Below the pieces are notes generated by a model. That model did no database searches. It was given only the letters and a program-made list of their open reading frames with translations, and was not told the origin of the DNA. This document shows positions 1 to 64,000 of a stretch of DNA of 64,000 bases, piece after piece. The position numbers were made by a program, and so were the translations under genes. Each line of letters begins with the position of its first letter. Within the stretch, counting starts at the first letter, position 1. The stretch comes from Malania oleifera (lineage: Eukaryota; Streptophyta; Magnoliopsida; Santalales; Ximeniaceae), in NCBI RefSeq assembly GCF_029873635.1, contig NC_080421.1, positions 38,110,617-38,174,616 on the forward strand. The letters are read 5' to 3'.

Positions 1-809
1 GATGCAACCCAATACCCCCTTTTTCCCCAAAACTGTAATGTAAAAAACCCATAATTTTACCCATTAGATTTTCCCAAATAAGTAACCAAAATGCACACAA
101 GACCGTGTACCACAGTTCCACCGAGTCCGATTTCAAAAATAACTGTCATAAACTAAATCCCCTTACCTTTCCTCGAAAATCCAAATCCGAGCTCTACAGC
201 CCCTAAACCGCAAATCGAGTTCCCAAAACCTACAAGCCACAGTATCGAACATACTCACAATCCTATTCTCTACACAACTACCAGAATAGAATTAAAAACC
301 GAGTCTTACCTCGATTTCAAGTCAAAACCCAAAAATGCCCAAAACGAAGATCCAATCCGTAAATCTTGTAGAGAATCCTTCCCTTATCCTCGTGGTAACG
401 TTGGATTGACAATTCCCACAACGTACGGTGAAGAAATCTAGAGAGATAGAGAGTATTTTGAGTTCCTAGAGAGATAAAAAGGGAATTTGAGATTTCTTAA
501 TTGAAAAGTAATGAAAATGGATATTTATAGCCCTTTAACTCGGCTGCTTTCATCGACAAGATGGCGTCTTTGTCGACGAGGCACTAAAGATAATTCGTCG
601 ACGAGACGGTGACCTCATCAACGAGCCTGAGATTTTTGGATTCTCGAAACCTCTCGGCTTATCCTTATCGACGAGCTCCTGCATTTCGTCGCTGAGCAAC
701 CTGAAGCCTTCGTCGACGAACTCTAGCTTCGTCGACAAAGCCTGCTCAATTTCCATTTTACCCTTCTTTTAATTAAATTATTCCATATATCACGGTTCGG
801 GTTCTTACA
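1..809 (-). mobile_element. Ty3/gypsy LTR (partial, cut by window edge)
   Basis: Read on the minus strand this block begins TGTAAGAACCCGAACC at base 809, a TG start typical of an LTR. It carries repeated GTCGACGA-type motifs between about 545 and 740, and the same motif family recurs in the LTR of the gypsy remnant at 4109-4692. No coding sequence is visible. The other end lies outside the window, so I cannot say whether this is a solo LTR or part of a larger element. The family assignment rests on the shared motif with the 4.1-5.9 kb remnant and is inference. Confidence 0.5.
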
Positions 810-1456
810 TGTTGATACACTCATTGCACTTGATTGAACATATATATTATATTGAGTGTTGATTACATACATATAGCACTGAGCTTATAGTTCTTACATT
901 ATTGGTGTGCATTGATTATACTGTGCTAAATCAGTACATAGTCTGCTTAGTTGAGAAGCACTTGAATTGTACGCCAAAATTGTGCTTACTGATTGTATTC
1001 CAGGGGTGGCCTAAGGGGGCTTTGATCTAGCCTATAAGGATCGGTAGGGCCTTCTCCACACCGCAAGGATAATTTGTAAAGGTTGAAGTCAGCCCTGGTA
1101 ATTTGACCTGGTTGTAATCGGTTTCACTCCACCCATTAAGTGAGCAATAGTGATAATCCTCAGGCTTGCGAGCTGAGGCGGGGACGTTGGCAATATTGGC
1201 TAAACCCCGATAACATATCGTGTGTGTACTTTATATTTCCGCAATTTACTTTCTACACTTTCATTTTCAGTACATGTATGTTGTATGCTTGATTCATTAT
1301 ATGTTGTATATGTGTTGATTGGATTTATAATTGCATAAACAGACCCCAGGTTGTGTAATACTGCCGATTTGGATAAACCTAGGAGGAGAAATTTTAAATA
1401 CCCAATTCACCGCCCCCCCCCCCCCCCGCTCTCTTAAGAATACACCAATTCCAACA
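810..1456 (+). mobile_element. Probable Ty1/copia solo LTR
   Basis: A 647-bp block starting TGTTGATA and ending CCAACA. Its end, AATTCACCG followed by a 15-base C run and a CTCTTAAGAATACACC segment, resembles the ends of large plant copia (SIRE/Maximus-like) LTRs. The flanks are TTACA on the left and TTATA on the right, a 4-of-5 match to a target duplication. No internal domain or primer-binding site follows, which suggests a solo LTR. It abuts the gypsy LTR at 809, so one boundary could be shared. The lineage is from memory of family features and is not proven. Confidence 0.5.
1413..1427. repeat. poly-C run
   Basis: Fifteen consecutive C residues near the end of the probable solo LTR. Such C-rich tracts are usual near the end of this LTR type. 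Confidence 0.9.
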
Positions 1457-1888
1457 TTATACAACGTGAACTAGTCGGTCGACCGAGGCTAGTGAATACC
1501 TCAGTTTTTACCTAATTTGACCCAAAAACTATTCTAAAACCTTTGTATGATTTTAATTTTTATGTAAAAGGTTTTTAATGAAAGTTAAGGTACCCTAAGG
1601 TCAGTCTATGGTCATTCTGAGCATTTAACCACATCATGCAAAGCATGCATTATTGCATACATTCCTAAACTAAATGCAATTACAACTGAAATAAATAGGG
1701 CTTTTCTCTTCTTTGCTCTTCAATCTTCAATGGGATACGCCAGGAGTATGAGCTTTAAGTTCTTCATGGCTTCCATTTTCTTTCCCTTATGTGTATGCTG
1801 AAATATAAGTCTGCTCAAGCACTTAAAAACACACATAAGATATTTGTACTTTGTCAACATCAATATATGGATCGGACTCAAAAAGTCA
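1457..1888. other. Unassigned spacer
   Basis: AT-rich sequence between the solo LTR and the start of similarity to the 11S-globulin last exon. No open frame with recognisable content and no repeat boundary was seen. Confidence 0.5.
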
Positions 1889-2104
1889 ACGGGAAAAAGT
1901 GGCTTAGAAGTTGTGTTCTTTAAAACAAGTAACTGACCGTTGGTGAGCTCTCTAGCTGGTTATGGTTCAATTTCAAGGGGCTTGCCACTTCAAGTGATCA
2001 CCAACTTACACCAAATCTCCCATAATGATGCCTAAGAGATGAAACAAAATAGGACATATGAACACTTACTATTGTATCCTAGCCCTAGGCATTCCTCCTC
2101 TTAG
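1889..2104 (+). pseudogene. 11S globulin (legumin-type) last-exon fragment
   Basis: This stretch is clearly similar to the second half of the last exon of the two intact genes downstream (compare 8509-8720), including the SSLAGYGS-like segment and the end of the coding region. It begins abruptly inside the exon, so the upstream exons and half of the second cupin domain are missing. Compared with the intact genes, an in-frame TGA replaces a CGA arginine codon just after the KTSS segment, and a second stop replaces a glutamate codon in the PNDAQEV segment. It is a dead relic of a third array member and shares about 1.9 kb of downstream flank with gene 1. Confidence 0.85.
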
Positions 2105-4035
2105 ATCATGCTCAAGTCGTTCCGTTTCTAGAACTACCATCATGCTCTCCTATAAAGGCTTATGTTTTAATCTTATTTTTAATTAGCTGAACTTTTGTTT
2201 GTATTTATGAGCAAGGCCTTTATCTAATAAATAAAATGTTGTATTTTAGTTTAAAGTTTGTTTATGGGTGCATGCTTACATGTTCCATGTATTTTCCTTT
2301 ATGAGATAAAGTTTAGGTTAATTAAGATAACCCAAGTAAGTAGTCAACAAATTAGTTTAATGCAAAACAAAATTATGGATAAATTAACTACCCAAGCAAA
2401 GAAAAAATATTGGCCTAGTTTGAAGTAGAATGAGTATATGCATATGAAAATTCTAGTTCACTACAAGTTATCGTAAGCCTGTATTACGAGTGCAATAAAT
2501 TTTATTTTTATGATATATAGCTAAGCAATCGATGATGAAAGTTTAATGTTAGTTTCCATTTTTCATGTGAAATAGCTAATAGAAACAATCAAAAAAACTC
2601 CACTAAGTATCTTTTGAAAAATAGGAGCAACATATGCATGGCCTCTAGCAGTAGAAAATGTTCTTATATTGGAGTGTGTGCAAAAGACTTAAATCACTCT
2701 TTTTTATTACATTCCTCTAATAAAATACTATTTATCTTATTTTTGCATTGGTAGATCTTCTAATGGGGCTAGGACCAAAAAAAAGGTATAAATAAAAATG
2801 AAATAAAAATGTCAAGGGAGCAGGTAAGATAAAGCAGGGTGTCTACAAAATGCATTGTTCACTAAACTATAGAAAATAGTATAAGCATTATCAAATTGAA
2901 TGGCATCACCAATAACTCATAAGAGTCATATCTGGTCAATTTTGCAAAGTAATAGGCTTTGGACGACTAATTGAACAACTTTATATTAGAAATAGGGTAC
3001 CTTTTTTATGGTAACTTTTTTCGATGCCTCATAGTCTATGCGCAACAATAATGAACCATCATGTTCCTTCTAAAATTACATCCAAAAGGATTTTGACAAG
3101 TGATCGAACAAATTTATATTCAAAAAAGGGTATCTTTTTTAAGGCAACTTTGTTCTATGCCTCAGAGTCTATTACAACCATAGTGAGAAAATATTTGGTA
3201 TATCCAGTGTATATATTGGGTTCAAAATAATTTTGCCATGTGTACAAAAAATACCTATTTAGGTCAAATGCATACACATGGCAAAATAATATTAGATCCA
3301 TGTATGCATCCAATGTATGTGATAATTTCTCATATCTAGTGACCCAATTTAGTGGGAGACCCACATATATTCCAATAGGACAGGTCTTCTAATGAAATTT
3401 TAAAAATAAAGATAGGTTGTATATAAAGTAGAGAAATGCCCTCATTGAAAATACTCATTTTCCTCATTCTCAAAAGTAATAGATATGAAATATTAGGACT
3501 TTATGGTAAATATTATCACATAAAAAAATTATTATTAGTTTCAAATGAGTGTGTACATGTTTTTAAATAACATATCTTCAAAAATATATCATTTATATAT
3601 GATTTTCCGCTGAGAAAATTTTTTGGGTCCACCACTGTCCTTATTGATTATATAGAAATATGTTAAAAATATGTTTGTAAAATTTTTTTTATATGTTTTT
3701 CCACTGAGAAAAGTTTTTGGGTTCACCACTATCTCTATTGAATATATAGAAAAATTTTAGCAATATGTTTGTAAAATTTTATATATGTACAATTCATAAT
3801 TTTTATGTAAACATTTGTATTGTTGGAACTATTATCAATTCATAATTTAATTGTATGTACATCAAAAGGATTCTGAGAACACATTTTTAATGGATATCAA
3901 GATGAGGAAATGTTTAGATAGCAACTATAAGAATATGTTATGCAGAAAATGGAAGGAAATTTACAAAGTAGTGAAGTCTTTACATAATTTTGAATCAATC
4001 ACATAAACAATAACATGAAATGTTTGATAAATGTT
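2105..4035 (+). repeat. Duplicated 3' flank of the 11S globulin array (copy 0)
   Basis: This noncoding stretch runs parallel with 8721-10652 downstream of gene 1, over nearly its whole length and with small indels. Shared landmarks include TAATAAATAAAATG shortly after the stop, GGTTAATTAAGATAACCC, and a CATGAAATGTTTGATAAA segment near the end. Similarity stops at about 4035 and 10652. It is a tandem segmental duplication of the whole gene unit. No open frame in it resembles a protein. Confidence 0.85.
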
Positions 4036-4108
4036 TGATAAATGTTTGACTTAATTTATCCCCTTATCTAACTTATGAAAAAGCCTATGAATTACTCTAA
4101 AATCACAT

Positions 4109-4692
4109 CTGTGTGGTCGCCAACTCAACACCCAAAAATTGATATTTTCCCAACAAAATCTCAGTATTATCTTACCTAACATATTATTCTTAGTCCAAAA
4201 ACACCAAAAACCTAATAAAACTAAAATTAACTAACTTACCCAAATTTTGGGATGGTTCCCAAGTAGGCCGAATCAACGATCCACTCCAGCAAATATGAAA
4301 ATCTTCCCAAGAGTAGCGTGGCAACTTTGGATCGTTGAACCGGCGAAAAACCAGCCCAGAAACTTAGAGAGAAGGGGTAGAGGATGAAAAGAAAGAGAGA
4401 AGGGTTTGCATGTAGGTTTTCTCGCTGGAACCCAAGTTTGAGGCATTTATACCACTAACTTCATCAACGAGACACGTAATTTTGTCGACGAGGCTAAGAA
4501 GGGAGTTCGTCGATGAATTCAAACCCTTAAATAGCCTTCTCGGTAATTCCTCGTCGATGAGACACGCGTCCCCGTCAACGATCCCGATAAATTGTTTCAT
4601 CGACGAATGCTAATGTTGTGACCCCTTTTAAAATTTCCTTTTCCTCTTTTTTCTTTTATTATTTAATTGCTATAACTCACTGGATCTCTACA
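4109..4692 (-). mobile_element. 3' LTR of a Ty3/gypsy remnant
   Basis: On the minus strand the block starts TGTAGAGATCC at 4692, directly after a purine-rich tract (AAGGAAGGGAGAA) that serves as the polypurine tract of the element whose integrase lies at 4997-5905. It contains the same GTCGACGA motifs as the LTR at 1-809 but is otherwise diverged from it. The lower boundary, near 4109, is approximate. Confidence 0.6.
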
Positions 4693-5933
4693 TTCTCCCT
4701 TCCTTATAAAAATTTTATTCTCAAAATTTACCATCTAAGCGATTCACCATCTCTTAAATAAAAATGGGCTACTTATTTTATTACTTATCCTCACTTGTGG
4801 CGGAGGAATACCATGGTTACATTCAAGGTTTTGGGAGATTACATATACACATAAAATAAAATTCTCCCACAACCAAAATACTATCTATTACCAAAAAATT
4901 ATTACATCTAACTAACCTGTTCAAAAGAAATTTTACATATTTACCCGTAACTTTTCTTAATTACTATTGATCCCTACTGAAGAGATGCGGGTACTTCTAT
5001 CGTATTTGCTTCTCGAGTTCCCATGAAACTTCCTCTACCTCATGATTTCTCCACAAGACTTTTATTAAAGGAATCTTCTTATTCCGCAACTCCTGTTCTT
5101 TCCTGTCCAGAATCTGCACTGATACCTCCTCGTATGTCAGAGTATCCCTGAGCTCTATTTCACTATAACTGATCACATGGGAGGGGTCTGGGACATATTT
5201 TCTCAACGTGGAAACATGAAATGCGTCATGTATTCTGAACAAAACAGGAGGTAAGGCTAGCCTATGAGCAACCGACCCCACTCTCTCAAGATTCTCAAAT
5301 GGGCCAATAAACCTAGGGCTAAGCTTAACCTTCCTTCCCAATCTCATAATTCCCTTTAATGGAGTTATTTTTAAAAACACGTGATCTCCAATATCAAACT
5401 CCAGCTTCCTGCGGCGAGTATCAGCGGAATTCTTCTACCAACTCTGAGTTGCACAGATTCTGTCTCCGATGAGCCGAACTTTGTCATATGCCTGCTGCAG
5501 TAACTCTAACCCCTCAACTCGCCACTCCCCTAACTTATCCCAATATAGAGGAGAACGACATCTCCTACCATGAAGCGCCTCATAAGGTGTCATGCCAATA
5601 CTGGTCTGATAGTTGTTATTATATGCAAACCCTACTAGTGGCATATACTGGGTCCAACTACCCCCAAAATCCAGCATGCACGCCTACACCATATCCTCTA
5701 ATATCTGAATCACCCTCTTAGTCTAGCCATCCGTCGGAGGATGAAATGTTGTGCTGAAAGATAACTGAGACCCTAGAGCCGCCTGGAAGCTCCTCCAAAA
5801 CCATGATGTGAAACATGGGTCTCGGTCTGGCATTATAGAGACCGACACACTATGAGAATGAACTATCTCCTGAACATAAATCTCTGCCAGTATGTCCATA
5901 GAGTAGTTGACTTTAATAGGAATGAAGTGAGTG
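4693..5933 (-). mobile_element. Ty3/gypsy pol remnant (integrase end)
   Basis: Minus-strand coding text shows the end of a gypsy integrase: a segment with NNNYQTSIGMTPYEALHGRR and then the conserved C-terminal portion with GPFE and HDAFHVSTLRKY. Only the integrase end of pol, the polypurine tract and the 3' LTR remain. Gag, protease, reverse transcriptase and the 5' LTR are absent. The element is a broken fossil that ends abruptly where similarity to the 11S-globulin 3' flank starts at about 5934. Confidence 0.85.
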
Positions 5934-6091
5934 TTATCTAATAAATAAAATGTTGTATTTTAGTTTAAAGTCTGTTTATGGCTGCATGCTTAGCTATTCA
6001 ATGTATTTTTCTTTATGACATAAAGTTTAGGTTAATTAAGATAACCCAGGTAAGCAGTCAACAAATTAGTTTAATGTGGAACAAAATTATG
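5934..6091 (+). repeat. Orphan 3'-flank fragment of the 11S globulin array
   Basis: About 158 bp that match the sequence just after the polyadenylation region of gene 1 (compare 8846-9000), from TAATAAATAAAATG through GGTTAATTAAGATAACCC. It sits directly before the upstream region of gene 1. It marks the junction to a further array unit whose coding part has been lost, so the array once held at least four units. Confidence 0.8.
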
Positions 6092-6578
6092 AGCCAAAAG
6101 GCTCATAAAGCCAAAAGGCTTTGATTTTCTTGGTAACGTTATCATGAGCCAAGTCTCATTTGGTATTATTAAGTCCATTTCAAACATCATTTATTGCCTC
6201 ATTCAAAAATGTTGTCTTGATGTAGAATTGATGTTGTTTAAAGTAAATTATTATAATTGATTGTAGATAATAAATAATCATAAATATTATACGTTCTTTA
6301 ATTATATATAATTAATAGCATGTATTAATTTTTCTTCTTTATTTAATTTAGAGATACCCAAATATGCCTATGTGATCTTCGATTCAATAATTGAAGTTGA
6401 GGTAGAAAATTACATCAAAATATGTGAATCTCATGATCTGCCACTACAAAAAGCATGGTTAATTTTTAATTGATCAGATAAGTTTAGTATGACAAATAAT
6501 AAATTAAGTTGGTTTACTTTTCATTGAGATAATTAATTAAGATGTCATCAAATGCATTGTCGCTAGAAGAAGCCATCA

Positions 6579-6605
6579 CGCGCGCGCGCGCGCGCGCACA
6601 CACAC
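6579..6605. repeat. (CG)n(CA)n microsatellite upstream of 11S globulin gene 1
   Basis: About nine CG dinucleotides run directly into CA dinucleotides. The equivalent place upstream of gene 2 (11594-11617) is a pure CA run, so the CG tract arose or was lost after the duplication. Confidence 0.95.
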
Positions 6606-6699
6606 GTATATATAAGACAATAACACATGAGCTGTAGCCTTGGCGAGGTGGCATCCAACACAAGTTTACAGCTTGACATGAAGAAAATGCTGCTGCCTG

Positions 6700-6713
6700 C
6701 ATGCCCATGCAAA
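6700..6713 (+). promoter_or_regulatory. RY-type seed promoter motif, gene 1
   Basis: CATGCCCATGCAAA includes CATGCA, the RY core bound by ABI3/FUS3-type B3 factors in seed-protein promoters. It lies about 145 bp before the start codon and is identical and identically placed in gene 2 (11709-11722). The seed role is inferred from known legumin promoters. Confidence 0.6.
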
Positions 6714-6776
6714 TAAGACAGCCTGTATTTCCACACGGCCCACCGCATCTCCTACAACAGCCCAAATCCTCCGCAT

Positions 6777-6782
6777 TATATA
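6777..6782 (+). promoter_or_regulatory. TATA box, gene 1
   Basis: TATATA about 75 bp before the ATG, followed by a CA-rich leader. It is conserved in position in gene 2 at 11785-11790. Confidence 0.6.
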
Positions 6783-6854
6783 TTTCATCACCATCACTCC
6801 TCACCAATTCAATTCCTTCCTTCTTTGCTTCCTCCGATCTCATCATCTCCCTCC

Positions 6855-8720
6855 ATGGCAACCAGGATACTCCTACCGATAATCCTCCTCTCTCTGCTTC
6901 TATCCATGGCAGTTGGGACGCACCCATCGGAGACTAGCCAGAGTACAACCGAGCAACCCCAGCTCAAGGAGCTCAAAGTGAGCAGACCGTCCCGCAAAAT
7001 CAAGTCAGAGGGCGGCTTGACCGAGCTCTTTGATCCGAAGGAAAACCAGTTCCAGTTTGTCGGAACTGCGGTGTTAAAGAACACTTTGAAACCCAAGACC
7101 CTCTCTTTGCCCAACTTCCATCCTGCACCTCGTCTCGTTTACATCGAAAGAGGTGTGTTTGTCTGCATGCACATATCTGCACTTTCATAAAATTAGATAC
7201 ACACACGCGCGCACACACAGAGATGGCTATATGAACCAATATATATTTACGATTTTATTTTTTTTCATTCTTTCCTTCTATTTATATATCTTTCTAACTA
7301 ATGCAATATTCAAATAGAAGTTAACAAGACGATAAAATATTGCAGGTAGAGGCTTGCTAGGTATAACATATCCAGGATGTCCAGAAACATACCACTCTGA
7401 GACGAGCACTGGTGGCCGTGAGGACAGTGAGAAGAAAGAAAAGGAAAGTGGCAGCATAAAAAGAGACCAACACCAAAAGGTGCACCGGGTTAAGCAGGGA
7501 GACATTGTACTCCTCCAATCTGGCGTAACCCACTTCTGCCTAAATGACGGTGATGAGGATCTAGTTGCTGTCTCCGTCAATGACCTCAACAACGTGAATA
7601 ACCAACTTGGCCGCAGATTTAGAGTAACAACTTTTTGTCATCACTCAAACATTCTCATTTTATTAACTTGATTCACTAGTTAATTTCGTCAACATCATCT
7701 GTGATCATTAATTTCTTCATTAACTTTATGACTAGGCATTTTACCTTGCTGGTGGGGTACCCAAGGAGCAACGGGAGAGTGAAGAAGACCCTGAGTTCTT
7801 CCAAAATATATTTCGTGAATTGAATGCAGAGTTGCTGGCTGAGGTCTATGACACTTCGGTGGAAATTATAAAGCAAATGCAGGACGAGGAGAACGACCGT
7901 GGTCTTATTGTTAAAATTCGAGAAGGGATAAAAGTGATTAGGCCTAGTGAACAAGAGCAAGATGAAGAGGGGAAAGAAGATATAGTTCTAAAACAACAAA
8001 ATGGATTGGAAGAAGTTTCTTGCACTGCGAAAATTAACCAAAACATTGATAAACCAAAGGATGCATACATCTATGCTAGGAAAGCTGGAAGGCTCAATGT
8101 TGTGAATGAGCTCACTCTTCCCATCCTTCGACTTGCAGACATGAGCGCTGAAAAGCTCAACCTTCTCCCGGTAATGTGCTCACATCTTGAATAGTTTGGT
8201 TTATCTAGTTTGACAATAAATCATATAAAGTGTACAAAAATTTTAGTTAAAAATTTATCGATAGTTATATTTATTAATCATATATTGTGAACTATTAATT
8301 AATTATTGAATTTTGGATTGTTGCATTTGGAAGAACGCATTGTTAGCGCCGCACTACACAATGAATAGCCACACCATTGGCTACGTGACTGAAGGCCAGG
8401 CGCATGTCCAAATTGTAGATTACAATGGGCAGATTGCACTAAATGAAACACTGCACCGAGGGGAAGTGTTTGTCATCCCTCAATTGTTCGTCTCTATATT
8501 AAAGGCTGGAAAAAGTGGCTTTGAAGTTGTGTTCTTTAAAACAAGTAGCCGACCGATGGTGAGCTCTCTAGCTGGTTACGGTTCAATTTTAAGGGGCTTG
8601 CCACTTCAAGTGATCACCAACTCATACCAAATCTCCCCTAATGATGCCCAAGAGGTGAAACAAAATAGGAAATACGAACACTTACTATTGTCTCCTAGCC
8701 CTCGGCATTCCTCCTCTTAG
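6855..8720 (+). CDS. 11S globulin (legumin-type seed storage protein), gene 1
   Basis: Four exons: 6855-7152, 7346-7623, 7736-8170 and 8334-8720, all with GT-AG introns, joining in frame to 465 residues. This is the standard legumin layout. A hydrophobic signal peptide covers about residues 1-21 (MATRILLPIILLSLLLSMAVG). Cupin 1 contains PRLVYIERGRGLLGITYPGC. FYLAGG follows, then an acidic linker with the Asn-Gly processing site (QNGLEE) where vacuolar asparaginyl endopeptidase separates the acidic and basic chains. Cupin 2 contains NALLAPHYTMNSHTIGYV. The interchain cysteines (GCPETYH and the Cys six residues after the Asn-Gly cut) are kept. The N-terminal intrachain pair of ordinary 11S proteins is gone from both sites (QFQFVG replaces the usual QFQCAG). 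The start was chosen because the upstream in-frame ATG at 6825 would precede the signal peptide. The protein should be a protein-storage-vacuole hexamer subunit. A divergent, non-bulk role is possible. Confidence 0.9.
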
Positions 8721-10652
8721 ATCATGCTCAAGTCGTTCCGTTTCTAGAACTACCATCATGCTCTCCTATAAAGGCTAGGCTTATGTTTTAACCTTACTGT
8801 AAATCAGAAGGTGAACTTTTGTTTGTATGTATGAGCAAGACCTTTATCTAATAAATAAAATGTCGTATTTTAGTTTAAAGTTTTTTAATGGGTGCATGCT
8901 TGGCTGTTCAATGTATTTTTCTTTATGACATAAAGTTTAGGTTAATTAAGATAACCCAGGTAAGCAGTCAACAAATTAGTTTAATGCGGAACAAAATTAT
9001 GGATAAATTAACTACTCAAGCAAAGAAAAAAGATTGGCCTAGTTTGAAGTTGAATGAGCATCTCCACATGAAAATTCTAGTTCACTGCAAGTTGTCCTAA
9101 GCTTGTATTGCAGGTGTAATAAATTTTATTATTATGATAGCTAAGCAACTGATGAAGGTTTAATGTCAGTTTCCATTTATCATGCGAAATAGCTAATAGA
9201 AACAACCAAAATATTCCACTAAGTATCATTTGAAAATTAGGAGCAACATATGCATGGCCTCTAGCAGTAGCAAATGTTCTTATATTGGAGTGTGTGCAAA
9301 AGACTTAAATCACTCTTTTTTATAGCATTCCTCTCGTAAAATACTATTTATCTTATTTTTGTGATTGTAGATCTTCTAATGGGGCCAAAAACAAGTCGTA
9401 CAAAAAGAATGGTATAAATAAAAATGAAATAAAAATGTCAAGGGAGCAAGTAAGATAATAAAGTTGAGTGTCTACAGAATGCATTGTTTACTAAACTATA
9501 GAAAATAATATAAGCATTGATCAAATTAAATGGCATCGCCAATAGCTTATAAGAGTCATATCTGGCCAATTTTTACAAAGTACTAGGCTTTGGACAACTA
9601 ATTGAACAACTCTATATTTCAAAAAGGGTACCTTTTTTATGGTCACTTTTTTCGATGCCTCATAGCCTATGCACAACAATAATGAACCATCATGTTCCTT
9701 CTAAAATTACATCCAAAAGGATTTTGACAAGTGATTGAACATATTTATACTCAAAAAAGGCAATCTATTTTATGCCAACATTGTTTTGTGCCTGAGAGTC
9801 TATATACAACCATAGTGAGAAAATATCAGATATGTCCGGTGTATATATTGGGTTCAAAATAACTTTGCCATGTGTACAAAAATACCTATTTAGGTAAAAT
9901 GCATATGCATGGAAAAATCATATTAGATCCTTGTGTACATCCAATTTATGTGATAGTTTCTCATATCTAGTGACCCAATTTAGCGGCAAACCCATATATA
10001 TTCCAATAGAGCAAGTCCTCTAATGAAATTTGAAAAATAATGATAGGTTGCATTTAAAGTAGAGAAATGCCCTCGTTGAAAATACTCATTTTCCTCATTC
10101 TCAAAAGCAATAGATATGAAAGATTAGGACTTTATGGTAAATATTGTTACATAAAAAAATTATTGTTAGTGTCGAATGAGTGTGTACATGTTTTAAAATA
10201 ACATATCTTTGCAAATATATCATTTATATATGTTTTTCCACTGAGAAAATTTTTTGGGTCCACAACTTTCCTTTTTGATTATATAGAAATATTTTAATCA
10301 TATGTTTGCAGAATTTTTATATATGTTTGGCTACTTAGAAATATTTTTGGGGCCACCACTGTCTCTATTGACTATATAGAAAAAATTTTAGTAATATGTT
10401 CGTAAAATTTTCTATATGTGCAATTTATAATTTTTATGTAAACTTTTGTATTGTTGGAACTACTAATTATATGCACATCAAATGGATTTTGAGAACACAT
10501 TTTTAGTGGCTATCAAGATGAGGAAATGTTTGCATAGCAACTATAAGACTATGTTATGCAGAAAATGGAAGGAAATTTTACAAGGTAGTGAATTCTTTAC
10601 ATAATTTTGAACCAAACACATGAACAATAACATGAAATGTTTGATAAAGGTT
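8721..10652 (+). repeat. 3' flank of 11S globulin gene 1 (copy 1 of duplicated block)
   Basis: Noncoding, with TAATAAATAAAATG about 130 bp after the stop as a likely polyadenylation region. Nearly the whole block is repeated at 2105-4035, and roughly its first kilobase, more diverged, at 13716-14765 after gene 2. Short open frames here show no protein resemblance. Confidence 0.8.
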
Positions 10653-11149
10653 TCATGTGTAATTGCACAAACAATTATGATGTCAATAAATTAATGTCAT
10701 GCTAATTATTAAAACCACTATGAAATTTGTGAATAAGATAACTAAGTACTCATCTTAATAATTTAAAATAAATTCATGCAAATAATTAGCATAATTTTCA
10801 TAATAGTTTTAAAATTTTAATATAAGTACCTACCATGTCATTCCATAAAATCTAATATATTGATACCATACTCATCTGCAGACTTAGATTAAAACACTCA
10901 TACCAAGAAACGAAATCATAAAATCAAACATTTTGTCATATAAATTATAAATCGATGTTGATGAATCCAAAACAACTCTAATGGATATTACTCATACGTG
11001 CCACGGTCGAATAATTATAAAAAATAATTTATCAGTAATATCGCTAATTTTTTCTTCATAATCCTCATCTATAAACCTAGCTTAAACAAATTAAGAATTT
11101 GAATGGATCCATATGTGTTATATTTTTTTTCCGCTCATTAATTTGCATA
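10653..11149. other. Spacer between array units
   Basis: AT-rich sequence without a counterpart in the other intergenic stretches and without recognisable genes or element ends. Confidence 0.5.
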
Positions 11150-11593
11150 GAGCTTAAAGGCTTTGATTTTCTAGGTAACTTTATCATGAACCAAGTCTTA
11201 TTTGGTATTGTTCAAGTCCATTTCAAAGATCATTTATTGCCTCATTCAAAAATGTTGCATTAATGTAGAATTGATGTTGGTTAAAGTAAATTATTATAAT
11301 TGAGTGTAGATAAAAAATAATCATAAATAATGTACGTTCTTTAATTATATATAATTAATAGCATGTATTAATTTTTTTTTTATACTTAATTTGGAGACAC
11401 TCTAATATTCCTATGTGATCTTTGATTCAATAATTGAAGTTGAGGTATAAAATTACATTAAAATACGGGAGAAGATGGTTAATTTTTAATTGATAAGATA
11501 TCTTAATAACACATGATAAATTAAGTTGGTTGCCTTTTTATTGAGATAATTAATTAAGATGCCATCAAATGCATTGTAGCTAGGAGAATCCAT

Positions 11594-11617
<24 letters not shown>
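11594..11617. repeat. (CA)n microsatellite upstream of gene 2
   Basis: A pure CA run at the place where gene 1 has (CG)n(CA)n. Confidence 0.95.
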
Positions 11618-11625
<8 letters not shown>

Positions 11626-11708
11626 AGACAATAACACATGAGTTGTAGCCTTGGCGAGGTGGCAGCCAACACCAGTACAGCTTGACATGAAGAAAACGCT
11701 ACTGCCTG

Positions 11709-11722
11709 CATGCCCATGCAAA
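11709..11722 (+). promoter_or_regulatory. RY-type seed promoter motif, gene 2
   Basis: CATGCCCATGCAAA, identical to the motif upstream of gene 1 and at the same distance from the start codon. Confidence 0.6.
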
Positions 11723-11784
11723 TAAGACAATTTGTATTGCCACTCAGCCGCCGCATCTCCCACTACACCCCAAATCCTTCACAC

Positions 11785-11790
11785 TATATA
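11785..11790 (+). promoter_or_regulatory. TATA box, gene 2
   Basis: TATATA about 75 bp before the ATG, matching gene 1 in spacing and flanks. Confidence 0.6.
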
Positions 11791-11862
11791 TTTCATCACC
11801 ATCACTCCTCACCAATTCAGTTCCTTCCTTCTCTGCTTCCTCTGATCTCATCATCTCCCTCC

Positions 11863-13715
11863 ATGGCTACTAGGATACTCCTGCCGATATTCCTCCTCTC
11901 TCTGCTTCTGTCCATGGCAGTTGGGACGCAGCCATCGGAGACCAGCCAGAGCGAAACTGGGCGACCCCAGCTCAAGGAGCTCAAAGTGAGCAGACCGTCC
12001 CGCAAAATCAAGTCGGATGGTGGCTTGACCGAGCTCTTTGATCCGAATGAAAACCAGTTCCAGTTTGTCGGAGCCGTGGTGTTGAAGAACACTTTGAAAC
12101 CCAAGACCCTCTCTTTACCCAACTTCCATCCTGCACCTCGCCTCGTTTACATCGAAAGAGGTGTGTTTTTCTGCATGCACAAATCTGCACTTAAATTAGA
12201 TAGAGAGACACATACACAAATATGGCTATATGAACCAGTATATATTTATGGTTTTATTTTTTTTTCATTCTTTCCTTCTATTTATATATTTTTCTAACTC
12301 ATAGAATATTCAAAAAGAAGTTAACAAGACAAGAAAATATTGCAGGTAGAGGCTTGCTAGGTATAACATATCCAGGATGTCCAGAAACATACCACTCTGA
12401 GACGAGCACTGGTGGCCGAGAGGCCAATGAGAAGAAAGAAAAGGAAAGTGGCAGCATTAAAAGAGACCAGCACCAAAAAGTGCACCGGGTTAAGCAGGGA
12501 GACATCGTACTCCTCCAATCTGGCGTAACCCACTTCTGCCTAAACGACGGCGATGAGGATCTAGTTGCTGTCTCCGTCAATGACCTCGACAACGAGAATA
12601 ACCAACTCGGCCGAAGATTTAGAGTAAAAACTTTTTATCGTCCCTGTTTTTCTCATTTTATTAACTTCATTCACTAGTTAATTTCGTCAACATCATCTGT
12701 GATCATTAATTTCTTCATTAAATTTATGACTAGGCATTTTACCTTGCTGGTGGGGTACCCAAGGGGCAACGAGAGAGTGAAGAAGACCATGAGCCCTTCC
12801 AAAATATATTCCGTGAATTGAATGCAGAGTTGTTGGCTGAGGTCTATGACACTTCGGTGGAAATTATAAAGCAAATGCAGGACGAGGAGAACGATCTTGG
12901 TCTTATTGTTAAAGTTCCAGAAGGGATAAAAGTGATTAGGCCTAGTGAGCAAGAGCAAGATGAAGAGGGGAAAGAAGATACAGTTCCAGAAAAACAAAAT
13001 GGCTTGGAAGAAGCTTCTTGCACGACGAAAATTAACCAAAACATTGATAAACCAAAGGATGCATACATTTATGCTAAGAAAGCTGGAAGACTCAATGTTG
13101 TAAATGAGAACACTCTTCCCATCCTTCGACTTGCAGACATGAGTGCTGAGAAACTCGACCTTCTTCCGGTAATGTGTCTAACATCTTGAATAGTTTGATT
13201 TATCTAGTTTGACAAAAAATCATATAAAGATTACATAAATTTTAGTTAAAAAATTATTGATATTTATATTAATCATATACTGTGAACTATTAATTAATTC
13301 TTGAATTTTGGATTTTTGCATTTTGAAGAACGCATTGTTAGCGCCGCACTACACAATGAATAGTCACACCATTGGTTACGTGACTAAAGGCAATGCCCAT
13401 ATCCAAATTGTAGATTACAATGGAAAAATTGCCCTAAATGAAACACTACGCCGAGGAGAAGTGTTTGTCATCCCTCAACTGTTTGTCTCTATATTAAAGG
13501 CTGGAAAACGTGGCTTTGAAGGTATGTTCTTTAAAACGAGTAGCCGACCGATGGTGAGCTCTCTAGCTGGTTATGGTTCAATTTTAAGGGGCTTGCCGCT
13601 TCAAGTGATCACCAACTCATACCAAATCTCCCCTAATGATGCCCAAGAGGTGAAACAAAATAGGAAATATGAGCACTTACTATTGTCTCCTAGCCCTAGG
13701 CATTCCTCCTCTTAG
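11863..13715 (+). CDS. 11S globulin (legumin-type seed storage protein), gene 2
   Basis: Four exons: 11863-12160, 12346-12623, 12734-13168 and 13329-13715. Each has exactly the length of its counterpart in gene 1 (298, 278, 435 and 387 bp), giving 465 residues. By eye roughly nine residues in ten match gene 1. The differences cluster in the acidic linker before the QNGLEE processing site and in cupin 2 (for example KGNAHIQ for EGQAHVQ). The signal peptide (to about residue 21), both cupin domains, the interchain cysteines and the missing N-terminal cysteine pair are shared with gene 1. All splice sites are GT-AG and the frame is open throughout. Both tandem copies look functional. Expression in maturing seed is inferred from the RY motif and the family. 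Confidence 0.9.
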
Positions 13716-14765
13716 ATCAAGCTCAAGTCATTCCGTTTCTAGAACTACCACCATGCTCTCCTTTAAAGGCCAAGCTTATGTTTTAACCTTATTGTTAATA
13801 GGAAGGTGAACTTTTGTTCGTATGTTTAAGCAAGGTCTTTTATCTAATAAATAAAATGTTTTTTTTTTAGTTTAAAGTTTGTCTATGAATGCATGTTTAC
13901 ATGTTCTATATATCGTTCTTTATAAGATATATCATAGGTCAATAACCTAGGTAAATAGTCTACAAACTGATTTATGACACTACTAAACTAAAAAAACCAA
14001 GCAAAGAAAAAGGTTCGCCTAGTTTCAAGTGGAATGACCAATTACTTAAGAAAATTCTAGCTAAATGCAATTAGTCATAAGCTTGTATATTGCATGTAGT
14101 AAATTTGACTATGATAGCCAAGCAATCAACAAAGGTTCAACATAGTTTCCATTTTTCATATTAAATAACTAATTAATATAAACAAACAACACACTCCACT
14201 AATTAAGTGTCTTTTAAAAAAATCATACAAAGCATGCATGGCCTAAGCAAATGTACTTATTCGAGGGTCCCTTCTAGCAACTTAAATCACTTTTTTTTAC
14301 AGCATTCCCTAGATAGACTATAATTTATCTTATTTTTGCAATGATAGACCAACTAATGGGGCCAAGGCCAAAAAAAATCATGTACCAAGAATAAAAAGTT
14401 TATAAATAAAAATAAAATAAAAGTGTCAAGGGAGTGGGTTAGAAAAAATTGTTCACTAAACTATAGAAAATAGAATAAGCATTGGTCAAACTGAATGGCA
14501 TCACAAGAACTCATGAGTGTCATATTGGTCATATTGATTGTCTTTATTCATCCCCTTGTAATCCACACCTGTCAATAGCTCGGCCACAAGTCCAATTTTG
14601 TAAAGTAAGAGGCTTTGAACATTTAATCAAACTACTCTTCGTTCAAAATAGGGTACTTATTTTGTTTTCATGGCAACTTTGTTTAGTGTCTTATAGACTA
14701 CACACAACCACAATATGGACCATCATGTTCCCTCTAAAACATCATCCAAATGCCATAAAATGCAT
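13716..14765 (+). repeat. 3' flank of 11S globulin gene 2 (diverged copy of duplicated block)
   Basis: Parallels the first kilobase of 8721-10652 but with many more differences and indels. Shared landmarks are TAATAAATAAAATG near 13848 and ACCATCATGTTCCCTCTAAAA near 14725. Similarity fades at about 14765. Confidence 0.7.
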
Positions 14766-16569
14766 GCTTTGCAAGGTTGGATAGGGCTAGCACCAAACAA
14801 TTCATCCAATTGCTTCCTTAGCTCAACCAACTCTAGAGGTCCCATTTTATAAGGGGTATGTGTTCGGGTTCAAACATTCCCTCAAATCATGATTCGAACA
14901 CTTTAGCCCTTGTGGAGGGTTGTGCAATACTAGTCATAACACTCTTGCTTAACTAGTCAATTGAAAATATACCATAATTTACCACTAGAGCACATTCACA
15001 ACCATCAAATACAAAGTAAGTGGAAGCAATTGTAGTAACTAAGAATCAAATGATAAATTGTAGTAAAATAATTCAATTCATTACTAACACCTCCATAGGC
15101 AATGTATGTTTAGTGAATGAGGCAAGTAAGTTAAACACGTTTACAAATGCTAATAAGTTGTGCAATAATTGATAAACACTCACCCTTCCTTAAAGAGTTT
15201 TATATGCTATTCAAACTCCAACATTTGGAAATATAAAATTGACTAAAGAGTCATACACCCATTTTACACTAAAATATTATAGCAGTTGATGAATAAAACA
15301 TACACTACTATTTATATAATGGTTACTCGTCCAATGTATAAAAGACAAGCAGTAACAAACAAGTATAATGTTTTGAACAAGCTCAACTTGTGACACCTAA
15401 GAGTGTGTAAACATATTAGGTGGATTTTAATAATGAGTAAGAAGAACTAATGGGTATCTTACCACTAGTGGGTATCTTACCAACATGTGTTCATATGACC
15501 AAGAGAATCATGATAATCAACATTGTTCAAATCAAATCTCACATGGTTGAACAATATAATAAAATTTCATGGAAATGAGTTTAAATGATCATTAACCTAT
15601 ATTTCAAAAAAGAAAAGATGGTTAGAGACCAAAAGAAAAAGGGAACTTTGTTGTTTCTTTTCATGCAATAGCCAAAGGAAAACCTAATGGACCACAAAAT
15701 ATTAACTAACCATATATGCATTAGTTCCATTTATGCAAACATGGCTACACTCTCATGTATAAGGAAATGAGTGAGTCAAGATGGCTCACGAGCTACTCGA
15801 ACTCAACCCAATTAATCTTACTCAAGTTTGAATCATGTTTAACCTGCTCGAGTAAGATAATCAGTTAAGTTTAAATTTGTAATATGCTCCCATGCACAAT
15901 CAATCTTTTGTAATTTTATTACTTTTATTTTATGAAAGTAATATAATATATTTTATGCATATGATTAATATTATATATTTTTAATATATGTATCTTGCAT
16001 TATTTTTATAGCCAAATCAACATTAGTCGAGTGAAGTTTTAATTTTAAGAATTTGCAATTGAGTTTGAGTGTTCTACTGTGTTGACTTGACTCGAGTATA
16101 AATTGTGTAATTCCTTTCTTTTCTTTTTTTTAATATTGGAAAGTGTGGAGGCCAAATGAGTGAAACTTCACGTAACACATGGCAAACAAACTACAAAATA
16201 AAATTGATTCAATTACAATCAGTGAGTCAGAATCAATTACTTTTGGCAATAGAAATTTATAAGTGGGCTTGGGATCAAATCAATAGTCTGAACAAAGCAC
16301 CTCTACCTAAATGATATGCCAACTTGAAGCCAAAAAAAAAAATTATGTTTATCACAACAATGACAAAATTAAAACATGGAATTGATCCTTGGAAAGGAGT
16401 AGTAAGCACACGAAGAGCTTCAAATAAAGGTGCTTTCATGATACAGATCAAACTGTTTCAAAACATTATTTTCTTAAGAATACCTCTGTTTTTCTCATGA
16501 TATCTGTTCAAGGTGTTTTGTCCAACTGCATTTCCTTTGGTTCATATCCGACAAAATCCCTATTAGCTC
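14766..16569. other. Unassigned intergenic sequence
   Basis: AT-rich DNA with only short open frames. Around 15790-16100 there are CTCGAG/GAGTTTGAG-type words reminiscent of hAT subterminal repeats, but I found no terminal repeat or target duplication. Nothing else was recognised. Confidence 0.5.
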
Positions 16570-16616
16570 GTTTGGAACTTGAAAAATATTGAGGAAAGGA
16601 AAGAAAAATAAAAAAT

Positions 16617-16912
16617 TGTTAAAACTTGATATACACTATTGGCCCACAAACTAACAACTTAAACCTTTAGGTAAAGTGGTAATCTAACGTGCTATCAGAG
16701 TTGGGTTAAGACGAAGTCTTGAGTTCTAGTCTTGCTGCCCGCAATTTAAAAAAAAAATAAATATTACAATCCTTATTATGGGTGCTATTTATCATGTGTT
16801 TATCTCTCCACGTGCTATCGGGCTACCCATGCAGGGGAGTGTTAAAACTTGATATACATTGTTGGCCCACAACCTAACAGCTTAAACTTTTAGGTAAAGT
16901 GGTAATCTAATA
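16617..16912 (+). mobile_element. TRIM (terminal-repeat retrotransposon in miniature) 1
   Basis: A 296-bp element with two 73-bp terminal direct repeats (16617-16689 and 16840-16912) that start TGTTAAAACTTGATATA. It is flanked by the 5-bp duplication AAAAT at 16612-16616 and 16913-16917. A primer-binding-site-like TGCTATCAGAG follows the left repeat and a GCAGGGGAG polypurine tract precedes the right one. It has no coding capacity, as expected for this class. A second copy of the family lies at 53269-53560. Confidence 0.85.
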
Positions 16913-16952
16913 AAAATATTTTACTTTTTCATGTTTGGTTATCAAGGAAAGT

Positions 16953-16955
<3 letters not shown>

Positions 16956-16992
<37 letters not shown>
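16956..16992. repeat. (AT)n microsatellite
   Basis: About 18 AT dinucleotides in a row, inside the MITE-like element just after TRIM 1. Confidence 0.95.
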
Positions 16993-16994
<2 letters not shown>

Positions 16995-17111
16995 ATATCA
17001 ATAAAAAAAAATTTGATTTTACACATCTTTTGGCATTTGGATTTTCTTAATTTTTAATCATATTAGAAAAAATATTCGTTTTTATTGGTATTTGATATAG
17101 AATTTCTTTTT

Positions 17112-17337
17112 GCCTTATAGTGCATCTGTGAGGAAGAGTGACTTAGTTACTGTGGGGGGTAGTAAAAGGGATAGGAGTAGACCTAAAATAACTTGGGAGG
17201 AGATAGTAAGTAAGGATTTAATATCCTTAAATCTATCAAAAGAAATGGTCCATGATCGCATAAATTGGCGAAAAAGGATTCATATAGCCAACCCCACTTA
17301 GTGGGACTAAGGTTTGGTTTTTTTTTTTTTTTTTTTG
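17112..17337 (+). mobile_element. 5'-truncated RTE-clade LINE
   Basis: A 226-bp insert flanked by a perfect 20-bp target duplication, TTGATATAGAATTTCTTTTT at 17092-17111 and 17338-17357. It encodes the very end of the RTE ORF: RSRPKITWEEIV, then DRINWRKRIHIANPT and a stop. It ends with a T-rich tract followed by GTTG, the TTG-type tail usual for RTE elements. The length and duplication are those of target-primed reverse transcription with 5' truncation. Confidence 0.9.
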
Positions 17338-17415
17338 TTGATATAGAATTTCTTTTTTATTTTCTTTTTCTTTCCCACAACAAATGCTTGTTCCAAACTA
17401 CCCTTTAGGTCAATA

Positions 17416-18086
17416 GTTTGGATCAAAGATTTTGTTTTGGAAAAAGAAAAGGGAAGAAAAATAAGAAGAAAATGAATTTCCCATTGTATTTTCTCTCTAC
17501 ATTAAGGGTCAATTTTGATCATGGATTTTGGTGGGGGCAAAGGAAAGGAAAGGAAAATGAGAAAGAAACTCATTTTCCATTATATTTCCTCTTTATATCA
17601 AATACTACTATAAATAATTTGTTTTCTATTATGATTAATAATTGAGAAAAACTAAATATTAACTGTGTACAAAACCAAATTTTTGTTTATTGATTTGATA
17701 TATTTTTTAATTCTTTTTCATTTTCCTTGATAACCAAAAATGAAAATTTGGATTCTTTTATGGTTTCCTTCTCTTTCCTTCATATTTTTCAATTTCCAAA
17801 TGGAGAACTTGGAAAACACGAAGGAAAGGGAAAAAAAATATCAAAGAATTTACATTTTTATGTTTGGTTATTAGAAAAAGTCAAAAAAAAAAAAAATACA
17901 CAAAATCTGTGAGTAAAAATTTTAATTTTACACATCATTAATATTTAAATTTTTAATTTTTAATTATATAAAAACAAACTTTAATTTTTAATAATACTTA
18001 ATATAGAAGGAAAATACAATGAAAAAGAGTTTCCTCATTATTCTCCTTTCTTTTCCTTTTCCAAAATAAAAATCTTTGATCCAAAC
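17416..18086. mobile_element. Long inverted-repeat MITE-like element
   Basis: The ends are an inverted repeat of about 30 bp: GTTTGGATCAAAGATTTTG at the left and its near complement, reaching GATCCAAAC, at the right. The purine-rich left arm and pyrimidine-rich right arm would pair. It lies immediately beside the previous MITE-like element, and internal ATTTTCCTTGATAACCAAA words also occur near 16940 and 56760, so a small dispersed family is likely. No coding sequence and no certain target duplication. Confidence 0.5.
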
Positions 18087-18149
18087 AGAACCTCATAATA
18101 GTAAAAATAAAATTTTATTCTAAAATTAAAAATTAACAAAAAAAAATAA

Positions 18150-20150
18150 TCAATACAACAACAAGTCTTAAGTATTGCTAGGTGGGGTCAGTTACATGAA
18201 TTATTTTCCACCAATTCACTCAATCAAGGGCATTTTATTATATTAGATTAACGGTTGTTAAATTCTTTCTCAATATCTCATTTCAGGTTATTTTAAGTCT
18301 ACCCTTACCCCTACCTCTTTTCATGTTAGACACAATAACTAAGTCACTTCTTACCGGTACTCTACTAAGTCTATATATTAAATGCTCAAACGATCTAAGT
18401 CGTCCCTCTCTTATTATGTTTTCAACTGGTGTTATGTTTAAATTATTATATATATGTTCATTTCTTACTTTAACATTAAATGTTAAACCACTCATCCACA
18501 TTAACCATCTCAGCAACTTTTATTTTTAGTAATTTTTTTCTTAGTTGCCCAACATTCTTAACCATAAAGCATAGATGGCCTCATAGTCGTCTAATAAAAC
18601 TTTCTTTTTAATTTAAAGGGTATTCTACGATCACACAACACACTTGATGCAATCCTCCATTTACTCGGCCTATTTTAATTCTATGTACTGCATCTACTTC
18701 AATTTCCCGTTCAACTTGCATAATAGATCCAAGATATCTTAATCCATCAATGCTATTAATCTATTGATTATCAAGTTTAATCTTCACTCTATTACTACTC
18801 CTTACATTAATAAAATTATATTTCATATATTTTATCCTATTCTTACTTATCTTGAACTCTTTAGACTCTAATGTGACTCTTCAAAGTATTAACTTAGATT
18901 CAACTATGCTCCTACTATCATCAATTAACATGATATCATCTGCAAATAACATACACAAATGTATCTCATTTTGGATATTCTTAGTTAGATCATCACTTAC
19001 AAAAGTAAAAAGATAAGGAATCAAAGTAGAACCATGATGTACATCTATTGTGGCTGGAAAATCTCTAGATTTACCTCCTACAGTCCTAACGCTAGTCACT
19101 ACTCTATCATACATATCCTTAATGACATCTGTATATCTACTACATACCCCCTTCTCTTCTAAGACCCACCAAAGAACTTCCTTAGGCACTCTATCATAAA
19201 CTTTCTCTAAATCAATAAAAACCATATTAAGTTCTTCTTTTTCCTAAACTTTTCCATTAAACTTCTTAAAAGATAAATAACTTCTATTGTTGATTGCTCA
19301 AGCATAAAACCAAATTGATTTTCTAAAATATTCATTTCTAATCTTATTATATGTTTAATTACCCTTTCCCATAATGTCATCATTTGACTCATAATCTTAA
19401 TTCCATGATAGTTATTACAGTTTTGAATATCATCTTCATTTTTGTACATAGGTACTAATGTACCCCTCCTTCATTCTTCTGGAATTTTCTTGATTTTTAT
19501 AATAGTGTTGAATAGATTAGTTAATCAAAGAATTCTTTTATCCCCACTCTTTAAGGTTATTAAGTGTTCTCTTTTTATAGAGCAAGCATTCGATATAACC
19601 AAATCATAAGACATGGCAAAATCTAAGATTGTGTCGCTAGCCTCATTTTTATCTCCATATCCATGGCCTCCATGTATCTTCTTATATTTTATATTATCCT
19701 TTCTAATGTGACTATTCAAATCAACTCCTGTCTTTTTACACATTGGTGTTCCTTGTAAAATACTATTCATATCTTTCCAAAATTATATTTTAAGATGTTT
19801 TGCTAATCCTATTTGGCGAGCATACGTACTAATGACATTCACTAACTTCAAGTCGTTATCCTGATTTTAATGATCCTATTCCCTATTCTTTTAACATCTT
19901 CTACGACATCTTTTAGGTCATTCTCTACAATAATACCCACCCCACTTTTATGTTTCTTTATACTAGTGTACCAAATTTTAAATCCAGATTTTTCAATTTA
20001 TTTAACTCTCTTCTACTCATATGTGAATTTGGTAAGAATTCATGACAATAAGATCTAAAAAAGTTTTACGTATTGGCTGTTAGCTACCTAACGCACCCTT
20101 ACTCCTTTATCCGGGCTTGGGATCGATTGTGTGTATAAAGAATTTGTGTT
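18150..20150 (-). mobile_element. RTE-clade LINE, decayed
   Basis: On the minus strand the reverse transcriptase is easily read, though broken: FIDLEKVYDRVPKEVLWWVL, then [14 protein letters not shown] and the catalytic LFADDIML near 18930. Upstream there is an endonuclease-to-RT stretch (19207-19770) and downstream the C-terminal part near 18290-18510. The 3' end carries the CTTGTTGTTG tail (CAACAACAAG at 18155-18164 on the plus strand). The frame is interrupted several times. The upstream limit near 20150 is approximate; no target duplication was recognised. Confidence 0.85.
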
Positions 20151-20501
20151 ACACAGACAAAGTACAAGTTTGTGTGTGTGTTTTTTTTAACATAGATAAT
20201 TTTCTAAATCACGCACTACAACAAGTAGAAACCACACATACAATTTTTAAAACAAATGCAGTTTTAAAAATTTCTAAACATACAATTTTGAGTGTGAATC
20301 AAGCTCGACAACAATTTAAAAACTGTGCAATAGTACTTTTTGAAAAATATTTTATATTCCGAAACTTGCAAATGAAAAAAACAAAAACACAAAAATGCAT
20401 ATACTAAGCCTACAAATAATAAACACAAAATCTCCTCTAGTATCCAACTATTAGAAATTTTTTTAATGATAGTAATAAGAAAAGAAATAACAAGAGAAAA
20501 G
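20151..20501. other. Unassigned spacer before the copia element
   Basis: AT-rich sequence ending in AAAAG, the left copy of the copia target duplication (20497-20501). No gene or element end was recognised. Confidence 0.5.
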
Positions 20502-20851
20502 TGTTGAAGATTAAACTTGAAGACCGGCAGCCCACCTCCATTGAAGACCGGCAGCCCACCGTTGTGGACATTGGAGATTTGCAGGCAACCTACTCCACCT
20601 ACCAGCCCACCGCTATTGAAGATTTGCACCCACCATTGTTGATTATTTGATTTCTATAATTACTATAAATAGCTGAGTTGTGTGTGAGTAAATGTGAGCA
20701 AAATGTGGTGTGTGAGAGAGATTAGCCAGTGAGCCGTGAGAGAGATTTTAATTCCTCTGTATTATTTTCAGATTGAAATATACTTGTTTGGTATTTATCC
20801 TCACTGAGTTTCAGTCACAGCCAGTGACTGAGTGCTCCTCTCCACCCATCA
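20502..20851 (+). repeat. Left LTR of the copia element
   Basis: 350 bp, starts TGTTGAAG and ends CCATCA. It has a TATAAATA promoter-like word near 20665 and is identical to the right LTR. Confidence 0.95.
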
Positions 20852-21521
20852 GTGGTATCAGAGCGTCCAGGTACGCCGGAATTCACCAAACAGAGGTGAA
20901 CAGAGAAGAAATTCAAGTTTCTTCTCAGTTTTGAAGTTGCTCCAAATATCAAATTGAGCCTACCATTGAGCAATTCGACTCGAGACGATTCCAACGGTGA
21001 AAATCACGTCTCAAACGGACACAGGGAGATCTCCCACGCGCCCCCACGAGCCTCCCACGTAAGCACCGTTCTTCCCACGCGCCGGCAAGACTCCGGCGAC
21101 CGCGACACGCGCCTGCACGCGTCTTCCTCGCCCGATTGGCGAGATCCTACCCGCAAAGCGACCCGCGACCCGGATCTACGACCCGCGACCCGGTCAGCGA
21201 CCCGCGTTCCAAACCCGTAACCCGGATCCGTGAACGAGGTCCGACCCGCCTCCGACCCGCTCCTAAGCGCCGACACGCGGCGCGCCCAGAAAGCGCCACG
21301 TGGCCTAACGGAGGGGTTAACGCCGTTTAAGTGGCCGTTAAGTTAAACCGGTTAGTTCAAAAATTCACCAGAATTTTCCTATAGCCGGTTCGGTGATTTT
21401 TAGACCGGTTCTTTGCAAACCAAAACCGGTTCTTAAGGTTTTTCAATCTTCTGAATTTATTGGTTTCATTAGATTTACCAAAATCAGCCCCCATTTCTCT
21501 GTTTCTTATATATTGAATTCG

Positions 21522-24500
21522 ATGGCTAACGGTACTATTCAATCGGTCATTCCAAAATTGACCCGAGAGAATTATGACAACTGGTCGATTCAAATGAGAG
21601 CCCTTCTAGGTTCTCAGGATGTCATGGATATCGTTGAAGATGGGTACAGAGAAAGCACATCAAAAGAAGCCGAAGCAGCTATGCCCGAAGCTCAAAGAAC
21701 GACCTTGCGAGCCGATCGAAAGAAAGATTGCAAGGCAAAATCCATAATCTACCAAGGCCTTGATGAGGCCACGTTCGAAATCATTGCCTCCGCGAAGACA
21801 TCTAAAGAAGTCTGGGACTCTCTCCATCGAACACACAAAGGTGCAGATAAAGTAAAAAAGATTCGTCTTCAGACATTGCGAGGTGAGTTCGAATCTCTCA
21901 TAATGAAGTCTACTGAATCCATTTCAGACTACTATACACGAGTAATGGTAGTATCAAATCAATTAAGAAGAAATGGAGAAATTCTCAATGACGAGAGAAT
22001 TTGTGAAAAAATTTTGCGATCTTTAGATCCAAAATATGATTATATAGCTGTGACCCTAGAGGAGACAAAAGACTTGGAAACAATGTCTGTAGAAGAACTT
22101 GTGGGCTCACTCCAAGCCCATGAGCAAAAAGTCAATAGAAGAAGTGATGATAAAGCACTGGAGCAAGCTCTCCAAACGAAGTTGTCCCTCACTACAGATA
22201 GATACGACAAAGGGGGGACGTCACAACAAGGAAGAGGACGAGACCGAGGATCTCGTGGAAGAAATTCTGGAAATTTTAACTCCAGAGAAGGTGGCAGAGG
22301 CAGAAGAGGTCCCACTAGAGGAGGACGAAATCAACAGAGCTATGTCCCACAAGGCAGAGGACAAGGAAGAAGGGGAGGATACAAAAATCGTTTGAATGAA
22401 GATAAAAGAAACATTCAATGCTATAATTGTCATAAGTATGGGCACTATAGTAATGAGTGTTGGGGACGACAACAAGAAAAGGTTAGCGAGGAGGCCAACC
22501 TTGCCGAAACAGATCATGCAAATGGAGAGTCATTGATGCTGATGGCACACAATGCAACTCCTCAGGACCAGAGTGTTTGGTACCTTGATTCTGGAGCCAG
22601 CAATCATATGACTGGCAGAAAGAACCTATTCTTTGAACTTGATGAGAAAGTTCAGGGGGAGATCTCTTTCGGAGATGATTCAAAAATCTCAGTCCAAGGG
22701 AGAGGAGATGTTTTGATCAAACAAAAGTCCGGAGATCATGCTTACATCTCCAACGTCTACTATGTGCCAGCCATGAAGACTAATATACTTAGTCTCGGAC
22801 AGCTCGTGGAGAGAGGCTATCGAATTAGCCTCAGTGATAAGCAGATGGTGATAATAGATGCTCGAGGAAAGCTTGTTACTCGAGTTCAAATGGCAAAGAA
22901 TCGAATGTTTCCGCTCGCCATCCAACATGATACGCCAAGGTGTTTGAGCGCTATCATCAAAGACAAAGACTGGCTATGGCATCTAAGGTATGGGCATCTA
23001 AACTTTGAAAGTTTGAAACAATTGGGAAGCAAGAAGATGGTTAAGGGCTTACCCAATATCCATCATCCAAATGTGATATGCGAAAGCTGTATTTTGAGCA
23101 AGCAACATAGAAACAGCTTTGGAAAGCAAGCCGACTGGAGATCAACCATGCCGCTCCAGCTAATACACACAGATGTGTGTGGTCCATTAAGACCATTTTC
23201 GAATGGACAGAATCGATACTTCCTCACCTTCATCGACGACTACAGCAGGAAGACCTGGGTCTACTTCTTGAAAAGGAAGTCAGAGGTATTCGATAAGTTC
23301 AAAGAGTTCAAAACTCTTGTGGAGAAACAAAGTGGCTTCCGCATCAAGTCACTCCGGTCAGACCAAGGAGGAGAGTACAAAGACGAAGCTTTCCTGGAAT
23401 TCCTTAGACAACAAGGAATTCAGAAACAGTTCACACCATCATACACTCCCCAGTTGAATGGTGTAGCTGAAAGGAAGAACCGCACAATCCTTAACATGGC
23501 TAGAAGCATGTTAAAGGATAAAAATGTGCCCAAGAGTTTTTGGGCAGAAGCAGTGTTATGTGCAATCTATCTGCTAAATAGGTGTCCGACGAAGAGTCTT
23601 GATACAAAGACACCATATGAAGCCTGGAGTACTCACAAGCCCAGTGTGAGTCATCTGAGGGTGTTTGGCTCCATAGCCTACGCCAAGATCCCAGAAGCAA
23701 GAAGGACAAAGCTGGATGATAAAGGAGAGAAGTGTATCCTTGTAGGATACGGTGACAGCACCATGGGATATCGACTCTACAATCCCATCAACAAGAAAGT
23801 CTTTCACAGTCGGGATGTCATCTTTGAAGAAAATGAATCCTGGAAATGGGACCAGGTTGAATGTTCCAAAGATGCGGAATTGACACTTGAAGGAGAAGAA
23901 CCTACACAGACAAGAGAAGTGGCTATCGAGCCACAAATTCCTGAGCTGCAGACACCTCCACATGGTTCACCACAGAGGAATGAAGCTCCATCACCAATTG
24001 AGCGTGAAATCTCAGACATGAGACCTAGAGGAGCTCGAAATCTAGCCGACCTATATGAAACTACAGAACCAATTGAAGAGTATGTTACTCTTTACTGTCT
24101 ATTGTTAACCAGCGACCCGGTTAGCTTTGAGGAAGCTAACGAAGAAGACAAATGGAGAAAAGCGATGGATGAGGAGATTCAATCCATCGAGAAGAACAAA
24201 ACTTGGGAGTTGACAAATCTCCCGAAGGGCCGCAAAACCATTGGTGTGAAATGGGTCTACAAGACCAAAAAGAATGCTCAAGGAGAAGTTCAAAGATATA
24301 AAGCAAGACTTGTCGCCAAAGGCTACAAGCAAAAAGAAGGGATTGATTATGGAGAAATCTTTGCCCCGGTTGCTAGACTTGAAACCATCAGATTACTTAT
24401 TTCACTTTCAGCACAAAATAGATGGAAGATTTACCAGCTAGACGTGAAATCAGCTTTTCTGAACGGTTTTCTGGAAGAAGAGATTTATATCGATCAACCA

Positions 24501-25673
24501 CCTGGATATGTAAAGAAGGGCAAAGAAGATAGAGTGTACAAGTTGAAGAAAGCACTCTATGGCTTGAAGCAAGCACCTCGTGCGTGGAACATGAGGATTG
24601 ATGACTACTTCCAGAAGAATGGATTTGAGAAGTGTCCCTACGAGCATGCGCTATATATAAAGATGGAGACAGATGGAAGCATGCTCATAGCCTGCCTATA
24701 TGTTGATGATCTGATCTTCACCGGCAACAATCCAGAGATGTTTGCCGCTTTCAAAAGGAGCATGGTCAAAGAATTCGAAATGACAGATATTGGCCAGATG
24801 GCTCATTTTCTTGGCATAGAAGTCATGCAAAGCGAGAAAGGAATTTTTATCTCCCAGAGCCACTATGCAAAAGAAGTATTGAAGAAGTTTGGGATGGACA
24901 AATGCAACCCAGTGACAACTCCAGTTGAAACAGGATTGGAGTTGAGAAAGAATGAGCAAGGAGATGTTGACCCCACATATTTTAAGAGTCTGGTTGGAAG
25001 CTTGAGGTATTTGACGTGCACCAGACCAGATATACTCTACGGAGTTGGACTTGTCAGCAGGTACATGGAGACTCCTGACCAGTCCCACCTGAATGCAGCG
25101 AAAAGAATACTTCGATATGTCAAAGGTACCATCACTGATGGTATGTTTTATTCATCAAGAGGTAATTGCAGACTTATTGGCTATTCAGATAGCGATTGGG
25201 GAAGAGATCTTGATGAAAGAAAAAGCACAACTGGATTCACATTTTTCATGGGAGATACAGCGTTTACATGGTCTTCGAAGAAGCAACCCATCGTAACGCT
25301 ATCATCATGTGAAGCTGAGTATGTTGCTGCTAGCTCAGCTGTTTGTCATGGTATATGGATTAGGAATGTACTGAAGTATCTGGGATTTCTTGAAGGTAAT
25401 CCCACAGAAGTTTACATCGACAACCGATCAGCGATTGCACTTGCGAAAAATCCAGTTTACCATGAAAGAAGTAAACATATTGATACTCGGTATCATTTTA
25501 TCAGGGAGCATGTCAAAAATAAAGAAGTGGAATTGATATCTTGCAGAACGTATGATCAGATTGCTGACATTTTCACAAAACCACTCAGACATGATATTTT
25601 TGCAAGACTGAAGACAATGCTCGGAATGACAAAATTAGGAGAGTCAAGTTTAAGGGGGGATGTTGAAGATTAA
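21522..25673 (+). CDS. copia gag-pol polyprotein
   Basis: One open frame of 1383 residues from the ATG at 21522. An earlier in-frame ATG at 21393 is less likely, because the conserved gag start is [14 protein letters not shown]. Order: gag; a CCHC zinc knuckle ([14 protein letters not shown], about nt 22419-22460); aspartic protease with DSGASNHM (about nt 22586); integrase with an HHCC-type region (about nt 22980-23110) and a DD35E core; reverse transcriptase with YVDDL (nt 24701-24715); and RNase H ending near 25600. The stop lies about 12 bases inside the right LTR. The single frame without a gag-pol shift is usual for plant copia elements. Confidence 0.95.
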
Positions 25674-26010
25674 ACTTGAAGACCGGCAGCCCACCTCCAT
25701 TGAAGACCGGCAGCCCACCGTTGTGGACATTGGAGATTTGCAGGCAACCTACTCCACCTACCAGCCCACCGCTATTGAAGATTTGCACCCACCATTGTTG
25801 ATTATTTGATTTCTATAATTACTATAAATAGCTGAGTTGTGTGTGAGTAAATGTGAGCAAAATGTGGTGTGTGAGAGAGATTAGCCAGTGAGCCGTGAGA
25901 GAGATTTTAATTCCTCTGTATTATTTTCAGATTGAAATATACTTGTTTGGTATTTATCCTCACTGAGTTTCAGTCACAGCCAGTGACTGAGTGCTCCTCT
26001 CCACCCATCA
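25661..26010 (+). repeat. Right LTR of the copia element
   Basis: 350 bp, identical to the left LTR and followed by the target duplication AAAAG. Confidence 0.95.
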
Positions 26011-26015
26011 AAAAG

Positions 26016-27008
26016 ATCTCACCGATAACTGAAACTAAGACAACCGTTTGGAAAATACTACAATATGTACCCTTTGCCACAGGAAATTTGATGTTGCGAA
26101 CAAAAATCAATCGAAGAATATTTAAACAATGAGGGATTGCGAGAATTCTTTAATCTAAATTCAAGATTCAAAATATTTTTTACTTCTTCATGATTTTAGG
26201 CTGAAGAAATAAGAATCCTTGAACTTGTTTGGTCTTTGGGAGAAAAGAAAGGAAGTTCAGAGAGGGGATCTGTTTGGTTGGTGAGAAAACAAAACTAAAA
26301 AGGAAAGAACAAAATAGAGAAAAATGAAAGAGAAGAAAGAGAAAAGAAAAGAAACATGTAGAAGTAGAAGCAAAAAGAAAAGAAACTTTTAGAAGTGAAG
26401 TAAGGGGGGGGGGGGGTGGGGGAAGCAATTTGAATAAGTAGATGAAAAATGAAAGATGAATTCGATTAATTGTTGGTTTTTGAGAGAACTTGATAAAATA
26501 TCTCAAAAGCTACATCCAATAGATCTCTCCATTACTACCAAAGAACTTTCAAGAATTTGATCCACCATTTTAGCTTGTGTTGAATCAAAAATGATCCTCT
26601 TAAAGTACACCTTGAGAAATGGAAATTATTTCCCTTAGCAAATTTGAAGACTTGAAGCTTGATGGATGGGGCGCGCAACAACAAGAATAGATGCGACGGT
26701 GAGAAACTTCACATCATATTGGGAGGTTCACAGTGAGAGGAATCGCAAATTGTCGTTGCCAAGACGTGGCAGTTCTTTGGGCTGGTTCTTTTTCTTTTTG
26801 ATTCAAGAGAGTAATTAATCCAATACCAAATTGATGTAGGACAAGAATTATGACTCAAAATCAGAAAGAGAACCAGAGAGGGGAGGAGGAAAAAAGGAAG
26901 AATAAAGGAGAGACAACAGAACAAGGAGGAGTCTAGAAAAAAAAAAATTTAATCACATATAAAATCAAAATTTTATTCATTGATTTGCCATATATGTTAT
27001 TTTTCTTC
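26016..27008. other. Unassigned, purine-rich intergenic DNA
   Basis: Contains a long purine-rich stretch (about 26220-26460) with a G run near 26405-26421. The open frames on the opposite strand here are low-complexity products of that bias. No gene was recognised. Confidence 0.5.
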
Positions 27009-27280
27009 ACTTTTTTTTTTTTTTTTTTGACTAAATAAAACAAAATGACTAAACAAAAATAAAAAAACAAACCACTAACAAAAACAAAGCAGAAATAACA
27101 AGAAAGGAACTAGCACACAAAAAGAACAAATATAGGAAGGGAGACTAAGAGGAGGTTTTTGACTTCCAGAGAATTTGACTCTTGGTCTAGGACACCTTAC
27201 CTGAAAACCTAGCCCTCGTAGCAAGTTCATGGGCCTCAAGGTTAACTAATCTAGGGACTGCAGCTTCTATTGAAAAATTT
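27009..27280 (-). mobile_element. L1-type LINE 3' end
   Basis: On the minus strand, text reading NLEAHELATRARFSGKV, then WTKS-like and QILWKSK words, is the end of a plant L1 ORF2 (RNase H region). It runs into a 3' UTR and an A tract (poly-T at about 27009-27028 on the plus strand). It is 5'-truncated; the upper limit is approximate. Confidence 0.6.
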
Positions 27281-28477
27281 TAAATCATTCAAAGGCTATA
27301 TTTATATTTATGAGCATGAATTTTGAGTATTAAACTTGAATTTGAATAAATTTGAACAATATTCACTACACTTTTATATTACATCTCTTCTAAATTCACG
27401 GAATGCCAAATCCAAATCCTCTGTCAACCATAGAGCGAGGGCATCCTAGATGATTGGCTGTTATTTCCGTTGAGAAATGCCCTTTCTTAAGAGAGCCCCA
27501 GCGATCAGCTAGGAAAGCTAGCGAGTCTTTTGAGGGTTCCTAGTGATGAATTGGCTGTGGTATAAAGGAAGGGCAATTCGAGCACATCATACTCGCTAAG
27601 AAATTTGGAAGGGAATTGAAGTGGCTTTTTAAGTACAACTCAAACCATTATGTCATCTTTTCAAAAGCTTTCAAAAACACATAGTGCTTGTATATGAGTT
27701 GTAATCCTCCTTGCAACTCAGCTCTTTCTTTATTGCTTCGGCTTGCCAAAATTCCATGTAGCTTCGCTTTGTATGCTACAGCAATCTTTTTGTTCCAATG
27801 AGTATATCCTTTTGACCTCTCCGAAAGAAAAAAATTGTAGCAGTCGGAATAGCAAGCGAGCAGAACAAGAATCTGGGGAACAACGGAAAACAACAGGCCA
27901 ACTTGTCATCAATTTGTACTCGAATAAGAAACCAAATTTGGATTTGTTGGCAAAGTCTGATTCTGCTCAACCCTCCAAAGTGTACATACAATAAAACCCA
28001 TCCCAATGCACTCAATGAGAGCATTATCCACACATTGAAAACGGCGATTCTTCGCAAAGATGGTATCAAAGGAACTTCTTATGCACATGGGCACTCGCGC
28101 TGGGTTATCAAGAATAACACAAGAAAAGCACATCAAACTGCTGATCAATCACCAGATGGCTTAGAACCAGTATTGCTCAATTTCAAACTGAAAAATCAAT
28201 GGCAGAATGAAACTAAAATATGAGTAGGCTAAGTAGTTAAAGGAACAATGGCTCTTCTATCATTTACTATTTTTCTGATGGAGGGAAGTTCTTCCAGCTC
28301 TGTTACAATTCCACCCTACGTATAGGTGCAGAACATTTAAATTTAATTAACTTGTACAATGTCAATATTTTACTTGACAAAAATAAATTAATAATACCTA
28401 CTCAAAAAATTCCCTGGCAGTGAAAAAAAACAAAATCCAGAGATGACTAACGTCCATAAGCTGAGAAAACACAAAAA
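27281..28477 (-). other. Downstream flank of TIM44, including its 3' UTR
   Basis: Less AT-biased than its surroundings, with overlapping short open frames on both strands (27650-28220) but no recognised domain. The first part (28477 downward on the minus strand) must contain the TIM44 3' UTR; I cannot place the polyadenylation site. An unrecognised host exon or noncoding RNA here is possible. Confidence 0.4.
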
Positions 28478-28600
28478 TTAAATGAGGGCTTGGATGCCAA
28501 GTTGTTGCATCTCTCTTAGCCTCCAGACTGGGATGGCAGCTCCCCCATCTTCATCCATTTGTTGCATAGCCCATGCATAGTATACAGTGTGGATGGTATC
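28478..28600 (-). CDS. TIM44: TIM44 last exon
   Basis: 40 codons and a TAA stop, from DTIHTVYY to QQLGIQALI. The acceptor on the minus strand reads CATAACAG directly before GATACC. This segment is highly conserved across plant TIM44 proteins. Confidence 0.93.
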
Positions 28601-31600
28601 CTGTTATGCAATATTCACCAAAAAGAAGTTAGATTAGCAGACAACTGGAATAACAGGATAATAAGTTCACTCAACAAAAGCTACCATTAAAGAGAGAAGA
28701 AAACCAAACAAAAAAAAACATAATAAAACAAAACAAAAAACAAAAAAACAAAAGGGAACTGGGTGAGGAAGGGATGGTGAAATTCAAACCCACCCACGGG
28801 GTGTAATGTGGCATCATCCTGTTACAAGTAAGTCATGCCATGTCCCCCATATCAAACACATCCAAGGCCCCTCTCCTGGGTACAAAAAGGTGGGTAAAAT
28901 GAGGTGATTAGTGTATCAGTTGGGTTTGCTCCAAGTTGGCAAGAGGTTCAAGCTTGGTAGGAGTAGGACTTTGTTTGAAAGGAAAGCAAAATAAAAGCTG
29001 TGAGGTCCTTTTGCTTATCATTGTATAGTTCTAAATGCCTTATAATGATACAATATTCCTCAAATTGTTAAAAAAATCAAATCAAATCAAAAACATTAGG
29101 TTAACGACATTTAAAAATAGAGTGGTATGCCCTTCGGAATTGGGTTTATTACAAATGATAGAAAGGGGTTTGAATATGGTCTGCATTAAAATCAGCAATG
29201 TAGTGCACATCTACAAAAGCAGTAAGGATAAAAGTGAGCATGCACAATAGATCTGGGCCATTGTGCCTAGGAAATTTCATACCATACATGCCGTCATTTG
29301 GACGGCTGAAATCATGGTTGGAAAATCAGATCCCAGACGTGATTTTGTTAAATGTGTTGGTTCACCGAACAGAATTGATGTGCAAACAAAACAAGGCATC
29401 AAAACAGGACTGGAATGAACAAAGTGAATCCAATATTTGGATACACAAGGAATCTAGTCTAGAATACCAGGTCAATTCCATTCCAATGTTTATTTTATGC
29501 GAGGAAGTAGGTAATGTAATCACACTTACGTTAAATTACCAATATATTCTCATGTGTATAAAAAATTAAAAAGCAAATTTACACTTTTAAGAGTTGAACA
29601 AATATATTTGACAATATATGATGCAACAAATAAACTCATTCATAATAAAGGAAGATATAAAACTGCCAATATGACCACCAGTAAATTTAAATCCTTGAGA
29701 GCCACAATGTATTTTGATTACTTCAAATGGGGTCCAGACTAATACAGATTTCTTAATTAACAGAATTGCAATTCCACCCCACCCATGGGAATCACTATTC
29801 CATTTCCAGATTATTTTTCGCAAGTACCAATTATTCCAAATCTACCTAAAAACATTCACAACACCCATATTCTATCCCTTCTGAAGCTTCTCAACAGCCT
29901 CCAACATCCCATCACGAGGAGCCTAAACCAAACATGCTCTTGATATCTTTTTGAGGCAGTTCACTTAGATCAGACCCATCCAAAGATTAAGGTGAATCTC
30001 AATCCCCTCTCCCCATCATCATTCCCAAACTCCTTTTTCTCAACTCCATCTAGCTCATCGTCCTTTTTGACCCTCGCATATGTTTCTTCATCGTCATTAT
30101 TTGAAGTTTTTCCTATTTGAAGGTTGTAGAGTCCTAGAGAGATTGGACTTGGGCAGAGTCCTTCTCTGTTCATCTTCAAATACAATCACTCATGCAACAG
30201 GTGGGCAAGATTTCCAAGTGGCTGCTAAGTGGTTTTCCAAATGCTTGTCAATCTTTCGCCTCTTGCAATGAGGTTTTCATAGCATTAGTGTGTGGTACTG
30301 AATGGCGAATCGTTTAAATGAGATGGGAGAAGGGAAGGAGATTTTCAGAGTTCATCCCATGCAGCTCAAAAGGTGATGGTTTGCAAAATTTTGTGAAGAG
30401 GTTTTGCAAGTTGGCTAGAGATCTTCGTCCTTGATTAAGTGGCAAAGGTGGGAGAAGGATGTAAATGACATGATCAATTATGGAGTCATGTGTGATGGCG
30501 GGGAAACGTCAGACCAGTTCTTGTTGTGGAGGTGAGTTACAATTGAAGGAACCTGAGCATTCATTTCTGGAAGCCATGAGTACGCATTCAGAGAAGATGA
30601 TTCCTAGAGTCAAGGTGGGAGAAGGATGTAAATGACATGATCAATTATGGAGTCATGTGTGATGGCGGGGAAACGTCAGACCAGTTCTTGTTGTGGAGGT
30701 GAGTTACAATTGAAGGAACCTGAGCATTCATTTCTGGAAGCCATGAGTACACATTCAGAGAAGATGATCCCTACAGTCAAGGTGACTAGTAGTACTGAAG
30801 GGGCTGCAAGGAAGTTCTTTATCTAAGTTGGGCCAGTCACTCAAACAGGCCTATATTCAGGGTAATAATGGCCAAATCTAGAGCATTATTTGGAAGGAGT
30901 GGAGAGTTCTTTTTACACCAGATGGGCCTATCTATTGAACAGGCCCATAATCTCAACACTGCTGACAACCCAGGAGGCAGGTACAATAGCCCATGAGGTT
31001 GATAAACTTCCTAGTAAGAGTAAAGGGATTCTTTGGAAAGAATGAAGAGTTCTTTTTTTTTTCCCAACTAGGCCTATCGATTGAACAAAATCATAATCTC
31101 AACATTGCTGAAACAACCAAGGCAGCAGGTGCAATAGCCCATGCAGCTGATTAGCTTTCTAATAAGAACCAAGGTGTTTTATTTGTGGTGTTTCAAGTAG
31201 CAGAGAGGCCTAAAGTCTTCTCATTGCAATACCAAATCCCAAAGGCGCAAGTATAAGGATCAGGGCTGATTGCCTGGGGTTGATGGAGTAGTTGGGGGAA
31301 ATTCTCAGGCAGAGCAGGAGCTGCAATCAGTTGGAGACCAGAATGAGAAATGTTTTGGTAATAGTTTGCACCAAGAGGAGATGGACATTTCAGGGGGGGA
31401 GACAACAGTGGAAAAATTATCAAAAGAAAAAACTGTGGGTATGAGTGTATAAGCATTGATCAGCAAGGAACGTGGGGAAATATTAGTATTGTGTGCTTAA
31501 TAATATTAGTATATTACAAATTCAAACAATTATTAAAAGAAAAAACTCTGTGGGTATGAGTGTATAAGCATTGATCAGCAAGGAACGTGGGGAAATATTA

Positions 31601-34600
31601 GTATTGTGTGCTTAATAATATTAGTATATTACAAATTCAAACAAGTGGGGAGGAAATTTTTTTAAAAATAATGATGCAGGAAAGTTTTATGTTAGAGAAA
31701 TCTCAGAGCTGCTCCAAGTCTGACTTAGGCAACGGAGGAAATCATGCTGAGGAAAAAGAGGGGGGATATTTGGGTTCCCCGCGGAGGGCGGGGGGTGTTG
31801 GGGGAACAAGAATCAAGATAAAATTGATGTTTTGGGATGAAAAACTGCTGGTAAGGAAATCAACTCAGTTAAGTTTAGGGGGCACAAGGTTTGTACTCGT
31901 CCAAAGGTGGTACAGATGGGAATTGAAATGAGATCATTCGAGTGGAGTAACAAGAAAATTTTTAAGGGGAGATACAGAGGGTAATTTATGTATTGTGGAC
32001 GATCCAACTGTTAAGAAGGGTGCAACAAGAAGGGTTAACAAAGGTGAGGAGAAATGGACAGATGCTTCAGATAATGACAGTGACAGTGATACAGATAGTT
32101 TGAAAGTGATGGGAGGTCGCTTTTGGATGAGATTCAAGAACACTACGGATATGTGTCTGACTTGTCAGATTTACCAGGGGATATATCATATGTGTTGCCA
32201 TCTCCATAGGATGGATTGGAGGGGGTTTCTATTTTTTAGGATGAGGAATTTTGAAAGAGAAATTGTGTAAGGATGGAATTCCTCCCACCCTTGTGGACAA
32301 GATTACTGGGAAGCATTTAGAAGCTCAAAATTTGATGGATAAGATGGGTTTACTGTTCATGGTCTGATCCCAGGGCAAATGAAGTTTGTCTTGATGGTGG
32401 TAGAAATAAGGTGAAGCACAAGAGAGAACTACAACATTTGAAGTGCTCAGTGAACTATAGTGGAAAGGGTTTTAAGAGGTTATCTAGGCTAATTCTTGTT
32501 AGTTTTTATTGAATTACATTTTTTCCCTTTTTTTTTTTTTTTATTGAGGACTTCCTGCCCTCGCCTAGGTTGTAATCTTCTCTCTGGTTTATTTCTTGAT
32601 ATATCTTCTTTTCTTACAACAACAACAACAAGCCTTAAGGTCGCACTAGGTGGGATCAGCTACATGAATCCTCCTCCGCCAATTCACCCGATTCAGAGCA
32701 TTTTCCTCCATTAGATTAATGGGCTATTAAATCCTTCCTCGCTACCTCATTCCAAGTTATTTTAGGTCTACCCCTACCTCTTTTCATGCTAGAAACCATA
32801 ACTAACTCACTCCTCCTCACAGTGCACTACTAGGTCTGCGTTTCAAATGCCCAAACCATCTAAGTCGCCCCTCCCTTATCTTGTTTTCAACCGGTGCTAT
32901 GCCTAAATTATTGTGCATATGTTTATTTTATCTTTTAATGTTAAACCACTCATCCACCTTAACACACGCATCTCTTTTCATTTTTTGTACATGTTCTTTC
33001 TTATTTGCCTAGCATTCTAAACCATAAAGCACAGCTGGCCTTATAACCATCTTATAAAACTTTTCTTTTAATTTTAAGGGTATTTTACGATCACACAACA
33101 CACTTGACGCACTCCTCCATTTTGCCCAACCTGTCTTAATTCTATGTACATCTTCAATTTCCCCTTCACCTTGCATAATAGATCCAAGATATCTAACTCT
33201 ATTAGTACTATTAATCTCTTGATTACCTAGTTTAATTTTCTCTCTTTGCTACTCCTTACCTTACTGAAATTACATTTCATATATTTTGTCTTATTCCTAC
33301 TTATCCTAAACCTTTTAGACTCTAATGTGGCTCTCCAAAGTTCCAGTTTAGACTCCACTATGCTCCTACTATCATCAATCAACATGATATCATCCGCTAA
33401 CAACATACATCAGGGGGTCTCATTCTGAATATTCCTAATAATTTCATCAATTACTAAAGTAAAAAAGATAAGGTCTCAAAGACGAATCTTGATGTACACC
33501 TACTGTTATTGGAAACTCTCTAGAATCTCCTCCTCCAGTCTCAACACTAGTCACTACTCTATCATACATATTCTTAATGACCTCCGTATATCTACTGCAA
33601 ACTCCCTTCTTTTCTAATACCCACCAAAGTACTTCCCTAGGTACTCTATCATAAGCTTTCTCTAAGTCAATAAAAACCATATGCAAGTCCTTCTTTTCCC
33701 TAAATTTTTCCATTAAACTTCTTAAAAGATAAATAGCTTCCATTGTTGATCACCCACGCATAAAACCAAATTGATTTTTTGAAATCTTCATTTCTAATTT
33801 TATTTTGTGTTCAATTACCCTTTCCCATAATTTCATCATAGATAATCTTAATTCTGCAATTATTATTGCAATTTTGAATATCACCTTTGTTTGTATACAA
33901 AGGTACTAACGTACTTTTCCTCCATTCTGGAATTTTCTTGGTTTTTATAATATTGTTGAATAGATTAGTTAACCAAATAATTCCTTTATCCCTAAACATT
34001 TCAAAACTTCAATTGGTATTTTATCTGATCCTATAGATTTTCCACTTTTCATCTTTTTTAATGTCATCTTAGTATTAAGGATTCTAATTTTGCGAACAAA
34101 TCTCCTATTTTTAATCCTCTCTTCATTTGTCACTTCCAAGTTCAATCTTTTAATTTGATTTTCATTAAACAAATTATCAAAGTATCTTCGCTACCTCTCT
34201 TTTATGTCTTCTTATCTAATTAAGACTTCACAATTCTCAGCCTTTATACATTTTACATTACCTAAATATTTGCATTTTCTTTCTCTAGCTCTAGCAAGTC
34301 TATAAATTTCTTTTTCTCCTTCTTTTGTATCTAATTTAGTATATAAAGTGTTATAAGTTCTATGTTATGTTTAACTTCATTGATAGTTTTTTTGCATTTT
34401 TTCTCGTTTCTTTATATTTTTCAAGATTTTCTATATTCCTACAATTTTGCCATATTTTATACCAATTTCTTTTTGTCTTAGCATTTTTTTTTTTTTGGAC
34501 TTATTCATCCCACCCACCACCAACTTTCTTTACTACCCAAGTATCTTCCTTTGAACTTACCTAAAACCTCTTTCACTATCCTTACAATAGAATTTGTCAT

Positions 34601-37600
34601 ATTATTCCAAACAATGTTTGCATCAACCTTATCCCCTATTGTCCAATCACACTCTTTGCTCATTTAATCTTTGAACGAACAACGAAATAGAGGAATATCT
34701 CAGAAGAGGACAGTGAGCATGATAGTAATTTTGCATGTCATATTGGACTATTGTTGGATGAAATTCACCCAAAAAAAAAATGATTATGTTGCCAAATATT
34801 CTGTCGCACTTTAGGATATTTCTTATATGCCTCCTCTAATAGAAGGTTGAGAGGATATAGCTATCTTTTAGGGAAGGACCAGGGTGTAAACTTGGCAGTG
34901 ACTAATCAACATGGGACAGTTATTACCTACTCCTGCAAATGAGGATAGCGCAGGATTTGGTGCTCAAAAACTTCCAGATGATATGGTATTGTGGCTGGGT
35001 GACCCTGGAGGGAAGGAAGTTCGATTGAACAGGGCTAAAAGAAAAGCGACTGAAGGTCAGCAGAAACTGGTAAGTTTATAGAGCTCTATCAATTACAAAG
35101 GAAAGGGATTAAAGAGAGGTTTTATTGATCTGCTAATTACTTAGTTTAGTTTTTTTTTTTTTTTTCCTTATTTGTTTTTTGTCTTGTTTTCATACGTTTT
35201 TCTACCATAAGGGTCTCTTGTCCTCTCTCTAAGATTGCAACTGACTCTTCTCTATCTTAACATATATCTTTTGCGATAAAATTTTTTTATAAAAAAAAGA
35301 CTTAGTTTTTTGGCAGGAAATATGCCCAATTTTATCAGAAGATGCCATTTTTCTAACAAAATATCTTTGAAAAAGATTAATTTCTAAAGTTAATTATAAT
35401 TTCAAATTTCTTTATACAAGCATGATGTAGTACAATACTTTAAAAACATTGGGCTAATTGGAGTTTTTTTGCTAGTATAAGCTTTTAAATATTTTGAATA
35501 TAAATACTTTTGGTCCAGAGAAAGTTTGAGAAAATGCCTTGTTTTTATTCTATTCTTTAATCAAGCAAACCAAGCATGAAAATAAATAAGAATTGTCATT
35601 TTGATCATCATTTTGCATGTGCATCCAAACACAGCAATCAAATTCCAGCCTCAATTCTGTTCCCTTTTTGATTCTTGATTCTACTAGCCAGGGAGGGGGG
35701 AGGTGTTGGGTTGTTAGGGATTCAGATCCAAGATTCAACTTGTTCAAGTTGGCATCCAACATAAACTGTACCATTAGATAAAAACAGTAAACTAAATAAT
35801 TGAAACACTACCTGAACCATGGGCATTAATTATAGGCACAATAATAGTGACATCAAGTGTCCTATCATTATTTCTTTCATTATTTCTTTCCCCTTATGCA
35901 GTAAATAAAACAAAGAAAATTCAGCACTTACTTTTCCCCCCTCTCTTACTGAACCATTTTTATCACGTATACAGTAGACCTGCTGCGTTTGGAACTATAA
36001 AAATTCACAGGGTAAAAAGCCATCAGTAACAGCATATTTTCTCTACAATAGTAACTTGTGGCAAAAAAGTTGAAAAGAATGCTGACCGCTAAAATGATGA
36101 TTGGAGTGGATCCCATCATTTTGGTTTCTCTTACTTCCACCTCAGATACATGTAGGATCTGCATTAGAGGAGATGTGAATCAATTACAAGACGACAACAT
36201 ATCTATATAACAATTCAGTGTGTGTTTTTTTAAACCAGGAGGAAATGACTCCATTCAGGATTCTTATTATAACTAATTCATTCAATTGAAAGAACAGGTC
36301 TCATAATAATCAACAGTTGTTTATACTACTACACAATATTCATACTTGAACCATTGCATTTGAAAATCAAAATTCGGAACGAGTAATCTCTTTTACCAAC
36401 TCATTAACCTAATTTGAGATGCTATTTTTTAAGTTTCTTCATGTAAAGAATTTGTGTCCTTGAGAGGCTATCATCACATTGCATTTGTTGAGGGTGCGTC
36501 TCTAGCTTCAATTGCATGAAGAAACCAAGTAAAGGCATAAAGTCTCTGTTGAGCATGAGAAGTCCGTGTGACAGTGAGGAACCCTCATTGCAATGTTTGT
36601 GAATAAAACTTGGACCAGCTTGATCTTGGCTGTCAAGAACATTGGATTAGAGGGATTACTCAAGCAGTCCTTCTGAATGAGTGATATAAGACAAGAAGCA
36701 AGACCTTGGGAAGATCGTGGTCGGAGAATACTTAAGAAGAATTGGATAGAGTATTGCTGGGTTTAGTTAGTAGTTATTGTGTTTAGCTTAATTAAGATAG
36801 TATTATGTGTATTTAGGGGCTTGTTTGTTATATTTGTGTATCTAGGGGTATGTTTGTATAATGTAGCTTTATGGGTATATGTGAAATTTCATGTGTTCAG
36901 AGGTTTTCCTATAAATAGTGTGAGAAAGCCATGTTGTAGGCAGTTGTTAAATTTGACCTAAAGTGAAAATGAGTTTTCCCCTTGCATCTCCTCAATGTAA
37001 GTTTTCCCCTAGCATCTCCTCAACGTAAGTTTTCCCCTTGTATCTCCTCTCTCCTCCCTTCCCTTTTCTTCCACTCTTCAATTTCTTCTTAACTCTCCCA
37101 AGGTTGCAAACCACTGATGCTGCCCCTGCATCATTTGGTATCAGAGCCCAACTTCAATCTCTGTTCTTCTTCTTCTTCTTCTCCTTCTCCATTAATCTCT
37201 CCCTCTGTTAGTCTATCATCACCCAATCTCTGTTCTGAAATTTCACTATTACTAAAAAAGCAAAAAAAAACAAAAAAACAGGAAAGCTGTTTCTGAACAA
37301 ATTCCAGCCATGTCCCAAATCTCAACACCACTTTCCAGTGACCATCCTGCAACACCACCCACGCCATCGAAGACACAACACCCTGACCCCCCTTCCCCTA
37401 CAATTTCAATCCAATCACCGGAAAATCCCAATGCGCCAGCAGAAAGCTGACCAGTTGACAGCCCTTCGAAATCCCCGGCATCCTGTAATTTTCTCATCAC
37501 ACCACCACTATCACTGTACTCCCTTCCCTTGATCTCCCTTCGTCCCAAGAATCATCGCCAGAAAGTCACCGCCAGAAACTCATGCATCCCACACACCACT

Positions 37601-40600
37601 ACCGCGTGAGAATACTTGCCAGAATCTTCTGCAACTTCCAGATCACAAGAAATTGGTTCCAGCCACAAGAAATTGATGTTTTCTCCTAAGATTTTGATTT
37701 GCAGCATGATATTTTGGCTCCAAAATTGATATTGTGCAAGTAAGTGCAATAATTTGGCACAAAAAACTAGAAATCGAAGAATTAGTGTACCATCAGCACT
37801 TTAGAGTGGATTTGTCACTGCCAGCAATAACAAATCAGTTTGCATCATTGTGTTGTTTACTTTGTGAATTTGGTCACATTTCAGCACAACAATTAAGACT
37901 ACATATGACTTGAAGGAGGTTCTTGCGAAATTAGGAGCCAGGTTTGTGAGTGAATCGTGTTGGGGCTTTTTGGTGATGTATAGTTACAGTATATATAAAC
38001 AAATCCAGTAACATGGTGATCACTTACTGGAAAAATGAAAGGCTTCTGTCATACTCTGAGCATAATATCGATTTCATACCTTTTTTAAGTATGCGAAAAA
38101 GTTATGCAAATTCATTTGTGATGGAAGATTTCCTATGAATGTGTTCCTAGAAACGGGATCATTCGCATGCAACTTCATCCGGAACCCCATCCAAAGCCTT
38201 GTGACATTTTGGCTTGATAACACTACCTTATATGTTTGTGAAAGATGTTTGGTTCCTATCCAAATGGGTGACTATTTTGATAATGTTTGGTGTTGCATCA
38301 TACCCATGAATACTGACCATGTACTCCATGGTTCTTCTTGGATAGATAATTTGGGTGTGACTCAAGGATTTGAGAACACATTTGTCTTCCTTTATAATGG
38401 AAAGAAAATCATTTTAAAGCCTGCTCTACCAATCAATCAAAACAAGAATCTACTAGAGTTACTCAACTTGAAGACACTGCAAGCAAGGAAATGAATGTGT
38501 TTGAAGACATCCAAAGTCTTTCAAATAATCTTATCTTATTGTAAATCATCCCCAATGACTTCATTGATGCCAATTCTCAATTAAGGACTATGATGCTCTC
38601 AATGGAACATGGTTTCTTGTATCACTCAAGTGCTGGCATTCAAGGAGTCCAAGTTTGCTTCTTACTTCTGATCCTCCGGCATTTCAAAATTTGAGATTGA
38701 TTTTTTTCTAACTTGGGGACAGTTGATGTAGGACAAGCAAGACCGTGGGAAGATCCCTGTTGGAGAATACTTAAGAAGAATTGGACCAAGGATTGTTGGG
38801 TTTAGTTAGTAGATGTGTTTAGCTTAATCAAGATAGTCTTATGTGCATCCAAGGGCTTGTTTGTAATATTTCTGTATCCGGGGTTATGTTTGTAATGTAA
38901 TGCAATTTTAGGGGTATATGTGAAATTTCATGTGTTTAGAGGCTTTCTTATAAATAATGTGTGAAAGCCATGTTGTAGGCAGTTGTTGAATTTAAATTAA
39001 AGTGAATGTGAGTTTTCCCCTTGTATCCCCTCTTTCCTCTCCTCCCCTTCCTTTCTTCAATTTCTTCTAATGTCTCCCATGGCTGCAGATCCTTGATGCT
39101 GCCCATGCATCAATGGGATTACTCAAGTAAAGGCATAAAGTCTCTGTTGAGCATGAGGAGTCCATATGACAGTGAGGAGCCCTCATCACTATGTTTGGGA
39201 AGAAAACTTGCACCAGCTTGATCTCGGCTGTCAAGAAGATTCAATTAGAGGGATTATTCAAGGAGTCATCTTGCCGAATGGGTGTAGACACCACATTGGA
39301 CCAAATGACTAAATACCATTTCCACACCCTTTCTCAATCTCCCACTTTAATTTAGGATTTGATTATTCAAGTGTTTGTGGTGTGCATGATTAACTGCTTC
39401 CACAATGCAATAGGATTGATTTAGTTTAGTTTTGGTTACAATCGACTCAAGTTGGACGCAGACTGCCAATGAGGCCAACAGTTTAGCTGAGATGGGAAAT
39501 ATGGAAGAAGACATTAAAAAAGTTAAGGATAACTTTTCTTTCCTTCCTAGGAAACTAAGAATCAGATTCATCAGATTTGGAATTGTTGATTTGAGGAATC
39601 ATGCAGGGCAAGGGCAGAACTTCAATAGTCCATTCAAGAGTTTTAAGTTTCTTCACCGAAATCTTTTCAGTGATTAAAGGTCATGAGATTGGGAATGATA
39701 TAGAGCTACAGGAAGATGTAGATGATGAGACGGAGTCCAGATCACCTGCACAGCAAGTAATTGTGATGCGAGACACAAAGGTTAACCTGAATGTCTCGGC
39801 TGAAGATAAAATTCCCGAGAAAAACAGTTTCCAACTTGCCTCCAATATATAGTTCTTATGTGAAGGTTATCATGTATGTTGTGGGTGAAGGTAATTCCAA
39901 GAGAAACAATTTTCAGATCATCTCCAATCCCCAGTTATTCTATGCCTAATTCTATTCATGTTGGTCCTATTTTTTATATCATTGAAAACCTTATAAAGAC
40001 CCAAGCAGGTTAATGTAAGCACTAGTTCTGGCATTTTATCTATTAAGTGTCAGAAACTACTGGATCTGCATGAAACATTTAATATGGAGTTGACTAGGCA
40101 CTAATTCCAGCATTTTACCTATTAGTGTCAGAAACTACTCAATCTGCATGAAACATTTAATATGGAGTTGACTAGGTGTTCATCTTCTGTCAATTATAAG
40201 GAGGGAGATAAGAAGGTGGGTAGGAGTGCAGAGAGGTGAAAATACTTTGAATGTGGATGAGCTAAGGGATATAAAGAGAAAAAAAAAGGGGGGGGGGGTG
40301 TTATTAGAGTTGTCAACTAAGAAGCAACAACACTCGAAAACCCCTCAAGTCTCAGTGCATCGAATATCAACACTTTTTCAAAATGCTGGGATACATGACA
40401 CAAGTCAGAAAATTAAAAAATATATATTGTTTCAGCAGATCATGGATACTGACAATTTGAGACATACGCATACCTTAAGACATATAGGGGGGCATGTATC
40501 TTAGCAAGACATTGCCTTTCAAGTCCCTCATTTTTTTTTCCCAAGTGGGTGGGAAGAAGGGGTGTTTCATTGACCATTTGACCCAACCAATCTACACTTT

Positions 40601-43600
40601 GATCATTGTGGTTTGGCTCCAAGGTTTAGATCCCCACATGGAGGCATTGCCCATTTGAGTTCACTACATTCGCATCTCCAAATGTGTATGCAATAGAGCT
40701 CTCAAAACCTTAATATCAATCGAAGTCTCCATGCTCAAACAGCATCCTTCAATAAAATAATAATATTTATATAATAAATATATACTAAATTAAAATAAAA
40801 CATTGAAAATGCTAGTATAAATATGCCTAAACATGTATTTTTTAATTAATAAAATAATGTTTCCTCACCATCATATCCTAAGTTTTTTCCCTTCCTCTGG
40901 AGCTTATGCATTGCCCTGTCCATATCATGTCTTGTCGGTGTCACATGCCGGAGTAGTCAAGGATAATTTCTCCTGATCTTCTGCTTATTCAGGAGACTAA
41001 AGTTGGAAGAAGTATATTGCATTTTTATGAGGTGCATAGTATTTGGGACAGGAGGATTAAGCATTGAGTCTTTCTTCTTCATAGATTTTGGGAGTAGTAT
41101 ATTGATTTGGGTTTCAAGGTTTGCCAGTTTGCATTACTGCATCCAGGGATCAGGCTATGACGGTCTTTATAGAAGTGAGTGGATACAACAGGTGGTGGAT
41201 GAAATTGATAAAGAGTCAGCACACAAGCCTTTTATTGTTCTCTCCCCCCCCCCCCCTCCCACCCTTTCCACCATGCACTGCAGTGGCAGGTTGGCCATCT
41301 TCATCAAAAGGAAGTCCTTCAACGTAGAGCTTGATGGCGAGAAGGTCGACCTCCTCAGGTTTACTGAAAATCGCAAGGGCAGGAGGATCTCCATCTTTCT
41401 GGACATGGGAGAAACCAAGTGGCTCCTGGCTTCCCTAGAATATTCCCAAAGCTCCTTCAGCATCAGGCCTTTTTCCCCCTCTTGGCTACAGTGCTGGAGG
41501 TCAAAGGTGAAAATTTTGCTGCTCCAAATAAAGCAAAACAAGCTTTGGCAAGTTCCTTGCCCCAAGTGAAATCAATAGAGGAGGCTGGAGGGCATCGCGA
41601 TACCAAACGACCCCGATTTAAAATGGTTGGGCCAAGTTCTTCACAGCTGCAAAGGAGCTAGATCGTAGAGTGATCCCTAGCATTCCAGCTCATCTAAAAG
41701 TGTGGTTGAGGTCAGTTCGAGCCATAACAGTTGAAACTTCCTGCTGATCCCAAAAGAGCTGTGATTTTGTCTCTCTCGGAGGTTAAATGTGCGTGCACTC
41801 ACTGCGGGGCTGCATCAGCCCTTCCATCGCCAAGTCGCAGAAGAAGGTGGAGAAGGTGCATGAGGATATGTGATCCTTCGTGCATGTCATCTGCAAGGCT
41901 GCCAAGGTTCTAACTCTCTTTGGCCCATCCCTTGCACAAGCTTCAAGGATTTGGGGCCTGGTTTTTATTCAAGTCCCTCTTGATCAAGCCCACGAGGTTT
42001 CACTTTCAGCCTCCCACTTTCTGGGTCTCCCTCCCACCTCCACCTAGTAAACCTGCTGTCTTCACCCCTTGCCCCTCCAGCTGTGGCCCTTTCTTTTCCA
42101 TGGACTCGCAGCAGGATTTTTTTGGGAAATTTACCACTCAGCAGGTCCAGCAAGACCAGATAAAGCAGGCCAAGTCTGTTCTGGCTGGCAACCATTCTAT
42201 TTGGGAGCCTCTGAATCCAGCTTCTAAGGTGCATAATCTGGCAATTATCCCTGCTGCAGCCACAGATCTGCTGAATGCTGAATACAGTCCCCCTCTCCAT
42301 CTTTGAGAGAGTTAAATGAGAAGGGACTTGATAGCACAAACTTCAATCTGCAGGTGTCCAATTGGGTGTTTCCCAAAATGAACTTTGTGAGCAAGGCTAT
42401 CGGTGTGTCTTTCAAAGGTTTCAAGAAAAAGAAAGGCAATTATTTGAGGAAATAGACAAGAAAAGAAGAGAAGATGACACATCTTTTGGGGGAAAAAAAA
42501 AAAAACCCCGCAAGGCGGCAGTTGCTTGAAAGGAACAAGTAGGGAATTGAAGAGATTGAAATGATCAGTGAATTATGAAAAACAGAAAGGAAACTCTGAT
42601 TTGGGAGAGGCTGGATGCAACTGGGGTGGCAAATTGATCCTATGTTGAGGAAATTAATCTCATGGAAAGTGAGGGGACTTAATGACAAAATAAAACGATC
42701 CGAAATCAGATTGTGTCTCAATGACAGGAAAGGGGATGCTATTTGTTTTCAGGAAACGAAGGTGAATTCAATGGATAACAGGTTGATCAAAATGCGACAA
42801 ATAATGGGGGAGGTATTCTCATTATATTGATGACCTGGTTGTGGAATTGCTGGACCATTCCATCAATGCCTTGTCAATCTCCTGTTTGTTAAAGTTTCTT
42901 GAAGATAACTTTATTTAGAACTTTACTAGGGTTTATGGCCAAGGCTAATGGCCTTCCAGACATTTTTTGTTGAAAATCTTGTGGAAGTGAAAGAAAAATG
43001 AGATAACCCATGGGTTATTGGGGGTGATTTCAACATGATCCTTCATCCTCGTGAAAGGACTGGACATGAATCTAGTTGCATGAAGGAGTTTCATGATTTC
43101 GTCAATTCTTCTTATTTCAGCAACCTCACTGGTTGCCACGTGGTCAAACTCGAGGGAGGCTCCCTCACATTCAAGGATTGATAGATTCTTAATTTCCTCT
43201 GATTGGGAGGAACACTTCTTAAAGGTTACCCATCCTAGCTTCACCCCATCTTAAACCACCTTACAATCCTCATTGACACAGGGAATCAAGTGGAGGCCAA
43301 TGATTACGCATCAAAGTTGCATAATTAGGTGTTTAAATGCATTAATTAAGTATTACAATTTTACTTAAATGCCTAATTATGTCCAGTATTTTAACGTTGA
43401 GCTCAATTGATGATATTGAGATAATTATCCTATCCTTGCCCGTAAATTTACAACATCCGTGCTTAATTATTGCAGGGCAATGCGAAGGCACACATATTTT
43501 AAAGCAACGAAGGATGCACAAGGAGGACACACTTGATGGACCATGAAGACTAAAGAAAAACAAGAGCATGGTCCATGCAAAGAAGGCCCATGCAGCTATC

Positions 43601-46600
43601 CTTTGTTGGATTCGAGTTTTAAAAGATTAAAAGCGTCATTCTTGGTTGGATTTGGGGTCTTGAAGGTTGCAAATTCGTCCATGTATGTTGTGGGCTACAA
43701 AGAGTAGCCAAGCTAAGAGGAAACAAGCCACATGGGCCATCCAAATAGGCCCATGCGCCTACTTGAAGGAATACCACATGGCTAGGGCTGATTTTGGGAT
43801 GAAAAAAATGTTTAACTTAGTGGAGGCCGTGTGCAAGAGCTTCTGGGCTGCAAGGGCAGCTGGGTTATGAAGAAAAGAAGCTACATGGGCCACCCAAAGA
43901 GGCCCATGCGCCTAGGGCAGCAAGTGTGCAAGGAAGGGAAGGGTTTTTATGTGTGTGTGTGTGCGGCCGAATGTGTGTTTGTGAAGGTTGGGAGGATTAG
44001 TTTGAGAGCAGCAGCAGCTGGGAGTTTTGGGGCATCCTTGTGTAATCACAAGGATTAGAACCCTCTTCTCTACTCTTCTCTCCTCCTTCCCTCTCCATTC
44101 TCCCATTCCTTGTTCTTGTGTTCACCATTTTAGAGTTTATTTTGAAGGCTATTGAAGGAAGTTGTTGAAGCTGCGGATTGGGGTTATTGGGGCAGCCGAA
44201 CCTAGAGAGGAATCCCCACCATTCGCCCACACCACGAAATCTTCTCTCCTCTCCATCATTCTTCCGTCTTTTGTCCTTTATTTGCCTTAATTTCATGTTT
44301 ATTTCAATACCGTATTTTGATTTATTGTTGGATTAAGTTTGTTTCATTTAAGTTATTGGATTGAGTTGTTTCATTTAAGGTATTGTTGGATTAAGTTTGT
44401 TTCACGGTTGAATGTTTTATTAGATTAATGGAATTTTCATGTTTAGTTCATCTCCAAAATGTTTAAACGTAGGATTTGGTTCTTTGTCTACATGCTTAAA
44501 CGTATGATTATTTTGTTCGTTTAATTTTGCTATTGTTTATTTTATTGTTTGAATGAATCATTGAGTGAGTAATATTGGTTGCGTTGGTTTTGCATAGTTG
44601 TTTAGGTTTTATTTGCATTCATGGGATGTTTTAAAATACAAAAAGATTAAAATTTGGTTAAGTAACAAGGTTGCACACAAGGTCTTTGATAAAATGTCCG
44701 TCAGAGCATGAACACTATATTTGGGCATTTATTGTTAGAAATAGTGGATTAGATGATGTTGTTGAATGCGGTTTAGCTCCTCAAAGCAAGGATAATCATT
44801 ATTCATTCAACACACATCCTCAATTTCTTATGATTTCGGGACAAAAATAGTGTTGGTGACACGAACATCGGCGCATGAATTTCTGAACTTGTTACATAAC
44901 TATATTCTATGTCTGACTTGGGTTATGAACATGCTGCGTTTTAATTTCATTTAGTCCATTGATTAGATAACTTACCATCTCATACAAAATCAAGAAAAAG
45001 AATCATCTTCATATTATGTCCGAAAACCCCATTTCATTTTAAATACCATTTTAGTTAGTTGTAGTGTTTAAATTCCATTTATTTTTTGATAATAGTAAAA
45101 TTTGGAATAGGCATACACTGTTACTTGTGGATATGACTTAGGGACTTCCCTTAATTACTACTTGCTGACACTTTTATACTTGGGAGTTAATCTCTAAGGA
45201 GTTTTTAGAGTCAAGTCAGCCAACCCCTTTCTGCTTTCAAAATGTGTGGTATAAACATGAAGGGCTTGATGAACAGGTCAAGAATTGGTGGCTAGAGTTA
45301 CAAATTGAAGGGAAGGCCAGCTTTGTGGTTGCCTCAAAGATGAAATTGCTCAAAGGAAAATTGAAATGGTGGAACAAAAATGTTTTTTGCAACATCCCTC
45401 TAAGGAAAAAGGAGTTTCTTGACAGCATTAAGGATCTGGACGAAAAGGAAATCATTGAGGGTCTAAATGCAGAGAATAGGTCTAGAAGGCGCTCTCAAAA
45501 AAGATCATGCCCAAATTATCACCTTTGAGGAAATTGCTTGGAGGCAAAAATCTAGTGCTCTTTGGTTGAAGGAGGGGGATAGAAATACTAGTTTCTTCCA
45601 CCAAGCAGCTAATGCACACCATAGATTTAATATGATCACTAGAGTTGAACTGGAGGGAAAGACATTAGTGGATGATGGAGAAATCAAAAGAGGCATTGGC
45701 AATTTTTTCAAAGCCTTGCAAACCGAACTAGAGTCATGGAGACCAACAATTGCTGGCATCATGTTTAGCAACGTTAGATTTTCCACAGATTTGTGCCTTG
45801 AGAGGCCTTTAGAGGAAGAATAAATTGTTCAAGATCTTAAGAGTTGAATGGGGATAAAGCTCCCAGTCCTAATGGCTTTAATATGGCTTTCTTCCAAAGG
45901 AATTGGGAGTTGGAACCTTCTCAAGTAGGGCTGCAAACAAGCCAAGCAGGGCTTTCAGATGTTCAAGCTAGGCTCAGAAAAAGAATAGGTTAACTCGGGC
46001 TCAGGCTTTGTTCAATTCGAGCTCCAAAAATTAAGCTCAAGCTCAGCTCGAAAAATTAATCACAGGCTCAGGCTTGACTCGAGCTCAGCTCAGTTTAAAC
46101 CACAAAACAAACAAATCCAAACCAAGCCAACTTAATTTTAAAAATTTTAAAGGCCTTTCATGGCCAGCTGGGCTTAAAATGGAGTATTAAATCCCATCAA
46201 TAAACAGCCCTAAATACCCATGAATAACCAATAAAAAATAATTTTAAAAAAAAAAGTCCACAACTGTAATAAAACATTAAGCAGGCCTGCAATGGAGCTG
46301 GCACACAGCCATGGGGAAGGTGGAGCAAATGGGTAGCTAGGCAAGAGCTTTTATAAGCTGTTGAGGAGGCAAATATATTGTGGATTTCTAATAAAAGACA
46401 AAAGCTGAAAAAAATGTAGGTGCAGCTCTCTGCCTCTTTCCCCATGCTCTCTTTCTCCCCACTTCAACTCCATATCCCACATCGGAAGATTTTAAATCTT
46501 CCTGGGTTAAGCCTCTTCTATATTAGCCTCTGTTAATGGTTATTTAGTCATTTAGCATTATTATTAATTGTTAGAGTTTGGTTTCTAACAAGGGTAAGTT

Positions 46601-49600
46601 AGTAAGGGTATTATGGTCATTCCCATTGTAGTTGACAGATATTATAAATAGAGGGAGAGACCTATGATTGAGTTAGGTCTTTCATTTTACACAATTATTC
46701 AACATGGTATCAGAGCATGATTCCGTAACCCAAACCCTAAGTGTTCCCACCACCATCAAACCGAAGCCCAAAACCCAAAATCCACTGCATGTCCATCATC
46801 ATAGAAGGTTTTTCAGTGACACTGTAACCCTAGAAAACAGCCAGCAGCAGCATAGAGTCAGACCAGTCGCTGGAATTTTCTGAGTGACACTGCCAGTTCG
46901 AGAACATCAAATCCACTATAGATTTGTCAAAACCAACACCATAGTGACCCACAGACACTGCCAATCTCTCCCCCTCCCACTGAAATCCCACCTTCAGGCA
47001 GTGTCTCATGCGCCAGACGAAGGCTGCCAGGGCCGACCCCATGCGCCGGCGCGTGAAGCCACTTTCAAGCATGATTTTGACCTGAAATGATCCAGCAATG
47101 ATCCATTCTCTCTATTAACATGTTTTTGAAGTTTTTTGTGATGTTTTTTCCACAAAGATCTCGCCTTTTTTTAATTGATCAAGTGCGGCAGCCAAGGAAT
47201 GGTTGTTTGATGCTTCATGAAGCAGTTTATCAATGGTTATTGAGTTTATTGGGTCTGAAACAGTGGGATTTGCTGTGTTTTTTTATTCAATGATCTAATT
47301 CCCTCCATATGTCAAAATATCAAGCTGTTGGAGGTGTTAGTAACAGTCATTGGTGACTTTCTTGGAGCAATGACAGTGCTCATAAGCTGTTTTTTTTGTG
47401 AGGCTATGGCAGTGTTATATAAGTTAATTGGTGATTTCTCCATGGTAGTTTCAGTGGTTCACTTCTCCAATGGTTTCGGTGCTATGAATTGCTTTCTTGG
47501 GGCTGTGTCTGAGTTTCTCGGTGCTGTGGCAGTATTGTACTGATTTATTTTGTGACTTGTTCATGGCTGGTCACCTTGTCTGTGGTTGTTCCGATTGTTC
47601 CAACAATTAATCTTATGGTCATTGGTTTGAGTTTGGGAATGTTAGGATGGAGTTTGCAAATCCCAGAAGTATGGTTCCTTCATTAATCACTTGTTTAAGT
47701 GAACCGCGTATTGTGACTATATCAGAGAAGGGGTATTCAAGGTTTCTACAGTATCAGCCGTCTCAACAAGCATCTTCTCACATTCCGTCTTTTGCCCAGA
47801 AAAGTAATCTTACAGTCTGTATGTCATCTAGCATCCTTCCTACTAGTCCTTGGGATATCGATTTTGCTGCCACTGACCATATAATAGATGCAACCAACCT
47901 CTATTTTTTTTCTCCAATATCCTAAAAATTTACCTCAAGTTACCCTTGCTGATGGATCCATTATTTCTATTATGGGGATAGGAACAATAAATCCTACTCC
48001 TTATCTCTCTTTCTTCTACTTTATACATTCCTAAATCTCCTTTCAAACTCATGTCAGTTAGTATTACAAAGTCACTAAATTGTTCTGTCACATTCTTTCC
48101 TAATTCAGTGGTTATTCAGGATTTGAAGATGAGAAAGACAATTGGCACAAGATGTGGCTTGTGGACCTTACTACTTTGAGTCACCTTCTCCACCCATTGC
48201 CTGCACAGTCGCAGCTACACCACTTCAAATCCATTGTCGCCTTGATCATCTGTCATTGGATAAGTTGAAATAGCTAGTTCCTACATTAAGTTTTGTATCT
48301 AATCTTGAGTGTGATTCTTGTCAAATGGGCAAGTATCATCTTGTTCCCTTTGCTTCCCAGGTTGACAAACGAGTGGTTAGTCCTTTCATGCTAGTCCATT
48401 CCAATATTTGGGGTCCTAGTCGTGTCACATCAAAATTGGGGTTTAGGTACTTTGTTACATTTGTTGATGACTACTCTAGGATGAGTTGGTTACATTTAAT
48501 GAAAGATCTTTTTGAGTTTTTTGATATCTTTTGTGCCTTCCATTCCCAAATAAAGACTCAATTTGATATGCCAGTGATACTTCGTATTGATAATTTTAAG
48601 GAGTGCTTCAGTTCCCAGTTCAGTACTTATATGACTAGCTCTAGTATGATCCATCAATCCTCTTGTGCCCACACTCCACAACAAAATGGGGTTGCAGAGC
48701 GGAAAAACAAACATATTCTTTAAGTCACTCGTATATCAAATGATGTCACCAAAAGTTTTTGGAGTGTTGCTGTGCTCACAAGTCACAGCTTGCTCCCTCA
48801 TCAATATTTGACATCTCTTGTCCTTGGGGGTAAAATCACATATTCAGTTATCTTCCCTCAGGCTCCTTTGTTCTCCCTTCCTCCTTGTATATTCAGTTTT
48901 GTGTCCTTTGTCCATCAATTAACTCCAGGAATGGATAAGTTGGATCCTCGTGTTATCAAATGTATCTTTTTGGGCTATTCCTATAATCAAAAAAGGATAT
49001 AGATGTTATAGTCCTACTTTACATCGATTTTTTTTCTCTGCATATGATGTCACCTTCTTTGAGTCTACACCATAGTAGTTTGATTCCTTGTGTTCTGTCG
49101 ACCTTAATGAGTCTCTTCCTCTATCTTGCCTTCTAGATCCAAACCTTGTATCTATGCCCAATCCTCCTACATCTTCATCCAGTTTGAGTCCTTCTCGTTG
49201 CTTGGATCATCCCAATTTGCAGGTATACACATGGCGACTGCGAGGGGAAGTGCCTCCTCTAGCATCAACTATTGTGCCTCTAGTTCCCTCACTGGATGAT
49301 CTTATTTCCCAAAATGTTAATCCTCATATAGTTGTTTGAAAAGGTAAACGCACTTGTGCCCAACATCCAATCTCTATTTTGCTTGTTATGATTTCTTTTC
49401 ACCCTCTTATTATTGTTTTTCTAGTACATTGTCTTCCGTTGCACTTCCAAAATCTATTTCTAAATCCCTATCCCATTCCGAGTGGAGGACAACAATGGTT
49501 GAACAAATGCGTGCACTACATGAAAATGATACTTGGGATTTGGTACCTCTTCCTCCTGATAAGTCTATGGTTGGTTGTCGTTGGGTATACACTATGAAAG

Positions 49601-52600
49601 TCAATCCTGATGGTTTTGTGGCTCGTTTGAAGGCCCGCCTTGTTGCTAAGGGGTTTACTCAAGTGTATGGTTTGGATTATTTAGAAACATTCTCTCTAGT
49701 CGCCAAACTTGCCTCAGTACGTCTGTTCATTTATTTAGCCACCACTTGTCATTGGCCTCTACATCATTTAGATGTGAAGAATGTTTTCCTACATAGCGAT
49801 CTTCATAAGGAGGCATATAAGGATCAACCACCAGGGTTTATTGCTTAGGGTGAGTTAGGCTTAGTATGTTGACTTAAGAAATCATTGTATGTTTAAAACA
49901 ATCTCCAAGGGCGTGGTATAGCCATTTCAATGTTGTAGTACTTGAGTTTGACCTTCATCAGTGTGCAGTAGATCATTTTGTTTTTTGTCGTCATACTCCA
50001 TCTGGTAGGATTTTACTTATTGTGTATGTGGATGGCATTGTGATCACTGGTGATGATGATCGAGGCATCCAAGACCTAAAGCTTTTCCTATAGAGTAAGT
50101 TTCAAACCAAGGCCTTGAGACCATTGAAGTACTTCTTGGGTATAGAAGTATCGAGATCTCATATACGAACTGTATTGTCATAGAGAAAGTATGTTCTTGA
50201 TCTTTTAGATGAGACAGTGTTGTTGGGATCCAAACCTATTGATACACCCATGTATCCCAATAGTAAGGTAGTGTTAGACATGGGTGATATGTTGCCTAAC
50301 CCAGGCCGATGTATGAGACTTGTTGGAAAGTTGAATTATCTCAGTCACCCGACCAAATATATCCTTCACAACAAGTGTTATGAGTCAGTTTCTCAATTCC
50401 TCAAGAACAAGTCACTGGAATGCAGTAATTTGCACTTTGAGATACCTTAAAGGTGCACCCAGGAGAGGTCTCTTTTATCAAGATCAAGGTCACACTCAAA
50501 TTCAGAGATATACAGATGTTGATTGGGTCGGGTCACCTTCCAACCAAAGATCCACAAGCAGGCATTGTATCTTTTTCGGTGTAATTTGGTGTCTTGGAAA
50601 AGTAAGAAACAAACTGTGGTAGCCAGGTCAAGTGCTGCGTCAGAATATAGGGCTATGGCGCACACTACATGTGAACTTGTTTGGCTGAAGAACATGTTGA
50701 AAGAACTAGGTTTCCACATTCTCAGCCTATGGAGTTGATGCGTGATAATCAAGCTGCTATTCATATTGCCTCCAACCCTATCTTCCATGAGCAGACAAAG
50801 CACATTGAAGTTGATTGTCATTTTATTCGAGAGAAACTTGTATAGAAGCTTATTACAACCACTCATGTGAAGTCTGAGTTTCAACTTGCTGATTTGTTTA
50901 CTAAGCCTTGGGAGGTGCTTGTGTCAAATTCATTTGTAACAAGGTAGGAGCATATGATATATATGCTCCAGCTTCAGGGGGACTGTTAATGGTTATTTAG
51001 TCATTTAGCATCATTATTAATTGTCAAAGTTTGGTTTGTAATAAGTGTAAGTTAGTAAGGGTATTATGGACATTCCAATTGTACTTGACATATATTACAA
51101 ATAGAAGGAGAGACCTATCATTGAGTTTAGGTCTTCCATTTTACCCAATTGTTCAATAGCCTCCTTTGTTTCACATTTGTTTAATTAATAAAAAAATAAA
51201 CTACTTAATAAATAAACTAATAATATTAGTTCTTTTTTGAGTTTATTTTGTTGACTTATGTGAAACAATATTTAACGAACTTAAATAAATAAAATAAAAT
51301 ATTTTACAAATTAAATATAAAATTGAGCTCATTACCGAGCCTAATTGAGCTGCTCATGAGCTTAAACAAGCAGAGCCTAACTGTGTTCAAGCTCGAGTTG
51401 TTTATTAAACAAGCCTAAAAATTGAACTCGGGAATCACTTATTTTAGATAATAAATGAACCCAAACGAACTCTAATCAAGTCAAGCTCCATGAGCGGCTT
51501 GGTTTGCAGCCCTATTCTCAAGCATGGTATCATTGGGGTTGAAGATTTCCATAGAACCAGCAATTCTGTGTAGTATCAACTCAACCTTCATCTCCTTAAT
51601 TCCCAAGAAACCAGGGGCTTGTAACATTAAAGTCTTTCGTCCAATCAACTTGGTTGGCAGTTTGTACAAAATCCTATCCAAAGTCCTTGCACGTAGGCTC
51701 AAAAGCACAATTTCAGAAGTTGTTAGAAAGCACTAGCATGCCTTCATTGCAGGTAGGCAAATCATGGATGCTGCTCTGATTGCCAAATGAAGTTGTGGAC
51801 GCCTAAAAGAGTAGTGAGCTGGATATGGAGAAGGCTTTTGACCATGCAAACTAGATTTTTCTATGGTACATTCTCAGAAGAATGGTTCTTTGGGGAATCT
51901 AGGTGCAAATGGATCCATCAGTGTATCTCTACCCCATCTCTCTCAGTACTAGTTAATGAACGACCATATTGATTTCTTCAGATTGTCTCATGGTTTGAAA
52001 CAAGGTTACCTCGTTTCTCCCCTTTTGTTTACCATGGTTGTGGAAGTTTAAGTGTTATGATAACTAATGCAAATGAAGGCAGCCTACCCAAGGGACTTAG
52101 CATCGGAAGGAACAATGACTCTACGAACATCACCCATCTCCTTTTTGCGGAGGACACTGTCATCTTTTGTAAGGATGAGCCTAAGGAAATTCTTAATCTT
52201 AGATGCATCCTCCTAAGTTTTGAAGTAATTTAAGGATTATAAATAACTTTGGGCAATAGCGTGAAAGCATTCCAATTGGGAGTTGTGATTGTGGTCCTTT
52301 GCTTGCAAGTCTCCTTGGTTGTAAGCTTGGAGCCTTCCTATTACCTACCTACCCCCCCACCCTGACGAGCCAAGTTCAGGAATAAAGGTATTAGGGATCC
52401 CATGGTGGGTAGGTTTGAAAAGAAACTCACTGATTGGAAAAAGAACTTCTTGTCAAAAGGCGATAGACTCACTCATTAAAAATACTCCATCCAATCTCCA
52501 TATTTACGTACAGTTGCCAAGAGATTGGAGGGTATCCAAGGAAGATTCCTTTAGGAAAACACGGGTGAGGTCTTTAAATATCACCTTGTTAAATAGGGGT

Positions 52601-55600
52601 GGTTAAACAACATTTGCAAAAGGGCTGCTTTGGCCTTAGATCCCTCATTTATCTTTAATAAGGCCCTTTAAGGGAAATGGCTTTCGAGATACATGACAAA
52701 GATAAATCATTTCTAGAGGGATGTCATTGCTATCAAGTTTGATCTCCCATCATAATGGTTGAACCTCTGAAGATTCGAACAAAGCTCATGGTACAAGTGT
52801 TTGGACTAATATCGGAAGGGGATAGGGGAAATTCTTCTCTCTCGTCATCTTTTGTGTAGGGAATGGAGAGGATGTGTTCTTCTAGCATAATATCTAGTGC
52901 GGCAAATCCTAGTTCAGCTCCTCTTTCCCTTCCATCTTCATGCTAACTCACACAAAATGCCCTTATTAGCCAACACATGGAGTTCTAGTCAAGGGATTGT
53001 ATGGGATATTCCCATGAATAGGAATGCTTTCAAGTAGGAGTTTGATACTTATAGATTTTTTTCAGCAATCATTATAAGTTTCAACGCCAAGCCAATTCCA
53101 ATGAGCTGAAGCAGGCTTTGAGCAAGGATGGGAACTTCACAGTTAAATCTTTCTACAAACACCTTTGCTCCCCAGTAGAGAGCAATACCAATTTCCCTTG
53201 GAAAACAACAACTCCTACGAAGGTTGATTTTTTTTTAGATGGGAAGCTATTTTTAGAAAGATCCTTACTATTAAAGCTTGATATACATTGTTGGCCCACA
53301 ATCCAATAGCTTAAGCTTTTAGGTAAAGTGGTACTTTAACATGAAATCAGAGCAGGTTACTAGAAGGTCCTAGGTTCTAGTCTCATTGCCTATGTTTAAA
53401 TAAAAAATTAGTTGTTTCCTATAATAGATGTTCTCTCTCATGTACTTATCTCTCCACGTGCTATTGGGCTGCACGTGCAGGGGGGGTGTTAAAGCTTGAT
53501 AAACATCGTTGGCCCACAACCTAATAGCTTAAGCTTTTAAGAAAAAGTGGAAATCTAAAACTTACCATGGGCAATCTTCAAAAAAATGGTTTCTCTTTTC
53601 AATAAATGCTTCCTATCTTATCCCGAAACCGGAGATACTAGAGGACTGCCCTTCACCCTACCCGAAGGAGAAAGAAAAAAGGGCGTGGACCCGTAAACTC
53701 CCAATCTCGCATCGGCTAGCAGGCCGACGGCACCAGCACCCCTGATACATAGCCTAGGAATATGCACTACTTTTCCCTCAGTTTCTTCCATGCCAGCTGT
53801 GTTTGTTATGCTAGGAGCAAGAGGAAGTGGTTGATCACATCCTTCTGCATTGTTCATGGACCAATAAATTGTGGAACTTAGACCCGTATAGAACATCCTA
53901 AAAAATAAGTACTTTTTCAAATAAGTACTTTTATAAGTACTTGTATCAATAAGCAGTGCTTGGTTTACAATTAAATGAGTACTTATTTTAAAAATTACTT
54001 TTTCAAACCACTTTTTTTTTAGGAAAATAAGTATTTTCTGCAAAAAGTACTTTTCTAGGAAAAGTATTTATCTGAATAAGTACTTATAACAAGTAATCCT
54101 AGACTGCTTTTACATGAGTACATTTTTAGATAAGCATTTTTTTTCCTAGAAAAGTACTTCTCCATAAGTCGTTCCAAATGATAAGCGGGTCACTGGGACT
54201 CGCTGCATGAACAGTTGAAGGTGCACTGTGGGCTTGAAAAAGGATCAGATCAAATAAGGAAATCTCTCCCATTTATTCCCCTTGCTATTTTTTGGGCAGT
54301 GTGAAGAGAAAGAAATAGAAGACCCTTTGAAGGAATTAGTTCTCCAATATAGGCTATTATGAACCATTGGATTGCTATGAGCGTATGATCCCTAGTTGGC
54401 ATTCTGGGCTGGTTGGAAAGGACTCCTTTGTAACCCTTAATTTTCTTGATAATTTTCAGTAAGAGATGTTTCTCTCTTGTTGTTTAATTTGTACTTGGGT
54501 GGCATCCCCTTGATGCCTATTTTTAATAAAATCTCCCTTTGCTGATCAAAAACAAATAAAAAATAAACATAAAATTTCAAAAAAAAAAAAAGGTGATGGA
54601 TGACATCTATTTATGGTCCTAGTGAATCAGCCATGAGGATGAATTAGTCTAGTTTGTGTTGTCCTTGGTGGTGTATGGGAAGGAATTTTAATGTCATTAA
54701 AACTTCTTCAAAAATATTAAGGGTATAAATGGTCACTAAAGAGGGATTTTGATTTTACTTTCATTAGAGATTTTCCTCTTTCTAATGAACAATTCACTGG
54801 GTCATCTTCAGGGGAGAGACTTGTTTCCACACACATTGATAGGTTTTCTTTACAGAACTAGGAGACTGTTCCCCATATCGTCCAGGAAATCCTGTTTAAG
54901 CCTATTCAGATCACTTCCCTGTTCTTAACAAAGCAAATCCAGTGAAGTAACGTACTACATCTTGATATGAAAAAATGTTAACGCATCACACTTTCCTTAG
55001 TAGCATGCAAAATTGATGGATGGAGTGTCAAGAGCAGAGTCAAAAAGGTTCTAACCTCATTAAGAATCTGGGGTTTGTTAAAGAAGAAATATTAAAGTTC
55101 GAAATAAGGGTATTTTATGGAGAATTTAAGAGGAGGAAAACTGGAATTTTGAATCAGATAGCCAATACTGCTAGATGGAGGATAGTTGTCCACCTGGTGA
55201 TGAAGAGTGAGTTATAAGGATTAATTTCAATGATGAATTGAAGGAGGTTTTTATGGAGGATGTAAGCTGGAGGTACAAATTCTTGACTCAAATGGGCTGG
55301 AGCGGACGAGTGCAATATTTGTTCGTTTCATACAGTTGTCATTGGCAGGAGAAGTTTTATTCGGTAATGGAATTTAGTTTCAGGAGTAATAGTTCAAGAT
55401 CAAAGATTAATTCTAGACGGAATTTTAGTACTTCACAAGTTGTTGGACATATAGGAGGTTTAGGTGAGGCCTCTGATTGATTGTTTAGACTGGAGTCCAA
55501 CATAAAAGGAGAAAGTCCAGTGGTTAGAGTGACCTTTCTGATATGGAGGAGGGGTTTCACGCCTTCAAAAGCTGGAACCTGGAAGAGGTCATGTCAGTCA

Positions 55601-58600
55601 TATTAGTGCTTACACCTACAAGTATTCCTCTTTTATGTCACTTTCAAGGTTATCTCTTGGGGGCCAGGCGCAATACAAAGTTTAGAGAAACTGACAAGGG
55701 ATCTTTTATGGTCAAGTAATAGTGATGGTAGAAAGGATCAATTGATCAGCTGGGATGTGATAAGGTCTAAGGGGGATCTGAGCCAGGGGAAAATGGTGTC
55801 TAAAAATTCCCCAGTGGGAAATGGTTGCAGAGATTTTTTTTTGGAAACAAAATTCCTGCAACACACTCACAAGGCTCACAATAAAAATAAGACCAATAGG
55901 GACATCCATTTGCACTTTTCTCCATACGCAAGTAAGCAACTGGCCTTTAATTGTATCAAGCTACAGGCCCTTCTTTTGAGATGTAAGCTACAGGCTATGA
56001 GACACTGTCACACTAGAGTAGGTTGATACCTACCCATGCAAGCCCCTGGAAGTTTATCTTTCAGGTTTCACATCTTTTCATTCCACTTGTTCACTATATA
56101 GTTGGAGATGGTGTGTTTGTACATTTTGGGAGAGCATTTGAGGTGAGAATGTTACTTTGTTCTATATGCCTTTTTCTCCTCTTTATAAACTTTCACATGC
56201 ACATGATGTGCCAATTTCATCATTTATCCTATGAAAGGGAGTTCTTCCCCATGCATTTTTCATTTCTTTCAAAATTTCAATGAGAAGGAAATTGATGAGC
56301 TTGCCAGTTCAACTGATGTGCTCTTGGGTTTCGTTCCCCATTCTGCAGGGGATGTTAATAATTTGAAAATTCTGGAAACTTCTCTAGTACGTTCTTTTTG
56401 TTGCAGTTTCTTAGATCCTCAATCCTTTCTTTCTGTTGGACAATGTAATTTTGGAAGTTAAAATTTCTCTAGAAAATAAAGACATTCACTGGGACCTGGA
56501 ACTTAAGACTTCATTTGGATAAAAAATTATTTGCAAGAGAAAAGTGAAGGGGGGAAAAAAAGCTATAAGAAAGAAATCAACTTTCCATTGTATTTTCTAT
56601 CCTTTTCAAATAATCTATTAAACTCTATTAAATATAAATTTACTCAAACATAATTGAAATTCAATTAAAAAAAAATCAAAGGTTAATAGCACTTAAAATT
56701 TTATAAAAAAAATTGTTTATTGGTTTCCTGGATTTTTATTTTCTATTTCATTTTCCTTGATAAGCAAACAAGAAAATCTATATTTCATTCCTATTTGCAT
56801 CTCATCTCCTTCAATATTTAAGTTCCAGGCAAAGCCTAAGGGAATTAGTGCAAATAGTTAGTTGCTGGTGAGAAGGCCAAGAGCTCTATGTGGACATTGT
56901 GTGTGATGGGTCTAGCATCCAATGAAACAAGTGATGATGTGCTTCTTCATTGCAATATGGCTACACGACTTCATGGAAGCTTTTTTATATTTTTTATGAT
57001 ATGTGCATGAGGCCACCAAGCGTGAGTGATTTTAGACAGGTGAAATGTTGGGTTGTGCTAAGGATAAGCAAAGGAAGGTGTTACATCAATGTGCTTGGTT
57101 TGTTGTCCTGTAGATTGTGGAAAAAGAGGAATCGTAGAATCTTTAAAGACTGAGATATGCCAGGTTGCTTGGTTTCTGATAGTTGTCTTCATAGCTTGTG
57201 TTCAAGCTATGGCTTTTAAAATTTTACTGGCTATTTTCACAGGAATGCAGGATCTTGGGACATCAGGTGACCCATTGTAAAGCCCATGCCAACAATGCCC
57301 ACATTTGATTATCTGACTCCCAAGGGCATGTAAAAGTAAGAGATCAAATGACCCTCAATAATTCGGTCATATGACAGAACAGCCCATATATACATATCAT
57401 ATTTATGTTATATTTATTATATTATATTGCAATATAATAGTACTTAAAATATTTTTACATTATTGTATTCAAAAAATGATATAATAGTACATTTTACTTT
57501 ATAAAGCTAAATTTCACATTTGAATTCCAAGGAAATTTTATATTTTAGTTGAAATTTTCAATAAGTTTTGCTAAAATTTCAAGATTTTGATAAATTTTAG
57601 ATGATTCGTTGAAATTTCGATGGAAATTATGTAAAGACAAATTGATCACCATTTCGATTTCAGGGGTGACGGAAAGCAGAAATTTCGGTGGAAATTTTGA
57701 CAATTTTGGTGGAAATTTAAGACCATGTTTATAATATCATATTATCAGTTATCACACACAGTATTAAAGTTGAAAATAGGAAGCAATATTCTCATTATAT
57801 TATAATAATATAATATAAAGCTATATTATGATATAACATAGGCTTGTAGCATTGCAATGTTTCATTTTCTATCATATTTATAAAAAGACATGGTAATGTA
57901 TTTCACATTATGATAAATTATTATAACGCACCATAATACATCTTCCAATGATAACTTTTTATAATATTGAAAATAAATAAAGTAATATTTTAATTTTTTA
58001 TAACTAGTATAATAGTATTATAGTATTATAATATCATGTGATTGTTAGATTGTGATCGAATATTAAATTATATATTGCTTTATATTGTAAATATAACATT
58101 TTAGGGAGTGATTATTTATGATGGTTGAAAATTTTTAACAGGTTATTGTGCAGAAGATATGACTATTTATATCATATATTATTATGTGCCATCATTATGG
58201 ATTATTTCGGTAATCATAATGAAATAAGTGGCAGGATTTTTATGCTGAACTAAACACAAACATTAAGAATTTTATGTAGGTTCCCAGGTACCTATATAAT
58301 TCAAACCAAACATAAATATTCCCATGGCATGCGTCTTATTGTTTGGCATATCCCTTTGCATCTCCCAACAGGACATGTAAGATGCCATGAACAAAATGAC
58401 CCTTTAGGGAACTTCTTTGAGTGATTTACAAAGAGATTGAGAGAGCAGCACTTGATGTAATTTTTCTTCTCAACCCAACCATAATGGTGTTACACTCAAT
58501 TCAACTCATGGCAATTGCATCTCCAATCTTGCCCCTGCAACACCTCAATATAGCATGGGATCCTTGTGCACAACTATGTGCTGTCGTGTTGCATTATTGG

Positions 58601-59824
58601 AGGACTTCTTTTTCCCCTTGTCTACTAAAAAAATATGCTATTTAAGTCCAGGATGTATTGTCATTTAACACAACAAATTCTTCACTTGATGACTCAAATG
58701 TGATAATCAATTAATTTCTAACAAGCAAAACCTGATGAGATATGAAGAGAATAAAAAAGAGATGACCTCATGGTTCAAGAGGGCAAAATTGAAATTTTAT
58801 ACAACTCACAGATTAACACATGCCATATTTTTATATCATAGTTAATGTTAGAAACGTACACCATACTACCATAAAAAAGTTCCCCTACACATAACATAGA
58901 CAATTGTGTTGGAACTTACTTCACATACTCGAGAAATATCAACAAATATAAGTGAATAAGATAGCAAAGAAAATGAGAAATCTGCTACATAATGAATCCC
59001 ATCTTTTCAAAGAAAAAACAAGGAAATATTGAAGTCTTAGGGCAACAGAAGGAAGATAGAGATTGAGAACACTATATATCTTACCTTGTTGTCGAAGAAG
59101 ACACCTTGGCTTTTAGAAGCCCGGTGTTCTAATTTACACCGTTCAATCACTTCAGGACAGCAATACTTATTCAAAGTTTCAATATCTCCCTATAGAAAGT
59201 AAAATATCCATCATTCTTATGAGATCAAGAAATTCCAACAGCCCTCATCTAAGCCACCATTGAAAATAACATTTAGAAGAGGAAATAGAACCAAATGGAC
59301 AAAACTTTCAGAGTCTAGAGTTAACTCAAGACTTACCTTAATATAAGCATTAAGAACTGGTTTCACCACTTCTTGAACTTCAGCTACAAACTCTGGTAAT
59401 GAGAATGATCTAGACAACACAAAAATGAGCAAAATATTATAAAATAATATAATAAGTTTAAATGAATAATCTGAAAATAACACCAAAGGGCATAACATCA
59501 TACGGATCTCGACGCCGTATTTCCTTGAATGATAGTGCAGCATGTGTTTCTCCAAAAACGCTTTCATTAATACTGTAAAATAGAGGGTTGACATATTAAC
59601 AAGAAACAGTGCGTAAGAAGTTCTAAGCTACATTATTATTATTATTACATTTTTGAAAATGCAAAACTATTGGAATGTTGTTTTCTGGTGAAAGGCCCCT
59701 TGGGGGGGTGATTAGAGGATAGAGAGGCAGGTGGGGAGTAGAGAGATTAAGCAACATACTCCTGAATTTTGTGAACAACAGGATTATCACTTGTCTCCCA
59801 CCTTTCCCGCATGTCCTCTGCAAG
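28478..59824 (-). CDS. TIM44: TIM44, mitochondrial import motor subunit (C-terminal exons)
   Basis: Seven exons in order of transcription: 59760-59824, 59504-59572, 59337-59409, 59085-59189, 36087-36158, 35932-35994 and 28478-28600. Together they are 570 bp, 189 residues plus stop, in one continuous frame with GT-AG introns and consistent phases. The product is the C-terminal domain of TIM44: [77 protein letters not shown] and [16 protein letters not shown], ending [18 protein letters not shown]44 sits on the matrix face of the inner membrane and tethers mtHsp70 to the TIM23 channel; this domain contacts membrane lipid. Five introns besides the unseen 5' part measure 187, 94, 147, 92 and 7331 bp, and one measures 22926 bp; the two long ones are filled with transposons. 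The N-terminal exons (presequence, coiled-coil region) were not found and probably lie beyond 64000. Exons look intact, so I infer a working gene. Confidence 0.9.
30445..30778. repeat. 167-bp tandem duplication
   Basis: Two nearly identical units, 30445-30611 and 30612-30778, each starting AAGGTGGGAGAAGG, with a partial third start (AAGGTGACTAG) at 30779. It lies within L1 remnant A. Confidence 0.93.
30880..31180. repeat. Imperfect tandem repeat, about 150 bp
   Basis: Two diverged units share GGAGAGTTCTTTTT-like starts, a GGCCTATC(T/G)ATTGAACA segment, CATAATCTCAACA and a CAATAGCCCATG segment. It lies within L1 remnant A. Confidence 0.7.
31415..31642. repeat. 114-bp tandem duplication
   Basis: Two almost identical units, each with GTGGGTATGAGTGTATAAGC and ending TTACAAATTCAAACAA. 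Their near identity shows a recent event inside the old L1 remnant. Confidence 0.92.
32616..34680 (-). mobile_element. RTE-clade LINE, decayed
   Basis: On the minus strand the reverse transcriptase reads [20 protein letters not shown], with [10 protein letters not shown] and LLADDIML (near 33390). Upstream there are [19 protein letters not shown] (near 34040) and endonuclease-region scraps. The 3' end is a clear TTG repeat (CAACAACAACAACAAG from 32616 on the plus strand). It is closely related to the RTE at 18150-20150. Several breaks are present. No certain target duplication; the upper limit is approximate. Confidence 0.88.
34681..35300 (+). mobile_element. L1-type LINE ORF1-end remnant B
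   Basis: A second copy of an ORF1-like tail: an acidic start (EEDSEHDS), then coding text to about 35120 that ends with a duplicated-looking KGKGLKRG segment. A T run and a 3'-UTR-like sequence ending in an A-rich stretch follow near 35280. It parallels 32050-32615 of remnant A in layout but not closely in sequence. Confidence 0.4.
35932..35994 (-). CDS. TIM44: TIM44 exon FQTQQ...GGK
   Basis: 21 codons, [21 protein letters not shown]. The acceptor TTTTTATAG precedes TTC and the donor GTAAGT follows AAA. It is separated by only 92 bp from the preceding exon. Confidence 0.93.
36087..36158 (-). CDS. TIM44: TIM44 exon ILHVSEVE...IIILA
   Basis: 24 codons. The acceptor AATGCAG precedes ATC. The donor is GTCAGC after GCG, a weaker GT site than those of the other introns. 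Placement is fixed by the conserved [12 protein letters not shown] segment on one side and FQTQQ on the other. Confidence 0.92.
36526..36681. repeat. Direct repeat flanking the gypsy element (left copy)
   Basis: About 156 bp from CAAGTAAAGGCATAAAG to GAATGAG, repeated with scattered differences at 39124-39282 just outside the right LTR. It is too long for a target duplication, so it represents an older tandem duplication or a rearranged locus. Confidence 0.85.
36682..39112 (+). mobile_element. Internally deleted LTR retrotransposon (Ty3/gypsy-like)
   Basis: The left LTR is about 36682-37133 and the right about 38724-39112. Both start TGAT(A/G)TA(A/G)GACAAG and end GCATCA. A perfect TGGTATCAGAGC primer-binding site begins at 37136, and a CTTGGGGACAG purine tract precedes the right LTR. 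The immediate flanks are ATGAG and ATGGG. Only 1.6 kb lies between the LTRs. It contains text (38135-38494) like the stretch after the aspartic protease of plant gypsy elements ([17 protein letters not shown]). Reverse transcriptase and integrase are absent. A broken, old element. Confidence 0.75.
39124..39282. repeat. Direct repeat flanking the gypsy element (right copy)
   Basis: Diverged copy of 36526-36681, starting twelve bases after the right LTR. Confidence 0.85.
39283..40940. other. Intronic sequence, mostly unassigned
   Basis: Holds an 80-bp-class tandem duplication (about 40019-40180) and scattered open frames, for example 39432-39677 and 40226-40504, which read like degraded L1 ORF1 but without a firm motif. 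A G run lies near 40290. Confidence 0.4.
40019..40180. repeat. Tandem duplication, about 81 bp
   Basis: Two units share GTGTCAGAAACTACT and TCTGCATGAAACATTTAATA and end GGAGTTGACTAGG. Confidence 0.88.
41270..42310 (+). pseudogene. L1 ORF1 relic
   Basis: Open stretches at 41003-41569 and 41920-42306. The first carries [15 protein letters not shown] and [20 protein letters not shown], a pattern seen at the start of plant L1 ORF1 proteins. A short CxxC segment (CACTHCG) near 41790 may be the relic of its zinc knuckle. The frame is broken between the pieces. Confidence 0.5.
42600..43300 (+). pseudogene. L1 ORF2 endonuclease relic
   Basis: Reads [19 protein letters not shown] and [12 protein letters not shown] (APE-type endonuclease start, the E of QETK being catalytic), then, in other frames, a [15 protein letters not shown]-like segment and a [16 protein letters not shown]-like segment near 43177. 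Frameshifts separate these motifs. It is interrupted at 43300 by the solo LTR. Confidence 0.85.
43301..45218 (+). mobile_element. Large solo LTR (1.9 kb)
   Basis: Begins TGATTACGCATC and ends AGTCA, flanked by the perfect 5-bp duplication GCCAA (43296-43300 and 45219-45223). The L1 reading text continues across it. No primer-binding site or coding domain lies inside, so it is an LTR left by recombination. An inverted repeat near its start (GCATAATTAGGTGTTTAAATG against a TTTAAATGCCTAATTATG-type partner at about 43361) is notable. The size suits large gypsy-type LTRs; the superfamily is not shown. Strand is arbitrary. Confidence 0.75.
45224..45917 (+). pseudogene. L1 ORF2 segment before the RT core
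   Basis: [20 protein letters not shown], then [20 protein letters not shown] and [13 protein letters not shown], typical of plant L1 ORF2 between endonuclease and reverse transcriptase. An [13 protein letters not shown] segment near 45865 starts the RT domain. Two frame changes and stops are present. It ends at the hAT insertion. Confidence 0.88.
45926..51514. mobile_element. hAT-like nonautonomous DNA transposon containing a copia element
   Basis: The ends are the inverted repeat TAGGGCTGCAAAC(A/C)AAGCC, flanked by a perfect 8-bp duplication TTCTCAAG (45918-45925 and 51515-51522), the hallmark of hAT elements. The subterminal regions are rich in AGCTCAAGCTC and GAGCTC-type words. Without the copia insertion at 46531-51158 the element is about 956 bp and has no transposase. 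It interrupts the L1 just after the start of its RT domain. Confidence 0.92.
46531..51158 (+). mobile_element. Ty1/copia element, old and broken, nested in the hAT-like element
   Basis: LTRs are 46531-46704 (174 bp) and 50984-51158 (175 bp), with a perfect 5-bp duplication GCCTC (46526-46530 and 51159-51163). A TGGTATCAGAGC primer-binding site follows the left LTR and a CTTCAGGGGGAC purine tract precedes the right one. The order of integrase (about 48180-48720), reverse transcriptase (about 49440-50060) and RNase H (about 50450-50910) is that of copia. The reading frame has many breaks. The LTRs differ at about 17 of 174 sites plus one indel, near 10 percent, which suggests an age of several million years at commonly used plant rates. 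Confidence 0.92.
51523..53263 (+). pseudogene. L1 ORF2 reverse transcriptase relic
   Basis: Resumes after the hAT element with [20 protein letters not shown] and [20 protein letters not shown], then a [15 protein letters not shown] segment near 52140 in place of the catalytic F-A-D-D, and a later [12 protein letters not shown] stretch. ISWIW-type thumb and connection pieces follow to 53263. Several frameshifts and stops, and the second catalytic Asp position reads Glu-Asp. Confidence 0.88.
53269..53560 (+). mobile_element. TRIM 2
   Basis: A 292-bp element of the same family as 16617-16912. The terminal repeats are 53269-53341 and 53487-53560, with a primer-binding-like ATCAGAGC after the left one and a GCAGGGGGGG purine tract before the right one. 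It is flanked by the perfect duplication CTTAC (53264-53268 and 53561-53565). It interrupts the L1 between the KILT-like and [10 protein letters not shown] segments. Confidence 0.88.
53608..53793. other. GC-richer insert of unknown origin within the L1
   Basis: About 185 bp, less AT-rich than its surroundings, with words such as CATCGGCTAGCAGGCCGACG. It separates the L1 segment ending NKC from the one reading QLCLLC. No inverted or direct terminal repeats were found. The composition recalls organellar DNA, so a nuclear mitochondrial insert is possible but unproven. Confidence 0.4.
53794..54595 (+). pseudogene. L1 ORF2 zinc-finger tail and 3' UTR
   Basis: QLCLLC then [18 protein letters not shown] is the zf-RVT motif at the end of plant L1 ORF2. 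It is interrupted by the AAGTACTT-rich block, resumes near 54190 ([15 protein letters not shown]-like text near 54290) and runs to an A tract near 54580. It contains stops. Confidence 0.8.
53884..54188. mobile_element. AAGTACTT-rich palindromic block (MITE-like)
   Basis: About 300 bp with around ten copies of AAGTACTT or near variants in both arms, which can fold on itself. The outer words GACCCG and CGGGTC would pair. It interrupts the L1 tail, so it is an insertion. No convincing target duplication. Confidence 0.5.
54596..55930 (+). mobile_element. L1-type LINE fragment, internally deleted
   Basis: Starts in the endonuclease ([12 protein letters not shown], then a [11 protein letters not shown] segment and [10 protein letters not shown] near 54833). 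It continues with the pre-RT region ([10 protein letters not shown], about 55066) and jumps to a late ORF2 segment ([20 protein letters not shown] near 55690). The RT core is missing. Frames are broken. It follows the A tract of the previous L1, so it is a separate copy. Confidence 0.7.
55931..56490. other. Unassigned intronic sequence
   Basis: Short open frames on the plus strand (56023-56461) show no recognised motif; they may be further decayed L1. Confidence 0.35.
56491..56835. mobile_element. MITE-like inverted-repeat element
   Basis: Purine-rich left arm (GAAAAGTGAAGGGGGG) and pyrimidine-rich right arm with CATTTTCCTTGATAAGCAAA, the same word found in the MITE-like elements near 16940 and 17720. 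CCTGGAACTTAA at about 56494 and TTTAAGTTCCAGG at about 56817 form a 12-bp outer inverted repeat. Confidence 0.4.
56836..57280 (+). mobile_element. L1-type LINE tail fragment
   Basis: Contains a zf-RVT-like remnant followed by [14 protein letters not shown] (57106-57150), the conserved end of plant L1 ORF2, and a short tail. Frames are broken. Confidence 0.65.
57281..59084. other. AT-rich part of the large TIM44 intron
   Basis: Runs of TATA and ATAAT words (57380-58080) and a stretch (57520-57725) built of GAAATTT-type words. No gene was recognised. The 3' end carries the donor side of the TIM44 intron. Confidence 0.5.
59085..59189 (-). CDS. TIM44: TIM44 exon GDIETLNK...FFDNK
   Basis: 35 codons; acceptor CTATAG, donor [24 protein letters not shown] matches the conserved helix of the TIM44 C-terminal domain. 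Confidence 0.94.
59337..59409 (-). CDS. TIM44: TIM44 exon [11 protein letters not shown]...NAYIK
   Basis: One base completing a Pro codon, then 24 codons; acceptor TTGTCTAG, donor GTAAGT. Confidence 0.94.
59504..59572 (-). CDS. TIM44: TIM44 exon INESVFGE...RRRD
   Basis: 69 bp in phase 2 on both sides; acceptor TTTTACAG, donor GTATGA. It encodes a (D)[18 protein letters not shown]-type segment ending RRRD and two bases of Pro. Confidence 0.93.
59760..59824 (-). CDS. TIM44: TIM44 exon LAEDMRERW...HKIQ (first exon seen)
   Basis: [20 protein letters not shown] then Q and two bases; donor GTATGT. The acceptor GGATGCAG before CTTGCAGAG gives phase 0. A second AG six bases further in is possible. 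No earlier exon was found up to base 64000. Confidence 0.88.
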
Positions 59825-61369
59825 CTGCATCCAACCCAAGGACAGTAGTTAAATCAAACAAAATAACAAGAAAGAATTGCACAATTATTAAAATTTTATT
59901 CTAATTTTTTGAAAATTACTGAAAACAGAAACATCGCATAATCACAAATTAGGTGTTATTACAATAAAGATAACCAGCACTATGTTTTTAAAATAAAGTT
60001 TGAAATCCAAAAAAATAACAATTACAACTTAATTTAGAAAGTCTTAAAATTAAATCTCATTATGTCATTACTCACCATCACAATACTCTTATTGATCTAC
60101 TTATCTCTAAACCCTCCTTTCTCAAGAGAGATATATTCATTGATCTTTGTTGCAAGGGGAAACCATTTTAGATGGCTTTTTCCAATCTTTTATCTAAGTT
60201 ATGTCACCTTGAGCTTCTCACAGATGCCCTTGTTCCTTGACACTCATCAAAACTAACACTCGCCATCCTTTTTTTTATAAACAAAGAAAGTAATTGGATA
60301 GAGAGAAGAAGAGCACAACAAGAAAAAAGAAGGAAAACGCCAGCCATTTCAAGTGTCAATCTTTCATTGACTAATATTTCATGATTACTCAGCATTTAAC
60401 ACTGCATGGGCCAGCTACCCCAACCTCAATCAAAAAATCCAAAAGCCTGACTATCTTCTGATAGACTATTACTATAGAACTTTTATAACGTTCCGAAAAT
60501 CCAAAACATGTGTGCGCATACCCAGAGAGAGAGAGAGGAAACAAATTTGGAACATAAGTTTGGGATTTCATAACCTAGATAGTAGGAGGCATACGGACTC
60601 AGCTTGAGCCAGTTTAAGAGAATTCCCAAACAACCAAATTCAGTAAGAATTTTGGAGAAGACCAGAAAAGAAACTTTTTGGTTTATTTAGGAATATTTTT
60701 CAATAGGATTAATAGGAAGATGTTGCAATACCTTTATAGATCATTAGCTTGTATTAGGGTTAGTAGTAGTTGATTATGGGATTTCTCTTACTTAAATAAC
60801 TGTAGCCAAGTCTAGTCTGAAATATATGACGCCCCTTCTGGAACTTATTTATTCTAAGATGTGGTATTAGTAAAATTTCTGCTTTGTCTAATTCTATCTT
60901 GAGTTCTTAGGAATCCTTTCTTAGGCTGTAAATCAATATATTAGAAATTAGAAGTTTATAATCAGCTTGTTAGAAGTTTATAGACTTCCAATTTTAGAAT
61001 AAATTGAAGTATACAATGCAAATCAGCCTGTTAGAGTCTATAAACTTTATATCCTGAAGGAACTTGAACACGAGGTGGTTTCCACATTGATTACAATTAC
61101 TTTTACAAAGTGTTGACCAGTTGTAAGTTTATAACATCTAAAAATAAGATACCTTGCACCAGTAAAAAATTTCAGTTTTTTGTTTTGTGAGGCATTGTTG
61201 TCGGGTTCTTCTAGTGAATTCTCTTATACTACCATGTTCTCAAATTAATGCACAATAAGCTTCTCTTCAATCCTATCAGCCTGGTGGAAACCAAATGTAG
61301 AAGTTTATAACCAACTTTGTAGTCCTAGAGTTGAATAAAGTTACAAGGAAAGTGGTTGGGCTGTATTAG
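59825..61369. other. Presumed TIM44 intron, unassigned
   Basis: AT-rich sequence with no recognised exon, element end or domain. A short GAGA run lies at about 60525-60538. Confidence 0.5.
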
Positions 61370-61515
61370 AATAGCATTGTGGAAGGTACACAGATTCTTG
61401 ATTCCACTTTAGCAGCCAATGCGGTGATTGAGTAAAAAGGGATGACAGTGGCTCTCCGCAAACTGGATATGGAGAAGGCTTTCAACCATGTTTGCTGGAA
61501 TTAGTTCTCCATTTG
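61370..61515 (+). mobile_element. L1-type LINE RT scrap
   Basis: VEGTQILDSTLAANAVIE, a stop, then KLDMEKAFNHVCWN: the RT palm segment that normally reads DFEKAYDHVDW. Both ends are truncated. Confidence 0.75.
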
Positions 61516-61759
61516 ATAGAAAGGATGGTCATTGGAGATTGATGGTACTACTTCTACCCACTTATTTGGTATTTTAGTAAGTGTCTGAGGAATCGCAATT
61601 TTGATTCCTTTCCAACGTTTGATATTCTTCAACATAATGTAATGAAAATGTCATTTTTCAAAAACACCCTTAACATACAATTATTTAACTTCCTAAATTT
61701 CAAATATATGACTTAAACTCAACATTATTTATTGTTTAATTTTTTGCATTTTTTAGATC

Positions 61760-62042
61760 ATAATATTTTTTACATTTTTAATAATAATAAATATGCTCGT
61801 TTGGACTTTCTTGTTATTTTTCAAAAGTAAACAAAAATAAGAATAATAAACTACTATTATTTTTATTGTTGTTGTTACTTTATTATTATGATTACTGTTA
61901 TTGTTTGTCTCTACGTTATTTTTATTTTTATTTTTAAATAATAGTTACTATTTAGTGCAATTATTATTATTTTTATTGTTGTTATTCTTTTTTATAGAAG
62001 AAGAAGATAATTATTAAAAAGAGAGAGAGAGAGAGAGAGAAA
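61760..62042. repeat. ATT-rich and (GA)n simple repeats
   Basis: TTATTATT-type runs interspersed with TTGTTG, ending in a (GA)n run at 62021-62041 adjacent to a minus-strand LINE tail. Confidence 0.8.
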
Positions 62043-62560
62043 AAGGACAAAATAAGGACGACGAGGAATCCTCTCCAACCAGCTACAAAAAGCTATAAAA
62101 AACTAAAGACAAGGAAAGAACCAGCATATGAACAGCAAAAAAAAATTACAAACAAAAGACCACTACAAAAGCGCTGCCTTCCAGTCTCTAATGAGGTCAG
62201 ACAACGGAAGACCCCTAAAGAAACCCAAGGAGTGCACCCACAACGAGGCAAGGGAAGACGCTCTAACCCACAAAAGTCGTGAGGAGGTTGATCGACTTCT
62301 GAAAATTCTTGCATTTCTTTCTATCCAAAAGTCCAAAGGATAGAAAAAAATGGCTGCTCATCATAAAGCTCTCCTGTTCTTTCCAAAGCCCCTTGAAGCT
62401 AACCTGAAGCAAGTCCCTCAACTTTCGCAGAGCCGCCCACTCTTTTCCAGCCATAGAGAAAAGGCCATTCCAAAGCTGCAATACCACCTTGCAATGCACA
62501 AAGAGATGGGCATTGGACTCACTGTTTTCACAACACATGAAACACATATTATTTTATTTC
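62043..62560 (-). mobile_element. L1-type LINE 3' end (zinc finger and tail)
   Basis: Minus strand: CFMCCENSESNAHLFVHCKV (zf-RVT), LQLWNGLFSMAGKEWAALRK, LLQVSFKGLWKEQE, then broken tail text. It is 5'-truncated and ends near the (GA)n tract. Confidence 0.85.
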
Positions 62561-63190
62561 ATTATTTTTTATAATACTTTATTATCCTTATGATAATAAT
62601 TATTATTTGTGGTTGTTATTTTTTTATAATAATAATGAACAATACTGCTGTAATTATTTTTATTCTTATCACTGTTGTTCTTAATTTTATTATTTTTATA
62701 ATGATTATTATTATTTTTTAATTATGTGTTGCTGCTTGATTATTATATTATATTGTTTTTATAATAATCATAGTTATTATTTTAATAACTGTTATTATTC
62801 TTATTTTTCCATTACTATTCTTATAATAATTATTATTATTTCTACTATAATAATTATTATTTTTTAATAACAATAATTATTATCATCATTGTCAGCAATT
62901 GTACAATTAAGAGAAGATCAACCTTTGTTTTTTTAGAATTTATTATGTAATGAGAACTATAATTGTCTTTAAAAAAATGAGTTAGGAATGGAATTTTGAT
63001 TCCTGCCTATATGAGAAGGAACAACCATTCCATTGAACAGGGGAATCACCATTCCTACTGCCCTCATTCATACAAAACCCAACATGAAAATGGAAATTAG
63101 AGTCAAATTTTTTATTTCATTACAGCCCTAATTCCACAAACCAAATGAGGGGTAAGGGATTTGGAAAAATATTTCCCCTCCCAACATATC
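62561..63190. repeat. AAT/ATT-rich microsatellite region
   Basis: About 62560-62890 is dominated by ATT and TAA trinucleotides with interruptions. The rest is unassigned. Confidence 0.8.
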
Positions 63191-63197
63191 CCTTCTA

Positions 63198-63325
63198 ATC
63201 AATGGAGACGTGGCTCTCCAAGTCTTTCAAGAGGTTTAAGACAGGGAGACCCACTTTCCCCTTCACTGTTCGCTTTGTTTATGGAACCTCTTAGCAAAAT
63301 GGTGACCAAGACTGGAGGTAGGATT
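63198..63325 (+). mobile_element. L1-type LINE RT scrap
   Basis: [20 protein letters not shown], then PLSKMVTK: the RT motif preceding the catalytic FADD box. Both ends are truncated. Confidence 0.85.
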
Positions 63326-63459
63326 TTTGGTTAATTCAGTTAATTAATTTGAAATGTTTTGCCAGTTTGATAGAAATTTTATGGATTGTAGAATTTTTGT
63401 TATTGGTTCAGTTAACAGAAATTTTAACCTGAATTAACTAAATTATTTTAATTAATTAT

Positions 63460-64000
63460 TATTTTCTATAAACCCAAATTAGCATCCCAACCTTTCACCT
63501 GCAAGCCAAATTTACTTCTAGTAACTATGTACCACATGGAGTTCACCACTAAGGGAAACCACCATAACCGTTCAACCAAAAAACTCATGATTTTAATCAC
63601 CAATTATCCAAGACCCAAGGCCCCCTCCTCATTAAACTGGTAAACCACCTTCCAACTGACCAAATCATCCTCCATCTCTCCCCCACCCCCAGCTAAAGAA
63701 ATCCCTCATAATTTTCCATCTTAGTAGCTACCCCAACTGATACTTAACATGGATAAATAGTACAAAGGAATAGTAAAGAAACGCCGGAATAAGGGTGATA
63801 CGACCACCTAGAGAAACAAAAGCACCTTTTTACACCCATCCAAGTGCCTAGCCACCTCAGCCACCTTAAGGAACTCCTAAATAAGTTAAAAACCACTCTA
63901 AAACACCTCACCCAGCTAACAAAGTCAATTCCTACTCCCTAGGTGAACTAACATTAATAGCCCCAATCCCACTTGCCAAATTAATTCCTAAACCAATAAT
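63460..64000 (-). mobile_element. L1-type LINE fragment, cut by the window edge
   Basis: Minus-strand text such as RFPLVVNSMWYIVTRSKF and GWDANLG-like words belongs to the late ORF2 region after the RT of plant L1 elements. It continues past the window. Confidence 0.6.

Follow-up and report, generated by a model that had tools for sequence, protein, structure and literature searches.

Transposon-filled introns of 22.9 kb and 7.3 kb between Tim44-domain exons of a TIM44 gene in Malania oleifera

Introduction

Large introns filled with transposable elements (TEs) are already well documented in plants, as reports on grapevine, Chloranthus, ginkgo, and Arabidopsis attest. For grapevine, 2,697 EST-supported introns of 3-100 kb were reported in 2,563 genes; these introns are >80% repetitive with copia and LINE elements among the dominant types, and large introns caused 188 EST clusters to align with several annotated genes each (PMC3058033). 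In Chloranthus and magnoliids, LTR-rich introns have grown while the coding length was conserved, and introns >40 kb are discussed (PMC8626473); in ginkgo, 16,939 introns with TE insertions, corresponding to 12.45% of introns, are longer than 20 kb (PMC5118899). Introns >5 kb in protein-coding genes of Arabidopsis consist mainly of transposon sequence, with one being 96.6% copia-like, and six out of eight tested were called true after RT-PCR (PMC5575664). Furthermore, loss of IBM2 in Arabidopsis and rice leads to early polyadenylation within heterochromatic introns (PMC7145194). Hence, TE-filled introns of 3-100 kb, their splicing, and the splitting of genes by annotation at such introns have all been published already.

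We have analyzed a window of 64,000 nucleotides of Malania oleifera DNA, the whole stretch being referred to as the window, which contains the 3' part of a TIM44 gene, encoding a component of the motor for mitochondrial protein import, with two large introns. Like those of grapevine, they belong to the 3-100 kb class and include copia and LINE types; however, the grapevine introns have transcript support, whereas those of TIM44 are known here from genomic sequence alone. Among 39 genes compared in the grapevine study, large introns were mostly first introns, whereas those of TIM44 are 3' coding introns (PMC3058033). The Chloranthus and magnoliid case (PMC8626473) and the ginkgo case (PMC5118899) are presented as genome-wide patterns, the latter in a much larger genome, and TIM44 is not the gene concerned in either. 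The extremely large introns of Arabidopsis are described as rare and are smaller than the 22.9 kb found in TIM44 (PMC5575664). Introns depending on IBM2, which are heterochromatic, resemble those of TIM44 in bearing transposons and lying inside genes (PMC7145194). Among the matches listed in our literature search, no paper dealt with the structure of plant TIM44 genes, as judged by titles and the beginnings of abstracts, and one of them mentions Tim44 just in a general way.

Results and Discussion

Seven exons on the minus strand, running from position 59824 down to 28478, could be joined to one open reading of 189 codons followed by a TAA stop codon (570 nt including the stop). Their lengths are 65, 69, 73, 105, 72, 63, and 123 nt in order, and none of them carries a frameshift, an internal stop, or a lost splice dinucleotide. 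The big introns divide them into three clusters. The first comprises exon 1 of the visible part (59760-59824; donor GTATGT), in which the alignment with yeast Tim44 begins at query residue 7, exons 2 (59504-59572) and 3 (59337-59409), both assigned to the Tim44 domain by the joined reading, the Pfam match, and their splice sites, and exon 4 of the same domain (59085-59189), the strong donor of which, AAG/GTAAGA, opens the 22.9-kb intron. The second consists of exon 5 (36087-36158), assigned to the domain on the same three grounds, and exon 6 (35932-35994), also part of the domain, with the strong donor AAA/GTAAGT. Exon 7 (28478-28600) stands by itself and carries the stop codon. A preliminary description of this DNA had proposed seven small exons of 63-123 bp, read in one frame as the C-terminal domain of TIM44, and the open chain bears this out, as does a match to the Pfam Tim44 profile with an E-value of 1.8e-40; the junctions 59085/36158 and 35932/28600 given there are both exact.

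Upstream of exon 1, no obvious further exon was seen when translations of positions 59825-64000 were read by eye; the intron preceding exon 1 may therefore extend over at least 4,176 bp up to the end of the window. The mitochondrial targeting sequence and the N-terminal part that binds Hsp70 would be encoded past position 64000 or by exons that escaped recognition. Positions 62266-62553, ahead of the visible exons in the direction of transcription, hold a minus-strand L1-type zf-RVT remnant (E = 2.2e-4, under the curated cut-off), and so the intron preceding exon 1 may also carry transposons.

The lengths of the six introns are 187, 94, 147, 22,926, 92, and 7,331 bp in transcript order, in agreement with the earlier claim of introns of 22.9 kb and 7.3 kb next to others of 92-187 bp. 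All six have GT...AG ends. Both large introns, at 36159-59084 and 28601-35931 on the minus strand, are in phase 0, and the exons on either side of them are in register across canonical splice sites, as expected for introns expanded by TEs. When scored against a donor consensus, the donors reached 5, 4, 8, 7, 5, and 7 out of 8 in order, with 7 for each of the big introns. Thus, three of the six donors, those of both big introns included, scored 7 or 8, as compared to 11 of the 1,358 GT sites of the pre-mRNA, and the remaining three reached 4-5 only. The acceptor of the 7.3-kb intron, which precedes exon 7, has the poorest pyrimidine tract among the six (7 of 16 positions vs. 11-12 of 16 in the other acceptors). 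Exons 5 and 6 are divisible by three; skipping of either would therefore keep the frame at the loss of part of the domain.

The joined protein matched the Pfam family Tim44 (PF04280, Tim44-like domain) over profile positions 2-147 of 147 with 138.9 bits, the cut-off being 29.6. Searching the PDB with phmmer recovered the structures of human Tim44 (2cw9; E = 6.9e-20, residues 15-181) and yeast Tim44 (2fxt; E = 1.7e-16, residues 7-162), and both alignments span the joins of both big introns. A C-terminal Tim44-like domain was thus recognized by the Pfam profile as well as by the human and yeast structures. When the three clusters were compared with the profile separately, exons 1-4 matched positions 2-71 (E = 5.1e-16) and exons 5-6 positions 73-116 (E = 1.4e-9); exon 7 matched positions 118-147 with an E-value of 0.071, which is under the curated cut-off and, taken singly, would be weak evidence. 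Successive stretches of the profile found in order, on one strand, and in register across three clusters are far beyond chance, and the TIM44 exon chain in the window is real. No second TIM44 copy was found within the 64-kb window by tblastn with the spliced protein at an E-value of 1e-3, which matched only the places of the seven exons. No relatives were confirmed in IMG/VR viral contigs, and scans for tRNAs and with Rfam gave no match.

The 22.9-kb intron harbors a degenerate copia element (46531-51158, plus strand), which is antisense to the gene and retains remnants of integrase and RVT_2. Its LTRs (46531-46704 and 50984-51158; 174 and 175 bp) differ at 17 of 174 compared positions, corresponding to a K2P distance of 0.105, and GCCTC is present on both sides as a 5-bp target-site duplication; the element is one cleanly delimited old insertion. 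Rates of 1.3e-8 and 4.72e-9 substitutions/site/year place it at 4.0 and 11 million years, respectively. The age becomes 35 million years at 1.51e-9 substitutions/site/year, a rate quoted in PMC8626473.

The preliminary description had listed L1, hAT, copia, and TRIM insertions. The copia element is clear, and an L1-type remnant in the 7.3-kb intron (32622-33992, minus strand as the gene) passes the Pfam cut-off with an RVT_1 match at 33450-33749 (E = 4.7e-7); this stretch is 81% identical to 18155-19544. Identifiable insertions are thus present in both large introns, namely the copia element with its target-site duplication in the longer one and the L1 RVT_1 in the shorter one. For L1, the 22.9-kb intron yielded a single located match, a weak reverse transcriptase remnant at 51494-51733 on the plus strand (RVT_1, E = 0.02, 15.1 bits vs. 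a cut-off of 29.6). The same intron contains an element at 53271-53558 with copies of about 70 bp at 53271-53339 and 53489-53558 that are 86% alike, and a relative at 16619-16910 (77%); we presume it to be TRIM-like, the repeats being the sole support for this name. The hAT part of the list was not reproduced: Pfam found no hAT domain in any of the 123 listed ORFs, whose minimum length was 60 or 62 aa with low complexity excluded, or in 114 of the 131 shorter ORFs, a set taken without the 17 inside the copia element. The ORF scan also gave a second RVT_1 member and DUF7195, to which no position was assigned. Matches to OB_NTP_bind (40172-40501) and CC2D1A-B_DM14 (33972-34190), both under their curated cut-offs, and five weak matches among the shorter ORFs were taken as chance.

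Further diverged repeats, 80-87% identical, are found at 36526-39284 in the 22.9-kb intron, where the segments 36526-37133 and 38724-39284 surround an ORF of 142 aa (38066-38491). This ORF had no Pfam match; it may resemble a Ty3-type retroelement protease. In the 7.3-kb intron, two near-perfect tandem duplications were observed at 30445-30784 (167-bp unit, 98%) and 31412-31644 (115-bp unit, 97%).

Very likely, these exons are the 3' portion of a plant's ordinary nuclear TIM44 gene, the original introns of which were enlarged by successive transposon insertions; routine splicing at GT-AG sites probably still allows the gene to be expressed. Since the introns are retained, this copy is not a retrocopy. 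It could have been a young pseudogene, that is, a recently silenced duplicate split by the big introns while an intact copy works elsewhere, and the pyrimidine-poor acceptor of exon 7 would fit such a state; however, all seven exons are free of lesions despite an LTR distance of 0.105 in the copia element between them. Exons without constraint since the landing of this element were simulated in 4,000 runs with substitutions, indels, and loss of splice dinucleotides, the indel rate and substitution bias being assumed. A copy remained lesion-free in 0.55% of cases at d = 0.053 per site, as derived from the LTRs, and in 5.8%, 14.8%, and 37.6% at 0.03, 0.02, and 0.01, respectively. Because of methylation, the LTRs may have gathered mutations more quickly than the exons, and hence the simulation provides moderate evidence for constraint, not proof. 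The exons have probably been under selection, and we consider a silenced duplicate unlikely. The old insertion beside intact exons would also agree with long-term splicing across the copia element. It is extremely unlikely that unrelated repeat sequence was misjoined between true exons during assembly: repeats of such length are indeed where assemblies err, but the window is without any N, the exons on either side are consistent in order, strand, and register, and the copia element inside the intron has matching 5-bp flanks at each end, like a real insertion.

If the enlarged gene is expressed as proposed, transcription would pass through the transposon-filled stretches between the three exon clusters, and the spliceosome would pair the strong donors AAG/GTAAGA and AAA/GTAAGT with distant acceptors; the long pre-mRNA would most likely be processed by routine U2-type splicing. 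By analogy to the situation in Arabidopsis and rice, premature polyadenylation inside the intron may be blocked by an IBM2-type chromatin factor, which may in this way protect the TIM44 transcript. The same analogy could be turned around, with the insertions acting as a switch and the gene giving a regulated mixture of full-length TIM44 transcripts and others ended early at intronic transposons. Early ends inside heterochromatic introns of Arabidopsis and rice ibm2 mutants (PMC7145194) would favor this, as would AATAAA motifs on the sense strand of both big introns (25 in the 22.9-kb and 10 in the 7.3-kb intron, as raw counts not set against chance expectation). However, nothing in the window indicates use of any of these sites, and with termination after exon 4, roughly half of the Tim44 domain, from profile position 73 onward, would be missing from the transcript; we regard such a mixture as decidedly improbable. 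Very improbable is the more far-reaching proposal that the phase-0 transposon-filled introns within the Tim44 domain end a share of the transcripts early and thereby tune mitochondrial import via the chromatin state, the truncated product or its absence being functional. A transposon-driven switch of this kind finds no support in the sequence.

An ordinary TIM44 gene with enlarged introns calls for caution in annotation: a pipeline working without transcripts would probably give three TIM44 fragments or drop exons 5-7, an error of a type already described in the grapevine report (PMC3058033). If spliced as modelled, TIM44 would be one more housekeeping gene tolerating tens of kb of transposon in introns of its coding region.

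Two further features were observed in the window on the downstream side of TIM44. A very young-looking copia element is located just downstream of the stop codon at 20502-26010; its two 350-bp LTRs are identical, AAAAG is found on both flanks, and it contains a single uninterrupted frame of 1,443 aa. When this frame was searched in five separate pieces, four revealed gag, integrase, and reverse-transcriptase domains, and the fifth gave none. In addition, 11S globulin (legumin) seed-storage genes form a tandem array at 1892-14750. The copy at about 11.7-13.7 kb matches solved 11S globulins and Pfam Cupin_1, the copy at about 6.7-8.7 kb is 86% identical to it at the DNA level in a repeat comparison, and 1892-4039 is a repeat of the 3' part of the 11S globulin gene together with the stretch downstream of it.
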